Shown: in pieces, positions 1 through 64,000 of the stretch
Layout of the letters: each line of letters starts with the position of its first letter
How positions within the stretch are numbered: the stretch's first letter is position 1
From: Cognaticolwellia beringensis
Lineage (GTDB): Bacteria > Pseudomonadota > Gammaproteobacteria > Enterobacterales > Alteromonadaceae
DNA length: 64,000 nucleotides
Assembly: GCF_002076895.1 (NCBI RefSeq)
Contig: NZ_CP020465.1
Location: 496,001 to 560,000, forward strand
Direction: 5' to 3'
Position numbers and translations under genes: made by a program
The notes under the pieces: model-generated
What the model was told of the DNA's origin: nothing
The model's input: only the letters and a program-made list of their open reading frames with translations
The model's database searches: none

Positions 1-387
1 AAAGTTATAGGGCAATGGTTACGAGAAAAAAATCAGCCATTTGATTGTATTTTTGTGAGCCCATATACAAGAGCCCAACAAACGGCCGATGCCCTAATAA
101 GCCAGCTAAGTAATGTAGCTAACAGACAAACATTAAAAATTATTACACCTGAAGATAATGCTAAGGATGTACATGATTATTTAGATGCAGTTTGCGGAGC
201 TGAGCAGTATCAAAATATTTTACTCGTGTCACACATGCCTTTAGTGAGTTATTTGGTTGCTGAGCTGACAAGTGACCACGCAATGCCAATATTTCAAACC
301 GCCTCAGTAGCGCAAATTGAATATGATATGGATAAGATGCTTGGCGAGCTTATTACTTTAATTTCACCAAACGATATTAAGCTGTAG
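1..387 (+). CDS. sixA: SixA phosphohistidine phosphatase, 5' end missing
   Basis: The reading frame is open from the first base of the window, so the start lies upstream; about 128 C-terminal residues are present. SixA is a small histidine-phosphatase-fold enzyme that dephosphorylates phosphohistidine (in E. coli on ArcB HPt and phosphotransferase proteins). The segment with SPYTRAQQTAD and the second catalytic histidine in LLVSHMP are visible. The N-terminal RHG motif should lie just outside. The E. coli relative has about 160 residues, so roughly 30 are missing. The neighbours smrB, prmB and aroC are the usual partners, which supports the call. An internal GTG at 55 is in frame but would remove conserved sequence and is unlikely to be the start. 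Confidence 0.85.
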   Translation, partial: KVIGQWLREKNQPFDCIFVSPYTRAQQTADALISQLSNVANRQTLKIITPEDNAKDVHDYLDAVCGAEQYQNILLVSHMPLVSYLVAELTSDHAMPIFQTASVAQIEYDMDKMLGELITLISPNDIKL

Positions 388-426
388 CTTTAAAATTATT
401 GTTATTTTTGATTGTATTAATACGGC

Positions 427-969
427 TTAATCACGAATGAATTTGTCTTTCAATTCAACTAAAACCAATATCGCGCCATTACCACCCCATTCTAATGGCG
501 CTTGATGAAAGGCCATTACATCTGGGTGTTGTACTAACCAATGTGGTACTTTGTTTTTCAATACACGGCCACCTAAACCATGAACGATACAAACACATTG
601 GGCATGTTCTTTGTCGCAAGCGGCCAGTAAAGCGGCAATTTCACGTTTCGACTGCTGTTGATCAAGGCCATGTAAATCTAAAATTAAATCTGGGGTATAT
701 TGGCCTCGTCGTAAATTTTTGGCTTCAAAACTATCAACACCTTCACGAACATACTTAACCGGTCCATGACTATTTAAGTCAGGTTCAAATTCATCAGAGA
801 AGTGAAACTCGGCTAGGGCTTTTTTATCTTTTTGTTTTGTTAACGACGTTTTCTGCTTGATGGTTCTTTTTTCCGGGTGTACCCTGTCTTGTACCATGGG
901 TTTTACCTTACCGATGGCATCTTTAAATAACTTTTTTTCTTCCGCATTAAGTGCGTCTTTAAATTTCAT
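427..969 (-). CDS. smrB: SmrB endonuclease (Smr domain ribosome rescue factor)
   Basis: The product has 180 residues, close to E. coli SmrB (183). The C-terminal Smr domain has the DLHG motif (around residue 98) and the HGLGG motif (around residue 132). The N-terminal third is basic and charged, as in the family. In E. coli SmrB binds collided ribosomes and cleaves the mRNA between them, feeding tmRNA rescue. The gene is divergent from prmB with a 62-bp gap, the same arrangement as in enterobacteria. The start is the ATG at 969; no other start fits better. The call rests on motif and synteny. Confidence 0.9.
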   Translation of the reverse strand: MKFKDALNAEEKKLFKDAIGKVKPMVQDRVHPEKRTIKQKTSLTKQKDKKALAEFHFSDEFEPDLNSHGPVKYVREGVDSFEAKNLRRGQYTPDLILDLHGLDQQQSKREIAALLAACDKEHAQCVCIVHGLGGRVLKNKVPHWLVQHPDVMAFHQAPLEWGGNGAILVLVELKDKFIRD

Positions 970-1031
970 TTGCGAAGTCTAAAAACATCGACGAACAATA
1001 ACAAGTGAAAGTATAATAAAAAACAAGAGTT

Positions 1032-1979
1032 ATGATGAAAAAACCTGAGGAAAGCGTGGAAATAATAAATATTGTAGAAGTAAGCGAGCAATTACATACC
1101 GTTAATGATTATGTGCGTTTTGGTGCTAGTCAATTTAATCAAGCCGAGTTGTATTTTGGCCACGGTACCAATAACGCTTGGCATGAAGCACTTACTTTAG
1201 TTATGCATCAACTTGCTCTACCTCAAGAAATAGCCAATGACTTAATGCAATGTCGGTTGCTAGCAGAAGAGCGAGTGGCAATTTTACAGTTATTTGAGCG
1301 CCGAATTGTTGAGGGGCTCCCCGCCGCATATTTAACTAATCAAGCCATGTTTTGTGGTTTACCCTTTTATGTTGATGAACGCGTATTAGTGCCACGATCG
1401 CCAATAGGTGAATTAATCGAGCATAATTTTTCAGGTTTAATCGATAATGCGCCAAATCGGATTTTAGATTTATGTACAGGTAGTGGTTGTATTGCCATAG
1501 CCTGCGCTGTAGCTTTTCCTGAAGCCGAGGTTGATGCGGTTGATCTTTCTATTGATGCACTTAATGTGGCGCAAATCAATATCGATGGTCATGGTTTATC
1601 AGCACAAGTTATTCCAATTCAATCTGACGTTTTTTCTGGGGTAGCGGGGCAAAGCTATGATTTAATAGTGACAAATCCACCTTATGTCGATCAAGAAGAT
1701 GTCGATTCATTGCCGCAAGAATATTTACATGAGCCAGTAATGGGCTTAGGTAGCGGTTTTGATGGCCTAGATATAGTACGACAAATTTTGGCACAAGCGG
1801 CGAACTACCTTAGCGATAATGGGGTATTGATTTGCGAAGTGGGTAATTCACAAATTCATTTAACGGCTGCTTTTCCAAATGTACCATTTCAGTGGTTGAA
1901 GTTTGAACGAGGCGGGCATGGTGTGTTTCGCTTAACTAAAGCACAATTAGAAAATCATCAGCTAGATTTCGAGCAATAA
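1032..1979 (+). CDS. prmB: 50S ribosomal protein L3 glutamine methyltransferase PrmB
   Basis: SAM-dependent N5-glutamine methyltransferase acting on ribosomal protein L3, with 315 residues, the usual length. It shows the SAM-binding segment LDLCTGSGCIAIA (about residues 144-156) and the catalytic NPPY motif (DLIVTNPPYVDQ, about residue 215) shared with PrmC/HemK. The preceding N-terminal helical domain resembles that of PrmC. Two adjacent ATG codons at 1032 and 1035 could both serve as the start. Placement between smrB and aroC is conserved in gammaproteobacteria and separates PrmB from PrmC. Confidence 0.92.
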   Translation: MMKKPEESVEIINIVEVSEQLHTVNDYVRFGASQFNQAELYFGHGTNNAWHEALTLVMHQLALPQEIANDLMQCRLLAEERVAILQLFERRIVEGLPAAYLTNQAMFCGLPFYVDERVLVPRSPIGELIEHNFSGLIDNAPNRILDLCTGSGCIAIACAVAFPEAEVDAVDLSIDALNVAQINIDGHGLSAQVIPIQSDVFSGVAGQSYDLIVTNPPYVDQEDVDSLPQEYLHEPVMGLGSGFDGLDIVRQILAQAANYLSDNGVLICEVGNSQIHLTAAFPNVPFQWLKFERGGHGVFRLTKAQLENHQLDFEQ

Positions 1980-2024
1980 TAATTAATAGCAACCAGATTG
2001 ATAAATTTTCCCGGTTGCTACTCT

Positions 2025-2059
2025 GATACCCTATTAATCCTATAATATAATAGGGTATC
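2025..2059. promoter_or_regulatory. Perfect 12-bp inverted repeat upstream of aroC
   Basis: GATACCCTATTA (2025-2036) and its exact complement TAATAGGGTATC (2048-2059) flank an 11-bp AT-rich spacer. The repeat ends 28 bp before the aroC ATG. A second, weaker inverted repeat (TAGCAACC / GGTTGCTA, about 1986-2020) lies just upstream and follows the prmB stop. Neither hairpin has a U-run after it. They could be a prmB terminator followed by an operator or leader hairpin for aroC. The role is inferred; the repeat itself is seen directly. Confidence 0.5.
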
Positions 2060-2086
2060 TCATCAATTTAACGGGTAAGATTCATT

Positions 2087-3178
2087 ATGTCAGGTAATAC
2101 TTTCGGTAAGTTATTTACGGTTACTTCATTCGGTGAAAGCCACGGTTTAGGCTTAGGCGCCATTATTGATGGTTGCCCTCCGGGCCTTGAGCTTTGTGAG
2201 GCTGACTTGCAGCATGACCTTGATCGCCGCCGACCTGGCACATCTCGTTTTACAACCGCGCGCCGTGAAGCTGACGAAGTCAAAATAATGTCAGGTGTTT
2301 TTGAAGGTAAAACTACCGGTACACCGATTGGTTTATTAATTGAAAATACTGATCAACGCTCGCAAGATTATGGTGATATCGCGAAAACATTTCGCCCTGG
2401 CCATGCCGATTATACATACTGGCAAAAGTATGGCATTCGTGATTATCGTGGTGGCGGTCGTTCTTCGGCTCGTGAAACCGCGATGCGCGTTGCTGCTGGT
2501 GCGGTGGCAAAAAAATACTTAAAACAAAAATTTGGTATTACTATTCAAGCATGCGTGACACAAATTGGTGAAGTGTGTGCTGAAAATATAGATTGGAACA
2601 TTGTTGAAGAGAACCCGTTTTTCTTTCCAGACGCTAATAAACTTGAGCAGTTAGACGAGTTATTACGTGGCATTATGCGCCAAAAAGACTCCATCGGCGC
2701 TAAATTAATGGTCGTAGCGAACAATGTGCCGGTTGGTTTAGGTGAGCCTATTTTTGATCGCCTAGATGCTGATATCGCGCACGCGTTAATGGGAATTAAT
2801 GCGGTTAAAGCGGTAGAAGTTGGAGATGGCTTTGGCGTGGTTAATCAAAAAGGCTCAGAGCACAGAGACGAGTTAACACCAGAGGGCTTTGCGTCTAATC
2901 ATGCTGGTGGTGTTCTAGGGGGGATATCTTCAGGACAACCTATTGTTGCGTCAATTGCATTAAAGCCAACTTCTAGTATAGGTGTGAGTGGGAAAACCGT
3001 TGATCTTGCTGGTAAGCCTGCCGATATTGTGACTAAAGGTCGCCATGATCCTTGTGTTGGTATTCGTGCCGTGCCTATTGCCGAAGCCATGTTAGCCTTA
3101 ACCTTGATGGATCATTACTTAAGACATCGAGCGCAGAATATGGATGTAGTCTGTCAAACGCCAGATATCGAAGGCTAA
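2087..3178 (+). CDS. aroC: Chorismate synthase
   Basis: Last enzyme of the shikimate pathway: converts 5-enolpyruvylshikimate-3-phosphate to chorismate using reduced FMN, in the cytoplasm. The length is 363 residues, typical for the family. Signature segments are present: [18 protein letters not shown] near residue 16, the RRPGTSRF region, the [10 protein letters not shown] motif around residue 124, and GRHDPC near the C-terminus. The ATG start follows GGGTAAG. It is followed after 32 bp by an MFS transporter on the same strand, which may be cotranscribed. Confidence 0.97.
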
Positions 3179-3210
3179 ATTAGCGTTTTATCGCTTTGGA
3201 GTATTGAATA

Positions 3211-4377
3211 TTGGCTTCAAAGCAATTCGTTGGTCTGTCGATAAACTATTTCTGGTACTTTGGTATTCTAGGGTTAGTCGTACCTTTTTTATCTGTATTT
3301 CTTGATGCTAGAGGTTTTACTTCGCTTGAAATTGGTGAAATATTAGCGGTTATCACCGCGGCAAAAATAGTAGCGCCTTCATTATGGGCGCAGCTTGCTG
3401 ATAAGTCAGGTAAACAACTTATTATAGTGAGAGTAGGTGCACTACTGACATTAATTTGCTTTAGCTTAATTATATGGGCATACAGCTATTGGCCATTAAT
3501 GTTTAGTTTGGCGATGTTCAGCTTATTTATGACCTCAATATTGCCTCAACTTGAAGTAATGACCCTGAACTCTATTCGAAAAAGTGCGAAAATATATGGC
3601 CGTATTCGTTTGTGGGGTAGTATCGGTTTCATTATTGTTGCGATGCTAAGTGGCGAACTAATTGAGCGGTACTCTGCAGAAGCCTTTAGTTATATTGGGA
3701 TTGTTATTTTAGTTGGGCTTTGTATTTCAACACTGCTGAGTAAACAACCTAGAATAGCTAATAAAGTTACCCTTGATAACGTCTCTATTAAAACTAAAGT
3801 ATTCAATACTAATTTTTTGCTATTTTTCTTTGCAGGCTTAATGTTGCAAATGAGCTTTGGACCCTATTATGTATTTTTCGCCTTATATCTTCAAAACTTA
3901 GCTTACTCAGGTTTTTTAATTGGTCTTTTCATCGCCATTGGTGTGGTGGCAGAAATTGGTATTTTTGTTTTCGCGGCACTCTTCTTTAAAAGCTTTTCAT
4001 TAAAAACATTAATTTGCATGAGTATTTTATTAACCTCGTTACGTTGGTTTGTGGTTGGACACTTTGCGGATAGCGATATGGCATTAGCATTTTCTCAACT
4101 TATGCACGCCCTAAGCTTTGGTTTATACCATAGTGCTAGCATCGCTTTTATTCAAAGGCATTTTAATACTAATCAGCAAAGTCGCGGGCAAGCTATTTAT
4201 ATTGGAGGCGTTTACGGTGTGGGTGGCGCGGTTGGTGCCTATGTCGCAGGTATATTATGGCAAGATGGCATAGGTGCAGTGATCACCTTTGACTTTGCAG
4301 CAATAACTGCACTCATTGGCGGTATTTTAGCTTTGTTTTTACGTAATAAGCCTATTATCGAAAGGGCCATAAACTAA
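3211..4377 (+). CDS. MFS transporter, HcaT/MFS_1-like family
   Basis: Integral inner-membrane protein of 388 residues with about 12 hydrophobic helices, as expected for the major facilitator superfamily. The N-terminus (NYFWYFGILGLVVPFLSVFL) and the RIRLWGSIGFI segment around residue 130 match the branch that includes the phenylpropionate permease HcaT and nucleoside-transporter-like proteins. The substrate cannot be told from sequence. The start is a TTG at 3211 preceded by GGAG at 3198-3201; no upstream ATG is available. It lies 32 bp after aroC. A 7-bp inverted repeat (AGTCGAA / TTCGACT, 4442-4462) follows the stop. Confidence 0.8.
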   Translation: MASKQFVGLSINYFWYFGILGLVVPFLSVFLDARGFTSLEIGEILAVITAAKIVAPSLWAQLADKSGKQLIIVRVGALLTLICFSLIIWAYSYWPLMFSLAMFSLFMTSILPQLEVMTLNSIRKSAKIYGRIRLWGSIGFIIVAMLSGELIERYSAEAFSYIGIVILVGLCISTLLSKQPRIANKVTLDNVSIKTKVFNTNFLLFFFAGLMLQMSFGPYYVFFALYLQNLAYSGFLIGLFIAIGVVAEIGIFVFAALFFKSFSLKTLICMSILLTSLRWFVVGHFADSDMALAFSQLMHALSFGLYHSASIAFIQRHFNTNQQSRGQAIYIGGVYGVGGAVGAYVAGILWQDGIGAVITFDFAAITALIGGILALFLRNKPIIERAIN

Positions 4378-4633
4378 CTGAAAGTATTAATTGAAATAAA
4401 TCAATCAGAGAATACAGTGCTGAAAGCATGCTCTTAGCATAAGTCGAATATATTTTTCGACTACATTTTCAGAATCGCTTAATTCAGAATCGCTTTATCT
4501 AAAATGTGCCTCAGATAATATTTTTAATAAATTTTTTATAGCGATTATATTACCCAAAGAGAAGTTTAAAAAGTTTATATAAGCCACTATGAACTCAATA
4601 ACTTTTCTAGCTAAATTAGAGTAAAGCAAGAGG
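4378..4633. other. Intergenic, no gene seen
   Basis: AT-rich stretch between the MFS transporter and the probable small RNA. It contains the inverted repeat AGTCGAA/TTCGACT at 4442-4462, which may end the aroC-MFS transcript although no clear T-run follows. No credible open reading frame or RNA gene was found here. Confidence 0.5.
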
Positions 4634-4775
4634 GAAAAACAGAGGAAATCATCCATGATCAACACTCCCTGTTTTATATTCGTCCTTGTGGTAGCTCCTA
4701 GCTACCTTACTTCATCCTGAAGCATCCTTAACCAAGCGTCCTGCTTCGTGTTGTTGCCAACATCAACAATACTAG
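4634..4775 (-). ncRNA. Probable CsrB/RsmZ-type CsrA-sequestering small RNA
   Basis: Read on the minus strand, about 140 nt carry seven GGA motifs, mostly within AGGA. At least three are displayed in loops of consecutive perfect hairpins: AAGC-AGGAC-GCTT (4746-4734), CTTC-AGGAT-GAAG (4722-4710) and GGTAGC-TAGGA-GCTACC (4706-4690). More follow as AAGGA (about 4686), CAGGGAG and TGGATG. The 3' end forms a hairpin (AACAG...CTGTT, 4673-4638) followed by a U-run, a plausible intrinsic terminator. Repeated GGA hairpin loops are the hallmark of RNAs that titrate the translational regulator CsrA/RsmA. The size is closer to RsmY/RsmZ than to enterobacterial CsrB. I could not define the promoter or a GacA box with confidence. 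Confidence 0.6.
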
Positions 4776-5301
4776 AAGATAATATTTATAATGCAAACGA
4801 CAAATTCATTTAATTTATTTAGCTTGCATATTTTAGCGTTTTTTAGACAAAATAAAGACGTGAGCAGGCATCTTAAATAATTAATTTTTTTCTGTGGTTC
4901 ACTTTATTGTAACTTTATGTTTCTGTATTTTAAGTTAAATATTTTATTTGAGTTTTGCTTATATTGCTTTTGTAAATAATAAAAATATATTAACAATTAT
5001 TTTTAGTTTTTTTTCATTTCTTTAAAAACATGCAATTTAGTAAGTTAATCATAAGTTAATTTATCTCATTAATAATAACATCTGTTTAACAGGCGCTCCG
5101 AAGTGATGTGACAGACATACAATAACTTGTACCTCATCTTTTATCGATATTCTTAATTAGCATTAATCAAGTTACGCAATTGAAACTGTGAAGACCCGCT
5201 TTTAATATAATAAACTGAGCTTTACGCATCGCCATATATTTTTATTAAGATCTAAAACAGAGTTTTGTCGCACATGAGCAGGATTTTAGGATTTTAGACA
5301 C
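4776..5301. other. Intergenic, AT-rich, no gene seen
   Basis: Stretch between the probable small RNA and the tRNA-Ile terminator. It is very AT-rich and has no reading frame with coding features. The promoter of the small RNA would lie at its left edge (weak -10-like TATTAT at 4784-4779, minus strand). I see nothing else I can support. Confidence 0.5.
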
Positions 5302-5328
5302 AAAAAAAGACGCTACAAGGCGTCTTTA
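5302..5328 (-). terminator. Terminator of the original tRNA-Ile gene
   Basis: On the minus strand, AAAGACGC and GCGTCTTT form a hairpin followed by a run of T. It lies about 10 bp past the encoded CCA of the tRNA 3' fragment. A closely related terminator (AGACGC/GCGTCT with flanking A and T runs) follows the island's own tRNA-Ile copy at 26837-26863. This suggests the two tRNA loci share ancestry beyond the tRNA itself. Confidence 0.8.
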
Positions 5329-5338
5329 ATCGTTTAGA

Positions 5339-5361
5339 TGGTGGCCCCTCCCTGACTTGAA
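5339..5361 (-). pseudogene. 3' part of the disrupted tRNA-Ile(CAU) gene (left attachment side)
   Basis: Minus strand, 5361 to 5339: TTC AAGT CAGGG AGGGGCC ACCA. This is the end of the T-loop, the 3' T-stem strand, the 3' acceptor strand and an encoded CCA. It lacks everything upstream. Joined to the 5' part at 27382-27326 (sharing the TTC once) it makes a complete 77-nt tRNA with paired acceptor (GGCCCCT/AGGGGCC) and T-stem (CCCTG/CAGGG). The split marks the left end of the integrated island. Confidence 0.9.
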
Positions 5362-5364
5362 TCA

Positions 5365-5374
5365 TTATGTGGTA
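5365..5374 (+). repeat. Left terminal inverted repeat of the island
   Basis: TTATGTGGTA, exact inverse complement of TACCACATAA at 27316-27325. It sits three bases (TCA) inside the GAA triplet shared by both tRNA halves. It probably forms half of the binding site for the island's tyrosine recombinases. Confidence 0.75.
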
Positions 5375-6131
5375 AAAAATATTTTGTTTTTCTTACTGAC
5401 CGTAGGGAGCGAGGTGTGTGTATTTTTGTAAGTTTTTTTATGAATGTCTTAGTAATAGGGGTGTTTAGCTTGATATTTAGCTCCATACATTGTAAATATT
5501 TTTTTGATTTTTAATTTTTACATATATGCAGGTGATTTGCGTATATTAAGTATTTAACTTTCTTGCATAAATGAACTCCTTCCAGTGAAATGCCAATGTT
5601 CGTTTCGAGCAAGCTCAAATACGCTCCATCGGCTAATGTAAAAAGTAGAGATTTTGATAAGTTTAGCTTAATTGAAAGGTAGGAATAAAAGTCTAACTTA
5701 CGGACATAATGTTAATCTAATTGATGTACAATTAGATTAACTCATCAATGCGGCTATAATTAGATTTTAGAGGTCTTTCATCATTATCTAAAGCAACTAT
5801 CGTCTATACTTAAACAGCACACTATTAGCTGTCATTTTGCCACTTAGTGTATTTAAGTGTAGCCTTATTTAAAACCATTCTCTTCAAGTCACTCATTGTG
5901 AAGTGATTCAGCATTTTTGTATAAATTAGCAAACTGAAAAAACTGCTTTGGTTGGAATTGAAATAATTGGATTTCAGCTTCTGGATAAAAATTGTTATTT
6001 CCAGTCCAATTTCCAATTATCTCTTTATGCTATTTTGCAGGAAAAAAACTTCCTGCTGATATTTATATTTAGAAGAATCTTTAATTTTTGCATTATAGTA
6101 GTGCGGACTTCACTCTAACTCATTGCTCATA
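5375..6131. other. Left end of island, no confident gene
   Basis: Between the left terminal repeat and the end of the TrlF-like gene I see no convincing gene. A 63-codon frame on the minus strand (5825-6016) has no recognisable features. The stretch does hold a perfect 13-bp inverted repeat at 5711-5741, an extra half site at 5758-5766, and a hairpin GCAGGAA/TTCCTGC at 6037-6056 that may end the minus-strand operon. An 11-mer GATTTGCGTAT at 5534-5544 recurs inverted at 27308-27298 near the right end. Confidence 0.4.
5711..5741. repeat. Perfect 13-bp inverted repeat (possible operator)
   Basis: GTTAATCTAATTG (5711-5723) and CAATTAGATTAAC (5729-5741) are exact inverse complements around a 5-bp centre. 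A further AATTAGATT occurs at 5758-5766. The arrangement looks like an operator for a dimeric regulator rather than a terminator, because no T-run follows on either strand. No gene that it clearly controls was found next to it. Confidence 0.5.
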
Positions 6132-9100
6132 TTAATCCTTGTTGTACTTTTGTTCGCGATTATTAAACGCTGGCATTGTACCTTCCAACACATTCACCAC
6201 TTTCTGGTTGATTACGCGGCTCTCTATAGCGCCTGTCGTATATGTAATACTGCTATCATTTTTCCTATTAAAATCACAATGAATGATCTGCTCTGCATCA
6301 CAAACAACAGCCAAATTTGGGTTATGAGTCACCATTATTATTTGACGGCTTTTTTTCGCCTCACAAAGTACAGGAACCAACAAGCTGACAATAGTCTCGT
6401 TATCTAAGTTTTCTTCAGGCTGATCCAAAATTATCGGCATACTTCCCTTATCAACCAATAGATAGAAAATTAAGAGCAAGGCTCCTCGTTGACCAGGTGA
6501 CAATTGTTCGATATGTGCATCTTGAAATAACAACGTATAACGTGGTGTTAAAAAGCCTAAACTATAAATTAAATCATAAACTTCATAAGGTTCTTTATTT
6601 TTCCGCATAATAGATTTTATGCTTGCTGTATCATTTGATGTGCCATGCAGCTTCAATAACAAGTCTGATGTAAAGCCCTCAACACCTTCTTTTGTATTGA
6701 TATCATTCTTATCCATAAGACTTACGATTAGATTAAAACTCTCTTCCTCCCCCCTAAACTCGCCAGAGCTTTGTTTAATGAGTTCAAATAATTTGCTACT
6801 AAAATATTCGGAAGTACATGTTATTTCAGATCTAAATTGCAGTTTATATTCATCTCGGATCAAGCTATTGTTCTGAATTAACTGTTGGACAGGATTAAAT
6901 AACAACTCTCTTGATGATCTTTGTTCATCCAAAACATTAAAAATCTCTAATGTTAACTTTCCTCGTTTCTCTAATTGATCTTCTTTCGTTGCTGGTATTT
7001 TATCAAGTTGTTCAAGCCTTGCCTTGAGACCTAGTAATGAATCTGGTTCGTCTTTATTGCCTTTAGCATTAGTAACCTTTGCTTCCCAAGCAATAATGTC
7101 TTCAAGATATTTTTGATAAATCTGCTGCGGTGCATCCAATTGCGTACTTAGTTTAGATTGTTTATCTTTCAAAGTGACAATTTGATCATCAAGTTTTGAT
7201 TGCTCTTCCTGTAATTTGATCTTCTGTTCTGTGGAAGTATTTTCAACTTCTTCCAACTTGTCATAAGAGACTGTTAACTGTGCTAAATTATTTAGACTTA
7301 ATCCAATAACTTTTGCGTCAGGTTCAGCATTAATCTCAAACTCAATAAAATTTCGTTTCAGTAGACCCAAATGCTCACGTAAGTTTTTGCATGCTTTTAA
7401 TTTTAGAGAAAATGACGTAATTAAATCATTATTTGAAGTTTGTATATCTACCGCAGCTTTAATATTGTCTGCAAGTTCAGATAATTGGGTTGTAAGTGCT
7501 TTTTGCTCTACAGATAGTTCTTCTGTTGGTTTTATAATTTCAACAGGCTTAATGTTATTCATTTCATCAATAACATGCTGCTTATGAGTAATTCTCTGTA
7601 ATATAGAGCTACGAATCCTAGGTTCTAGCTGGGCTTCATTCTCTGCTATTTCTTTATTCAATTTAGATAAATTTGCTCTAACATGCGTAAGTTTATCTCT
7701 GACAGAGTTTTCTTGAATATCAATTAATTGATCAAAATCTAAAGCTCCTAGCCTGATACTTTCATCAGCATGAGAGAAGATTACAGCTCTAAGTTCTTTT
7801 TCAAAAGCATTACTCTTGCCTGATACATGGGCATTACAAAGCTCTTCAAAATGTCCTTGTGGGATGTATTTTACTAATTCAACTGATTCAACGTCAGGAT
7901 TTAATGCAAGATTTTTAGAAATACTTGTAGAGTCCGCCCATAAAAGTTCCGCATCAAAATACTTAGCGGGTTCTCCATTACGGCCTCGAAACCTTTCTTT
8001 TTTAAGAAAGGAAAAATGGTGACTTTGCTTAGAGTTTCCTAATAGTGCTGTTATGTCTGCCAAAGCACTTTTACCACTTCCTTTGTTACCTATTATTGCA
8101 ACTAGGTCAGAGTTCAATGTAATTGATGTTGCATCTAGCCAATTTCCAGTCTCTGGCTTAGCTTCTGTATTTTTAGATATCTTTATAGTTTCAATAAACT
8201 GGCTTTTATTAGTTTCATACAATTCAAGTTTACTTGGCTTAGCGCCTATACAAGAACGTTTAGCTGGTTCCTTTATAGCTTGCTTTAATCCTGCAAAAGT
8301 TGGATTTGCTTTAATCCAGGTGATTTTACCCGAAGGATAATCCCCATAACCTCGTTTATCATTATCGCCTGACACACCTACAAATTGATGGGCATCACTG
8401 CCAGAAACAGCTAGCCTTGGTATATTTTTTAATGTCTCTTGAAAAGAATCAATCCATTTTATATTTTTATTTGTTTTAACTCCTGCAAAAGCTTCCCATG
8501 ATTCTTGCTTTCGAGTTTCAAAAATTGGCGAGGTTTTAAAAAGCCCAAGAGTGTATGAGTAATGCGCATTTCGAGCTATATCAGTTAAACCGTCATATGT
8601 ATCGAAAGGCATAAATCCAATAGCTTGATCATTAGGAACTTTTTTAATAGCATCCTTATAACTATCACAATTCAATTCCGCCATAACTGATCCGGCATGC
8701 AAAGCATGTTCATCAAAATCATTAACCTTACTGATGTCAAATGAATGATGGCTTAACTTATCTGTACCAACAGTTCTTGCAAACTGTATTAATGCATCAT
8801 CGGATAAGTTTTTAGGGTCCTGACCAGGAAATTCGATTTTAAGGTTTGATTTAAAGTCACGTAGATCTTGATCTTTTATCTTATCAGAAAAAATCACATG
8901 AGCATTCAAACGACCCTTCATTGGAGCCATTAATCGCAATTCAATACCTGGAAAAACAGTCTTATTCAATTTAGGTGCATCTGCTTGCTTGAGCCTATTC
9001 TTTAGAGCAAACCAACCACCAAAGGTCCAATAGTCCATTAATGCAAATACTGCTGGTTTAGCATTATTTAAAGCATTTATCATTTCATCTACTAGTGCAT

Positions 9101-9221
9101 TGTTTGATGCTGATAAAGGATCTCCTTTAAATTTTTGTCCGTTCCAATGAAATGAAGCTGGTGTATGAATGTGAAGATCCCACTGTCTCCATTCTGACCC
9201 TTTAGGGTAATTACTGCTCAT
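6132..9221 (-). CDS. TrlF-like protein: PHP domain fused to an ABC/SMC-type ATPase
   Basis: A 1029-residue protein. The N-terminal third is a PHP-type metal-dependent phosphoesterase domain (WDLHIHTP at about residues 13-20, SGSDAHQF around 272). It is followed by a split ABC/SMC-type ATPase: Walker A GNKGSGKSAL around residue 378, a long charged coiled-coil region (about 480-740), signature LSPGQRG around 906, Walker B ILDQPEENLD around 930, and an H-loop in VTHNP. NCBI calls this architecture TrlF family AAA-like ATPase. By analogy with other SMC-like nucleases in defence islands it may sense and cut foreign or modified nucleic acid, but this is inference. It lies 29 bp after hsdR and probably shares its operon. 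Confidence 0.75.
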   Translation of the reverse strand: MSSNYPKGSEWRQWDLHIHTPASFHWNGQKFKGDPLSASNNALVDEMINALNNAKPAVFALMDYWTFGGWFALKNRLKQADAPKLNKTVFPGIELRLMAPMKGRLNAHVIFSDKIKDQDLRDFKSNLKIEFPGQDPKNLSDDALIQFARTVGTDKLSHHSFDISKVNDFDEHALHAGSVMAELNCDSYKDAIKKVPNDQAIGFMPFDTYDGLTDIARNAHYSYTLGLFKTSPIFETRKQESWEAFAGVKTNKNIKWIDSFQETLKNIPRLAVSGSDAHQFVGVSGDNDKRGYGDYPSGKITWIKANPTFAGLKQAIKEPAKRSCIGAKPSKLELYETNKSQFIETIKISKNTEAKPETGNWLDATSITLNSDLVAIIGNKGSGKSALADITALLGNSKQSHHFSFLKKERFRGRNGEPAKYFDAELLWADSTSISKNLALNPDVESVELVKYIPQGHFEELCNAHVSGKSNAFEKELRAVIFSHADESIRLGALDFDQLIDIQENSVRDKLTHVRANLSKLNKEIAENEAQLEPRIRSSILQRITHKQHVIDEMNNIKPVEIIKPTEELSVEQKALTTQLSELADNIKAAVDIQTSNNDLITSFSLKLKACKNLREHLGLLKRNFIEFEINAEPDAKVIGLSLNNLAQLTVSYDKLEEVENTSTEQKIKLQEEQSKLDDQIVTLKDKQSKLSTQLDAPQQIYQKYLEDIIAWEAKVTNAKGNKDEPDSLLGLKARLEQLDKIPATKEDQLEKRGKLTLEIFNVLDEQRSSRELLFNPVQQLIQNNSLIRDEYKLQFRSEITCTSEYFSSKLFELIKQSSGEFRGEEESFNLIVSLMDKNDINTKEGVEGFTSDLLLKLHGTSNDTASIKSIMRKNKEPYEVYDLIYSLGFLTPRYTLLFQDAHIEQLSPGQRGALLLIFYLLVDKGSMPIILDQPEENLDNETIVSLLVPVLCEAKKSRQIIMVTHNPNLAVVCDAEQIIHCDFNRKNDSSITYTTGAIESRVINQKVVNVLEGTMPAFNNREQKYNKD

Positions 9222-9250
9222 ATATACTTAATCCTTTAATTTATTATTCA

Positions 9251-11770
9251 TTATTCATATAAATACTTCTGACAACCAACAAATGCATTGCTAATAATAG
9301 GTATCGAACCCAATGTTTCTGCGGCATCGCTGATCGAGCCATACTTCAATTCAAGTAATGACTTCATGTTGGTGCGTGATAACTGAGATACACCGTCTCT
9401 AATATAATGACTAAGAATGAAGTCGATAAACTCACGTTGTTTGTCATCAGTAAAAGTATCCCTAATTGGTGAACCAGCTTTCGTTACTCGCTCTTTACGA
9501 GACAGTGCTTCTGAGGCGTAAGCAACAAAGGCTAATACGTCATATACATCACTGTCTTTCGCATCAATGAGCGCTTTCATGTCTTCAAGTTTTTCGCTGT
9601 CGTAACCTAAGTCATTAAGATTAATTAGCAATGCTTCCCTTGTCGTTGGGTCACTCCAGATAGACCTAAGCTGCTCTTCGTTTTCAAAAAATTGTGGCAA
9701 ATCATCAAACAGGTTTTGTAAAAACTCTTGGATAGGAATTGGCTTACCTTCTGCGCTCCAGAACATTACCGATGAGATGTGTTGAATTTGGCGTGATTTG
9801 CCATCGCTAAGCTTTATAACGACCTTTTCTTTACAGGTACATGGTAAGTTATTACATACATCACAAGGCTCTGGTTCACATATACAGGGGTTGTTATCAC
9901 ATTTAGGACAATTTGGTATAGGGCATGAACATGGGCTGTCACCACATTCTTCACACGGAGGCTCAGGGCAACAACAAGGGCTAAAGCCACAAGTTTCACA
10001 AGGCTCTTTTATACAACTACAGGGTGTATCATCACAAACGGTACATGGATCTTCTGGTAATGGCTCACCATCCCATTCAGGGTCGGCAAAGTTATGATGC
10101 GCTTTTACAAAATCATAAATAGTGAAGTAGTCTTTACCGTCATATACCCGCGTACCACGACCAACAATTTGTTTGAATTCAATCATGTTCTTACATTCAC
10201 GCATTAACACGATATTTCTTACGTTTCTGGCATCAACACCAGTAGATAATTTACGAGAAGTCGTCAGTATTGTGGGTATCGTTTTTTCGTTGTCTTGGAA
10301 TATTTTTAGATCTGTTTCACCCGCTTTACCGTCATTAGCCGTTACCCGTACACAATAGCTAGTATTAGTGGTCCAGCCTTTTTTAACAGCATAGGTATTG
10401 ATATAATCACGAACAAAACCTGCGTGTGCTTGGGTTGCACAAAACACGAGTGTTTTTTGCTGAGGATTGATGCTGTCCATCCAATACTCAACACGTCTTT
10501 CTTCACGCTTATCTATAGTAATAATGCGGTTAAAGTCACCTTCTTTATATACTTTACCTGGCTCTGGTTCGCCTTTAATAACGGCTCCATCGCCCGGAGT
10601 GAAAATGTACTCATCCATTGTGCCAACGATTGGGTAAACTTTAAAAGGCGTTAAGAAACCATCGTTTATGCCCTCTTTAAGCGTATAGCTATAAACGGGT
10701 TCACCGAAGTATTTATAAGTATCCGAATTATCTTTTCGCTTTGGTGTAGCGGTTAAACCTAACTGAACAGCAGGGGAAAAATATTCTAATACCGCTCGCC
10801 AACTACTCTCATCTTTAGCTCCGCCACGGTGACACTCATCAATCATGATAAAATCAAAGAAGTCTGCTGGGTAGTCGCCAAAGTAAGGTGCATCATCACC
10901 GTTAACATCCTTACCTGACATGAATGTTTGAAAAATGGTAAAGAACACACTGCCGTTTTTAGGTACTCGACCTTTCTTTTTAATTTCACTTGGGTCGATA
11001 CGAACTATGGCATCTTCTTCAAAAGGAGAGAATGAGTTAAAAGCTTGGTCTGCGAGTATATTTCTGTCGGCTAAGAATAAAATACGCGGTCTGCGTTTAG
11101 CTTGTGCTGGTGTTTTTTGAGCGCTTAAGCTCCAACGGCTATGGAATAGTTTCCACGCTAATTGAAAGCCAATAAAAGTCTTTCCTGTACCAGTAGCTAA
11201 CGTTAATAGCACTTTAGGTGCGCCTTTAGCGATAGCTTCTAAAGCATTATTAATGGCGTTATCTTGATAATAACGAGCAGTCCAACTGCCGCCTTTGGTC
11301 TCATAAGGCACATCAGCAAAACGTTGTCGCCATTGAGTAGCAAAGTCAGGCTCTTGCGCATCAAAGGTTAATGCCCAAAGTTCTTGTGGTGACATAAACT
11401 TATCAACCAAACCAGCTACGCCAGTTTTCATGTCAATCTGATAAATTTCATGACCATTGGTGGCATAAGCAATACTACATTGTAGACGAGTAGCATAGTC
11501 TTTAGCTTGACGAACACCTTCGGTATAACTTAATTCTTCTTTTTTGGCTTCAACTGCGGCAAGTTTTTTACCTTGGTAAACTAAAACGTAGTCACTGGTT
11601 ACACTATCACCACGTTTACCGCCTGTTAGTATACGACCAGGGCATATGACCTCTCTACGAATAAAGCTATGCTCTAATTCACTCCAACCAACATGATGTA
11701 GTTTGGGATCAATTAAATCTGCTCGTGTATCCGCTTCGTTTTTATATCCTTTATTGCTTGAGGCCATCAA
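9251..11770 (-). CDS. hsdR: Type I restriction enzyme R subunit HsdR, with a five-fold Cys-rich repeat
   Basis: An 839-residue motor and nuclease subunit of a type I restriction system. The N-terminal HSDR_N nuclease domain has SDYVLVYQGKKLAAVEAKK (about residues 63-81). The helicase domains show Walker A LATGTGKT (about 191), DECH in the motif II segment (about 313), TATPKR (about 341) and the motif VI-like QIVGRGTRV (about 536). The C-terminal part resembles the EcoEI-type R C-terminal domain. Unusual: residues about 572-646 are five 15-residue repeats of the pattern PCxxCxxxPCxC (20 cysteines). The gene lies 16 bp after hsdS. Start is one of two adjacent ATG codons. Confidence 0.93.
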   Translation of the reverse strand: MMASSNKGYKNEADTRADLIDPKLHHVGWSELEHSFIRREVICPGRILTGGKRGDSVTSDYVLVYQGKKLAAVEAKKEELSYTEGVRQAKDYATRLQCSIAYATNGHEIYQIDMKTGVAGLVDKFMSPQELWALTFDAQEPDFATQWRQRFADVPYETKGGSWTARYYQDNAINNALEAIAKGAPKVLLTLATGTGKTFIGFQLAWKLFHSRWSLSAQKTPAQAKRRPRILFLADRNILADQAFNSFSPFEEDAIVRIDPSEIKKKGRVPKNGSVFFTIFQTFMSGKDVNGDDAPYFGDYPADFFDFIMIDECHRGGAKDESSWRAVLEYFSPAVQLGLTATPKRKDNSDTYKYFGEPVYSYTLKEGINDGFLTPFKVYPIVGTMDEYIFTPGDGAVIKGEPEPGKVYKEGDFNRIITIDKREERRVEYWMDSINPQQKTLVFCATQAHAGFVRDYINTYAVKKGWTTNTSYCVRVTANDGKAGETDLKIFQDNEKTIPTILTTSRKLSTGVDARNVRNIVLMRECKNMIEFKQIVGRGTRVYDGKDYFTIYDFVKAHHNFADPEWDGEPLPEDPCTVCDDTPCSCIKEPCETCGFSPCCCPEPPCEECGDSPCSCPIPNCPKCDNNPCICEPEPCDVCNNLPCTCKEKVVIKLSDGKSRQIQHISSVMFWSAEGKPIPIQEFLQNLFDDLPQFFENEEQLRSIWSDPTTREALLINLNDLGYDSEKLEDMKALIDAKDSDVYDVLAFVAYASEALSRKERVTKAGSPIRDTFTDDKQREFIDFILSHYIRDGVSQLSRTNMKSLLELKYGSISDAAETLGSIPIISNAFVGCQKYLYE
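9832..10056 (-). repeat. Five 45-bp repeats inside hsdR encoding Cys-rich motifs
   Basis: The translated units are DPCTVCDDTPCSC, EPCETCGFSPCCC, PPCEECGDSPCSC, PNCPKCDNNPCIC and EPCDVCNNLPCTC, each with two linking residues. The 15-residue period is exact and the spacing of cysteines is constant, so these may be zinc-binding knuckles. The protein-level pattern is well kept while DNA sequence has diverged, so the repeats are old or selected rather than a recent duplication. Confidence 0.85.
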
Positions 11771-11786
11771 TAATTTCCTTATTCTA

Positions 11787-12956
11787 TTATGCTAATTCAC
11801 CATTAAAGGCTTTTTGTAAGATGGATTGTTTAAGTTCGTTAAGTAAATCTAGTTTTTTCTGGTAACTAATCTGTAAAGATTGAGTTTGGTTACTTAATTT
11901 CACCATTTGTGCTACCTGATTTTTTTGTTCATCTAGATTTGGAAACGAAAGTTTTATTTTTCTCAAATCACTATTGTATAACCTTGAAATTGTTGCTCCC
12001 TTGGAAGGGTTCCAATCACATACTCCATAAAACTGATATAAATACTCGTTAAGCACCAATTTTTCGTCATTATCAATCCAAACAATATTAGAATCTTGAA
12101 AATATCCAGGCTTTCCATCATAAATAACTCGTCTTCCAATTGTTCCTGACGCTGAAATTAGGATGTCACCTTTTTTAGGAAATGAATATTTCTGTTTAAA
12201 TTCTTGATATACGTCATTGGAAATATATGCATTGGCTGCTTTTCCAAATGTTCCTATTTTATAAAAGGGAATATCACCTACAGTTGAAGTTTGTTGTTTC
12301 AATATCCTTTTACACATAGATACCTTACCTATTTCTCCCACCGTTATTTCAAGCCTGCCTTCGCCACATTGACTAAAAACGTTCTGCGAATAACTTTCAA
12401 ACAACTCTTTAGCATTCTTTAAATTCTGCTCAGCATTAGACTTAGCTTTTTCAATATCAGCAAAAGCTTGATCTAGTTTGGCGACAATTTGTTTTTGGAT
12501 TTCAATATCCTGAGGATAACTGACTTTTAATTGAGACCATTTCGATTTGTTGATTATAGGTAAAGTCGCTTGTCCTGATTTTAAAATAACATTACGCTGA
12601 AAATTTTGGCTTAACATAGCGTAATAAAAAAAACGGGGATACAGGTTATCATTCGGAGTAAAGCTATTTATCTGCTGATTACAAGTAATGTCAATATTTG
12701 TGAATCCTGTTTTTCCAATTGTCGCTCCAATACAAACCATCAAAATACTGTTTTTATCGATTAACCTAGAGCTTTTCAATCCTAATTCACTTAAACCATC
12801 TTGATCATAATCAAGGCTTCCATCTTTACTAAAATTTGCTGGCTTTATAAAAGGAATGAAGTCACCAAAGTTCTCTTTCACCGATGTCTTGGGGGTATTA
12901 CCTGTTTTTATTACACCTAACTGAGACAGCTCTTCCGTAACCCATACTTGGCTCAT
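11787..12956 (-). CDS. hsdS: Type I restriction-modification specificity subunit HsdS
   Basis: A 389-residue DNA-recognition subunit. It has two target-recognition domains (about residues 1-150 and 200-350), each followed by a coiled-coil helix: the segment KQIVAKLDQAFADIEKAK near residue 165 and the C-terminal LDLLNELKQSILQKAFNGEL. The second ending is characteristic of HsdS. The start codon overlaps the hsdM stop (ATGA), so the two are translationally coupled. HsdS would determine the sequence methylated by HsdM and cut by HsdR; the target cannot be predicted by eye. Confidence 0.93.
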   Translation of the reverse strand: MSQVWVTEELSQLGVIKTGNTPKTSVKENFGDFIPFIKPANFSKDGSLDYDQDGLSELGLKSSRLIDKNSILMVCIGATIGKTGFTNIDITCNQQINSFTPNDNLYPRFFYYAMLSQNFQRNVILKSGQATLPIINKSKWSQLKVSYPQDIEIQKQIVAKLDQAFADIEKAKSNAEQNLKNAKELFESYSQNVFSQCGEGRLEITVGEIGKVSMCKRILKQQTSTVGDIPFYKIGTFGKAANAYISNDVYQEFKQKYSFPKKGDILISASGTIGRRVIYDGKPGYFQDSNIVWIDNDEKLVLNEYLYQFYGVCDWNPSKGATISRLYNSDLRKIKLSFPNLDEQKNQVAQMVKLSNQTQSLQISYQKKLDLLNELKQSILQKAFNGELA

Positions 12957-14419
12957 AAAAGATCCTTGATGTTTCTTAAAATAGTTTCACTTTCTTTGTC
13001 GAGTGCAATAATTTTTTCTATGATATCTACTGGCTCTTGTAATATCTTTTCTTCTTCTACATTAGGGTTTTTAGAAGACAAATCCATAGTACTTTGATCT
13101 AATTCATTGACATTAACTGACCAAGACTTATCAGAATCAACAAAGTTTTTTTGTAAAGTAACAAATTCTTTTAGATCATTGTCATTAAGCGCATTAGTTT
13201 TCCCCATATTACGGCCTGGATTTAATTCATAAAACCATGTTTTCTCTGTTGATGTTCCTTTTTCAAAAAATAGAACTACGGTTTTAACACCCGCACCAAT
13301 AAACGTTCCGCCAGGGCAATCAAGTACAGTATGCAGATTACAGTTTTCTAATAACTCTTTACGCAAGGCAACAGCAGCATTGTCGGTATTCGATAAAAAG
13401 GTATTTTTGATAACAATGGCTGCACGACCACCGGGTTTAAGTGATTTAATAAAGTGCTGTAAGAATAAAAATGCTGTTTCACCTGTTTTAATAGTAAAGT
13501 TTTGCTGTATCTCTTTACGTTCCTTTCCTCCGAACGGTGGGTTAGCTAGAATAATCTGATGTTTATCATGTACTTGCATGTCTGACATATCTTGAGCAAG
13601 TGTATTAGTGTGAATAACATTAGGTGCCTCAATGCCATGCAAAATCATATTCATGATTGCAATGACATATGCTAGGGATTTTTTTTCTTTCGCATAGAAA
13701 GTATCTTCTTGCAGTATTTTTAGCTCTTTAGGTGAAACTGGTTTTTTATCTGCACCACCTTGACGTAAATAATCAAACGCTTCACACAGGAACCCAGCAG
13801 AGCCTGCCGCACCATCATAGATAGTTTCACCTATCTTTGGCTGTATAACGTCTATCATGGCTCGTATGAGCGGTCTAGGGGTGTAATATTCACCACCATT
13901 ACGACCAGCGTTACCCATATTCTTTATTTTTGATTCATAAAGATGAGAAAGCTCATGCTTTTCAGCTTGTGAACGAAAACGCAGTTCATCAACTTTTTCT
14001 AAACAATCACGTAATGAATAACCACTTTGGATTTTATTTTTTATCTCACCAAAAATTTCACCAATTTTGTATTCTATTGTATTAGGGCTTTCAGCGCGTT
14101 GCTTGAAACCTTTTAAATAGGGGAATCATTCGGTATCGACATAATCCATTAAATCTTCACCCGTTAAGGCGTTATTGTGATCAAAGTCGCCTTTAGCATC
14201 TTTAGGCGCAGCCCATGCTGTCCAGCGATGTTGCTTATCGATAATGAACTGGTATTCTTCACCCAAAAGCTCAGCATTCAAAGACTTTTCATGCTCTAAA
14301 TCATCTAGGTATTTAAGAAATAACATCCACGATGTTTGTTCTGTGTAATCTAACTCGCTGCTACATCCAGCATCTTTATGAAGAGTGTCATCGATATTTT
14401 TAAACGTTTGTTCAAACAT
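12953..14419 (-). pseudogene. hsdM: Type I methyltransferase HsdM interrupted by one in-frame TGA
   Basis: Two in-frame pieces, 14419-14126 (97 codons plus stop) and the rest to 12953, make a 488-residue HsdM when read through. The TGA is at 14128-14126, in the sequence YVDTE-stop-FPYLKGF, where relatives have a leucine; TTA to TGA is a one-base change. Translation on both sides stays in frame and well conserved: HsdM N-terminal domain, DGAAGSAGFLCEAF (SAM motif I), and the catalytic ILANPPFGG (motif IV). A restart at the ATG at 13918 would lack the N-terminal domain. Either the methyltransferase is newly inactive, the TGA is read through, or the base is a sequencing error. Loss of HsdM would normally also disable HsdR cleavage. 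Confidence 0.88.
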
Positions 14420-14473
14420 TATTATTTAGTTCCTGATAGGCTTTCGCCTATTAAAATTATTTCTATTCTTTAT

Positions 14474-15028
14474 TTAGCTGTTTCGTTCTAGCGCTTTATT
14501 TAACGTTGGTCTGCTTACATCGAAATGACGAGCTACTTCGGCTTTTGTCATTTCAGGATCAAGCAACATGGCATGCGCCTTTTTAATATCATTATTTGTT
14601 AGTTTTTCTTTTCTGCCGCCTTTGCGTCCTCTAGCCCTTGCTGATGCTAGTCCGGCCTTTGTTCTTTCGCTGATCAGTTGGCGCTCAAATTGTGCTACAG
14701 AAGCAATTATGTGGAATGCAAGTTCGCCCACTGCTGAAGTGGTATCGATACTTTCATTTAAAGAAATGAACTGCACTCCCTGCGATTTGAATCCATCTAG
14801 TAACTCAATTAGGTCTTTTAAACTTCGGCCCAATCTATCTAGCCTTTGCACTACGATAATATCATCTTTTCGTAATGCATCAATCATACGTTCAAGTTGT
14901 GGACGGTTCTTTGATTTACCACTACATTTTTCAATATATAGTTTTTCACAACAAGCAGCATTCAACGCATCGAGTTGAGCATCTTCATTTTGTTCTTCTG
15001 TACTAACTCTGGCGTAGCCAATTCTCAT
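14474..15028 (-). CDS. Serine recombinase of the resolvase/invertase family
   Basis: A 184-residue Pin/Tn3-resolvase-like enzyme. The N-terminal catalytic domain begins MRIGYARVSTEEQN with the nucleophilic serine at residue 9; YARVST and the arginine motif RLDRLGRSLKDL (about 61-72) are intact, as is FERQLISERTKAG (about 119). The C-terminal helix-turn-helix is present (TKAEVARHFDVSRPTLNKAL). It lies 54 bp upstream of hsdM on the same strand, and directly upstream of it is an array of CGTAAAT/ATTTACG motifs that may be its recombination site. It could resolve island cointegrates or control neighbouring expression. It looks intact. Confidence 0.92.
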   Translation of the reverse strand: MRIGYARVSTEEQNEDAQLDALNAACCEKLYIEKCSGKSKNRPQLERMIDALRKDDIIVVQRLDRLGRSLKDLIELLDGFKSQGVQFISLNESIDTTSAVGELAFHIIASVAQFERQLISERTKAGLASARARGRKGGRKEKLTNNDIKKAHAMLLDPEMTKAEVARHFDVSRPTLNKALERNS

Positions 15029-15036
15029 ATTTATAC

Positions 15037-15160
15037 CGTAAATAAAAGGTGTAGAAAGTTTACGTAGATTACTTTACGGATTAATTTACGCTTTAACAAG
15101 AAAATTGAGGTGATATTTTGTTATTGGATGTTCGTAAATTAAATGGTCGTTTTATTTACG
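15037..15160. promoter_or_regulatory. Candidate res-type site for the adjacent serine recombinase
   Basis: Six copies of a CGTAAAT/ATTTACG-type motif lie in 124 bp. Two 28-bp imperfect palindromes start with CGTAAAT and end with TTTACG (15037-15064 and 15133-15160), and two direct TTTACG copies lie between them (15073-15078, 15085-15090). A 28-bp crossover site is usual for Tn3/gamma-delta-type resolvases, and extra half-sites are usual for accessory sites. The array also overlaps the likely promoter of the recombinase gene, so binding may autoregulate it. Confidence 0.55.
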
Positions 15161-15268
15161 GCTTTAATTTTGATTTATTAGAACCATGATATTGTTAAAA
15201 ACATAAGTTTTAATTTTGATTTTATTGGCCTCTGGCCATGTTTTTAAACATAGCGTGGTAGTAATATC
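15161..15268. repeat. Partial upstream copy of the 365-bp repeat
   Basis: About 105 bp here match the internal part of the tandem repeat found at 16921-17820, including TTATTAGAACCATGATATTG and TGGCCTCTGGCCATG, with small differences. Together with the later copies it brackets the Fic gene. A 75-codon frame (15216-15443, plus) starts with a TTG inside this repeat and encodes a hydrophobic segment. I do not regard it as a supported gene. Confidence 0.75.
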
Positions 15269-15370
15269 GTCTTTTGGACTATGTTGTAGTTTAGCGTGGG
15301 TTATTGGCTGGAAAATTGGAGTAGGCGGATTACTGGCAATGCCGTTCAAAATTTATCGTAAATATAAAAA

Positions 15371-15485
15371 TGATGAGAATAGAGGGGGTATTCTCATCAA
15401 AAAAACATCTATATTGATTAGAATACAAGAATTATTAGGATAAATCATTTATTCTAATCAAAAGTGATGCCATTATGATTAGAAT
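15371..15485. promoter_or_regulatory. Operator-like array upstream of fic
   Basis: Two inverted repeats share one half-site type. TGATGAGAAT (15371-15380) pairs with ATTCTCATCA (15390-15399), and TTCTAATCA (15452-15460) pairs with TGATTAGAA (15476-15484). A single TGATTAGAAT copy lies between them at 15415-15424. The last pair ends 17 bp before the chosen Fic start, so the array most likely covers its promoter. The Fic protein has a C-terminal helix-turn-helix, so it may bind here itself. Confidence 0.6.
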
Positions 15486-15501
15486 GAAAAAGGTAACTAA
15501 T

Positions 15502-16881
15502 ATGAGCTTAAAATATAACTGGCAAAATCCTAATTGGCCAAAATTTACATTTCAATCTGATGGCATTAACAAGCTCATAAGTGAATATACTAAAATTTCT
15601 TCTAATCTTCAGGGGCAAGTTTCCCAACTTGATCAAAATAATAAATCTGAAGCCTATATATACTTAATGGTTGAAGAAGCAATTAATACCAGTGAAATTG
15701 AGGGTGAAAACTTAAATCGTGAAGCAGTGCGTTCATCTGTTGCTCGTTATTTAGATCTAGAATTATCTCATCCTAAAGGTATCTTCCATAAAGAAAATGG
15801 TATTGCTTCATTGCTTATTGATGTTCGTAACAATTTTACCAATAATTTATCTAAAAAAATTGTTTGTAGTTGGCATAAACTACTTTTAACAGGACAAGAG
15901 GATTATTGCGCTAGAAAAAATATTAAAGTAGGCGATTATCGTAATGGACCAGTAGATATTGTTACTGGCAATGGTGATTATGAAGAAGTGGTTTTCGAAG
16001 GACCTCCAGGTGAAACAGTTGAAATTGAAATGGCCGCTTTTATTGATTGGTACAATGAAACATCTCCACTTAATGATAATGGCATATTCCTTCCAGGCCC
16101 TGTTCGCTCTGCAATTTCTCATATGTGGTTTACCTCAATACATCCTTTTAGTGATGGCAATGGACGTATAGCTCGTGCCATATCAGAACATGCACTATTT
16201 CAGGATTTTGAAATGCCACCTTTATTTAGTATATCTACACCAATTAATGAAAATAGAGATGAATATTACAAAATGCTTGCCGAAAGTTCTCGTATTAACC
16301 CATCTTTAGATCTAACCAACTGGGTAAAATGGTTTTCTGAAACAACAAAAAATGCCCAAGTTAATGCTAAAAACAAAATTTATTTCATCTTAAAGCAATC
16401 TATATTCTGGGATCATCACAAAGATACAATCTTAAATAAACGTCAGCAAAAAATCACTAGTAAGTTCTTTGAATTTGGCGAGAAAGGTTTGATTGAAAGT
16501 GGGGTAAGCCCTGATAAATACCAGTCTATAACTAACTGTTCGCCAGCTACAGCTACGCGTGATTTAAAAGATCTTGTCCAAAAAGGTATATTAACTCCAT
16601 CTCAATCTGGTGGACGTAGCTTGCGTTACCATATAAACCTTATTGAAGAAAAGCCTATATTTAATATCTTTCTGAAAAGCAACGATAAACAGTTAATAGA
16701 GATCAGTATCAGGAAATTATCAGAGGATATTCAGAGAAACATTAATTTTTATAAGTCTCCAAATAAGCAATTAAATAAACTTATTGATAAGTATAAAGTT
16801 TTTGCTGAAGATAACCCTGAGCATCAAGAGAAATTAAATGAGCTATTATCACAACTTGATGATATTGGATTTACACCATAA
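15502..16881 (+). CDS. Fic family protein with C-terminal helix-turn-helix
   Basis: The product begins MSLKYNWQNPNWPKF, the start of the DUF4172 domain that precedes many Fic domains. The ATG at 15502 is preferred over 15475 because AAGGT lies in front of it and the domain begins there. The Fic core carries HPFSDGNGRIAR (about residue 213), the complete catalytic HPFx(D/E)GNGR motif for AMP or other nucleotide transfer. An inhibitory-helix-like SEIEGEN occurs around residue 68. A winged-helix part follows (ATATRDLKDLVQKGILTPSQ). The C-terminus is longer than usual. Fic proteins often act as toxins or regulators; here the gene stands alone on the plus strand between recombinase and repeats. 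No antitoxin partner is visible. Confidence 0.9.
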   Translation: MSLKYNWQNPNWPKFTFQSDGINKLISEYTKISSNLQGQVSQLDQNNKSEAYIYLMVEEAINTSEIEGENLNREAVRSSVARYLDLELSHPKGIFHKENGIASLLIDVRNNFTNNLSKKIVCSWHKLLLTGQEDYCARKNIKVGDYRNGPVDIVTGNGDYEEVVFEGPPGETVEIEMAAFIDWYNETSPLNDNGIFLPGPVRSAISHMWFTSIHPFSDGNGRIARAISEHALFQDFEMPPLFSISTPINENRDEYYKMLAESSRINPSLDLTNWVKWFSETTKNAQVNAKNKIYFILKQSIFWDHHKDTILNKRQQKITSKFFEFGEKGLIESGVSPDKYQSITNCSPATATRDLKDLVQKGILTPSQSGGRSLRYHINLIEEKPIFNIFLKSNDKQLIEISIRKLSEDIQRNINFYKSPNKQLNKLIDKYKVFAEDNPEHQEKLNELLSQLDDIGFTP

Positions 16882-16920
16882 ATTGATTGATGTCGCATGT
16901 TGCGACCCGAACTAGTGAGC

Positions 16921-17820
16921 GTTATACCCTCTATTTTTCGGTTATCCTTAGAGTATTGCACTTAGAAATACAGATATATTTATATTACTTTACAGTTGGT
17001 TATATATGAGATGACTTAATTAGGTACTATTATTTATATTTAAGGGCTTTTATCAATACTTCTTAAATTTGAGGTAGTGATCGAAAGTCAGGTATCTATC
17101 CACTCAAAACATTAAAAGTCAGCTTTAATTTATTAGAACCATGATATTGTTAAAAACATAAGTTTTAATTTTGATTTTATTGGCCTCTGGCCATGTTTTT
17201 AAACATAGCGTGGTAGTAATAACGTCATTTTGATGTAATCACTCATAATTTATCTAATCAATAAGCTTACTACCTTATAGTGATCGTTATATCCTCTATT
17301 TTTCGGTTATCCTTAGAGTATTGCACTTAGAAATACAGATATATTTATATTACTTTACAGTTGGTTATATATGAGATGACTTAATTAGGTACTATTATTT
17401 ATATTTAAGGGCTTTTATCAATACTTCTTAAATTTGAGGTAGTGATCGAAAGTCAGGTATCTATCCACTCAAAACATTAAAAGTCAGCTTTAATTTATTA
17501 GAACCATGATATTGTTAAAAACATAAGTTTTAATTTTGATTTTATTGGCCTCTGGCCATGTTTTTAAACATAGCGTGGTAGTAATAACGTCATTTTGATG
17601 TAATCACTCATAATTTATCTAATCAATAAGCTTACTACCTTATAGTGATCGTTATATCCTCTATTTTTCGGTTATCCTTAGAGTATTGCACTTAGAAATA
17701 CAGATATATTTATATTACTTTACAGTTGGTTATATATGAGATGACTTAATTAGGTACTATTGTTTATATTTAAGGGCTTTATCAATACTTCTTAAATTTG
17801 AGGTAGTGATCGAAAGTCAG
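16921..17820. repeat. Tandem repeat with 365-bp period, about 2.5 copies
   Basis: GTTATAYCCTCTATTTTTCGG begins at 16921, 17286 and 17651, exactly 365 bp apart. The units are nearly identical over their length; the third is cut off near 17820 after CGAAAGTCAG. A partial copy lies before fic at 15161-15268. The unit contains a short palindrome TGGCCTCTGGCCA but no credible reading frame. The near identity suggests recent duplication. The stretch 16882-17874 holds no gene. Confidence 0.9.
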
Positions 17821-17874
17821 CTTAAAATATACTTAATTACTCAATAGGGCGATATTAAAGCTTGTCGTTAAATA

Positions 17875-20097
17875 TTAAACTACTTTTAGTTTAGGTTGAA
17901 AACCATAATTGATTGTCTCAGCTCTTGGTAATCCAGATATAGCTTTATTTAACACTTCTAGAGAACCAATAAAGATTGTAAGTTTCTTACTGCGAGTTAG
18001 CGCGGTATAAACCATACTTCTTTCTAATAGTTTGCTCGGTACTGCGCAACACACAATTACGGAATCATATTCTGAACCCTGGCTTTTATGAATTGTTGTT
18101 GCATAGGCCAACTCTATACCCAATTCGAAGCAATCGTCTTTTGTAAGTAAATAAACTTTAGAACCAACACTAATTCTGGCGAACATCATGCCCTCATTGT
18201 TCACGATTTCTTCAACAATGCCTGTATTCCCATTGTATAAACCTTTCTCGTAGTTGTTGTTTGTAACAATGATAGGGTCATTTTCTAACAAGTACGTATC
18301 TGCTATTCTGAAGTGAGGAGTGTAGTTGTCGTATCCAACCCCCCCAGATTCAACATCTGTCGATGAAGCATTTAATAAAAACTGCATCGCTTTATTTATT
18401 GAATGTGTGTTATCAGCAGCTAGATATGAAGAGTGAGGCGTTATTATTTGACAACGTTGATGCGGCATAATTCTATTGATTACATTAATTATGTCCTTTT
18501 GATCTGCTTGGCACGATAAAAAATAAACGCCTTCAGATTCTCCATTCCATAGTGGTAAAGGATAATTAGTCCCCTCCCTAATTTTCATAGCCATTTGATG
18601 AACCGGGCTTTGGGCCGTTTGACGGTGGACCTTTGTTAATTTGATCGTCTTAATTTTGTCTACTAAAGCATGAAAAAATATACCAAAACCAACAGGGCTT
18701 AATTGTGCAGGATCTCCTACAAGAACAATATGATAATTTTTATTTTTGATTTGATTTAATAAACGGTTTGCTAGTGCTATATCGACCATAGATGCCTCAT
18801 CAATGACAATGATTGGCGTTCCATTTAGATCAACAGAATCACTTTTTTCCTTCACGGCTTTCACGAAACCATGAATTGTATAACATGAATCATCTAGCCC
18901 CGTAGCCTGCTCAATTCTATCTTTTGCTTTTCCGGCCAATGCCATGAGGTAAATTTTAAGACCTAGCAATTCAGCAACATCGGCCACTGCTTTTAGTATT
19001 GTAGTTTTGCCTGTACCTCCAAATCCAGTTACTACGGATATTCTTTCCTCGAATACCATCCTTACTGCTGCTTGTTGTTCTTCAGTAAGGGTATAGCCTT
19101 GTTCGGAATGAAATGTAGAATTATATTTATCGATGAGTTCTGGTAATTGTTGAAATGTAAAGTCCGCTTGAAGTGGGCTGTTTGCGAGTTCTGATACTAT
19201 TTCCTCAACGTTTGCTTCAATTAGAGCTGCGCCAATAGTTTGAAACATTATGTCGTTACTTTCAGTTTTAAAAGAGCAGATCGCCCTAACTTTACATGCA
19301 GCTTCTATTCCATTTTTAGCATTAGTTTTACTACCTAATAACTTGTATGCTCTGGCAAGTAATTCATCTCCAGGTAACGCAGTGTCACCAGAACGCAATG
19401 CAGTGTACAAAGTATGTTCAATTGCACCCACTAAACGTTCTTGTGAATCTCTTCGAAATCCAAGTTTTAATGATATTGTTTCTACAGTACGCCATAGCTT
19501 TGGTGAGGTAGGGGCAAATGCTAACAACGCATAAGGGTTTGATTCGAGTTTTTCTACTGCATTGTCTCTACAAATACGCGTTATTTGCTTGGTTATTATG
19601 GATGAAAATTCGTGCTCTGTTAAAAATCGGGCTAATGCCATTTCATTTTGCAAAGGCTGCCAACGTTCACAAAGAACTTTACAAATAGGTTCAGCTACAT
19701 AGTCAGCCAAATAAAGGTATTTACCTTGATCTAGTAGTTCAATAAGAAGCAACTCACTACCTACTTTCTCTATTAACGTATCAACTTTAGCTTTACCCAA
19801 ACCAAACCCTCTGAACTGAGGATGCCTAATTAGTAGGCTACTAAGGTATCGAGGGGATGGCAGGTCGGTTATAGAGCATTTCGATAGCCTAAGTTGATCA
19901 CCGTATTTTGGATGAGTAATGATGCTACCTTCCACATACCAAAACTCTCCAAATTCTGGTGTGCGAGTGAGTATTTTATAGCTGGCAATGCATTTTATTT
20001 TTCTATTTGTTTTTATGTCAAGGCCACGAAATATTGCGCCACCAAAGGTGCCAACATCAACCGATGTGATCTGAATTTTCGTTCTCATCAGTCCCAT
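17875..20097 (-). CDS. RecD-like superfamily 1B DNA helicase of the GMT operon
   Basis: A 740-residue RecD2/TraI-type helicase. Walker A is in VVTGFGGTGKTTILKA (around residue 355); motif II is IIVIDEASMVD (about 428), motif III LVGDPAQLSPVG (about 457), and the C-terminal motifs include TIHKSQGSEYD (about 671) and YTALTRSKK (about 697). The N-terminal part includes a helix-hairpin-helix-like segment (RGFGLGKAKVDTLIEKVG), as in RecD2. It is the last of five overlapping minus-strand genes (10-bp overlap with the coiled-coil gene). A role in processing the element's DNA during excision, transfer or replication is plausible but inferred. Confidence 0.82.
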   Translation of the reverse strand: MGLMRTKIQITSVDVGTFGGAIFRGLDIKTNRKIKCIASYKILTRTPEFGEFWYVEGSIITHPKYGDQLRLSKCSITDLPSPRYLSSLLIRHPQFRGFGLGKAKVDTLIEKVGSELLLIELLDQGKYLYLADYVAEPICKVLCERWQPLQNEMALARFLTEHEFSSIITKQITRICRDNAVEKLESNPYALLAFAPTSPKLWRTVETISLKLGFRRDSQERLVGAIEHTLYTALRSGDTALPGDELLARAYKLLGSKTNAKNGIEAACKVRAICSFKTESNDIMFQTIGAALIEANVEEIVSELANSPLQADFTFQQLPELIDKYNSTFHSEQGYTLTEEQQAAVRMVFEERISVVTGFGGTGKTTILKAVADVAELLGLKIYLMALAGKAKDRIEQATGLDDSCYTIHGFVKAVKEKSDSVDLNGTPIIVIDEASMVDIALANRLLNQIKNKNYHIVLVGDPAQLSPVGFGIFFHALVDKIKTIKLTKVHRQTAQSPVHQMAMKIREGTNYPLPLWNGESEGVYFLSCQADQKDIINVINRIMPHQRCQIITPHSSYLAADNTHSINKAMQFLLNASSTDVESGGVGYDNYTPHFRIADTYLLENDPIIVTNNNYEKGLYNGNTGIVEEIVNNEGMMFARISVGSKVYLLTKDDCFELGIELAYATTIHKSQGSEYDSVIVCCAVPSKLLERSMVYTALTRSKKLTIFIGSLEVLNKAISGLPRAETINYGFQPKLKVV

Positions 20098-20555
20098 ACA
20101 AAGCGCCTTCTTCCATCATCAAGCATTGATTCATGTGCTTCAGACTTTCCTTTAAGCTTATGCTCTAGTGCTTTTTTTTCTTGTTCTAATAGAGCTACCA
20201 CTTCACGTAACTTATAGACTTCAGCGGTAGTTCTCTCAAGCTCTTTTGACAATTTGGAAGCACTCTTGGATGCTTCGTCTTTTTGTTTTTTTAGCGAAGA
20301 CTCAACCTCACTTTCATCCTTAATTTGCGTGCCAATCAACTTAATGTCTTTTGCTAATTGTTTGGATAATTCCGACTCCTTATCTGCAAAAGAACCACGT
20401 TCGAATCCACACTCTTCAGCTACTGATGTTAAATTTACGTTTCCAAACTGATTAAGAGGAAACTTACCACCAGTGGCTTTGAGTTTTGCCACGTATGCAC
20501 AATAATTCTCTTTATTGAGCTTGTTTTTTTCGTTTGGAGAAAGCTTATTGGTCAT
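20088..20555 (-). CDS. Coiled-coil protein of the GMT operon, unknown function
   Basis: 155 residues, not recognised as a named family. Residues 1-60 look like a small DNA-binding-type domain (VAKLKATGGKFPLNQFGNVN), and residues 65-140 are strongly charged with heptad-like spacing, a probable coiled coil. It overlaps gmtX by 11 bp and the helicase by 10 bp, so it is almost certainly a real translated gene. The N-terminal pattern (growth of a short motif such as FPLNQFGNVNLTSVAEECGF) resembles small DNA-binding partners of recombinases, but I cannot name it. Confidence 0.75.
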   Translation of the reverse strand: MTNKLSPNEKNKLNKENYCAYVAKLKATGGKFPLNQFGNVNLTSVAEECGFERGSFADKESELSKQLAKDIKLIGTQIKDESEVESSLKKQKDEASKSASKLSKELERTTAEVYKLREVVALLEQEKKALEHKLKGKSEAHESMLDDGRRRFVWD

Positions 20556-21210
20556 CTTGAACAGTACCTTTATACAAATAGCTATCGAAAATAGTTGATG
20601 AAATCAGTAGCTTTTCATTTGCAACTACGTTGTTAGCCGTTTTGCTACAGTTGATGATCTTGTTATCGTCAAAAATAAAGACCCCATCAGAGGCTTGAAC
20701 TAATGCCAGAATAATTTTGTGTGTTGCATCTAAGGCTATTGCCGTTGAATGTTGTTCGATATTGTCTGCGGGGAGTTCAGGTAACGGTTTATTATTAACG
20801 TGAGCTAGATTTTTTTTCGCAAAGTTTTTAATTGCAGTAAGTTCATCTTTTAATTGTGATATCTCCAACTGATAAGTTAAAACTCTAACTTGCAGTTCAT
20901 TTAGGTTGTCAGATTTTGCACTGGCTAACAGATGTTTTTCAAGATAATTTAGGTATTTCGAACCAGGGCGAACTACACCGTTGGCCGAAATCGGGCCTCG
21001 CTTTGTGGCAAATATGTCAGGGTATTCGTGTTTCAATACCCGGTTTACTTCTTCCGCCACGTATTCTCCCAGTTGGGTGACATTTGGAAATGTAATTTTA
21101 CGCTTGGTGAGTTCACGTAATACCGATTTGATCAATTTAGTTCTCAAAGCTACTTTATCGACTTGGTGACTACCGAACCGGTTATCTCCTTTATTTGCGC
21201 CTCTACTCAT
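20545..21210 (-). CDS. gmtX: Gamma-mobile-trio protein GmtX
   Basis: 221 residues, third gene of the trio. The N-terminus (residues about 18-75) looks like a helix-turn-helix that reads LTKRKITFPNVTQLGEYVAE, then RGPISANGVVRPGSKYLNYL; a helical stretch (about 90-125) follows. Similar small proteins accompany the recombinases of other multi-recombinase elements. It overlaps gmtZ by 8 bp at the start and the coiled-coil gene by 11 bp at the end. The assignment comes from size, order and association with GmtY and GmtZ; its biochemical role is not known to me. Confidence 0.72.
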   Translation of the reverse strand: MSRGANKGDNRFGSHQVDKVALRTKLIKSVLRELTKRKITFPNVTQLGEYVAEEVNRVLKHEYPDIFATKRGPISANGVVRPGSKYLNYLEKHLLASAKSDNLNELQVRVLTYQLEISQLKDELTAIKNFAKKNLAHVNNKPLPELPADNIEQHSTAIALDATHKIILALVQASDGVFIFDDNKIINCSKTANNVVANEKLLISSTIFDSYLYKGTVQDDQ

Positions 21211-24200
21211 TGAACATCTCCAGTAATTGAGTGTTACCGATAGACGGTTTCATTGGTTCAGAAAGGCGCTTTGCAGCTTCTGACAATGAAATACCTTGTG
21301 TTTCGACAAACGCTCTTAAAATACCCCTGAATTCATCTAGTAAATCAAATCCATCGGGCTGCTGTAATAGCTTGTCAAACTTCTTTTGTTTGATTAATAT
21401 TTTATTTCTAAGTTGGGTGATTTGAGCTTTCAACTGAGGGGTGAAATATTCTTGGAATTCGTTTGCGTCCTGAATCCTTAACAGCAAAGTGCTGATTGGA
21501 TTGTCTTCGACTTCACCTTTAATAAATTTTTTCATCAACATATCAGGTCGTGCGACAAGGAATTTTGGTGGGTTTTTAGCGTTCTTATCTTCCAATTGCG
21601 CACGGTTGGCTTCCAAAATTTCATAGGTATAAAACCAAGCTGCCAATTCATCAGAAATTTGATTTTTTTCATTCTCCATCAAATCAAGTGCTTCAACGTC
21701 AGCCCCTGCTTTGTCAGCTTCCACTATACTTTTTATTTTTTCTGTTATTTCATAATTCAGCTTGCGTATGTGCGCCAATATGCGTGGGATGTGGTCCACC
21801 GTTTTAATCGAATAATAACATTGGCCACATTTGTATTCCCCATATTCTGACTTAATCTCATCAGGGCACTTACCACCGAAGGGGCATATATGCAATGGCA
21901 TATAGGCCACATTGGAAACAGGTGTAATTGCTATAGTTTTTAATCCTCCTTCGTAGCTACCTTTACTGGTTTCTACGGTAAATGCAACAGCACCGAAGTC
22001 ACTACTTAATAATGTTGGGTCATGTTCAACTACTCGCTTAAGCTTTTCATTGGTTTTTTCTTGTTGCCGCTTAGTTAAGATGTCGTTATTTGTTTTTTTC
22101 AGATGCGTGTCACTCAAAAGTAAACTCTCGTTGTGTTCACCAATTTCTTTGAGCCAGTCAAGATCAACCTGAATATAATAAGACAGTACCGCACGGCTTT
22201 CGTGGCCAGTAATGAACTCTTGAATTGCACGGGGTGGCAGTATCTTAATTTTTTCGCTTGCAACGGACGATCTAGTACCATGTGGCTTAAAGTCAGTTTT
22301 ATATTGTCCGTTAAAGTAGAACGCAGGCTTAGTGCCAATTTTTGACGCGTGCTTTATAAGTGCCTGCTCTCTTAGCTCTGTATCTTCGGCCATCGCGGTT
22401 GCTAGCTCTGGGTCTTCAGCCAGTTCTGCGGCCAGTTCTTTAGGTGCTTGCTTGACTGCCTTGTCTATTTCATTCATTGCTTTTGTCGAGGTAACCCCAA
22501 GAAGAGGCACATCAAGCTTAGATAGCTGAATAAACAGATCATAAAAGCACAACAACCGTTTGTACTGGCTGCGACAAACATCACCTGAAAATACAGATGG
22601 TATTGCTTCCTTGGCATTCATTGTGCAAAAAATGGATTTAATCTTGCCATGAATCGAGTCTTCATCATTGTCATACCATAATGAAGGAACTTCAATATCA
22701 AGAGTCTCTTGAAATGCCTTGATCCGCTTTAGCAAATTAATCACTCGACTACTGACATATGGATTCCAAGGTTCAGTTTTAACTTTATCAGTACCAACTT
22801 CAATCGAACCTGATTCACCAGCCCTGCTATAATGCACATGCAGTTGACTAATGTAATCGCTTCTACTTTGACCCATTATACCTACATCGAACTTATCTCT
22901 ATCCAGCCACCGGATGTGTAGATGTCTCAATCCGGCTTCAAGAGCAATCAGTGGTTCAAACAAAGCCTGGAAGGTGGGATAGGGGTAAAGTTTCCCATTT
23001 CGCATTGATGTTATTTCACTTGTTAGGTTAGCAGCTATAAAATATATAGGTTTTAGTTTGCCTTCGATAAGCACTATGGGAACATAGCCAACTTCCTGAG
23101 TGTCATAAACATGCCTAAATTTTGGCGCTCCATTGATGAATTTTTCTTCTTTGATTAAATACCAATAAAACTCACATATGGCAGATATAAATGAGTGTAT
23201 ATGGCCAAATTGTTTTCTTGGAAAAGCTAACTTGTTGGTTCCTTTTCTAGCCGATGTAATCTTAAAGTCCATGGGGAAGATTGGATTTACAAACCCTGTA
23301 ACATCAGGATCTGAATCTTCATATTCCATTGATAACCATTCAAAAAAATCAGATAAATCCCTAAGATGGGTATTAAAATTCTCATTACTTAATTTACGGC
23401 TAAGTTTTTCTTTTAAACCTGAGATGGCCCAATTTCCGCTAAAATGAGTACGGGTAAATTTACTAGGTGTCTCAGGAATAAGCTCACTGTCTATCCCCAG
23501 TTCAAGGGGTAAATCCACAAATATGAATTGGATAAGTTTAGTTAGTGCCGCTTTTTTTGATTTACTTACTTTATGACCCTGAGCTTTCCATACAGTCAGA
23601 TATTGTCGAGCCAAATTCGCCCATTTATCACTAGTTTGGTTACTGGTTTTATTTTTCGTATCTTCTCGAAGGAGTTTTCCCGCGCTGCTATCAGTCAATG
23701 CAAGATGTAAGTTATCAGGTGTATAGTTACATTGTTCAGGGGCGAACTGATAAACCAATAAGAGCAAATCCAACAACTCGAAATTAAATGTAGTATGGCC
23801 TATTTGTTTTTTGTGCTGATGCATCCTCTGAAATTCAAATGCATCTTGCAAATGGATATCTTTTACATTGTGCCAATTTGACGCAATGATGGCCTTGTAT
23901 AATAAATTTGGTGCCCAAACGTTATCGTAATCTTCAGGCTTAAAGTGTTTTTTATGATTCAAAAATATCTTCAACAGTTCAGGGTAGTGTTCCTCTGAAT
24001 AGTCTACATCCCCAATGTTTGCGGGGACAAAATTCATCGGCAACAGAATTGCTTTTGCACTATAAAGATTTAGAAAAAATACTTTTAAGGCGTACTTGAA
24101 TTCGTGTGAGAATTCTAATTTCCAAAAGACGATATCTTTGCTTACTCTAACAAACCGTGCAATATCTTCCGATGAAATATAGTCATGATCTATTAGCTCA

Positions 24201-25303
24201 TAAAGGTATATCAAGTCATTAAAACTGAGTTCCTTCGCCTCCTCAAATACATAAATAAAAGCGAGGCGAGTGGTTTTATAGTCACGATTAGGATATGTCC
24301 CGATACTAACTTTTTTATTGTAAAAACGGCTCAGCAATACATCATATGTACGATCCAAAGTGGTTGATATGGCTAATGCAAGGGCATCGCCTGTTAACAT
24401 AGGCTTTAACTTGTTGGTTAAATTAGCATCGAACGTTATTCCACATTCAATTTTTTTACCTGTTTGTTTTTTAAATTCGCTCTCTTTCTTTACTGTTTCC
24501 GAATTTTTTATGTCAGTGATATTAAACTTACATTTATCAGGTGCATAAGACAAAAAACCAGATAATATTGTTGAAAATGGAAGCGAAATTATTTTGTTAT
24601 TGTACTTCTCATTTTGCGATCTAAGCTTATGATAGAATGTTTTAAATTCTGTAACATCACCTATTTTAATGTCTTCAATCGAATACCAATCAGTAACAAT
24701 TAGGCACTGGTAACCAAAGTCTCTCACGAAAGTATCTTTATCATTTACATGTTCACTAAAATCCTCATACCTTTGATCTTTAAAATGGATATTTCTAATT
24801 AATTTAAGTGTTTCTGGGTATATTGACAGTCCCAGTTCAACCCAGCCCTTTATGTCATGATCATAAGTTCTAGGGGGTCTGTAATGGAACGGAAGTAGTA
24901 CCGCACCTTGTGCCCATAGTATGTAAAAAAACAACCTATAGGCTAACTTGCTAGCTTTGTAGCTTGTCTTGGTCAGCTTTGCATCATCTTCAAAGGTTGG
25001 CAATAACGTTGTGATAATTTTAAAGCCAATATAAACTTTGCTTGCCTCAAGACTAATATCAAAAAGACTTCTGCACCAACTCTCATCAAACTCAACTCTG
25101 CTAGAATGTTGGTGATCGTGAAAATACTTGTAAAAAACAAGAGTAAGGTTTGTTTTACTAGTCACTTGAGAAGGGGTGATAGTTTTAGGTGTTTTATTTC
25201 GCTCAAATATCAACCTGATGGTTTCATCTATCGCATCATGAATAGCTTCTTCCAGTTCAAGTCCAGATTTCAAAAAATGAAGTTCCGTAGAACAGTTAAT
25301 CAT
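21203..25303 (-). CDS. gmtZ: Gamma-mobile-trio large integrase-like protein GmtZ
   Basis: A very large protein (1366 residues), soluble, with no signal peptide. The region around residues 1005-1050 has tyrosine-recombinase-like box II features: HGTRSSVASEKIKI, TGHES and SYYIQVD, comparable to HxxR, (L/T)GH and the catalytic tyrosine. Around residue 1135 there is a cysteine cluster (CPFGGKCPD and KCGQCYY) that may bind zinc. The rest, roughly 980 residues, has no motif I can name. The start overlaps gmtY by ATGA; the end overlaps gmtX. In the described GMT islands this protein works with GmtY in mobility. The call is by architecture and context. Confidence 0.78.
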   Translation of the reverse strand: MINCSTELHFLKSGLELEEAIHDAIDETIRLIFERNKTPKTITPSQVTSKTNLTLVFYKYFHDHQHSSRVEFDESWCRSLFDISLEASKVYIGFKIITTLLPTFEDDAKLTKTSYKASKLAYRLFFYILWAQGAVLLPFHYRPPRTYDHDIKGWVELGLSIYPETLKLIRNIHFKDQRYEDFSEHVNDKDTFVRDFGYQCLIVTDWYSIEDIKIGDVTEFKTFYHKLRSQNEKYNNKIISLPFSTILSGFLSYAPDKCKFNITDIKNSETVKKESEFKKQTGKKIECGITFDANLTNKLKPMLTGDALALAISTTLDRTYDVLLSRFYNKKVSIGTYPNRDYKTTRLAFIYVFEEAKELSFNDLIYLYELIDHDYISSEDIARFVRVSKDIVFWKLEFSHEFKYALKVFFLNLYSAKAILLPMNFVPANIGDVDYSEEHYPELLKIFLNHKKHFKPEDYDNVWAPNLLYKAIIASNWHNVKDIHLQDAFEFQRMHQHKKQIGHTTFNFELLDLLLLVYQFAPEQCNYTPDNLHLALTDSSAGKLLREDTKNKTSNQTSDKWANLARQYLTVWKAQGHKVSKSKKAALTKLIQFIFVDLPLELGIDSELIPETPSKFTRTHFSGNWAISGLKEKLSRKLSNENFNTHLRDLSDFFEWLSMEYEDSDPDVTGFVNPIFPMDFKITSARKGTNKLAFPRKQFGHIHSFISAICEFYWYLIKEEKFINGAPKFRHVYDTQEVGYVPIVLIEGKLKPIYFIAANLTSEITSMRNGKLYPYPTFQALFEPLIALEAGLRHLHIRWLDRDKFDVGIMGQSRSDYISQLHVHYSRAGESGSIEVGTDKVKTEPWNPYVSSRVINLLKRIKAFQETLDIEVPSLWYDNDEDSIHGKIKSIFCTMNAKEAIPSVFSGDVCRSQYKRLLCFYDLFIQLSKLDVPLLGVTSTKAMNEIDKAVKQAPKELAAELAEDPELATAMAEDTELREQALIKHASKIGTKPAFYFNGQYKTDFKPHGTRSSVASEKIKILPPRAIQEFITGHESRAVLSYYIQVDLDWLKEIGEHNESLLLSDTHLKKTNNDILTKRQQEKTNEKLKRVVEHDPTLLSSDFGAVAFTVETSKGSYEGGLKTIAITPVSNVAYMPLHICPFGGKCPDEIKSEYGEYKCGQCYYSIKTVDHIPRILAHIRKLNYEITEKIKSIVEADKAGADVEALDLMENEKNQISDELAAWFYTYEILEANRAQLEDKNAKNPPKFLVARPDMLMKKFIKGEVEDNPISTLLLRIQDANEFQEYFTPQLKAQITQLRNKILIKQKKFDKLLQQPDGFDLLDEFRGILRAFVETQGISLSEAAKRLSEPMKPSIGNTQLLEMFNE

Positions 25304-26694
25304 GCGGCTTCCTCAGAAAGTAAACGATCTATCTCAGCCTTCACTTTTTCTAATTGGCTTTCTCGATATTTAAGACTGATCATTTTTAAATCGACTTCAT
25401 TTGCATTAAACAAAAGTTCATTGGCATATTCAACCTGAGCTTTCATAATATCTTCATCATGCTTTGCATAGACTTCCGTTGAATCGAGTGATACATGACC
25501 CATCAATATTTTCACGTAAGCGATGGGTAAACCAAACTCTCCGTTTGGCAAAGGCAAGTAATTAAGGACATATGTTCCGTAGGTATGTCGTAATGAATGT
25601 GGACTTATACATGTAGTATCTTCTAATCCTGACCTCTTAGCAGCTGTTTTGAATTGCTTGATCCTGCTGCTTCTATCCGAACAAAAGAATGGTCTTAAAG
25701 TTTTATAATTCTGGAAAATAAAAGGATGTCCACAAGTTGATACTCTCTCTTGCTTTAAGTAATCGGTTAAGTAGCTAAAAAACATTGATTTGAAAGGTTC
25801 AATAAGAAATGTTGTCTCAGTATTTCTGCCTTTCCATGCTAATCCTTCTTCTTCTTTGGGTGTCAATCCAGACGTATTTCTGTCTATTAAGCTTGGATCT
25901 CGTAAATACACATCTTTAGTTATCACATCAAAATCGGTGATTTTCAACTGGAGGGCTTCATGTGATCGGGCACCTGAAGCAGCCAAAAATGAGTAGATAG
26001 TCTTATCTCTGAGGTTCGTTGCAGAGTTTATTAATTTAGTAACACACGACAACTCAATAGACTGCGTTGTATAAATCCGATTATTTGATTTTGATCTTTT
26101 TCTAGTTAATATTCCATACGAGACACGTTCTTTAGCTGTTAGACCTCCTTTAATTACCCCTGCGAGCATGCTGTGCTTCTTTATCCTTTTTTTCTCAGAT
26201 GCCGTGATTTCATGTTTTACAGCTTTAAAAAGTTGAGAAAGTACACCAGTTTGCTCATATTGCTCTAATTCACCGAGTTTAATAAAGTAAGAGACAGCAT
26301 GATCAATCGGTGCAAGTGAGCTGATACTAGTCTTTCGGACCTTGTCATTTTCCATCGCGATCTGGTTAACTACAGGATCTGCTGCATCTTTGCCATGCAA
26401 TAAATAACTTGTGTAGTTAAGAATAATAATTCGAAGTTGTGATTTATCAATTGGAGGAGGTGTTAGCTCAATCGCACGAGATATGTAGTTCAAAAATCTG
26501 AAGCTATGCTCAGCATAGCTATGAATGGAATTTGTTGCATAACCTCTCAAAATCATGTGCTCAACAAATGCTTGATATGGTCTGTATAAATTACCTTCTT
26601 TGTCGGTAATCATTCCATCAATTGGTTGGCCGACCATGTAAAAATATTTTTGTGCTGATTTACTATACATAAATATAATTCCCCTATTAATCAT
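25300..26694 (-). CDS. gmtY: Gamma-mobile-trio tyrosine recombinase GmtY
   Basis: 464 residues. It has an N-terminal SAM-like core-binding domain (about 30-180) and a C-terminal catalytic domain with arginine I in FLAASGARSHEALQL (about residue 240), the HxxR box in SPHSLRHTYGTYV (about 369), and GH plus the nucleophilic tyrosine in MGHVSLDSTEVYAKHDED (Tyr about 408). All key residues are present, so it should be active. It is the first of five overlapping genes. The start could be ATG 26694 (MINRG) or an ATG nine codons later (MYSKSAQK); the second would also be acceptable. It probably cuts at the inverted repeats at the island ends. Confidence 0.85.
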   Translation of the reverse strand: MINRGIIFMYSKSAQKYFYMVGQPIDGMITDKEGNLYRPYQAFVEHMILRGYATNSIHSYAEHSFRFLNYISRAIELTPPPIDKSQLRIIILNYTSYLLHGKDAADPVVNQIAMENDKVRKTSISSLAPIDHAVSYFIKLGELEQYEQTGVLSQLFKAVKHEITASEKKRIKKHSMLAGVIKGGLTAKERVSYGILTRKRSKSNNRIYTTQSIELSCVTKLINSATNLRDKTIYSFLAASGARSHEALQLKITDFDVITKDVYLRDPSLIDRNTSGLTPKEEEGLAWKGRNTETTFLIEPFKSMFFSYLTDYLKQERVSTCGHPFIFQNYKTLRPFFCSDRSSRIKQFKTAAKRSGLEDTTCISPHSLRHTYGTYVLNYLPLPNGEFGLPIAYVKILMGHVSLDSTEVYAKHDEDIMKAQVEYANELLFNANEVDLKMISLKYRESQLEKVKAEIDRLLSEEAA

Positions 26695-26836
26695 TACAAT
26701 AGTACATAATTTTATATACGCAAGCCTTTAATTGCATATATAAAAAGAAAATTTAACTTTGACCGATTAAAGTATGGGGAAACAGATGGATTTAAACGTA
26801 ATAAAATAGATGGTTTATAAAGAAGTTCTAGAAACG

Positions 26837-26863
26837 AAAAAAGACGCACTAGGCGTCTTTTTT
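26837..26863 (-). terminator. Terminator of the island tRNA-Ile gene
   Basis: AAAAAAGACGC (26837-26847) and GCGTCTTTTTT (26853-26863) form a strong bidirectional hairpin nine bases past the encoded CCA. It separates the tRNA transcript from gmtY, which starts about 140 bp further on. It resembles the terminator of the disrupted host tRNA at 5302-5328. Confidence 0.85.
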
Positions 26864-26871
26864 CTATAATA

Positions 26872-27200
26872 TGGTGGCCCCTCTGTGATTTGAACACAGG
26901 ACCTACCGATTCTGGTTATCTAATACTTTCGTACTAGCCTGGACTATATCATCACCCTCATCTAATTATACTTTAGACGGTGGGGTGTCGGACGCTAGTG
27001 ATGTATTAAACAGCAAGATCGTGCTGAACCATCTAGTCTCTGAACCTTCCTGATACGCTTATCAGGCTTGGCTGCTGATTGGCATGTTTCCAAAGAAACG
27101 AAGCTTTCCAGCAATTCATCCAATTTTTCCATATAGCATTACTGCTATAGGTCACAATTACTTATGAGTCGGGCGCTCTAACCAACTGAGCTAAGGGGCC
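26872..27200 (-). tRNA. tRNA-Ile(CAU) with a group I intron in the anticodon loop
   Basis: The 5' exon (27200-27164) reads GGCCCCT TA GCTC AGTTGGTTA GAGC G CCCGA CTCAT; the 3' exon (26911-26872) reads AA TCGGT AGGTC CTGTG TTCAAAT CACAG AGGGGCC ACCA. Spliced, they give a 77-nt tRNA with all arms paired except the 27-43 pair, which is also mismatched in the host copy. The CAU anticodon in this GGCCCCT...GACTCATAA context matches E. coli ileX/ileY, where the C is changed to lysidine to read AUA, so this is isoleucine rather than methionine tRNA. T-stem differences from the host copy (CTGTG/CACAG against CCCTG/CAGGG) are compensatory, which argues it is functional. Confidence 0.9.
26912..27163 (-). 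other. Group I self-splicing intron, 252 nt, no ORF
   Basis: All four conserved core elements are visible on the minus strand: P (GAATTGCTGGAAAGC), Q (AATCAGCAGCCAAGCC), R (GTTCAGAGACTAGA, within 27046-27029) and S (GATGATATAGTCC, within 26953-26937). The 5' exon ends in T of CAT and the intron in G, as required. The internal guide GTGA (in AATTGTGACC) can pair with exon TCAT through a terminal G-U. A P2 hairpin (TATAGC/GCTATA), P6 (CCTGATA/TATCAGG) and a GAAA-capped P9 (26937-26920) are also seen. Position and guide match the known Azoarcus tRNA-Ile intron. No homing endonuclease is encoded. Confidence 0.9.
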
Positions 27201-27268
27201 AAATTTTACTTTTAAATATGCAATTGATATTAACTCGCATATTAACGGCTTTACCGTCTATTTACAAG

Positions 27269-27297
27269 GTATAATACCCTATTTTTAGCCATTTCAA
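27269..27297 (-). promoter_or_regulatory. Weak candidate promoter for the island tRNA
   Basis: TTGAAA at 27297-27292 is followed at 15 to 18 bp by overlapping -10-like hexamers (TATTAT, TTATAC, TATACC) between 27276 and 27268. A second weak pair (TTGTAA, 17 bp, TAATAT) lies closer to the tRNA. Either could drive the intron-bearing tRNA independently of the host promoter upstream. Confidence 0.35.
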
Positions 27298-27315
27298 ATA
27301 CGCAAATCCTTACAA

Positions 27316-27325
27316 TACCACATAA
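27316..27325 (-). repeat. Right terminal inverted repeat of the island
   Basis: TACCACATAA on the plus strand, exact inverse complement of the left repeat at 5365-5374. It abuts the host tRNA remnant (GAA at 27326-27328) directly, without the three extra bases seen at the left end. Confidence 0.75.
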
Positions 27326-27382
27326 GAACAGGGGACCTGCCGATTATGAGTCGGATGCTCTAACCAACTGAGCTAAGGGGCC
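27326..27382 (-). pseudogene. 5' part of the disrupted tRNA-Ile(CAU) gene (right attachment side)
   Basis: 57 nt from 27382: acceptor GGCCCCT, D-arm, anticodon arm with CTCATAA, variable loop AGGTC, T-stem CCCTG and the first three T-loop bases TTC. It then passes straight into the island terminal repeat. It lacks the 3' T-stem strand and acceptor strand, so it cannot form a tRNA. It is still preceded by its own promoter (27462-27434). The matching 3' part is at 5361-5339. Confidence 0.92.
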
Positions 27383-27433
27383 ATCTTTCTACTTTGCTTT
27401 AATAAACGCGAAAGGTTCTTTAAAGCGGCGGGA

Positions 27434-27462
27434 AGTATAAGCATTTTTTATTTTGTTGTCAC
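27434..27462 (-). promoter_or_regulatory. Promoter of the host tRNA-Ile gene
   Basis: Minus strand: -35 GTGACA (27462-27457), 17-bp spacer, -10 TATACT (27439-27434), followed by a GC-rich discriminator (CCCGCCGC) typical of stable RNA promoters under stringent control. It starts about 45 nt before the tRNA 5' end. After the island integrated, this promoter reads through the 5' tRNA fragment into the island and could feed the intron-bearing copy 126 bp further on. Confidence 0.7.
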
Positions 27463-27525
27463 CACTATAACGTTAAAAAACTCGATAAATTAGTTTGATA
27501 GTTCAATAGTTGAACAATTATGGGC

Positions 27526-30306
27526 TTAGCTTGCTATCTGAAGGTGTTTTGTGACTAACTTTATTATTTTTCTCATGACTAAAGTCAGTATTAAAAGTAT
27601 AGGAAAACCGATTGAGCCGCCGCCTGATGATTTTTTATCGACTGGTGGAATAATGGCTACGGGTGCAGCTACAACGGTCAGCGTTAGCGTCTCAGTTGTC
27701 GATAGCCCTTTAAAGTCTGTGGCGGTGAATGACAGGGTGATATTACCGGCTGTTGCTGGCGCTACAAAGCTTGTTGTTAAAGTATCAGCGTTTGTTAAGT
27801 TGATGCCAGTTCCTGCGGTTTGTTGCCATAAGTAGGTCATAGGATCACTTTCATTATCGGTTACGGTTGCACTCACTCTCACTGTTGCGCCAGTATTTAC
27901 TTCGCTATTTTCAGATAAGGTAACTGTAGGCGCTGTATTACTATCATCATCTGAAATAGTTACAGTATGTTGCGTTATAGCACCTAAATTACTTCCTGCA
28001 ACCGTTGATAAGTCAACGGTAAAGCTTTCATTAACTTCACTAGCGTTGTCATCAATAATAATGATTTCAATGTTTTTCTCTGTTGAATCACCATCTGCCC
28101 AACTTACCGTGCCTGAAGCCGATTCAACGTCTTCACCAATAATGGCGGAGCCAGAGCTTAATAAGTAGGAAACAGCAACCTCACCATTGGAACTACCTTG
28201 CCGTGTAAGTGTGATATTTAGGTTACTTTGGTTTTCAGCGACGGTTGTTTCAGATGCTGTAAATGCCAATGAACCACTGTCGATAAGGCCGTCAATATTA
28301 ACTGTTAGGTAGCTCACATTGCCCAATGTTGCGCTATTGCTTGGTTGGCTTAAACGCACAAAGAACTTTTCTTGAAATTCGTCGCCCGTTAAATCGTTAG
28401 CAATAGCTATACTGATAGTTTTATCGGCTGTATCATTGGCTTGCCAAGTTAATGTACCTTCGGCTGGGGTATAATCACTATTTTCTTCGGCACTACCAGG
28501 CAATAGCTGATAATTAACGCTTACAGCCTGATCAGGACTACTGGCATTACTTCGTTGCACGTTAACTGTTAGGGTTTCGCCTTGGCTTGTGTTTATGGCT
28601 TTATTGGTAAAGGCTATTTTACCTTGGCTAGACTCACGAGTACGGTCTTTTAAAATGTATAAACCACTACCAATATCACTGACTAAAATATTACCTGAGG
28701 GTAAAAAGGGATAAGCACCCCAAGCGCCATTAAAACCAGGGTTATTAGACGGTGTATAGGTGTCAAAAAAGCCGACTTCAATCGGGTTTGCAGGGTCGGT
28801 AATATCTAAAACAGTTAAACCACGCTCATAGTTGGACATGTAATATCGGTTACCACGAACAAAGCCATTATGGTCGATGGCACGGGTTGGCCCTGTCCAT
28901 TGTCCAACTTGAGTCGGGTTGGTAAGGTCGGCAATTGAGAAAATACGTACAGTAGAATTTAAGCCGCCGTCTTTCTCGTCAAATTCATCATGTAAGAATA
29001 TATGCTGTTTATCTTCAGTGCCCCATCCTGAATGAATATATTGATGGATTTTTGCAACATCGTTGTATTCGCCCTTGCCGAGCAAGGCAGTTGCAGATGC
29101 ATCGGTGATATCCCATAACTGCATTTCTTTTTCATTAAAGTCGATAAAAACAGTACAGCTATCACCTTGGGTAATACATTGGCTATTTTTACGGTTGTCA
29201 GTAATGTTAATTGATGCGCCGTCGTGAGTGTAGCCAGAGCCAAAATAGTTGTCGGGCAATGCCGTTAATGTGGTAGGTGTTACTAATGAATAGCTATGAA
29301 ATGCACCGCCAAGCCTATTACTGCCAATAAGTTGCAAACTAGGTGTTAAGCCTGGTAAAGCGATATTAAGCGTGTGATCCACATTACTAATGTAAACATT
29401 GTGGGCTTGGGTAACGACTTTGCTTTTCTCTACCAAGCTGACCGAGTTGGGGAGTTGGTTAAGGCTAATAATGGTTACATTGTCTGAAACACCGTCAGTA
29501 GTGGCATAAGCATAAGCTTGCCAAGCATTAATATTGCTATCAAAATATTGATAAACTTTGATATCTCGCCAGCTAGCGTTTAGGCCCGCAATAGTACCCA
29601 CTTCTTGTGGGTTTTCAGGATCTGTAACATTGACGACAGCGACACCATTACGCATACCAATTAGCGCATATTCGTCACCGGTATTTAAATCAACATGGCC
29701 CCATATATCATTAGCGGTATTAGGTTTACTAGAAAACTCACTCAAGGGGATATGAGCAAGTAAATCGATATTATTACAAGCAAAGCTGCCTGCGGCGCCG
29801 TCAACACAATTGAGGCTAACCTGCCTTTTACTTAATGTAGTGTAACTATCGAGTTTATTTTGTAGCGCTTTACCTTCAGGGCTATTATTAGTAAATAGCG
29901 ACTTACCGTCGGCCAATATAATAAACCCTTGTTGGCGCAAAGGCTCAGCCATGTCTAAGGGGATATTTTTTAATTCAGTTATGTTGCTATCAGGGCTTTG
30001 ACTCTGAAAATGGTCAAAGCGATTATAGCCACCTAAAATAGGAACAAGGGCACTTTTTAGATAAAATAACTCTTCGCTGGAATTAACACTATATTCACCG
30101 GCCGACACTAATATTTTATCGCCTTTATTGGCTTGTTGAACAGCGAAAGCAATAGTTTTACAAGGTCTTAGTACCTGATCGCATTTACCCGTATCTGAAC
30201 CTGACTCAGCAACAAAACGCGCTTTGTCATGTTCAGAATGGGCAAGTGTTAGCGAGCTGTTTAGCATGGTCGCGATAACTACATATATCCATGTTATACG
30301 AAACAT
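27526..30306 (-). CDS. Secreted choice-of-anchor-B protein with Calx-beta domains and GlyGly-CTERM
   Basis: 926 residues with an N-terminal signal peptide (MFRITWIYVVIATMLNSSLTLAHS). Residues about 30-110 resemble the start of a DUF1565-type parallel-beta domain (SGSDTGKCDQVLRPCKTI). Residues about 185-555 form the choice-of-anchor-B domain with LVIVD-like repeats (VAVVNVTDPENPQEVG, LTVLDITDPANPIEVG). Two Calx-beta domains (about 575-785) and an Ig/PKD-like domain (about 795-880) follow. The end SSGGGSIGFPILLILTLVMRK is a GlyGly-CTERM sorting signal, which predicts processing by rhombosortase and surface display or release by type II secretion. The ligand is unknown. It is divergent from mbnP. 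Confidence 0.8.
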   Translation of the reverse strand: MFRITWIYVVIATMLNSSLTLAHSEHDKARFVAESGSDTGKCDQVLRPCKTIAFAVQQANKGDKILVSAGEYSVNSSEELFYLKSALVPILGGYNRFDHFQSQSPDSNITELKNIPLDMAEPLRQQGFIILADGKSLFTNNSPEGKALQNKLDSYTTLSKRQVSLNCVDGAAGSFACNNIDLLAHIPLSEFSSKPNTANDIWGHVDLNTGDEYALIGMRNGVAVVNVTDPENPQEVGTIAGLNASWRDIKVYQYFDSNINAWQAYAYATTDGVSDNVTIISLNQLPNSVSLVEKSKVVTQAHNVYISNVDHTLNIALPGLTPSLQLIGSNRLGGAFHSYSLVTPTTLTALPDNYFGSGYTHDGASINITDNRKNSQCITQGDSCTVFIDFNEKEMQLWDITDASATALLGKGEYNDVAKIHQYIHSGWGTEDKQHIFLHDEFDEKDGGLNSTVRIFSIADLTNPTQVGQWTGPTRAIDHNGFVRGNRYYMSNYERGLTVLDITDPANPIEVGFFDTYTPSNNPGFNGAWGAYPFLPSGNILVSDIGSGLYILKDRTRESSQGKIAFTNKAINTSQGETLTVNVQRSNASSPDQAVSVNYQLLPGSAEENSDYTPAEGTLTWQANDTADKTISIAIANDLTGDEFQEKFFVRLSQPSNSATLGNVSYLTVNIDGLIDSGSLAFTASETTVAENQSNLNITLTRQGSSNGEVAVSYLLSSGSAIIGEDVESASGTVSWADGDSTEKNIEIIIIDDNASEVNESFTVDLSTVAGSNLGAITQHTVTISDDDSNTAPTVTLSENSEVNTGATVRVSATVTDNESDPMTYLWQQTAGTGINLTNADTLTTSFVAPATAGNITLSFTATDFKGLSTTETLTLTVVAAPVAIIPPVDKKSSGGGSIGFPILLILTLVMRKIIKLVTKHLQIAS

Positions 30307-30452
30307 CAGATAGTCCTAGTGCTAATAAAATGTTATATATTTAACTTTAACGTATTTAAAATATTTTTTAAATCACTGCGTTATAGTAGCCTTGGTTTTA
30401 ACATTTTAGAAAATTTTATATTTATAGTCGTAATAAGAGTTAAGTGGAACTT

Positions 30453-31364
30453 ATGATGTTAAGTGCTAAGCGTTACGTATTTGTCGTTATATTTATTATT
30501 TTTCTCTGTGGTGTATGGGGAGTTTTCAGTGGTGGCTTAACAGGCAACTCAATAGCTAACTCAACACCTAGCTCGTCAATAAACGTGCAGCTATTATGGC
30601 AACAAAATGTCCTGAATTGCCAAGCACCATTTAAAGCAGATAATGGCAATAAAGCTTGGTATTTGGATCAGTTTCAATTTTATATTAGTGATATTAAATA
30701 TGGCTCAGAAAAGGCCGGTTGGCAAAAAGTTAATTTAACGCAAACAGCTTTTCAAGCACATGAAACGGTTTTATTGGGGACAAATTGTCGAGCAGCTGAG
30801 CAATTATCAAACATGATGAAAAGCAGTAATTGGGCTATCGATATTGAGCAAGATAATCAAATATTAAATGATGGAACTTATATTCGCTTCACACTGGGCG
30901 TGCCATTTCAGGTTAATCACTTAAATCCACTTAGCCAAAAAAGTCCATTAAATTTACCTTCCATGTTTTGGGTTTGGCAAACGGGTCATAAATTTATGCG
31001 TCTTGAGCTAGCGACGAGTGATGATCAATGGCTATTTCATTTAGGATCTACCGGTTGTAAATCAGCAAGTGTGATGCGAGCGCCAGAGCAAGCCTGCCGA
31101 TACCCAAATACATTTCATTTTGAACTGCCTTTAGATAAAAACCAGGACGATCAACCTGAATTTTCTGTTGATTTAGCCGAGCTGCTGAATAATGTCGAGC
31201 TAACATCGGCGTCGAGTTGTCAGTCAGAGCAAGATAAACTGAGTTGCCAGCAATTATTTGACAATTTATCGCCGATTAAAAAAAGCAAAAATACCTCGGT
31301 AGAATCTCGCGTATTTAAGGCCGTTAACATTAAGCGTGAAAGTGCAGGTTCGAATGTTGAATAA
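30453..31364 (+). CDS. mbnP: MbnP-like copper-binding protein (metallo-mystery pair, four-Cys protein)
   Basis: About 303 residues with an N-terminal membrane anchor or signal (YVFVVIFIIFLCGVWGVFSG). It has the family features: VQLLWQQNVLNCQAPF, YLDQFQFYISDIKY, a second cysteine in GTNCRA, and the pair in STGCKSA and QACRYP. MbnP is a periplasmic copper-binding protein in which a tryptophan is oxidised to kynurenine by its partner MbnH. The ATG at 30453 (GGA seven bases upstream) is preferred to a GTG at 30444. It overlaps mbnH by 11 bp. No methanobactin genes are seen, so the pair probably serves copper handling in its own right. Confidence 0.82.
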   Translation: MMLSAKRYVFVVIFIIFLCGVWGVFSGGLTGNSIANSTPSSSINVQLLWQQNVLNCQAPFKADNGNKAWYLDQFQFYISDIKYGSEKAGWQKVNLTQTAFQAHETVLLGTNCRAAEQLSNMMKSSNWAIDIEQDNQILNDGTYIRFTLGVPFQVNHLNPLSQKSPLNLPSMFWVWQTGHKFMRLELATSDDQWLFHLGSTGCKSASVMRAPEQACRYPNTFHFELPLDKNQDDQPEFSVDLAELLNNVELTSASSCQSEQDKLSCQQLFDNLSPIKKSKNTSVESRVFKAVNIKRESAGSNVE

Positions 31365-32496
31365 ATTGATAGCGACGACAATATGTGTGATTTTAACGAC
31401 GATATTAGTTGGCTGTGAAAAAGCTACCAAGTTAGAAAGTCACTATAACTGGCCTGTTTTGGCCGGTTTTCCAACACCACAAGTACCTGAAAATAACCCG
31501 ATGAGTGATGAAAAAGTCGCGTTAGGTAAACGTCTGTTTTTTGATAAAAACTTATCAGCTAATCAACAGCAATCTTGCGAAAGTTGCCACATGCAGCAAT
31601 ATTCATTCTCAGAGCCCTTGGCGGTTTCTATTGGCTCAACCGGTGAGACACATCGACGTAATGCTCCCGCCTTGGTCAATATAGCTTATAATAAAACCTT
31701 AACTTGGGCTCATGACAGTATTACTTCATTAGAGCAGCAAATATTGCTGCCGATGTTTGATGAGTCACCCATTGAGTTAGGAATTACAGGCCATGAGGCC
31801 GAAGTACTAGCGCGATTTAATACTGCAGCCTATCAACGGGCTTTTAATGAAGCCTTTCCAAAGCAAGCTATTAGTTTTGAGCTGATAGTAAAAGCGTTAG
31901 CCAGTTATGTCCGCAGTTTAATTTCATTAAATTCACCTTTCGACAGTTATGCTTATTTAGGTGACGATAATGCTATTTCTGAATCGGCAATTCGAGGCAT
32001 GAACTTATTTTTTTCTGAACGTTTAGAATGTCATCACTGCCATGGCGGTTTTAACTTTACACAATCAACCACTCACGAGCAGCAACTTATCGATCGTAGG
32101 CCGTTTCATAATACCGGTTTGTATAATGTGGAAGTAAAACCGAATCAATTTGGTTATCCGACTGAAGATATTGGGCTTGCAGAAATATCTACATTAGCAA
32201 AAGATAATGGTCGTTTTCGTGCGCCAACGCTGCGAAATATTCGCCATTCAGCCCCTTATATGCATGACGGTAGTGTTGCGACACTTGCTGAAGTTATTGA
32301 TATTTATGCGGCAGGTGGGCGTAATACTGAAAGTGGCGCATTAAAAGGCGATGGCCGTACTAATTCGATGAAAAGTCAGTTTATCAAGGGTTTTGAACTA
32401 ACAGCGGAGGAAAAACAGGACTTATTAGCCTTTCTCGATACCTTGACTGACGTAAATTTTTTGACTTCGCCAGAGCATAGATTAACTGAAAAGTAA
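31354..32496 (+). CDS. mbnH: MbnH-like diheme enzyme
   Basis: About 380 residues of the diheme cytochrome-c-peroxidase/MauG family. It starts at the ATG at 31354 (MLNKLIATT), giving a lipoprotein signal with lipobox LVGC near residue 21; a GTG at 31336 would add six residues and spoil the signal. Two heme-binding motifs are present: CESCHMQ (about residue 72) and CHHCHGG (about 227). The APTLRNIRHSAPYMHDGS region near the C-terminus matches the family. It is predicted to oxidise a tryptophan of the upstream MbnP in the periplasm. The start overlaps mbnP, so the two are coupled. Confidence 0.85.
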   Translation: MLNKLIATTICVILTTILVGCEKATKLESHYNWPVLAGFPTPQVPENNPMSDEKVALGKRLFFDKNLSANQQQSCESCHMQQYSFSEPLAVSIGSTGETHRRNAPALVNIAYNKTLTWAHDSITSLEQQILLPMFDESPIELGITGHEAEVLARFNTAAYQRAFNEAFPKQAISFELIVKALASYVRSLISLNSPFDSYAYLGDDNAISESAIRGMNLFFSERLECHHCHGGFNFTQSTTHEQQLIDRRPFHNTGLYNVEVKPNQFGYPTEDIGLAEISTLAKDNGRFRAPTLRNIRHSAPYMHDGSVATLAEVIDIYAAGGRNTESGALKGDGRTNSMKSQFIKGFELTAEEKQDLLAFLDTLTDVNFLTSPEHRLTEK

Positions 32497-32543
32497 TGGA
32501 GTAAGATTAGTTTATTAAAAACTATAGCTCGGTAAACTGAAGG

Positions 32544-32576
32544 CAAAAAAAATCCAGCTAAAGCTGGATTTTTCTA
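32544..32576. terminator. Bidirectional terminator between mbnH and rpoD
   Basis: A hairpin of AAATCCAGC and GCTGGATTT with a TAAA loop is flanked by an A-run on the left and a T-run on the right. It lies between the converging genes mbnH (plus) and rpoD (minus) and can serve both. Confidence 0.85.
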
Positions 32577-32602
32577 TAACATCAATATACTTACATTGAT
32601 AT

Positions 32603-34441
32603 TTATTCGCCGTCTAAGAAACTTTTAAGTTGCTCAGAACGAGAAGGGTGACGCAATTTACGTAATGCTTTAGCTTCAATTTGACGAATACGTTCACGTG
32701 TTACGTCAAACTGTTTACCGACTTCTTCCAAGGTATGATCTGTGTTCATATCGATACCAAAACGCATTCTTAACACTTTAGCTTCACGTGCTGTTAAGCC
32801 CGCTAATACTTCGTGTGTTGCATCTTTTAAGTTTTCAGACGTTGCTGAGTCAACTGGCAATTCACCGCTACCATCTTCAATAAAGTCACCTAAGTGAGAA
32901 TCTTCATCATCACCAATAGGGGTTTCCATTGAAATTGGCTCTTTGGCGATTTTTAACACTTTGCGAATTTTATCTTCCGGCATAATCATGCGTTCAGCTA
33001 ATTCTTCAGGTGTTGGCTCGCGACCCATTTCTTGTAACATTTGACGTGAAATACGATTAAGTTTGTTAATCGTTTCAATCATATGTACAGGAATACGGAT
33101 AGTACGCGCCTGATCGGCAATTGAACGTGTAATTGCTTGACGTATCCACCATGTTGCATAAGTTGAGAACTTATAACCACGACGGTATTCAAACTTATCA
33201 ACCGCTTTCATCAAACCAATGTTACCTTCTTGAATAAGATCCAAGAATTGTAAACCACGGTTTGTGTATTTCTTCGCAATTGAGATAACCAAACGTAAGT
33301 TAGCTTCTACCATTTCTTTTTTCGCACGACGAGCTTTCGCTTCGCCGATCGACATACGACGGTTAATGTCTTTTATGCCATGAACGTTAAGATAGGTTTC
33401 TTCTTCTAACATGTTCAGTTTATAGATACAGCGCTCAACATCTAATTCGATGTCAGCCATTCTTTTTGAATGCGGAAGGCCTGCAGCTTTTTGCTCTTCA
33501 AACCAATTTTTCGAGGTTTCGTTACCAGGGAAGATTTTTATGAAGGTTGTTTTTGGCATACCCGCACCAACCACACAGTGTTTCATGATCAAGCGTTCTT
33601 GAACTCGTAAACGGTCCATAACGCTGCGCATGTTTTTCACTAGTCGATCAAATACTTTTGGTACGATTCTAAATTCTTTAAATACTTCTGCTAACGCGTC
33701 AATTGCTGCTTGTGCATCTGCATGACCGCGACCTTTAGTTTTGATGACGTTATTAGCAAATTCGTATGCTTCACGCAAAGCCGTGAATTTTTCACGCGCT
33801 TCTTCAGGACAAGGACCTGTATCTTCTTCTTCCTCGTCTTCATCATCATCAGACTTATCTTCGTCAGCTAATTCTTCTTTAGAAAGCTCTGAACCGATAT
33901 GAGTAGCGGCAGCAGGAATTTCTTCATCTTCAGCGTCAGGGTCTAAAAAGCCAACGATAATATCGCTTAAGCGAACTTCTTCAGCTTCAAAATTATCCCA
34001 TTGCTCAAGCAAATAGTTAATTGCTGGCGGATATTCAGAAACAGAACGTTGTACTTCTTTGATACCTTCTTCGATGCGCTTGGCGATAACTATTTCGCCT
34101 TTACGCGTCAATAGCTCTACTGTACCCATTTCACGCATATACATGCGAACGGGATCTGTAGTACGACCGATTTCACTTTCAACGGTAGCAAGTGCTTGCG
34201 CAGCAGCTTCAGCAGCATCTTCATCAGTATTTGCTTCACTCATCATTAACGTGTCGTTATCAGGAGCGTTTTCAAACACCTGAATACCCATGTCGTTAAT
34301 CATTCGAATGATATCTTCAACTTGATCTGAATCGATAATATCCTGAGGGAGATGATCGTTAACTTGTGCAAAAGTTAAATAACCTTGCTCTTTACCTTTG
34401 ATTATTAACTCTTTAAGTCTAGATTGCGGGGCTTGATCCAT
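32603..34441 (-). CDS. rpoD: RNA polymerase primary sigma factor RpoD (sigma-70)
   Basis: 612 residues, the usual length for gammaproteobacterial sigma-70. Region 1.1 is at the N-terminus, followed by region 1.2 ([20 protein letters not shown]), a long acidic non-conserved region ([10 protein letters not shown] around 205), region 2 ([20 protein letters not shown], about 375; the -10-binding part [12 protein letters not shown]), region 3, and region 4 with the HTH ([20 protein letters not shown]) near the end. It is the last gene of the classical macromolecular-synthesis cluster rpsU-(yqeY)-dnaG-rpoD, all on the minus strand. Confidence 0.98.
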
Positions 34442-34574
34442 TGACGAGTGTCCACCTATTTATGGCTATCAAAATTACAACAGTAAGCCGGAAATTATAG
34501 CTAAATATTTACTAAATTACCAGCGATAAACTGCGCTTCTATTTGTTCTAAATCTAATTTGAACGATATTTTAT

Positions 34575-36329
34575 CTACGCGCTAAGTAAACCGTGCAATT
34601 CTTGCTTCTCGGTTAACGTTAATCCGACGTTACGTTCTTTTTCTAATAATTGCTCTGTGCGTTGTTCAATAAAAACATTTAAAAAGTTTTCAATTAAATC
34701 TAAAAACATGCTTTCGGCGTTTTCTGCTTCAACATGATGTTCTAAACACATCAATTTTGTTAACTGTTTTCCGGCTTCCTGGCCTCTAAAGTGCTCAATT
34801 AACTGGGCACTATTTACCTTTGGATTTTGCTTGCATAGCTCTAGCAGCGTGTTCAGCAAAGGTATACCTGGCATCTGTAATTCTTTTAAAATAGCAGGAT
34901 CAGGTAATGTTTCTACTATATGGGGATGTTCGAGTAATAATGCAATAGCTAGTCTAACTGGAGTGATTTTAGTTTTAGCAATTCGCTTAGTTTTTTCATC
35001 TTTACTGTAGATACGTCGCAGCTCTTCAAGTCTTTTTTCACTGCCGCGGGCAAACTTATTGGCAATCGAGGTAATGATGCTCTGCTTTAAGAAACTTTCT
35101 GGTAATTTATTCAAATAAGGCTGAAATAATTCAATAAGTTTTGAAGTACCTTCATTGGTGCGAAGATCTGTTTGTTCAGAAAGGTTTGACAGTAAAAACT
35201 CTGACAATGGCGTGGCATTATCTAAAATTTCTTCAAATGCCGCTTGGCCTTTTTCTCTGATCATCGAATCTGGGTCTTCGCCGTCAGGCAAGAAAACAAA
35301 TTTCAGACTGTAACCGTCTTGTATTAGCGGCAGGGCATTATCCATTGCACGCCATGCAGCATCACGGCCAGCGCGGTCACCATCGTAGCAACAAATAACT
35401 TCTTTTACGGTTCGAAATAACGTTTGTAATTGTTCTGGCGTTGTCGCGGTGCCAAGTGATGCAACTGCGTAGTCAACACCATGTTGAGCAAGTGCAACAA
35501 CATCCATGTAGCCTTCAACTACCACTAACCGTGTCAGTTGTTTGATGGCTTGTTTGGCTTCGAACAAACCATAGAGTTCTTGGCCTTTGTGATAAATACG
35601 GGTTTCTGGTGAGTTAAGATATTTAGGGGTGCCGTCACTTAATACTCGGCCACCAAAGCCAATAACGCGACCACGTTTATCACGAATAGGAAATTGAATG
35701 CGACCTCTGAAGCGGTCATAAGGTTTGTTTTTATCACCTTGAATAGCCATACCTAAATCAACGAGTTGCTGATTTATTTGACCAGTGCGCCCAAATACTT
35801 TCATCATGCCATCCCAGGCATCACTGATGTAACCTATACCAAAACGCTTAACAATTTCGCCGCTTAAACCTCGGCCTTTTAAGTAATTTATCGCTACATC
35901 TTTATCTGCAGCTACTTTTAATTGTTGTTGGAAAAAACGGCTTATTTGCGCCATTAATTCATAGTCGTCTTGTTTTTGTATGTAGGCTTTTTGATCTTGT
36001 TTTTGTTGTGCGGGTGAGCGCGTGTTTTGTTCGCGTGGCACGTCCATATTGTAATGGGAAGCTAACTCTTCAACAGCATCTGGAAACTCTAGACGGTCAA
36101 ACTCCATCAAAAATGAAATGGCATTGCCGTGTTCACCACAGCCGAAACAGTGATAAAATTGTTTATCTTGGCTAACACTAAAAGAGGGCGATTTTTCGGT
36201 ATGAAATGGACAACAAGCTTGGTAATTTTTACCTGCTTTCTTTAATGGTACGCGAGAATCTATCAATTCTACAATATCGGCTCTTGCCAATAAGTCATCA
36301 ATAAACTGTCGAGGGATCATACCAGCCAT
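34575..36329 (-). CDS. dnaG: DNA primase
   Basis: 584 residues. The N-terminal CHC2 zinc finger is visible (CCPFHTEKSPSFSV and YHCFGCGEHGN, residues about 38-70), followed by the RNA polymerase/TOPRIM core with VVEGYMDVVAL (about 265) and CYDGDRAGRDAAW (about 310), and the C-terminal DnaB-binding domain. It makes RNA primers for replication. It lies 134 bp upstream of rpoD and 150 bp downstream of yqeY. Confidence 0.97.
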   Translation of the reverse strand: MAGMIPRQFIDDLLARADIVELIDSRVPLKKAGKNYQACCPFHTEKSPSFSVSQDKQFYHCFGCGEHGNAISFLMEFDRLEFPDAVEELASHYNMDVPREQNTRSPAQQKQDQKAYIQKQDDYELMAQISRFFQQQLKVAADKDVAINYLKGRGLSGEIVKRFGIGYISDAWDGMMKVFGRTGQINQQLVDLGMAIQGDKNKPYDRFRGRIQFPIRDKRGRVIGFGGRVLSDGTPKYLNSPETRIYHKGQELYGLFEAKQAIKQLTRLVVVEGYMDVVALAQHGVDYAVASLGTATTPEQLQTLFRTVKEVICCYDGDRAGRDAAWRAMDNALPLIQDGYSLKFVFLPDGEDPDSMIREKGQAAFEEILDNATPLSEFLLSNLSEQTDLRTNEGTSKLIELFQPYLNKLPESFLKQSIITSIANKFARGSEKRLEELRRIYSKDEKTKRIAKTKITPVRLAIALLLEHPHIVETLPDPAILKELQMPGIPLLNTLLELCKQNPKVNSAQLIEHFRGQEAGKQLTKLMCLEHHVEAENAESMFLDLIENFLNVFIEQRTEQLLEKERNVGLTLTEKQELHGLLSA

Positions 36330-36404
36330 AGTTTCATTACATCCAGATAAAACACTATTTTACACAAATAAGGTGTCAAGAATAGTAAGTTATTGCACTC
36401 TAAT

Positions 36405-36441
36405 TAAAATAAAACCGCGAGGCCTAAGCTATCGCGGTTTA
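36405..36441 (-). terminator. Terminator after yqeY
   Basis: AAACCGCGA (36412-36420) and TCGCGGTTT (36432-36440) form a 9-bp hairpin; on the minus strand TTTTATTTT follows. It lies between yqeY and dnaG, so dnaG expression past this point may be partly attenuated or start from a separate promoter. Confidence 0.7.
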
Positions 36442-36479
36442 TATTCAGAATGAACATTGAAGTTCAAAAGGAAGTTTAA

Positions 36480-36926
36480 CTAACTGTTTAAAATTGCTCT
36501 GATTTGGCCACTTACAGCGCCCATATCAGCTTTGCCTTGCATTTGCGGTTTTAACACCGCCATTACTTTACCCATGTCAGCCATTGAAGCTGCCCCGGTA
36601 TCGGCAATTGCTTTTGTGATCAGTTGGTTAATTTCATCTGCTGATAATGGTTGCGGTAGAAAATCTTCTAAGGCGACTATTTCTGCAGCTTCTTTAGCTG
36701 CTAATTCATCGCGACCACCTTCAGTAAACATTTTGATAGATTCTTTGCGTTGTTTAACCATTTTGGTCAACAAAACAATGACATTGTCATCAGTTGCTTC
36801 TGTATTGTGGTCTATTTCTGCCTGCTTTATCGCAGAGAGTGCCATACGAATTACGCCAAGACGAAGTTTGTCTTTAGCACGCATGGCATTTTTCATTTCA
36901 TCTTTAAGTTGGCTAAGTAGACTCAT
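36480..36926 (-). CDS. yqeY: GatB/YqeY domain protein
   Basis: 148 residues of the YqeY family, related to the C-terminal tail domain of the amidotransferase subunit GatB. It begins MSLLSQLKDEMKNAMRAKDK and carries EDFLPQPLSADEI (around residue 88) and the typical GKVMAVLKPQMQGKADM (about 120-136). Its exact function is unknown; tRNA-related roles have been proposed from the shared domain. It lies 58 bp after rpsU on the same strand, an arrangement common in Alteromonadales and Vibrionales. Confidence 0.93.
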   Translation of the reverse strand: MSLLSQLKDEMKNAMRAKDKLRLGVIRMALSAIKQAEIDHNTEATDDNVIVLLTKMVKQRKESIKMFTEGGRDELAAKEAAEIVALEDFLPQPLSADEINQLITKAIADTGAASMADMGKVMAVLKPQMQGKADMGAVSGQIRAILNS

Positions 36927-36984
36927 AGTTAATATACGCTTAAGTTAACTCAGTTGGCTTAGGATTTACTAAGGTATTGTATTC

Positions 36985-37200
36985 TTAGTACATGCGAACG
37001 CGACGAGCGTTCTCACGAGAAACTTTTTTAGCTGCACGTTTTACTGCTGCTGCTTTTTTACGCTTACGTTCCCAAGTTGGCTTTTCGTAAGATTCGCGAC
37101 GGCGAACTTCTGAAAGGATACCTGCTTTTTCACATGAACGTTTAAAACGACGTAATGCAACGTCAAATGGTTCGTTTTCTCTTACTTTAATTACTGGCAT
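36985..37200 (-). CDS. rpsU: 30S ribosomal protein S21
   Basis: 71 residues, the standard length. The sequence [20 protein letters not shown] at the start and the arginine/lysine-rich end are characteristic. S21 helps in mRNA binding to the 30S platform during initiation. The gene has an AAGGTAA ribosome-binding site and heads the rpsU-yqeY-dnaG-rpoD series. It is divergent from tsaD. Confidence 0.98.
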
Positions 37201-37594
37201 GTACTGTGTTACCTTAGTTAGAAATCTATATTAAATCGGTGTCTGATTTCAGCCACATGGCCTCATCTTCACCCACTCTATTAAAAATTGGTGACATATT
37301 CTAATGCGAACGATACGCTAATGTAAAGGAGTAATAACTTTTTCAGCTATATTTTGCTGAAATTGCCGCCTATAGACTGGCCTTAGTCAAGTAATATGAA
37401 TAATCACGCTGTTTTCGTTGACCTATTGCTGTCTGTGGGTGTTCTAAAATAAATTTAACTATCTTTTATACGCTATAAATTGAAAGTTGCTTGTGGCATA
37501 GGTAAAATCATCGGCCAAATGACTGCTGCTTTCTTTATGCTTGCAATTAGTCGACTTCTTATATTGACGTAACCCTGCTAGGTAAAGAAAAACT
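37201..37594. other. Divergent intergenic region between rpsU and tsaD
   Basis: 394 bp with the rpsU promoter on one strand and the tsaD promoter on the other. For rpsU an AT-rich -10-like block (TTTAATATAG, minus strand, about 37237-37228) is visible. No other gene or RNA was found here. Overlapping short frames are shadows. Confidence 0.5.
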
Positions 37595-38644
37595 ATGCGA
37601 ATTTTAGGTATTGAAACTTCTTGTGATGAAACCGGCATTGCCATTTACGACGATGGTGAAGGTAATTTACCCGAAGGCATAGTGGCTCACAGGTTATATA
37701 GCCAAATTGCCGTTCATGCTGATTATGGTGGCGTCGTGCCTGAGTTGGCATCACGCGATCATGTTCGTAAAACAATTCCCTTAATCAAAGAAGTACTCGC
37801 CGACGCTAATTTAACACCTGCGGACCTAGATGGCGTTGCTTATACTGCCGGGCCAGGATTAGTTGGGGCTTTATTAGTTGGCTGCTCAATTGGTCGAAGC
37901 TTGGCTTATGGCTGGAACTTACCGGCCGTACCTGTACATCATATGGAAGGGCATTTATTAGCGCCAATGCTGGAAGAGAATGTCCCTGACTTCCCATTTG
38001 TTGCCTTATTAGTGTCGGGTGGACATACCATGTTGGTTCGTGTTGATGGTATTGGTCATTATGAATTGCTGGGCGAGTCAGTGGATGACGCCGCCGGTGA
38101 AGCATTTGATAAAACAGCTAAATTACTTGGCCTTGATTACCCAGGCGGACCCGTATTAGCGAAAATGGCGGAAAGTGGTCGAAAGGGGCGATATAAATTT
38201 CCACGCCCTATGACTGATAGACCCGGACTCGACTTTAGCTTCAGTGGTTTGAAAACCTCAGCGGCTAATACTATTCGAAAAGAAGAACAAACAGAATTAA
38301 CCCCTGAGCAAAAAGTGCAGACACAAGCTGATATTGCTTATGCCTTTCAAGAAGCGGTAGTTGATACTTTAGCCATTAAATGTAAAAGAGCATTAAAACA
38401 ATGTGATTTAAATCGTTTAGTTATTGCCGGTGGTGTCAGTGCTAATACGGCGTTAAGAGAAAAGTTAGCCGAGATCACGAAGAAGCTTGGTGGCGAAGTA
38501 TTCTACCCTAGACCTGAGTTTTGTACCGATAACGGTGCCATGATTGCCTACGCAGGTTTGCAGCGTTTAAAAGCAGGTGTAGATACAGATTTAACCTTTA
38601 AAGCAACGCCGCGTTGGCCATTAGATACTTTAGAGCCTATTTAG
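37595..38644 (+). CDS. tsaD: tRNA N6-adenosine threonylcarbamoyltransferase TsaD
   Basis: 349 residues; transfers threonylcarbamoyl to A37 of ANN-decoding tRNAs, with TsaB, TsaC and TsaE. Family signatures: [20 protein letters not shown] at the start, the metal-binding histidines in [11 protein letters not shown] (about 112-122), VSGGHTMLV (about 135), and [13 protein letters not shown] (about 275). The ATG follows AGGTAAAG. It acts on tRNAs including isoleucine tRNA species, although nothing suggests a link to the island tRNA. Confidence 0.97.
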
Positions 38645-38676
38645 ATTGGGCAAAATATACCTGTGATGAAACAAGG

Positions 38677-39249
38677 TTATTTTTTAGTAAAGGATATTTT
38701 TGATTCTGTGCCCTGTATAAGTCTGATTATATTTTCTCTATGTCGAAATATAATCAGCCCAGATAACATTAAAACAGGGTAGACATAAATAGGTTTTAAT
38801 AACCAAGTATAAATGGGTGCCATAGATACAGTAACAATGGCAGCCAAGCTTGAATAACGTGTAACTTTAGCGACTAATAACCAGGTTAAAACAAGTAACC
38901 CACCTAAATCTAAACCAATTGGTAAAAGCACGCCAAATGCTGTTGCAACAGCTTTCCCACCTTCAAAATTGAAGAATATTGGGTACATGTGCCCTAAACA
39001 AGCCGCGACAGCAATCATGCCCAAGTATACGGGGTCTAAACCTAAAAAATAGCCACCCCATACAGGTAATGTGCCTTTTAGTATGTCAAAAATTAGCACA
39101 GATGCGGCGACAAATTTATTACTAATGCGTAATACATTTGTAGCGCCAGGATTTTTAGAGCCAGTAGCGCGAGGATCAGGTAAATTCAATAGCTTACAAA
39201 GTAAAATGGCACTCGAAATTGAACCTACTAAGTAAGCCATAACAACCAT
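38677..39249 (-). CDS. plsY: Glycerol-3-phosphate acyltransferase PlsY
   Basis: About 190 residues, multi-spanning inner-membrane protein that acylates glycerol-3-phosphate from acyl-phosphate, the first step of phospholipid synthesis with PlsX. Motifs: [22 protein letters not shown] (about 31-41), and [15 protein letters not shown] (about 93-107). The start is uncertain. The nearest ATG (39249) has no good ribosome-binding site, and the frame stays open upstream with family-like residues ([10 protein letters not shown]) and a GGAG near 39285. A non-ATG start is possible. It is divergent from folB. Confidence 0.93.
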
Positions 39250-39469
39250 TATAAATGTGACAAGTAAACTAGTGATACTCAGCTCCTTCCAAAGCAGTCG
39301 TTAGCAAAAGCTGTAAAAATAAGCTTTTCTTTTTAGCTTTTTGCCATTGTAGCGTGATGTTTACTAGTTTTTCTAGACCCGCACAGGTAAACTCGCCATT
39401 TATTTTTAAAGCAAGTATGGCGATTGTTTGTTCTATTCGATAACGCCGTTGCATAAATAAGGTTTTAGT

Positions 39470-39841
39470 GTGGATAAAGTCTATATTGAAGGATTAACCT
39501 TTCAAACAACCATTGGTTTTTACCCGTGGGAAAAAGAAATAAAGCAAACACTGGTCATCGATCTAGCTATGGGCTGGAATACAGCAAGTGCGGCAGAGAA
39601 TGATGAGCTAGCTAAAACGCTTGATTACGCGGCAATTTCTGAAGCTATAGTCGAGTTTGCTAATGCGAATCCGGTTGATTTAATTGAAACACTTGCCGAG
39701 CGTATTGCCGCATTTCTCATTGGTAAATATCAGATTCCTTGGTTACGTTTAAAATTAATGAAACCAACTGCAGTACATAATGCTAAGACAGTAGGTGTGG
39801 AAATTGAACGTGGTACCACGTTGTCAGGCCAAGCACTGTAA
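39470..39841 (+). CDS. folB: Dihydroneopterin aldolase FolB
   Basis: 123 residues, the usual size. It begins VDKVYIEGLTFQTTIGFYPW with a GTG start preceded by AAGG; no upstream ATG fits. It carries the family pattern DYAAISEAIVEFANANPVDL (about 53-72) and IETLAERIAAFL. It cleaves 7,8-dihydroneopterin in folate synthesis. The stop TAA overlaps the folK start (TAATG), so folB and folK are translationally coupled and act on successive steps. Confidence 0.94.
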   Translation: MDKVYIEGLTFQTTIGFYPWEKEIKQTLVIDLAMGWNTASAAENDELAKTLDYAAISEAIVEFANANPVDLIETLAERIAAFLIGKYQIPWLRLKLMKPTAVHNAKTVGVEIERGTTLSGQAL

Positions 39842-40347
39842 TGGTAGAAATATATATTTCGCTTGGTAGCAATATTAATCGTCAACATTATATTGAGCAG
39901 GGACTTAATGCATTAACTGATGCTTTTGGTACGTTAACTTTGTCATCGCTATTTGAAAGTGAAGCGGTCGGGTTTGCTGGTAAAGCGTTTTACAATATGG
40001 TGGTGGGTGTAAGTACTGAGCTAACCCTAGCTGAAGTTGCCGAAACACTAAGAGAAATAGAGTTTGCTCATGGTCGAAGCCTGAATGCTAAGAAGTTTAG
40101 TCCGCGCACGTTAGATTTAGATTTATTACTTTATGATGTGATTATTACAGAAGAACCCGCGCAAATACCACGTAATGAAATTACTACAAATGCTTTTGTC
40201 TTATGGCCGTTAGCTGAAATAGCAGGGCATTTGGTTCACCCTATTGTCGACCAAAGCTATGAAGAGTTATGGCAACAATACGATCAAAATCAACAGCAGA
40301 TAAAAAAAGTGCCTTTAATTTGGGCGAGAGTAAATAAGGAAATATAA
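39841..40347 (+). CDS. folK: 2-amino-4-hydroxy-6-hydroxymethyldihydropteridine pyrophosphokinase FolK
   Basis: 168 residues, standard length. Signatures: [18 protein letters not shown] at the N-terminus and the HPPK pattern [15 protein letters not shown] (about 88-102). It transfers pyrophosphate from ATP to 6-hydroxymethyldihydropterin, the step after FolB. It is coupled to folB by start/stop overlap and followed 5 bp later by uppP, so the three are probably cotranscribed. Confidence 0.96.
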
Positions 40348-40352
40348 TCAGT

Positions 40353-41153
40353 ATGAGCACAATTGAAGTTTTTATTTTAGCGTTAATACAAGGTTTAACC
40401 GAGTTTTTGCCGATTTCGAGTTCGGCACATTTAATTTTACCTTCAGCGGTTTTTGGCTGGGAAGATCAAGGTTTGGCGTTTGATGTTGCCGTGCATGTTG
40501 GTACCTTATTAGCCGTAGTATTATATTTTCGCAAAGAAGTGGGCAATATGGCCGTAGCATGGTTTGGCACACTGAAAGGCGAGCGCGATAATTTCGATGG
40601 TAAATTAGCTTGGTGGATTATATTTGCCACTATACCTGCAGGTTTATTTGGTTTACTAGGTAAAGATTTTATTGAAGAACATCTGCGTAGTGCGCTTGTT
40701 ATTGCCGCGACAACATTATTATTTGGCTTTTTGCTGGGTTTTGCTGACATAAAAGCAAAACAAAACAAGAGCATTGAAAATTTAGGTTTTAAAGGCGCTA
40801 TGTTAATTGGCCTAGCACAAGCAATAGCGTTGATTCCGGGGACATCACGCTCTGGTATTACGATGACCATCGGCTTGATGTTAGGTTTAAGTAGAGAAAA
40901 TGCCGCGCGTTTTTCTTTTTTACTCTCTATTCCTGCTATTGCTATGGCAGGCAGTTATTTGACGTTAAAGCTGATACTAGAAGCAGGAGCTGTAGACTGG
41001 TCAGCAATGGGCTTGGGCAGTGTGATAGCGTTTGCTAGTGCTTATGCTTGTATTCATTATTTTCTTATTTTAGTCAACAAAATAGGCATGATGCCATTTG
41101 TTATTTATCGTTTAGTGCTTGGCGTTGGTCTGCTTTGGTTTGTTGTCGGATAA
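40353..41153 (+). CDS. uppP: Undecaprenyl-diphosphatase UppP (BacA)
   Basis: 266 residues, polytopic inner-membrane enzyme that recycles undecaprenyl pyrophosphate, the lipid carrier for peptidoglycan; overproduction gives bacitracin resistance. Motifs: [17 protein letters not shown] near residue 15 and [14 protein letters not shown] around residue 170. It comes directly after folK; a terminator hairpin follows at 41181-41203. Confidence 0.97.
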
Positions 41154-41180
41154 TTGTTACAATGCATGTAACTTATAAAT

Positions 41181-41203
41181 AAACGCGCTTTGGCGCGTTT
41201 TTG
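41181..41203 (+). terminator. Terminator after uppP
   Basis: AACGCGC and GCGCGTT form a hairpin with a TTTG-type loop followed by TTTTTG. It lies about 30 bp after the uppP stop and probably ends the folB-folK-uppP transcript. Confidence 0.85.
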
Positions 41204-41363
41204 TTATAAAAAATATATACACATACCAAGTGAGTAGTTTGTACTTGGCATTACTTTATTTACCTTAATAGTAATAATTATCTATCGGGCTTTTTTTATC
41301 GTGAATTAACTGCCAGTTAACCGGTAATGATAGATATTCAGCTAATAAAAAGTGAGAAGTTTA

Positions 41364-42518
41364 ATGGATTTGTCTTTAACTGAAGAACAAATAATGATTC
41401 AAGATATGGCACGTAAATTTGCCGATAGTGAATTAGCACCTGTAGCAGCAAAGCTTGATGAAACAATGGATCAAAATTTGTTTTTAAAAAACTTGGCTCA
41501 ATTAAATGAGTTAGGTTTTATGGGCTTAAATATTAAAGCTGAATATGGCGGTGTTGAAGCTGGCACGGTTGCCTTTAGTTTAGCTATAACCGAAATAGCG
41601 CGTGCTTGTGCATCAACGGCTGTTACAACATCGGTGACTAATATGGTCGCTGAAGTTATTCAAGCGGTAGGTAACGAAGAACAAAAAAATAAATACCTGC
41701 CAAAAATTTGTAGTGGTGAATATCGAGCTGGTGGTTTTTGTTTAACTGAAGCAACCGCAGGCTCAGACCCTGCAGGCATGAAAACTCAAGCCGTTAAAGA
41801 CGGCGATGACTATATTATCAATGGCAGTAAGCTTTATATTACCAGTGGTTCGTTTGCTGACGTTTTTGTAGTGTGGGCGGTTACAGACCCAGATGCAAAA
41901 AAAGGTAAGGGTATTTCGTGTTTTATTGTTGAAGCAGACACTGCCGGTATTACTATTGGCAAAGCTGAAGAAAAAATGGGCCAAAAAGCGTCACCGACGA
42001 ATGAAGTTCATTTTAACAACTGTCGCGTGCCAGCGTCAGCGATGATGGGCGCTGAAAATAAAGGTTTTGGCGTTGCTGTTGGAGAGTTAGCGGGTGGTCG
42101 TATCGGCATTGGTTCATTAGCATTAGGTGTTGGTCTTGCCGCACTTGATTATGCTAAAGCTTATATTGTTGACCGTAAGCAATTTGGGCAATCACTTGCT
42201 AATTTTCAAGGTTTACAATGGAAGTTAGCCGAGCGCTATACTGAGATGGAAGCCGCAAGATTACTTCTAATGCAAGCAGCCTACACGAAAGATCAAGGTC
42301 AGCCTTTTGGCATGGCAGCTTCAATGGCTAAGCTGTTTGCCACTGAAAATGCTAATAAAGCTTGTTACGACGCATTACAGCTTATGGGTGGTGCGGGTTA
42401 TGTCAAAGAGTATCCGCTTGAACGCATGGCGCGTGATGTGCGTGTAACGTCAATTTATGAAGGCACGAGTGAAATTCAAAAAGTAATTATTGCTCGAGAA
42501 TTGCTGCAAAAAGTTTAA
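41364..42518 (+). CDS. Acyl-CoA dehydrogenase family protein
   Basis: About 384 residues from the preferred ATG at 41364 (MDLSLTEEQIMIQDMARKFA); a GTG at 41352 adds four residues. This is a FAD-dependent acyl-CoA dehydrogenase with CLTEATAGSDPAGMKT (about 130-145), the QFGQSLANFQGLQWKLAE segment, and YEGTSEIQKVIIARELL near the end, where a glutamate serves as base in many members. Length and sequence fit short- or branched-chain enzymes, but the substrate cannot be settled here. It stands alone; the region 42519-42768 has no gene, only an imperfect inverted repeat that may be its terminator. Confidence 0.9.
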   Translation: MDLSLTEEQIMIQDMARKFADSELAPVAAKLDETMDQNLFLKNLAQLNELGFMGLNIKAEYGGVEAGTVAFSLAITEIARACASTAVTTSVTNMVAEVIQAVGNEEQKNKYLPKICSGEYRAGGFCLTEATAGSDPAGMKTQAVKDGDDYIINGSKLYITSGSFADVFVVWAVTDPDAKKGKGISCFIVEADTAGITIGKAEEKMGQKASPTNEVHFNNCRVPASAMMGAENKGFGVAVGELAGGRIGIGSLALGVGLAALDYAKAYIVDRKQFGQSLANFQGLQWKLAERYTEMEAARLLLMQAAYTKDQGQPFGMAASMAKLFATENANKACYDALQLMGGAGYVKEYPLERMARDVRVTSIYEGTSEIQKVIIARELLQKV

Positions 42519-42768
42519 ACGATAATATTAGTTATTTAATAAAAGTTAAACGCTCTGAACCTCATGTTTAATGCTTTAGGGAATTTAAACGAGGCAAAGA
42601 GCTTTAACTTTACATCAAGCAATGTGCAGTATTTTACTTAACTTTTAAATGACAAAAAACTGTGATAAATATGTTTGACTATCCCTATAAATGCTCACAT
42701 TGCTTGTTTGTTTTTGTATTCATTTTTCTAATAAATAAGTAAACCAAAAAGCAACCAGAGCGCAACGC

Positions 42769-43917
42769 TTAAACGGCAATCTGAGCAATGAGCTTCTTTG
42801 CTTTGCTGATAAAACTTTGATCTCTGAATAAATGGCTAATTTTTTCTAGCCCGACTTGTTCTATATTTTTTTGTACATGAAAGAAGTCCAAGCTATTCAA
42901 AGCCTCTACACCATCGTCTCCAATTTGAAAAATATCTTTAACTCCGTCAAAGGCAATTAAATCACCTAGGCGGCATGAGAAATAACATAGCAAAGTGTTT
43001 TGAGCATCTTCAATCGGCAGATCATTGTTTAATTTATCATTAATTAAAGGGTTTAGACTGTTACCAATACCCTCGACAATAGATTTGGGTAGCTTCCAGC
43101 GCTCGGCTAAAACTTTGCCGATTACAGACGAATTTATATCCAAAGATAATTGCCCGTCGCGCACTCTTTCGAACAATGAAGCCTGGCTCAAATAGAGGTT
43201 AGCGGTTGATGGTTTATAAGAGAGCATCGTCATATCTCCCAAGCTTATTAGCAAGCATAAGGTAGATAATTCAGCAGCATTTTTCTTATCTAAATGTTTG
43301 GCAAGTAAAAATACAAAGGAACTAGATAAATAACTAGATATCCATATTTTTTTATAGGCTGCAGCTTGGTCTTTATTTTCAAATGATAGACTTTGTTGCA
43401 AGATAAATTGTATAGCGATACTTTTTACCGCCGTTACCCCCATAAATACAATGGCATGGTGAATGCTTTCAATGGGTTGTCGCAAGGAGAAAAGTGAAGA
43501 ATTTACGGTGTTAATAATTTTGGCCGTCATTTCTGCATCTGACTTTATCAGCGCTATTAACTCTTTTGGTTCAAGCTCGCCGCTAGTCAAGCCTAGCAAT
43601 AAGGGGTTTGGTTGACGGATGCATTGACTCATTTCATCAATTGTTTGCTGCTGTTTTTTATTGAAAATATCAAAACGTAGTAATTTAAAATCCAGAAAAT
43701 CTTCGGAGTTATTCATTACATCACTTTGTTTAGGAATAAGATTTAGATGCGCCTGAGGGCTTGATGATATGCTGCGTAACTTAGCCGTTGGGGATTGACT
43801 GCGTCTAGCAGTAAGATTCTGAGCACGATGAGTTTTTCTACTGCTTTTTCCTCGATTTAAATACCATAAGATAGAGGTAATTACGGCGAAAACAATAATG
43901 ATCTTATCTAATGACAT
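42769..43917 (-). CDS. HDOD domain protein with N-terminal membrane anchor
   Basis: 382 residues. A short hydrophobic segment (IIIVFAVITSILWYLN) at the N-terminus anchors it in the membrane; a basic, low-complexity linker (about 20-65) follows. The HDOD domain starts around residue 110, with the segments KIINTVNSSLFSLRQPIESI and HAIVFMGVTAVKSIA. HDOD proteins are related to HD phosphohydrolases but usually lack catalysis and act in signalling. The target is unknown. No partner gene is nearby; it is divergent from the MITE-like element. Confidence 0.8.
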   Translation of the reverse strand: MSLDKIIIVFAVITSILWYLNRGKSSRKTHRAQNLTARRSQSPTAKLRSISSSPQAHLNLIPKQSDVMNNSEDFLDFKLLRFDIFNKKQQQTIDEMSQCIRQPNPLLLGLTSGELEPKELIALIKSDAEMTAKIINTVNSSLFSLRQPIESIHHAIVFMGVTAVKSIAIQFILQQSLSFENKDQAAAYKKIWISSYLSSSFVFLLAKHLDKKNAAELSTLCLLISLGDMTMLSYKPSTANLYLSQASLFERVRDGQLSLDINSSVIGKVLAERWKLPKSIVEGIGNSLNPLINDKLNNDLPIEDAQNTLLCYFSCRLGDLIAFDGVKDIFQIGDDGVEALNSLDFFHVQKNIEQVGLEKISHLFRDQSFISKAKKLIAQIAV

Positions 43918-43973
43918 TTAACTACCTAATTCAAAACAAAAAATTCCGCCAAATTATGAACTTATTAAACTAC

Positions 43974-44189
43974 GGGGTCAAACTAAATGGTCGCCCACTT
44001 GTTTTCCACTCAGCGAAAAATAGGACAGTTAGATTAGTCAAATATTTATTAAACCGTTGTGGGTCAAGGCATTCAAAAATTATAGCTGAGCAGTTCATTA
44101 ATGCTGCTGTTATACACTTGGGCTTAATTATAAGCACAGCATAAAAGAAATATTTAGTCCATTTGCTTGCATCTTTAGGGTTTGACCCC
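43974..44189. mobile_element. MITE-like element with 10-bp inverted ends
   Basis: GGGGTCAAAC (43974-43983) and GTTTGACCCC (44180-44189) are exact inverse complements that bound 216 bp with no intact gene. Just inside the left end an ATGGTCGCCCACTTG sequence recalls the start of REP-associated tyrosine transposases (GRPL...), so this may be a deletion derivative of such an element; that is a weak inference. The right end runs to about 40 bp before the ybbN start. Confidence 0.5.
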
Positions 44190-44229
44190 ACTTAAAATAA
44201 CATATCTCTTTATTATTGGAACTGCATTG

Positions 44230-45075
44230 ATGACAAATTCTCTCGCGATCACCTTAGAAAACTTTCAACAAGTTATTATCGAAGAATCAAAAAACAAACT
44301 TGTATTGGTCGATTTTTGGGCTCAACAAGTACCTGAAAGTGTTGAACTAAGAGATAAGTTGACTAGTGCATTGGCTAATTTTAGCGACACAATACTATTC
44401 ACTACAGTTGATTGTGAAACTCAGGGACAAATAGCTCAACAATTTGGTATTCAAGGTTTACCAACTGTCATTTTAGTGAAAGACGGCCAGCCCCTTGATG
44501 GTCTAACCGGACCACAAACAGATGAAACCATTAATGAGTTTTTAGGTAAATATTTACCCAAAGAGCAAGATATTTTATTGTCGCAAGCTAACGAACTTTT
44601 AGCAGCAAACAAAGTTGCTGAAGCATTTCCTGTTATCACTCAAGCTTTCCAACTTGATAACGAACGCGCTGATATTAAATTAGTACTGGCTAATGTATAT
44701 ATTCAAACTGGTAAAATTACAGAAGCAGAAGCGTTGCTGAAAAGCATTAAAATGGTCGATCAAGACAGTAGTTACCAATCATTAATGGCAAGATTAGAGT
44801 TAGCAAGTCAGGCAGCTGATTCTCCTGAGATTCAAGCGCTGGAGCAACAGTTAGCAAGTGAGCCTGACAATGTTGAGTTGCAACAAAAATTAGCCGCGCA
44901 ATATAGCCAAGTAAATCGCCATGACGAAGCACTGTCAATGCTGTTTTTACTGGTACAAAAAGATGGCGCAGATACAGCCAGTAAAGATTTATTACTTGAT
45001 GTATTGAAGTCTTTACCTGATGGTGATGCATTAGTCAGTAAATATCGACGTAAGCTTTATACCTTAATGTATTAA
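44230..45075 (+). CDS. ybbN: Chaperedoxin CnoX/YbbN (thioredoxin-like with TPR region)
   Basis: About 281 residues from the ATG at 44230 (MTNSLAITLENFQQVI). A TTG at 44182 extends the frame but lies inside the MITE-like end. The N-terminal thioredoxin fold has KLVLVDFWAQQVPES; the active-site cysteines of thioredoxin are both absent, as in redox-inactive relatives. The GIQGLPTVILVKDGQ segment follows. Residues 115-281 form TPR-like helices (ADIKLVLANVYIQTGKITEA). In E. coli this protein holds proteins damaged by hypochlorous acid and passes them to GroEL/DnaK. It has no obvious operon partner. Confidence 0.88.
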   Translation: MTNSLAITLENFQQVIIEESKNKLVLVDFWAQQVPESVELRDKLTSALANFSDTILFTTVDCETQGQIAQQFGIQGLPTVILVKDGQPLDGLTGPQTDETINEFLGKYLPKEQDILLSQANELLAANKVAEAFPVITQAFQLDNERADIKLVLANVYIQTGKITEAEALLKSIKMVDQDSSYQSLMARLELASQAADSPEIQALEQQLASEPDNVELQQKLAAQYSQVNRHDEALSMLFLLVQKDGADTASKDLLLDVLKSLPDGDALVSKYRRKLYTLMY

Positions 45076-45198
45076 CAATTTATCAAGTATACCTATCAAC
45101 TAACCAAGATGATTGGCCTCAATCCAACCAAAACCTAATCGGCAGCAAGCCATCCAGCTAGTTATGGTTGGTGCTTTGCTGCATCGGTACTATATCGT

Positions 45199-46289
45199 TG
45201 TAGGTTGGCATTTATGCCGTCATGTGTGGTGTTTATATATTCAATAGAGCGATGGGCTGAAGCCCAACCTACAAAAGAGTTGGAAAGAGCTGGCAGTTAA
45301 AAAGCCCTGATGGTTTTTAATCGTTGGCGTTGTTATGGTAGGTCGGCATTTATGCCGTCATGTGTGGTGTTTATATATCCATAGAGCGATGGGCTGAAGC
45401 CCAACCTACAAAAGAGCTGGCAGTTACAAAGCCCTGATGGTTTTTAATCGTTGGCGTTGTGATTGTAGGTCGGCATTCATGCCGTCATGTGTGGTGTTTA
45501 TATATCCATAGAGCGATGGGCTGAAGCCCAACCTACAAAAGAGCTGCAAGAGCTGGCAGTTAAAAAGCCCTGATGGTTTTTAATTGTTGGCGTTGTTATG
45601 GTAGGTCGGCATTTATGCCGTCATGTGTGGTGTTTATATGTTCAATAGAGCGATGGGCTGAAGCCCAACCTACAAAAGAGCTGCAAAGAGCTGGCAGTTA
45701 AAAAAACCTGATGGTTTTTAATCGTTGGCGTTGTTATGGTAGGTCGGCATTTATGCCGTCATGTGTGGTGTTTATATATCCATAGAGCGATGGGCTGAAG
45801 CCCAACCTACAAAAGAGCTGGCAGTTAAAAAAACCTAATGGTTTTTAATCGTTGGCGTTGTTATGGTAGGTCGGCATTTATGCCGTCATGTGTGGTGTTT
45901 ATATATTCATAGAGCGATGGGCTGAAGCCCAACCTACAAAAGAGCTGCAAAGAGCTGGCAGTTACAAAGCCCTGATGGTTTTTAATCGTTGGCGTTGTTA
46001 TGATAGGTCGGCATTTATGCCGTCATGTGTGGTGTTTATATATTCAATAGAGCGATGGGCTGAAGCCCAACCTACAAAAGAGCTGCAAAGAGCTGGCAGT
46101 TACAAAGCCCTAATGGTTTTTAATCGTTGGCGTTGTTATGGTAGGTCGGCATTTATGCCGTCATGTGTGGTGTTTATATATTCATAGAGCGATGGGCTGA
46201 AGCCCAACCTACAAAAGAGCTGGCAGTTACAAAGCCCTGATGGTTTTTAATTGTTGGCGTTGTGATTGTAGGTCGGCATTCATGCCGTC
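45199..46289. repeat. REP/BIME array, eight units plus a final half unit
   Basis: Each unit has TGTAGGTCGGCATTTATGCC (hairpin GGCAT/ATGCC), a 35-bp spacer and GGGCTGAAGCCCAACCTACA (hairpin GGGCT/AGCCC). Outer GTAG and CTAC feet make the unit an inverted REP pair. Units begin near 45199, 45339, 45465, 45599, 45738, 45865, 46003, 46139; a lone head is at 46267. Spacing varies from 125 to 140 bp owing to small deletions in the linkers. GTAG beside a hairpin is the mark of REPs mobilised by RAYT transposases. A 99-codon frame at 45888-46187 is a by-product of the repeat. Confidence 0.92.
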
Positions 46290-46427
46290 AAATTCGCTGG
46301 TAGCAGAGTAAAAATTTTGCTTAGTTAATACGATTAGCTAAAACCAATACAAAACCTACAAGGAAACGGCAGCAAAACAGCAGGCAAATAAAATTGCGGC
46401 TTTGCGTGTAGGCCTACATCATATTAA

Positions 46428-46988
46428 TTAACTCGCTTCATCCATTAAGTTTTCATCTTTTAATAAATGGGCAAACTCGCTTAGAAACTTTTGAATTTTC
46501 TTCGCTACCACTAGCTGACAATACTTATTTTCTGGGTTATTGGTTACATAATCTTGATGGTAATCTTCAGCACTATAAAAATTATTTTCCGCTTTAATCA
46601 ATGTGACTATTGGGTTCTCAAAACATTGCTGATCATGTAGTTGAGCAATTTTAGTTTCGGCTATTTCTTGTTGCGCCAAGTTGTGAAATAAGATTGTTGA
46701 GCGATATTGGCTACCGATATCATCACCTTGTCGGTTCAGTGTTGTTGGATCATGAATAGCAAAAAATACCGTTAATAACTGCTCGACACTCAATTGCGCT
46801 GGGTTAAAGGTTATTTGAACGACTTCTGCATGATGACTATCACCGCTGCACACTTGCTCATAACTTGGGTTTATAATATCGCCATCAGCATAACCACTGG
46901 TTACAGACACAACACCTTTAATGCGGGCAAAAATATTTTCGACACACCAAAAGCAGCCAGCGCCTAACGTTATTTTTTCGATGCTCAT
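46428..46988 (-). CDS. msrA: Peptide methionine (S)-S-oxide reductase MsrA
   Basis: 186 residues. The N-terminal active site is GAGCFWCVEN (Cys about residue 12). Typical segments follow: SGYADGDIINPSYEQVCSG, HAEVVQITFNP, and FYSAEDYHQDY (about 137-147). It repairs methionine-S-sulfoxide in oxidised proteins. The ATG is preceded by AGAGGAAG. Two MetJ-box-like sites lie 60 to 120 bp upstream, which suggests control by methionine availability. Confidence 0.96.
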   Translation of the reverse strand: MSIEKITLGAGCFWCVENIFARIKGVVSVTSGYADGDIINPSYEQVCSGDSHHAEVVQITFNPAQLSVEQLLTVFFAIHDPTTLNRQGDDIGSQYRSTILFHNLAQQEIAETKIAQLHDQQCFENPIVTLIKAENNFYSAEDYHQDYVTNNPENKYCQLVVAKKIQKFLSEFAHLLKDENLMDEAS

Positions 46989-47046
46989 TTTCTTCCTCTT
47001 TTACCCATGTAATTTGCGTTGTTAAAAGTTATTTAATAAATCAACA

Positions 47047-47107
47047 GGACGTTTAGACGTCTATGTTGGTGATTTTTAGAAGATATCACCTAGACGTTTA
47101 GATGTCT
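47047..47107. promoter_or_regulatory. Two MetJ-box-like tandem sites upstream of msrA
   Basis: Site 1, GGACGTTT-AGACGTCT (47047-47062), and site 2, AGACGTTT-AGATGTCT (47092-47107). Each is two adjacent 8-bp boxes close to the MetJ consensus AGACGTCT. They lie upstream of msrA (minus strand, start 46988); there is no gene on the other side that would use them. This points to MetJ repression of msrA. Confidence 0.6.
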
Positions 47108-47335
47108 ATATGTTTTTTGAAGTTTAGTTTAATAATACCAATCATTAAGTTTTTAATTTACTAAATTGGTAATAAATACTTAACCTGATCTCAGGATAAG
47201 GTATATAGCAGATCATCTAGGGGAGGTTGATTCGTCACGAAAAAGAGTCGTCGTTTTATAGACAAAGGTGGTCGTTAAAAGGGAGGTGGTTTAATGAAGC
47301 AGAATTATCTAGGTTACTGGTAATGAAGATAATAA
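47108..47335. other. Intergenic, no gene supported
   Basis: A 90-codon plus-strand frame begins at 47227 but overlaps the end of lipA and has no family features, so I do not accept it. Nothing else is seen here apart from the lipA terminator on the right. Confidence 0.4.
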
Positions 47336-47364
47336 AAAAGCTAGAAGTGTTAGCTTCTAGCTTT
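47335..47364 (-). terminator. Terminator after lipA
   Basis: AAAAAAGCTAGAAG and CTTCTAGCTTT form a 10-bp hairpin; on the minus strand TTTTTT follows, about 30 bp after the lipA stop. It ends the lipB-lipA transcript. Confidence 0.85.
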
Positions 47365-47392
47365 GTGGGGATTATTAATGCGCTAGTGAGTA

Positions 47393-48361
47393 TTACTTTA
47401 CTTCTTCACCCGCAGCTTGTTTATCTGCATGGTAGCTTGAACGCACAAGAGGACCACAGGCAGCGTGATCAAAGCCCATTTTATCCGCTTCACGTTTAAA
47501 CATATCAAAGTCGTCAGGATGAACGTAACGTTCAACTGGCAAATGATGTTTACTTGGTTGCAAGTATTGTCCAATGGTTAACATAGTAACGCCGTGAGCA
47601 CGCAAATCGCGCATTACTTGTAGAATTTCTTCATTAGTTTCACCTAAACCAACCATTAAACCCGATTTAGTGGGTACGTTTGGATTTGCTTCACCAAATT
47701 TTTTCAATAAATCTAAAGACCATTGGTAATTAGCGCCAGGGCGAGCTTTGGTATATAAACGCGGAGCAGTTTCTAGATTATGATTGAATACACCAGGTGG
47801 ATGCGTATTTAAAATCTCTAAAGCACGATCCATGCGACCACGGAAATCCGGCACTAAAATTTCTACTTTTGTATGTGGAGAATGCTCGGCAATCTCTGTA
47901 ATACAATCAACAAATTGTTGTGCGCCGCCATCACGTAAGTCATCACGATCTACTGAGGTGATAACTACATATTTTAATTTCATGTCTTTTAGCGTTAAGG
48001 CTAATTTACGCGGTTCTTCTTTATCTGCAGCAAGTGGGCGACCATGGCCAACATCACAAAATGGGCAACGACGAGTGCAAATGTCGCCTAAAATCATAAA
48101 GGTTGCGGTGCCGTGGTTAAAACATTCAGATAAATTTGGGCATGACGCTTCTTCACAAACAGAATGCAAATTATGCTTACGTAGTGCGGCTTTTATACTA
48201 TCAATACGCTCTGAGCTTTTTGGCAATTTAATACGTAACCAATTAGGTTTTCTCAGCATGGTTTCGCGCTCAGAAGTCACAACCTTAATAGGAATATGGG
48301 CCATTTTTTCGGCATCGCGTAATTTAGTGCCTGGGGTAATGCGTGATGATTTAGTGGTCAT
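47393..48361 (-). CDS. lipA: Lipoyl synthase LipA
   Basis: 322 residues, the standard length. This radical-SAM enzyme inserts two sulfurs into octanoyl groups on lipoyl domains. The radical SAM cluster motif is in [13 protein letters not shown] (about residue 96); the auxiliary cluster cysteines are in [12 protein letters not shown] (about 69-80). The start overlaps the end of lipB by 11 bp, so both are translated from one mRNA and act in sequence. Confidence 0.97.
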
Positions 48362-49010
48362 GTACTGTTTCCAATCCCGTTTGATAAGATAAATGCTGAG
48401 TGTCTAATAATTCACTAAGGTGTTTAACCAGTGATTCACCCGCTTGATCTACTGTGGCAGGGCCCTGTAAATCGATTGTTTGTATCATTTCTAAGCCTTG
48501 GTAACCGCAAGGGTTAATGCGTAGAAATGGTGATAGATCCATATTTACGTTTAATGCTAAACCATGAAAAGAGCAACCTTTGCGCACGCGTAGTCCCAAA
48601 GAGGCAATTTTTTTATCGTCAACATAAACACCCGGAGCATCCGGCTTTGCTTTTGCATTGATGCCAAAATCAGCCATCGATGCTACGATACCGTTCTCTA
48701 TCAATGTGACCAACTGTCTAATGCCCATTTTTCTGCGGCGTAGATTGATCATAAAGTAGATAACTTGTTGACCGGGACCGTGATAGGTGACTTGTCCACC
48801 CCTATCTACTTTCACTACTGGAATATCACCAGGCATCAAAAGGTGCTCGTCTTTACCTGCTTGCCCTTGGGTAAACACTGGTGGGTGCTCTACCAGCCAA
48901 AGTTCGTCAGCGGTATTGTCGTCTCGATTATCGGTGAAGTTCTGCATAGCATGCCAAACATCGACGTAGTCGAGGTTATTTAGTTGCCGAATAATCAAAG
49001 TGTTTTTCAA
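48351..49010 (-). CDS. lipB: Octanoyltransferase LipB
   Basis: 219 residues. It transfers octanoyl from ACP to lipoyl domains, giving the LipA substrate. Motifs: [14 protein letters not shown] (about 68-81), [20 protein letters not shown] (about 131-150, catalytic lysine), and the catalytic cysteine in [12 protein letters not shown] (about 168). It lies 76 bp downstream of ybeD and overlaps lipA, as in E. coli. Confidence 0.96.
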
Positions 49011-49086
49011 TGTATATCTCTATAAATTCTGTAGTGTTTATTATATCCAAATAATAACTGGAATACACCGTAAAAACCGAATAGCA

Positions 49087-49350
49087 TCAAAGTACGTAGC
49101 GCACTTGTTCAATGGCGTTCAAGGTTTTATATATTGTTTCTATATGTTCTTTACTTGTCACGGTAACAGCCACGGCAATTGAGTGATAATTACCTTTTGA
49201 GCTTTGTTTGATTTTTGGTGCATAGTCACCTGGCGTGTGTTTTTGTAATTCACCGACAACAAGATCTGGCAGTTCGTCACACGCGATACCCATAACTTTA
49301 AAGTTAAGTACGGTGGGGAAATCTAGTAATTCATCAAACTTAGTATTCAT
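49087..49350 (-). CDS. ybeD: YbeD/DUF493 family protein
   Basis: 87 residues from the ATG at 49350 ([20 protein letters not shown]), which matches the family start; an upstream ATG at 49377 adds nine residues over the ribosome-binding site GAAGAGAAAAG. YbeD has an ACT-like fold and an unknown role. It is adjacent to lipB in most gammaproteobacteria. DNA 49378-49680 holds only a terminator. Confidence 0.9.
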
Positions 49351-49618
49351 TTCTTTTCTCTTCAATCGGTAAAACAACGCTATGTTAGGTGTTTTAAAAT
49401 GTCTGGAATATTGGATAAATGCTTATAAACCAAGCCATTTAGTGGTAATTCATTTGTCTACATGTGCAAATTGGCGATATTTTAACACTATTTGTTACGA
49501 ATGTGACCCATAGCCGCTAATTTGCTTATCTTTATTGAGTATAAGTGAGGGGGATATTATCTAATATCAATGGATAGTCGTGATTATATTTATTAAGTAG
49601 CCGCCGCTAAAACATAAA

Positions 49619-49645
49619 AACTCAGCCTAGGCTGAGTTTTTGATA
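49619..49645 (-). terminator. Terminator after dacA
   Basis: AAAACTCAGCC and GGCTGAGTTTT form a nearly perfect hairpin with a 2-base loop and flanking A/T runs, 40 bp past the dacA stop. It can stop transcripts on both strands. Confidence 0.85.
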
Positions 49646-49680
49646 GCAATTAATATTAATCAAGCAAACATTGATTAATA

Positions 49681-50868
49681 TTAATTAGCAAACTGAAGTT
49701 TTACATAGTCCATTAATTTATTGAACATGCTGCCTTCATTAACTTCTTGGAGTGTAACCAATGGGTATTGGGCAATATCTTCACCGTCAAGTTGCAAAAA
49801 TAACTTACCTACAACTTCACCTTTTTGCAGTGGCGCTGTTAATTGTTTGTCTAATTCAAAATTAGCTTGTAAGTTTTTACGTTGACCTCGAGGAATGGTA
49901 ATTGGCGTATTAACCATAATACCTAAATCAACTTCTTTGCGATCGCCCATCCAAACACGGTCACTAACAAATTTTTCACCGGCTTTATATGGTGTGTAAG
50001 TTTCGTAAAAGCGAAAACCGTAGTTTAGTAATTTTTTGCTCTCTACTTTACGTGCACGTTCGCTGTCTGTACCCATAACCACACTGACTAAACGCATGTC
50101 GCCCTTAGTGGCCGAAGTGACTAAACTATAACCCGCTTGAGATGTGTGGCCGGTTTTTAATCCGTCAACATTCATGCTTTTATCCCACAATAAGCTATTG
50201 CGGTTATATTGCTTAATATTATTATAAGTAAAAGACTTTTGCCTATAGAGTTTATATTCTTCTGGCACATCGCGAATAAGAGCAATAGCTAATGTCGCCA
50301 TATCGCGAGCAGTAGTTTTGTGCTCTTTACTGTCTAAACCGTGGCTATTTTCAAAAAAACTACTGTACATGCCTAATTGCTCAGCGTGAGCATTCATTAA
50401 CTGGGCAAATGCGCCTTCACTACCGGCAATATGCTCTGCCATAGCGACACAAGCGTCATTTCCTGATGCAACGATAATACCTTGGTTTAGTAAGCTTACC
50501 GGTACTTCTGTGCCAACTTCAATAAACATTTTTGAGGACTCAGGGAAATTTTTCGCCCAAGCTTTTTCGCTAATTCTCACAGGGTCATCATTATTGATGT
50601 TACCACTAGCTAATTCTTTACCTATGATGTAACTAGTCATCATTTTGGTTAAACTTGCTGGTGCTAGTAAAATATCGGCATTACTTTCAGCGATAACCTT
50701 ACCTGTCGCGTAATCAATTAAAATGTGACCTTTAGCATTTACTTCTGGAGCTGATGGAATAATAGTTTGAGCATGAGAAAGAGAGCAAACGCTTAATAAT
50801 ACAGAGCCTAAAAAAGTTAATAACTTTATTGATTTTTTAGGTACTTGAGTAACTTTGAGTTGGGGCAT
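49681..50868 (-). CDS. dacA: D-alanyl-D-alanine carboxypeptidase DacA (PBP5/6)
   Basis: 395 residues with an N-terminal signal peptide (LLTFLGSVLLSVCSLSHA). The serine-protease-like PBP motifs are complete: SLTK (about residue 67), SGN in VASGNDACV (about 134), and KTG in GLKTGHTSQAG (about 237). The C-terminus ends in an amphipathic helix for membrane association. It trims terminal D-Ala from pentapeptides in the periplasm. Together with mrdA, rodA and rlpA it forms the cell-elongation cluster. Confidence 0.96.
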   Translation of the reverse strand: MPQLKVTQVPKKSIKLLTFLGSVLLSVCSLSHAQTIIPSAPEVNAKGHILIDYATGKVIAESNADILLAPASLTKMMTSYIIGKELASGNINNDDPVRISEKAWAKNFPESSKMFIEVGTEVPVSLLNQGIIVASGNDACVAMAEHIAGSEGAFAQLMNAHAEQLGMYSSFFENSHGLDSKEHKTTARDMATLAIALIRDVPEEYKLYRQKSFTYNNIKQYNRNSLLWDKSMNVDGLKTGHTSQAGYSLVTSATKGDMRLVSVVMGTDSERARKVESKKLLNYGFRFYETYTPYKAGEKFVSDRVWMGDRKEVDLGIMVNTPITIPRGQRKNLQANFELDKQLTAPLQKGEVVGKLFLQLDGEDIAQYPLVTLQEVNEGSMFNKLMDYVKLQFAN

Positions 50869-51093
50869 AATTGTCCTACAGCACTATCGATTAATGGAAA
50901 TTATAAATATTTGATGGAGTATAACATTATTCAATTTTAATTCTAATGAGCTCTAACATCAATTTGTTAACCTTGATGTATTTCGCTGAATATTTGTACA
51001 CCTCATCTAGCGGTGAAATCATTATATCGCTAAAATTAATGGGCAAAACTTAATTGCTAACAGAAAATAAACATGTTTTATAAGGTTTAAATT

Positions 51094-52008
51094 TTATTTA
51101 CGAATAAAAGCTTTAGGGTGACCATTGTCTTTAATCACTAATAATAATTGCTTTACTTCATCATTGCTTTCTATCGGACCTACAAGCACACGAAAAATTC
51201 CATTTATTTCTTCTATTTGTGTGCCACTTTGATGTTGCTTAGATAATATCTTGGCAAGTTTAGTCGCTTGCGTATGACTTTTGCTAGCGAATACCTGAAT
51301 GTACTGCGCTTTTAAGGGGGATTTAACAGGTGATATTGATGTTTTAGCTATATTTTTTTCTGTTGCTATTACTTGTGTAACTGTTGAGACCGGTGCTATT
51401 GGTAAAGGTGTTATTTGTGCTGCATTATCGTTTAAGCGCGGAGTATTGTCTTGAAGTTGTGCTAAACCAGCGGGAGAAAAGTCATTAATGGCCGAAATAG
51501 TGACGTTAGCCGTGCCCGTTTTTAACATATCAAGTTTATAGGCTGCGCTGTAAGACAAATCGATAATGCGGCTTTGGTGAAATGGTCCTCGATCATTGAC
51601 CCTAACAATAACGGATTTACCATTACTATTGTTAACTACCTTCAAATAAGTAGGTAAAGGCAAGTTTTTATGGGCGGCGCTCATGGCGTACATATCGTAA
51701 ATTTCGCCATTAGAGGTTAAATGGCCATGAAACTTTCGGCCATACCAAGAGGCAGTGCCGGTTTGGCTAAAGTTTTCTGCAGTTTCTAATACTTGATAAT
51801 GCTTGCCAAATACTTGGTAATGCTTGTTGCCACCTCGGCTATGCGCTTCAGCTCGCGGTGTTGCATTATGAAGTTCACTGGCGTTTGGTAAGCGCGTTGG
51901 AATACTGTCATGTTTTTGTTGGTAGCGGCCATGGTTAGTACTACAGGCCGAAACCATTATCAATAGTAACCAGAGATAGATACTTTGGGGTATGTTTAGT
52001 TTCGCCAT
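51094..52008 (-). CDS. rlpA: RlpA septal/rare lipoprotein, lytic transglycosylase-like
   Basis: 304 residues. The N-terminal lipobox VSAC is preceded by a hydrophobic segment (SIYLWLLLIM). A double-psi beta-barrel domain is present (GTASWYGRKFHGHLTSNGEI, about 82-101, and VRVNDRGPFHQSRIIDLS). The C-terminal SPOR domain (YIQVFASKSHTQATKLAKIL) binds denuded septal glycan. In Pseudomonas RlpA is a lytic transglycosylase; in E. coli the activity is unclear. It sits between dacA and rodA. Confidence 0.93.
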   Translation of the reverse strand: MAKLNIPQSIYLWLLLIMVSACSTNHGRYQQKHDSIPTRLPNASELHNATPRAEAHSRGGNKHYQVFGKHYQVLETAENFSQTGTASWYGRKFHGHLTSNGEIYDMYAMSAAHKNLPLPTYLKVVNNSNGKSVIVRVNDRGPFHQSRIIDLSYSAAYKLDMLKTGTANVTISAINDFSPAGLAQLQDNTPRLNDNAAQITPLPIAPVSTVTQVIATEKNIAKTSISPVKSPLKAQYIQVFASKSHTQATKLAKILSKQHQSGTQIEEINGIFRVLVGPIESNDEVKQLLLVIKDNGHPKAFIRK

Positions 52009-52062
52009 GAAATACCAGTTGACCCTTTTATTTTATAAATGGTTTATTAGTTAATTTTTTTA

Positions 52063-53178
52063 TTAGATATTAAAGCGTCTATGCGTACTTATTGCCATTA
52101 GCATGCCAAAACCTGCCATCAATGTCACCATTGATGTGCCACCATAACTAACTAAAGGTAACGGTACGCCGACCACTGGTAATAAACCGGATACCATGCC
52201 GATATTAACAAAAATATAAACAAAAAATGTTAGCGTTAAACTACCGGCTAATAGTTTGGTAAACGCATGTTGAGCATTAACTGCAATCCATAAGCCGCGC
52301 ACAACTATCGCTAAATATACGGTTAATAATAAACCAACACCAATTAAGCCAAATTCTTCACTAAATACGGCGAAAATAAAATCTGTATGACGCTCAGGTA
52401 AAAACTCTAGTTGCGATTGGGTACCTTGCAGCCAGCCTTTACCGTGAATGCCGCCAGAACCAATAGCAATTTTAGACTGAATAATATGATAGCCTGAGCC
52501 AAGCGGATCTTGTTCAGGATCTAAAAATGTCAGGACCCGCTGTTTTTGGTAAGGTTTCATCAAAAACATCCACAAAACTGGGGCAAAAGCTGACGCTAAT
52601 CCAACACAGGCTCCGATGAGTTTCCAACTAGCACCAGCAAGAAATATAACAAAAATACCAGAACTTGCAATCAGTAACGAAGTACCTAAATCAGGCTGTC
52701 TGGCAATCAATAAAGTGGGTATTAATACTAAAATAAAAGCGATAATAATTTTAGAGATTCTAATCGGTAAATCGTATTGACTGACATACCAAGCGATCAT
52801 TATTGGCATAACAAGTTTCATAATTTCAGAGGGTTGAAATTTAGTTACGCCAAGATCTAACCAACGTTGGGCACCTTTACCAACATGGCCAAAAAGTAGT
52901 ACGGCAGTTAATAACATTAAGCCAACAATGAACACAGGTACAGCCCATTTTCGATAAGACAAGGGCGGGATTTGCGCGACAATAAACATAACAAAGAGCG
53001 CTAAACCAACACGTTTGGCATGTCGTATCAGTACAGCAGATTCTTGTCCTCCTGCACTATAAACAACAAATAACCCTAGGGTCATTAAGGCCAGAATACC
53101 TATTAATAGCGGTAGATCAATATGTAAGCGCTGCCATAAAGTTCGCTGCCTATGTTGGTCATGTCCGGTACTGCGCAC
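52063..53178 (-). CDS. rodA: Peptidoglycan glycosyltransferase RodA (MrdB)
   Basis: 371 residues, about 10 membrane segments, SEDS family. Characteristic segments: GGIHGKGWLQGTQSQLEFLP (about 245-264), EEFGLIG, and LPVVGVPLPLVSYGGTSM near the C-terminus. RodA polymerises glycan for the rod-shape elongasome with PBP2. Its start shares one base with the mrdA stop, which supports coupled translation. Confidence 0.97.
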   Translation of the reverse strand: MRSTGHDQHRQRTLWQRLHIDLPLLIGILALMTLGLFVVYSAGGQESAVLIRHAKRVGLALFVMFIVAQIPPLSYRKWAVPVFIVGLMLLTAVLLFGHVGKGAQRWLDLGVTKFQPSEIMKLVMPIMIAWYVSQYDLPIRISKIIIAFILVLIPTLLIARQPDLGTSLLIASSGIFVIFLAGASWKLIGACVGLASAFAPVLWMFLMKPYQKQRVLTFLDPEQDPLGSGYHIIQSKIAIGSGGIHGKGWLQGTQSQLEFLPERHTDFIFAVFSEEFGLIGVGLLLTVYLAIVVRGLWIAVNAQHAFTKLLAGSLTLTFFVYIFVNIGMVSGLLPVVGVPLPLVSYGGTSMVTLMAGFGMLMAISTHRRFNI

Positions 53179-55157
53179 TAGGGCTCACCTGCTTTATTTT
53201 TAATGTTTTGTTGATACACATTGTCATGATTTGGATGTTTACGTGGATTTTTGCTGACGATTTCACGATCGCCAAAATACTGATCCATAATCTGGCGCGC
53301 TACAGGTGCTGCATTTGCACCACCGCCGCCTTCGGCAACATTTTCAATGGCAACAGCTACCACTATTTCAGGGTTTTCATATGGCGCGAAAGCAATAAAC
53401 ATCGCATTATCTCGTTTGCTTTCTTTAACTTTGCTGGCGTCGTATTCCTCACCTTGCTCGATATTGGCGGTTTGTGCTGAGCCAGTTTTACCTGCAGCGT
53501 CATATTTAGTGCCTTTGAATGCGTTATAACCGGTAGCACCAAATTTTTGTACGGTATTATGTAAACCGTCTAAAACAACATCCCAACTTTTTTTATTGTT
53601 CAGAATAATTGGCGGTTTTTGATCAACAATATACTCAGTAACCAGCGGCTGTTGCGCATTAGTATCTTTGTCGTGTGCAACAACTTCACTGGTGGATTTT
53701 AATAAGTGTGGTACTTTAATTTCCCCCTTGTTGACCAATATGGATATGGCTTGTGATAATTGTAAGGGGGTTACAGACCAGTAACTTTGGCCAATACCCA
53801 CTGATAAGGTTTCACCAGTATACCAACCTTTATTATAACGGGCTCTTTTCCATTCGATACTGGGCATAATTGCACGGCTTTCTTCATGTAAATCAATGCC
53901 GGTATACTCACCAAAGCCGAATTTCATCATCATTTGACTAATGCGGGTAATGCCAAGCTTGTAGGCTAAGTCGTAGTAATAAACATTACAAGATTGTTCC
54001 AAGGACTTATTCAAGTCGACTTTACCATGACCCCACTTTTTCCAGTCGCGACGTTTGGTTTCTATGCCGGGAAGTTGATAAAACCCGGGATCATAAATTT
54101 CTGTTTCTGGCGTGATGACTCCAGCATCTAAACCGGTTAATGCTAATAAGGGTTTAATGGTTGAAGCGGGCGGGTAACCTTGTACTGCGCGATTAAGCAG
54201 CGGCTTATTACTTTCAGGTGCTAAAAGTTTTTTATATTTTTTACTGCTGATACCGTGAACAAACAGGTTGCCATCAAAACTCGGGTTAGAGTACATGGCG
54301 AGCACGCCACCGTCTCTTGGATCAATGGCAACAACCGCACCACGTTTACCCGAAAGTGCCCGTTTTGCTATCATTTGTAATTCAATGTCTAAGGTCAGCG
54401 TTAGATCTTTGCCTGGGATTGGTGGCGTAAAATCTAAAGTACGTATGATCCGACCTAAGTTATTTATTTCAACTTCTTGGTGACCAATAGTGCCGTGTAA
54501 AATATCTTGATAATACTTTTCTAAGCCTAACTTGCCAATATTGCGGGTAGCGGCGTAGTTTTCAGCTAAGCCTTGCTTTTCAAGCGCGAGAGAATCTCGG
54601 CCGTTAATACGTGCGACGTAGCCAAGCGAATGAGTGGTTAAATCTGCAAAGGGATAATAACGTTTTAAACGTGCATCGATAAAAAAACCAGGAAATTTAT
54701 GTTGATTGACTGAAAATAAAGAAATTTGCTGCTCGCTTAAACGAGAGTAAAGCTCAATGGGCTTAAAACGGCGTTTACTTTTGACCGCTTTTAGTAGTTC
54801 GTCTTGTTTTTCCTGACTTATATCTAATAGTTGGCTAACCTCAGCTAAGCTATTTTTAATATCAGTCACTTGTTCAGGGATCACTTCTAAACTGTAAACT
54901 GGCGTGTTGTCCGCCAATAAAACACCATTTCGATCGTAGATTAAGCCTCTATTGGGCGCAACGGGTAAAAGTTTAATACGATTGGAATTTGAGCGTGTTT
55001 GGTATTTCTGATATGAGTTAACTTCAAGGTTATAAATATTACTAAACAACACCAAGGCAAGTATGATGACGGCAATAAAAGTGATGAAAGTACGGCGTGC
55101 AAATAAATTGGCTTCAGCGCTATGATTTCTAATGGCAACGCGTTTTTTGGGGGCCAT
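53178..55157 (-). CDS. mrdA: Penicillin-binding protein 2 (MrdA)
   Basis: 659 residues. One N-terminal transmembrane helix (TFITFIAVIILALVLF), the dimerisation domain with APNRGLIYDRNGVLLA (about 72-87), and the transpeptidase with SxxK in YPPASTIKPLL (about 330), SCN in LEQSCNVYYYDL (about 387), and KTG in AAGKTGSAQT (about 551). It cross-links peptidoglycan during elongation together with RodA. It is only 3 bp after rlmH. Confidence 0.97.
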   Translation of the reverse strand: MAPKKRVAIRNHSAEANLFARRTFITFIAVIILALVLFSNIYNLEVNSYQKYQTRSNSNRIKLLPVAPNRGLIYDRNGVLLADNTPVYSLEVIPEQVTDIKNSLAEVSQLLDISQEKQDELLKAVKSKRRFKPIELYSRLSEQQISLFSVNQHKFPGFFIDARLKRYYPFADLTTHSLGYVARINGRDSLALEKQGLAENYAATRNIGKLGLEKYYQDILHGTIGHQEVEINNLGRIIRTLDFTPPIPGKDLTLTLDIELQMIAKRALSGKRGAVVAIDPRDGGVLAMYSNPSFDGNLFVHGISSKKYKKLLAPESNKPLLNRAVQGYPPASTIKPLLALTGLDAGVITPETEIYDPGFYQLPGIETKRRDWKKWGHGKVDLNKSLEQSCNVYYYDLAYKLGITRISQMMMKFGFGEYTGIDLHEESRAIMPSIEWKRARYNKGWYTGETLSVGIGQSYWSVTPLQLSQAISILVNKGEIKVPHLLKSTSEVVAHDKDTNAQQPLVTEYIVDQKPPIILNNKKSWDVVLDGLHNTVQKFGATGYNAFKGTKYDAAGKTGSAQTANIEQGEEYDASKVKESKRDNAMFIAFAPYENPEIVVAVAIENVAEGGGGANAAPVARQIMDQYFGDREIVSKNPRKHPNHDNVYQQNIKNKAGEP

Positions 55158-55160
55158 TAT

Positions 55161-55631
55161 TTATTCTCGATGATATGGATGATTATTGTTGATTGACCAA
55201 GCACGATATAGGCTTTCAGCCACGACAATTCTAACCATTGGGTGTGGTAATGTCAGCGGAGATAACGACCACTTTTGTTCAGATGCTTCAATACAAGCGG
55301 GCGCTAAACCTTCAGGGCCACCAACAAGCAGAGCTACGTCTCGACTATCAACATGCCAACGATCAAGTTGTTTGGCAAGTTCAGGTGTCGTCCAAGGCTT
55401 GCCTTCCACCTCTAACGTAACAATGCGATTACCTTTTGGAATAGCGGCTAACATTTGCTCGCCTTCTTTTTCTAGAATGCGAGCAATATCGGCATTTTTA
55501 CCACGTTTTCCTGGGGAAATCTCCACTAGATGGAAACTCATGTCACGAGGAAATCTACGGCAATATTCGCTAAATCCTTGGCTAACCCAAGCTGGCATTT
55601 TATTACCAACGGCATATAAGGTAATGCGCAT
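55161..55631 (-). CDS. rlmH: 23S rRNA pseudouridine1915 N3-methyltransferase RlmH
   Basis: 156 residues, the standard length (E. coli 155). SPOUT-type methyltransferase with the SAM-binding knot [12 protein letters not shown] (about 99-110) and C-terminal [17 protein letters not shown]. It methylates pseudouridine 1915 in helix 69 of 23S rRNA. It follows rsfS by 11 bp. Confidence 0.97.
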
Positions 55632-55642
55632 TGTTGTTTAGA

Positions 55643-55960
55643 TTATTCCCAAAGTTGTTCTAGTTGATAACGATCGCGAGTTTCATCAGTCATCACGTGA
55701 ACAACCACATCACCTAAATCAACTAAAGACCATTCACCGATATCATTACCTTCAACACCTAACGCTTCAATACCAGCAGCGCGGCATTCAATAGTAAGTG
55801 ATTGGGCAATAGAAATAACGTGGCGTTTTGAGTTACCAGAGCAAACTAACATGTAGTCAGTGAAACTCGATTTTTTAGATACCTCTAATGTGACGATATC
55901 GCGGCCTTTCATATCTTCGATTTTTTCGGTAACAAAAGTAATTAGGTCTGAACTTTGCAA
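55643..55960 (-). CDS. rsfS: Ribosomal silencing factor RsfS
   Basis: About 105 residues from a TTG at 55960, which aligns with the E. coli start (L/MQSSDLITFVTEKIEDMKG) and has AGAGA seven bases upstream. An ATG at 56002 would add 14 atypical residues. RsfS binds L14 and blocks subunit joining in slow growth. Motifs: KGRDIVTLEV, GVEGNDIGEWSLVDLGDVVV, and VMTDETRDRYQLEQLW at the end. It is the first gene of rsfS-rlmH-mrdA-rodA. Confidence 0.95.
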   Translation of the reverse strand: MQSSDLITFVTEKIEDMKGRDIVTLEVSKKSSFTDYMLVCSGNSKRHVISIAQSLTIECRAAGIEALGVEGNDIGEWSLVDLGDVVVHVMTDETRDRYQLEQLWE

Positions 55961-56138
55961 AGTGGGATCTCTATAATTAACAATAATCGGCGATAATAGC
56001 ATTATTTTGTTTGTCAGTTAACCATCTAATGTCGTCAATTGCAGGTTTTTTACACAACAATTGATTTATTTCACTGACTAGCGATTAAAACTAGTCAAAA
56101 TAGGTCATTCATGAGTGGTTATTGGATAGCTTATGCTG

Positions 56139-56798
56139 TTACTTGTAAAGTCCGTGCTGCTCTATATAGTCATAAACAGGCTTGGGTAGGTATTGGCAAT
56201 AATGTAAGTTAGCTTTTATTTTTGCTCTAATTTCGGTAGAAGAAATATCAACAGGATTACTTTCATGTAGAATGATTTGCCCTGTTTTTTGGTGCTGTAA
56301 TTTTGCCAGATCATAAATAAGGCGAGATTTTAATTCTGGTGCAAGTGCCGCTTCCAAAGTTAATAGTGGGTAACCAGGACGAATATTAACCACTAAGTTA
56401 CACAAGCTAAGAATTTCTTGCCAACAATGCCAAGTTGTAAAAGATAACAGCGAGTCCATACCCATAATAAAAAATAAATCTGCGCTCGGTTGTTCAGCTT
56501 TTATTTCATGCAAGGTATCGACAGTATAGGAAGGGCTTTGACGGTCAAGTTCCCGATTGTCTAGGGTGAATATATTGCTATTGTCGCAGACTAAAGACAC
56601 CATCTTAGCACGCTGTTTTGCATTGGCATGGGTACTGTTTTTATGGGGTGGAATATGCGCAGGAATTAAATGTAATTGCTGCGTGCCTAGCCATTTTGCG
56701 GTTTCTTGGGCTGGTAAAATATGTCCCAGATGAATCGGGTCGAAAGTACCGCCAAGTATTGCGATAAGTTTTGGCGCAGTTTGGTTAGTTGTACTCAT
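56139..56798 (-). CDS. nadD: Nicotinate-nucleotide adenylyltransferase NadD
   Basis: 219 residues. The nucleotidyltransferase signature ILGGTFDPIHLGHIL is at residues 13-27, and ISSTEIRAKI near the C-terminus matches the SxTxxR motif. It makes nicotinate adenine dinucleotide in NAD synthesis. Its start overlaps the end of holA by 14 bp. The 136-bp gap to rsfS has no gene (in E. coli cobC lies there). Confidence 0.95.
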   Translation of the reverse strand: MSTTNQTAPKLIAILGGTFDPIHLGHILPAQETAKWLGTQQLHLIPAHIPPHKNSTHANAKQRAKMVSLVCDNSNIFTLDNRELDRQSPSYTVDTLHEIKAEQPSADLFFIMGMDSLLSFTTWHCWQEILSLCNLVVNIRPGYPLLTLEAALAPELKSRLIYDLAKLQHQKTGQIILHESNPVDISSTEIRAKIKANLHYCQYLPKPVYDYIEQHGLYK

Positions 56799-57828
56799 AA
56801 TCTAAACTGAAATTTTGACTGATAGTATCGTGAAATAAGCTGATGAAAACATCACTCAATAAAATGAAAGCGTTAAAATCACTGCTGGTTTTACTGAGTA
56901 AATCAACTTGCGCTAGCCTTGCTAACGCTTGTTCAGCATGACTTAAGGTTATGTGCTTTAAAGCATGTTGATATAAAGGTTTTTTCTTATCCCAAATCCG
57001 ATATTGCTTAAAAATATCGTTAATATTGTTGCCTTGCTCTATTTGTTCCAACATGGCATAAAGCTGGCTAATTTCTTTATGGACCACCCAAACTAATTGG
57101 CCAAGTGCACTACCGTCATGTTGCATTTGATCTAGCATAGTTAAGCACTTTTTTAGATCGCCGATTAGTAAAGTATCAATGAGTTGAAAAGAATTGAATT
57201 TTGCTTGTTTAATGAAGAGTTGTTCAGCTTCCTCAATACTCACCGCTTGTTGTGAGAACAAGATAGAAAGTTTTTGCAACTCTTGGCCTAATGCAGGTAA
57301 ATTACCTTCAAATAATTCCGCCATTAAATTAATAACATCAGGTTGCAATGTTAATTGTAACTGTCGAGCTTGATTATTCAGCCATTGCTTTAATTGTTTA
57401 GCGTCCATATCGTATAAAGGGACAAAGCAGCCAGCCGCCTCTAACGATTTAAACCATTTGCGCTTTTGCGTTGCTGCGTCTAGTTTTGGGCCATGAAATA
57501 TTAGTTGGATATCTTGATGTAATAGCGTGAGTAATTGTGCTACTCCTTTTGCGCCATTATCGCCAATTTTACCCGAGGTAAATTCTATTTCGATAATACG
57601 TAATGACGAAAATAAGCTCATTGATTGATATTCTTGAAACAGCTCGTCCCAATCAAACTTATCGTCGATGCTAAAACGAATTATTTCGTCGAAACCTTGT
57701 TTTTTAGCGTGCAGCTTTATTTTTTCTAATGCGTCATTTTTTTGCCATAACTCATCACCAAATACCAACCATATTGGCTTAAAACCTTGGTTGAGTGTGT
57801 TGTCGAGTTGATTATGATATATGCGCAT
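56785..57828 (-). CDS. holA: DNA polymerase III delta subunit HolA
   Basis: 347 residues (E. coli 343). The N-terminus RIYHNQLDNTLNQGFKPIWL is followed by LVFGDELWQKNDALEKIK, a typical delta sequence; the protein lacks a working Walker A, as usual. It opens the beta clamp in the clamp loader. Order leuS-lptE-holA-nadD is as in E. coli; holA starts 8 bp after lptE. Confidence 0.95.
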   Translation of the reverse strand: MRIYHNQLDNTLNQGFKPIWLVFGDELWQKNDALEKIKLHAKKQGFDEIIRFSIDDKFDWDELFQEYQSMSLFSSLRIIEIEFTSGKIGDNGAKGVAQLLTLLHQDIQLIFHGPKLDAATQKRKWFKSLEAAGCFVPLYDMDAKQLKQWLNNQARQLQLTLQPDVINLMAELFEGNLPALGQELQKLSILFSQQAVSIEEAEQLFIKQAKFNSFQLIDTLLIGDLKKCLTMLDQMQHDGSALGQLVWVVHKEISQLYAMLEQIEQGNNINDIFKQYRIWDKKKPLYQHALKHITLSHAEQALARLAQVDLLSKTSSDFNAFILLSDVFISLFHDTISQNFSLDYEYN

Positions 57829-57836
57829 ATAATTAC

Positions 57837-58343
57837 CTATAGCTGAATACTAGCCATATCACGCAAGATTTTATTGGCGGCTTCTTTACGCATTTCTCGT
57901 AACATTAATGATAACTCGCGACTTTTTGCTAGCGCGATATCAGGATCATCTTGATAATCACGATTGAGCTCAAAGCGGAAGTTTTGAATATCTTGTCCGG
58001 GAATTAAAATTTGATAGCGAACGGTATAAATAAGTTCGTATTCTGCTACTTGACCATTCGGAAAAACTGACAGTGTTCTTCTGTCTAAGTTGTCTTGTAG
58101 CATGCGCATTTGTGGGATTTTATCATCACTTTTTTGCACTAAATTAACATCATTAATGGTTAAGTGCTGTTTAACTAAGCGCGTAAGTTCGCCATATTGG
58201 TCCACCGAGCTAAAAGCAATGGTTTGTAACTCTGGCGCTAATAAATAATTACCACGCAGTTGAAAGCCACAACCCGTTAACATGATTAACACTAAGCTAA
58301 ATGATAGCAGTTTGCTTACTCGACTAATGACCAATTGCTTCAT
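57837..58343 (-). CDS. lptE: LPS-assembly lipoprotein LptE
   Basis: 168 residues with a lipoprotein signal (LLSFSLVLIMLTGC, lipobox LTGC near residue 25) followed by GFQLRGNYLLAPELQTIAF, the family's opening. LptE plugs LptD in the outer membrane and helps insert lipopolysaccharide. It lies 134 bp after leuS; a strong hairpin (58378-58410) is between them. Confidence 0.94.
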   Translation of the reverse strand: MKQLVISRVSKLLSFSLVLIMLTGCGFQLRGNYLLAPELQTIAFSSVDQYGELTRLVKQHLTINDVNLVQKSDDKIPQMRMLQDNLDRRTLSVFPNGQVAEYELIYTVRYQILIPGQDIQNFRFELNRDYQDDPDIALAKSRELSLMLREMRKEAANKILRDMASIQL

Positions 58344-58377
58344 AAAGTGTTCACTTTTTAATGGATAAAAATTTAAT

Positions 58378-58410
58378 CAGTGCCTAGCTAATAGGTTTAG
58401 CTAGGCACTG
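58378..58410. terminator. Perfect 13-bp hairpin between leuS and lptE
   Basis: CAGTGCCTAGCTA and TAGCTAGGCACTG flank a 7-bp loop. On the minus strand ATTAAATTTTTA follows, a weak T-run. It may terminate part of the leuS transcripts or stabilise a processed mRNA end before lptE. Confidence 0.6.
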
Positions 58411-58477
58411 TTAAGTTACTGCGATGTTGTTAATCTATAAATGATGACTAAAGAGTAAACATTAGTCATTGCACAAA

Positions 58478-61111
<2,634 letters not shown>

Positions 61112-61373
61112 TTATTGGCAAATTTATAGTGATAAAATTTGTTATTTTAAGATTAGGTTTTAGCGATAAAAATTATCCCGATAGGATACCTTATCTCTAG
61201 CCGTTGCGACAAGTTAAAGCAGGTTAATGCGGCAGATTTTTCGAGATAAAGTTGAGTTAGTCGACGAAAGCCACTTTTATCATTGTTTTATACCCTATAC
61301 TAAAACGGTTAATGGTGGCTTTTATCGCCTTAATAATTATACTAAAAGCTGAGTTTTAGATTACGGAGGCGAT

Positions 61374-61859
61374 ATGAAAAAAGAACAATCTTCTGTTAAA
61401 GAGGTGTATCAAAAGTTACAAACATGGCTTGAGGACACCAAAGACAATGAAGTTCGCTCAATAGCTGCTTTCCTGGAACAAGCTAAAGCTATCGTTATTG
61501 CTGCAGAGCAAATTCCAGAGCAGAAAGTTAAACAATTTATTGCCAACTTAAAATATGATCTCAGTGATTTTTATCAGCAATATCAAGCCGACATTAAGCA
61601 TTCAGTCTATTTGGATATACTCAATGAAAGCCTCTGGGAAAATTTGGCGAAAATTACTGATAAATCACAAGTAGAATGGTCAGAACTTATGGATGATTTT
61701 CAACATAAAGATGGCTACCATGTGGGGGATTATGTGGGGTTTGGGCAATTACAATGTCAGACCTGCTTACATTGTGTTACTTATAGCCATGCTAATGTTG
61801 TTATAGATTGTATTAACTGCGGTGGTAAAGACTTTAATCGCTTAAGTCTAACTCCGTAA
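61374..61859 (+). CDS. Zinc-ribbon protein of the YbeL/DUF1451 family
   Basis: 161 residues. Helical N-terminal part followed by a C-terminal zinc ribbon: CQTCLHCVTY (about 132-141) and CINCGGKDFNRL (about 149-160), four key cysteines present. The function of the family is unknown. Divergent placement from leuS is conserved with E. coli ybeL. The ATG is preceded by GGAGGCG. Confidence 0.88.
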   Translation: MKKEQSSVKEVYQKLQTWLEDTKDNEVRSIAAFLEQAKAIVIAAEQIPEQKVKQFIANLKYDLSDFYQQYQADIKHSVYLDILNESLWENLAKITDKSQVEWSELMDDFQHKDGYHVGDYVGFGQLQCQTCLHCVTYSHANVVIDCINCGGKDFNRLSLTP

Positions 61860-62023
61860 AAACTAACTTTTTTTTACTAGTTTTTTAATATTATTTTGCT
61901 GATCATAGCGGTGTCGCTGTACACTGTATTTAATGAAGTAGCATCTATACTAAACGGACTCATAAATTAGCCGTTTAGTATTATTTCCGTTGATATGTAA
62001 ATCGTACCCCCAAGAGATCTTCT

Positions 62024-64000
62024 ATGACAAATGTGTCAACCAATGCACGCCTTAAGCCTAGTCAATTAACCGCAGATTTAACGGTTAAACAATTTGCCAA
62101 TGCCACACCAACAGCAGAAATAGAACAAGTATTTATTGGCCATGAAAGAGCTAAAGAAGCGTTAACTTTCGGGTTGTCGATGGCTGCACCAGGTTTTAAT
62201 GTTTACGCTATGGGTGAGCATGGTACGGGACGTCAAACCCTGATAAAACAAATGTTAGCCGCAACAGCGAGTCAAGAACCTACACCTGATGAATGGTGCT
62301 ACATCAACAATTTTGATGACCCAAATTCGCCACATAATCTTTATGTTAGTCCAGGTGATGGTAAGCAGTTACTTACTCGTATGAATACCTTTATTGATGA
62401 GTTGATGGATTTGTTTCCAGAAATTTTTGATAACCCAGGCTATCAAAGACAAAAAGCTGCGCTCGATCGCGACTTTAATAAAAAATATGATCAAGCCATT
62501 ACCGAAGTTGAAGCAGCGGCATTAAAAGAAGACGTGGTATTGTTCGAAGAAAATGGTGAAATTGGCTTTTCACCATTAGTCGAAGGTAAGCCACTTAATG
62601 ATAAAGAGTTTGCGGAACTAAAAGAGCCCAAACGTGCTGACTTTTATATTTTATTAGCCAAGTTAGAAGATTTACTCTCTGAAAAGTTAATTGAATTACC
62701 GCAATGGAAGCGTATTGCTTCCGATAAATTACGCAAGTTAAAACATGAAACTGCGGCACAAAGTATTCAACCATTTTTAAAAGAGTTAGAGACGGAATTC
62801 GCCAGTAATATTGGCGTACAAAAATATTTAGCAAAAGTGAAAGCTCATGTCGTAGATGCTGTATTAGAGTTGCTGGTCGATGAGAGTAACGAAGCGCCGA
62901 ATGACAAAGATATGCGTAAATTGATGGTTGAACGCTTTTTACCTAATTTACTGGTAACCCGCAAAGCGGATGAAGGTGCGCCGGTTATTTATGAGCAAAA
63001 TCCGACCTTTCAAAACTTGTTTGGCCATGTTGATTTTGGTAGTTTTCAAGGTGGCAGTTACACCAGTTACCGTTTAATTAGACCGGGTGCTTTGCATAAA
63101 GCTAATGGCGGTTACATCTTACTTGAAGCGGATAAGCTGTTGACTCAACCTTTAGTTTGGGCGCGACTGAAGCTAGCGCTAAAGTCGCAGCAAATTACGA
63201 TTGAAAATCCGCATTTAGAATACGCACAGCCGGGCGCATTTAGTCTACAGCCTGAAAAAATACCGTTAAACGTTAAAGTGATTTTATTAGGTGATCCTGA
63301 AATTTATTACACCTTACAAGATTATGATCAAGAATTTACCGAGCTATTCCGTGTCTTGGCTGATTTTGATCGTCATCTAGAGAAAAGTCAGAGCAATTTA
63401 AATGACTACGCCAATTTAATCCGTCAACGTGCCCATCGTAATAATTACCCCGAAGTCACTGATGAAGCGGTATTAGAACTGGTTAAATATGCGCTTAGGC
63501 GTGCCGAACATCAACACAAAATATCGGCTAATATTGTGCAAGTTAATGATTTATTAGATGAGGCATTCTATTTGTGGAAGCTATCTGATGGTACAAATGG
63601 CTTGTGTGGTAAACATGTGACAATGGCGTTAGCCGCCAAACAGCGTCGAACTGGCCGCATGAGTGAAGCATGGCTAGAGGAAATCAAGGAACGTCAGTTA
63701 TTGATTGATACTGAAGGCGAGAAAATAGGTAAAATCAATGGCCTAACAGTATTAGAGATTGGTGATAGCGTTTTTGGTACACCCGCACGCATAACAGCGA
63801 CTGTATATGCCGGTAGCCAAGGGGTAACTGATATTGAACGAGAAGTTGATTTAGGTAAATCTATTCACTCGAAAGGGGTGTTGATTTTAACCGGTTATTT
63901 GGGTCATAAATATGGTCAAAAATTTCCGGTTACTATTTCTGCCAATATTGCCATTGAACAGTCTTATGGTCATATCGATGGTGATAGTGCTTCTATGGCT
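62024..64000 (+). CDS. Lon-related ATP-dependent protease (YcbZ/LonB-like), 3' end missing
   Basis: The frame opens at ATG 62024 (MTNVSTNARLKPSQL) and runs without stop to the window end, so at least 659 residues are present. Features: IGHERAKEALTFGLSM (about 39-54), a Walker A-like GEHGTGRQT (about 64-72), and the AAA domain with LHKANGGYILLEADKL (about 357-372). The Lon catalytic serine lies in HIDGDSASMA, exactly at the edge; the catalytic lysine would follow. No RING or N-terminal LonA domain is present, which fits the bacterial Lon-related/YcbZ group. RBS is AAGAG. Confidence 0.9.
   Translation, partial: MTNVSTNARLKPSQLTADLTVKQFANATPTAEIEQVFIGHERAKEALTFGLSMAAPGFNVYAMGEHGTGRQTLIKQMLAATASQEPTPDEWCYINNFDDPNSPHNLYVSPGDGKQLLTRMNTFIDELMDLFPEIFDNPGYQRQKAALDRDFNKKYDQAITEVEAAALKEDVVLFEENGEIGFSPLVEGKPLNDKEFAELKEPKRADFYILLAKLEDLLSEKLIELPQWKRIASDKLRKLKHETAAQSIQPFLKELETEFASNIGVQKYLAKVKAHVVDAVLELLVDESNEAPNDKDMRKLMVERFLPNLLVTRKADEGAPVIYEQNPTFQNLFGHVDFGSFQGGSYTSYRLIRPGALHKANGGYILLEADKLLTQPLVWARLKLALKSQQITIENPHLEYAQPGAFSLQPEKIPLNVKVILLGDPEIYYTLQDYDQEFTELFRVLADFDRHLEKSQSNLNDYANLIRQRAHRNNYPEVTDEAVLELVKYALRRAEHQHKISANIVQVNDLLDEAFYLWKLSDGTNGLCGKHVTMALAAKQRRTGRMSEAWLEEIKERQLLIDTEGEKIGKINGLTVLEIGDSVFGTPARITATVYAGSQGVTDIEREVDLGKSIHSKGVLILTGYLGHKYGQKFPVTISANIAIEQSYGHIDGDSASMA

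What the first reader, a model, noticed from the sequence alone, without database searches (positions are those of the whole stretch)
5339..27382. Island breaks a tRNA-Ile gene in the T-loop and brings a substitute tRNA with a changed T-arm
The host tRNA is split after CCCTG-TTC; joining 27382-27326 to 5358-5339 restores it exactly. The island carries a full tRNA-Ile(CAU) whose T-arm (CTGTG/CACAG) differs from the host T-arm (CCCTG/CAGGG) by compensatory changes, precisely where the element inserted. Established: this tRNA reads AUA and is usually essential. Inference: the element replaces an essential gene it destroys, may become hard to lose, and the altered T-arm may block a second insertion. 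Most tRNA-integrating islands instead restore the tRNA 3' end; complementing with a whole intron-bearing copy is unusual.
Basis: partly seen in the sequence, partly recalled or inferred. Interest (0 to 1): 0.92.

Follow-up and report, generated by a model that had tools for sequence, protein, structure and literature searches.

The report
Mobile islands that replace tRNA genes
A bacterial DNA island breaks the only tRNA gene found in the cell for the codon AUA and brings its own complete replacement; relatives do the same to other tRNA genes and once to tmRNA, so such islands can swap core translation genes of bacteria.

Summary
A 22-kb island (about 5362-27325) splits the host tRNA-Ile(CAU) inside the T-loop TTC. 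The flanks rejoin to one complete gene, uninterrupted in 15 of 16 congeners. The island carries the only intact tRNA-Ile(CAU) found in the complete genome, with a group I intron.

It is a family trait. Of 51 related recombinase loci, 28 show a tRNA or tmRNA broken at the same TTC, in seven RNA types; in 24 of these an intact substitute is clear, once a whole tmRNA. Element ends share little beyond TTC with the target, so the usual restoring of the target's end is absent.

In another genus, one genome keeps a broken tRNA-Arg plus intron-bearing substitute without the island; a relative has that substitute broken again by a second element bringing a third tRNA-Arg. So 'altered T-arm blocks reinsertion' fails as a general rule. 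By family cut-offs it is not a GMT island. Excision, splicing and essentiality are untested. My paper searches found no description of whole-gene substitution.

The parts
27326..27382 (-). 5' piece (57 nt) of the broken host tRNA-Ile(CAU), ending in T-loop TTC
5339..5361 (-). 3' piece of the broken host tRNA-Ile(CAU), from T-loop TTC to CCA
27316..27328 (-). near end of the element: TTC then TTATGTGGTA, inverted repeat of the far end
5359..5374 (-). far end of the element: TACCACATAA, three bases, TTC
27164..27201 (-). exon 1 of the substitute tRNA-Ile(CAU) (first base is one before the tRNA's G1)
26912..27163 (-). group I intron in the anticodon loop of the substitute (252 nt; boundaries inferred, Rfam match 26920-27175)
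26872..26911 (-). exon 2 of the substitute tRNA-Ile(CAU)
26837..26863 (-). hairpin with T-run after the substitute, read by eye as a terminator; the consensus scan did not list it
25300..26694 (-). tyrosine recombinase, 464 aa (PF00589; catalytic residues conserved in the family alignment)
21203..25303 (-). large partner protein, 1366 aa, weakly GmtZ-like; follows the recombinase in nearly all relatives
20545..21210 (-). 221-aa protein of unknown family; similar in 6 of 30 related loci
20088..20555 (-). 155-aa protein of unknown family; similar in 9 of 30 related loci
17875..20097 (-). RecD2-like helicase, 740 aa; similar in 14 of 30 related loci
15475..16881 (+). cargo: Fic-domain protein
9251..15028 (-). 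cargo: type I restriction-modification genes (R, S, partial M) and a small serine recombinase
6132..9221 (-). cargo: TrlF-family ATPase

Best explanation
The island is an integrative element of a tyrosine-recombinase family that inserts by a crossover within the T-loop TTC of a tRNA gene (once a tmRNA gene) and does not repair that gene. It replaces the gene with a complete stand-alone copy carried just inside one end, usually between the broken 5' piece and the recombinase gene. Shown from sequence: the break, both ends, the uninterrupted site in relatives, the substitute, its uniqueness in this genome, and the recurrence in relatives. Inferred: the recombinase, perhaps with its large partner, acts on inverted-repeat attP arms around a 6-bp centre NNNTTC; the substitute is transcribed, spliced and carries AUA decoding; carrying a whole gene frees the element from needing homology to the rest of the target, so hosts with different T-arms can be used; the substitute can outlive the element and become the host's gene.
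For: Break and empty site; substitute and intron; no other Ile(CAU) found. 28 of 51 related loci broken at TTC|TTA, 24 of the 28 with a clear intact substitute. Far ends found in 11 of 27 loci searched, 10 pairing with the 5' piece without mismatch, one with a single mismatch. Large partner in 25 of 25 genomes and 29 of 30 loci. In G516/G613 the broken piece differs at 8 aligned positions of 54, the substitute's exons at 0 of 57.
Against: No excision, transcription, splicing or growth data. 23 of 51 loci show no break in the stretch held, four of them inside the Ile(CAU) clade. L065 has a decayed-looking adjacent copy; L068 and L069 have a same-type tRNA only at a distance; L075 none before the contig end. 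The recombinase type is rare: 1 of 369 sampled class genomes, the window's own. The promoter-like sites found are no more than shuffles give (4 against 3.2).
Confidence: 0.88

Rival explanations
1. An ordinary tRNA island whose attP once restored the 3' end; later rearrangement separated and duplicated the tRNA and left a broken copy.
For: Ordinary 3'-restoring pieces occur at this very tRNA in the genus: G001, G006, G010 and G014 show an intact gene plus a 3' piece.
Against: The same layout recurs with seven RNA types; substitutes differ from the host gene along the 5' half, not only after the crossover; the near end shows no tRNA sequence after TTC.
Confidence: 0.06
2. One reading: the changed T-arm of the substitute is an immunity device against a second insertion.
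For: T-stems differ in 12 of 15 pairs compared, at a rate of 0.28 per base against 0.19 in the anticodon arm and variable region (not tested for significance).
Against: Identical T-stems in 3 of 15 pairs; near-identical recombinases in hosts with different T-stems; a substitute re-hit at its T-loop in G516.
Confidence: 0.08
3. The island is a GMT (gamma-mobile-trio) island and the tRNA layout is incidental.
For: Recombinase and large protein match GmtY and GmtZ weakly.
Against: 41.3 bits against a cut-off of 340 and 21.9 against 600. Two GmtY loci over the cut-off and one partial, out of 369 genomes, show no tRNA in the flanks held, at most 1.5 kb a side. GmtY sits on a very long branch of the recombinase tree.
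Confidence: 0.05
4. The substitute is a passenger: the host copes without it, and the broken gene costs nothing.
For: No growth data exist. One related locus (L065) has a decayed-looking substitute.
Against: No other Ile(CAU) gene found; TilS present; host genes in the window use AUA, 4, 12 and 16 codons in three of them; substitute exons unchanged while the broken piece drifts in G516/G613.
Confidence: 0.06

Closest known systems
Classical genomic islands in tRNA/tmRNA genes (Islander, PMC4383910: abstract and passages seen)
   Same: Tyrosine recombinase, target tRNA or tmRNA gene split, T-loop is one of the known crossover places.
   Different: There attP carries a fragment of the target so that integration restores it; here only TTC is shared and a whole separate gene is supplied.
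GMT (gamma-mobile-trio) islands (2024 paper not held; passages of PMC12039261 seen)
   Same: Recombinase followed by a large protein with weak similarity to GmtZ; defence-type cargo.
   Different: Scores far below family cut-offs; no tRNA beside the three GMT loci examined.
P4-type integrase island in G016 (found here)
   Same: Breaks the same tRNA-Ile(CAU) and carries an intron-bearing tRNA-Ile very like the window's.
   Different: Other recombinase family (PF00589 with Arm-DNA-bind_3, and AlpA) and break in the anticodon loop.
Archaeal tRNA disruption model (PMC3293823, passages; taken up in PMC8371274, passages)
   Same: Proposes that elements carry tRNA introns between genes and that introns can block an attachment site.
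   Different: Archaeal introns, gene restored through attP; no whole-gene substitution in the passages seen.
Group I intron of a bacterial tRNA-Ile (Azoarcus; named in PMC3984707, passages; the CAU isotype is recalled)
   Same: Group I intron in a tRNA-Ile gene.
   Different: Whether that gene is element-borne was not tested here.

Membership tests
Classical tDNA-restoring genomic island | Tyrosine recombinase encoded | tested here: met
   PF00589 at 25300-26694
Classical tDNA-restoring genomic island | Target tRNA gene split, with pieces at the two ends | tested here: met
Classical tDNA-restoring genomic island | attP carries a fragment of the target that restores it | tested here: not met
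   near end has no tRNA sequence after TTC; broken gene stays broken
GMT island | GmtY recombinase over cut-off | tested here: not met
   41.3 bits, cut-off 340
GMT island | GmtZ over cut-off | tested here: not met
   21.9 bits, cut-off 600
GMT island | GmtX present | tested here: inconclusive
   the 221- and 155-aa ORFs have no NCBIfam match; whether a GmtX model is in the library was not checked
Group I intron | Covariance-model match over the gathering score | tested here: met
   RF00028 97.6 bits, cut-off 50, positions 1-253 of 253
Group I intron | Self-splicing | not testable with these tools
   needs an in vitro assay
tRNA-substituting element family (proposed here) | RNA gene broken at TTC|TTA, intact substitute of the same type, recombinase plus large partner | tested here: met
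Tycheposons | Any defining feature | not tested
   only a search listing was seen

The most novel reading that the evidence does not exclude
A scattered recombinase family serially replaces tRNA and tmRNA genes of Pseudomonadota (and of a Geomonas) with its own copies and leaves the substitutes as the hosts' genes after the element decays. It is a main vehicle by which tRNA group I introns without a visible homing-endonuclease gene move between lineages, and the introns are kept because they hide the anticodon-loop integration site from competing islands.
Probability: 0.3. Interest if true: 0.95.

Novelty: new variant of a known kind. Interest (0 to 1): 0.88.

Why it matters
A database paper and a review, both seen in part, state as a rule that integration into a tRNA gene leaves it restored (PMC4383910, PMC8371274). 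Here is a family that breaks the gene and supplies another. It gives a concrete route for horizontal replacement of tRNA and tmRNA genes, a way for selfish DNA to become part of the decoding apparatus, and a possible carrier for tRNA introns. It may also explain some tRNA fragments and oddly divergent tRNA genes in genome annotations, and it makes predictions that can be tested in laboratory strains.

Tried and rejected
T-arm immunity: rejected as a general rule. GMT membership: rejected on cut-offs. A second host tRNA-Ile(CAU): none found. A repeat shared by the substitute's leader and the recombinase promoter: in 5 of 18 loci at most 2 of 40 shuffles reached it, in the window 30 of 40 did, so inconclusive. 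A recombinase in the fetched part of the G428 locus: none in the 8 ORFs scanned. Frequency: the window's recombinase type at E <= 1e-20 in 1 of 369 sampled class genomes, its own; in the genus (17 genomes) only the window's own match is strong, three others are E 7e-4 to 8e-4. Paper searches, none of which gave a description of such elements: (7, 14 and 73 returned no paper). Most hits of those searches were seen as listings only, tycheposon papers included, so prior art is not excluded; most subscription journals are not held, and the 2024 GMT paper is not held.
Full report
OBSERVATION. The window is bases 496001-560000 of a one-contig genome of 4.66 Mb, probably Colwelliaceae by its closest recombinase relatives. 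At 27326-27382 (-) lie the first 57 nt of a tRNA-Ile(CAU), ending in T-loop TTC; at 5339-5361 (-) lies the rest, TTC included. The joined gene folds as a complete cloverleaf. A 223-nt query of the joined site matches one end of the island over 1-145 and the other over 143-223, both at 100%; in 15 of 16 other genomes of the genus one match runs through the whole tRNA. So the host gene was one gene and the island broke it.

SUBSTITUTE. Between the broken 5' piece and the recombinase gene lies a second tRNA-Ile(CAU) on the same strand, interrupted by a 252-nt group I intron (RF00028, 97.6 bits). Without the intron it folds as a complete cloverleaf. A hairpin that I read as a terminator follows; the consensus scan did not list it, and its promoter-like sites, one of them before the host 5' piece, are no more numerous than in shuffles. 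The census of 79 tRNAs shows six Ile(GAT), five CAU genes that I read as Met types, and no other Ile(CAU); one search scored 150 of 383 candidates, and BLAST with the host gene finds no other close copy. A TilS gene is present over its cut-off, and three host genes in the window use 4, 12 and 16 AUA codons. That TilS modifies this tRNA and that the tRNA is usually essential is recalled knowledge, not tested.

A FAMILY TRAIT. A scan of one genome per species with the recombinase alignment gave 51 loci. In 28 of 51 a tRNA or tmRNA 5' piece ends exactly at TTC followed by TTA (TTAT in all but L047): 12 Ile(CAU), 3 Arg(TCT), 5 Gly(CCC), 5 Ser(TGA), 1 Leu(CAA), 1 Leu(TAG), 1 tmRNA. In 23 of the 28 an intact tRNA of the same type lies beside the break (isotypes of the intron-bearing ones partly read by eye). 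In L083 (Sphaerotilus) the tmRNA gene is broken and a complete tmRNA lies just inside the far end. The remaining four: L065, adjacent copy looks decayed; L068 and L069, a same-type tRNA on the other strand 9.6 and 5.6 kb away, not shown to be inside the element; L075, none before the contig end. The other 23 of 51 loci show no such break in the stretch held; several are weak or partial recombinase matches, but four (L044, L045, L054, L056) lie in the Ile(CAU) clade of the tree.

ENDS AND MECHANISM. Far ends were found in 11 of 27 loci searched. They pair with the 5' piece over T-stem and acceptor stem without mismatch in 10 and with one mismatch in L047 (G-U allowed). Near and far ends are inverted repeats: ACCACATAA-NNN-TTC and TTATGTGGT for Ile(CAU) elements, an imperfect pair for Gly(CCC), and a longer matching pair for the tmRNA element. 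From this I infer an attP of two recombinase arms around NNNTTC and a crossover inside TTC. The NNN at the far end often differs from the host's, so it came with the element. The window's recombinase and that of L042 are 91-92% identical, yet their hosts' T-stems differ (CCCTG, CAGTG). So the element does not need homology to the rest of the target, which fits carrying a whole gene. A large protein follows the recombinase: it matches in 25 of 25 related genomes, two of which have no break seen, and in 29 of 30 loci, the exception ending at a contig end. A RecD2-like helicase matches in 14 of 30; of the six cargo proteins tested, none matches in more than 3 of 30.

UNIQUENESS ELSEWHERE. With a Pseudomonas host-type gene as query, in the 12 genomes with Ile(CAU) elements the best match stops at nt 57, the break, in 11 and at nt 51 in G019 (the shortened piece of L043). 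Matches to nearly the whole gene elsewhere are at most 80% identical; what these are was not determined. For the four non-Pseudomonas genomes whose own host pieces match this query at only 82-90% (G017, G018, G019, G022) the test is weak.

TREE. In a tree of 48 recombinases plus GmtY, all 13 Ile(CAU) rows fall in one clade of 17 (100/97), the five Gly(CCC) rows form one clade, and the labels need 14 changes against 27.3 in shuffles, reached by 0 of 200. So target type is inherited and sometimes switches; shuffles only show clustering. Two long branches (G516, G560) meet and may be misplaced.

HISTORY CAUGHT IN THE ACT. A search for group I introns in 295 genomes of the order found 9 with matches, 4 over the cut-off. 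Six (the window's genome, G428, G560, G526, G516, G613; the last two just under the cut-off) have the intron in a tRNA beside a broken tRNA piece. For G428 and G526 the break lies near the anticodon arm and no far end was sought. One is in a tmRNA T-loop (L186). Two are in tRNA-Arg(CCT): L187 shows no broken piece in the stretch viewed, the upstream of L185 was not printed. In G613 the broken tRNA-Arg piece, ending TTC|TTATTTGG, and an intron-bearing substitute are followed directly by host tRNA genes: the element is gone. In G516, of the same genus, the same substitute is itself broken at TTC|TTAT, and a second element brings a third, intronless tRNA-Arg(TCT) with recombinase (29% identical to the window's) and large partner. 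Between these two genomes the broken piece differs at 8 aligned positions of 54 and the substitute's exons at 0 of 57, up to the T-loop, as expected if only the substitute was under selection. This is the best evidence that substitutes become the host's gene, and it shows that a substitute can be hit again.

ANOTHER RECOMBINASE, SAME TRICK. In G016, of the window's genus, an element with a P4-type integrase and AlpA split the same tRNA-Ile in the anticodon loop and also carries an intron-bearing tRNA-Ile very like the window's. Its intron interrupts the loop that this integrase uses. The intron may thus shield the substitute from anticodon-loop integrases. This is an inference with a clear test, and a like idea has been put forward for archaeal tRNA introns (PMC3293823, passages). 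The Pseudomonas-type introns sit at another place in the loop; of four loci only L055 passes the Rfam cut-off.

The T-arm difference is real here but not a general barrier: 3 of 15 pairs have identical T-stems and a substitute was re-hit. The island is not a GMT island by the NCBIfam cut-offs; the three GMT loci examined, two of them over the cut-off, show no tRNA in the short flanks held. Loss by precise excision would not kill the cell (inference); loss of the substitute alone should.

KNOWN KINDS. Islander (PMC4383910, abstract and passages) and a review of archaeal recombinases (PMC8371274, passages) state that integration into a tRNA gene leaves it restored. The searches named in Tried and rejected found no description of whole-gene substitution in the held library; prior art in journals not held cannot be excluded. 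The element belongs with tyrosine-recombinase islands in tRNA genes but fails their restoring feature, so I rate it a new variant of a known kind.

Noticed in passing
L186 (G421:C1 near 1190453): A tmRNA gene appears interrupted in its T-loop by a group I intron (28.4 bits, under the Rfam cut-off), with a LAGLIDADG-like ORF just downstream by eye.
   Followed up: no
L180/L188 (G428) and L182/L190 (G526): tRNA-Arg 5' pieces broken near the anticodon arm beside intron-bearing tRNA-Arg(TCT); no recombinase of the window's type in the stretches held, so probably another element type or fossils.
   Followed up: partly
L048, L050, L051 substitutes: Intronless CAU substitutes with C at the discriminator position, unlike the host gene; their amino acid identity deserves a test.
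   Followed up: no
L049, L052, L053, L055: Substitutes with an intron just before the anticodon, a different place from the window's intron, which follows it.
   Followed up: partly
window 12953-15028: The methylase ORF of the type I system matches only the later part of the family (194-497 of 515), and a small serine recombinase gene lies beside the system.
   Followed up: no
G001, G006, G010, G014 at the same tRNA-Ile: An intact gene plus an extra 3' piece 4-71 kb away, as left by ordinary restoring islands; the tRNA is a hotspot in the genus.
   Followed up: no
L046 with L131, joined positions 30593 and 33469; L055 39494; L064 32397: A second tRNA 3' piece beyond the far end; in L046 both carry the same element end, so the site was probably used more than once.
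   Followed up: partly
substitute leader and recombinase promoter in L046, L048, L049, L050, L061: Similar 12-mers in both places, beyond chance in 5 of 18 loci and not in the window; possibly shared regulator or accessory sites.
   Followed up: partly
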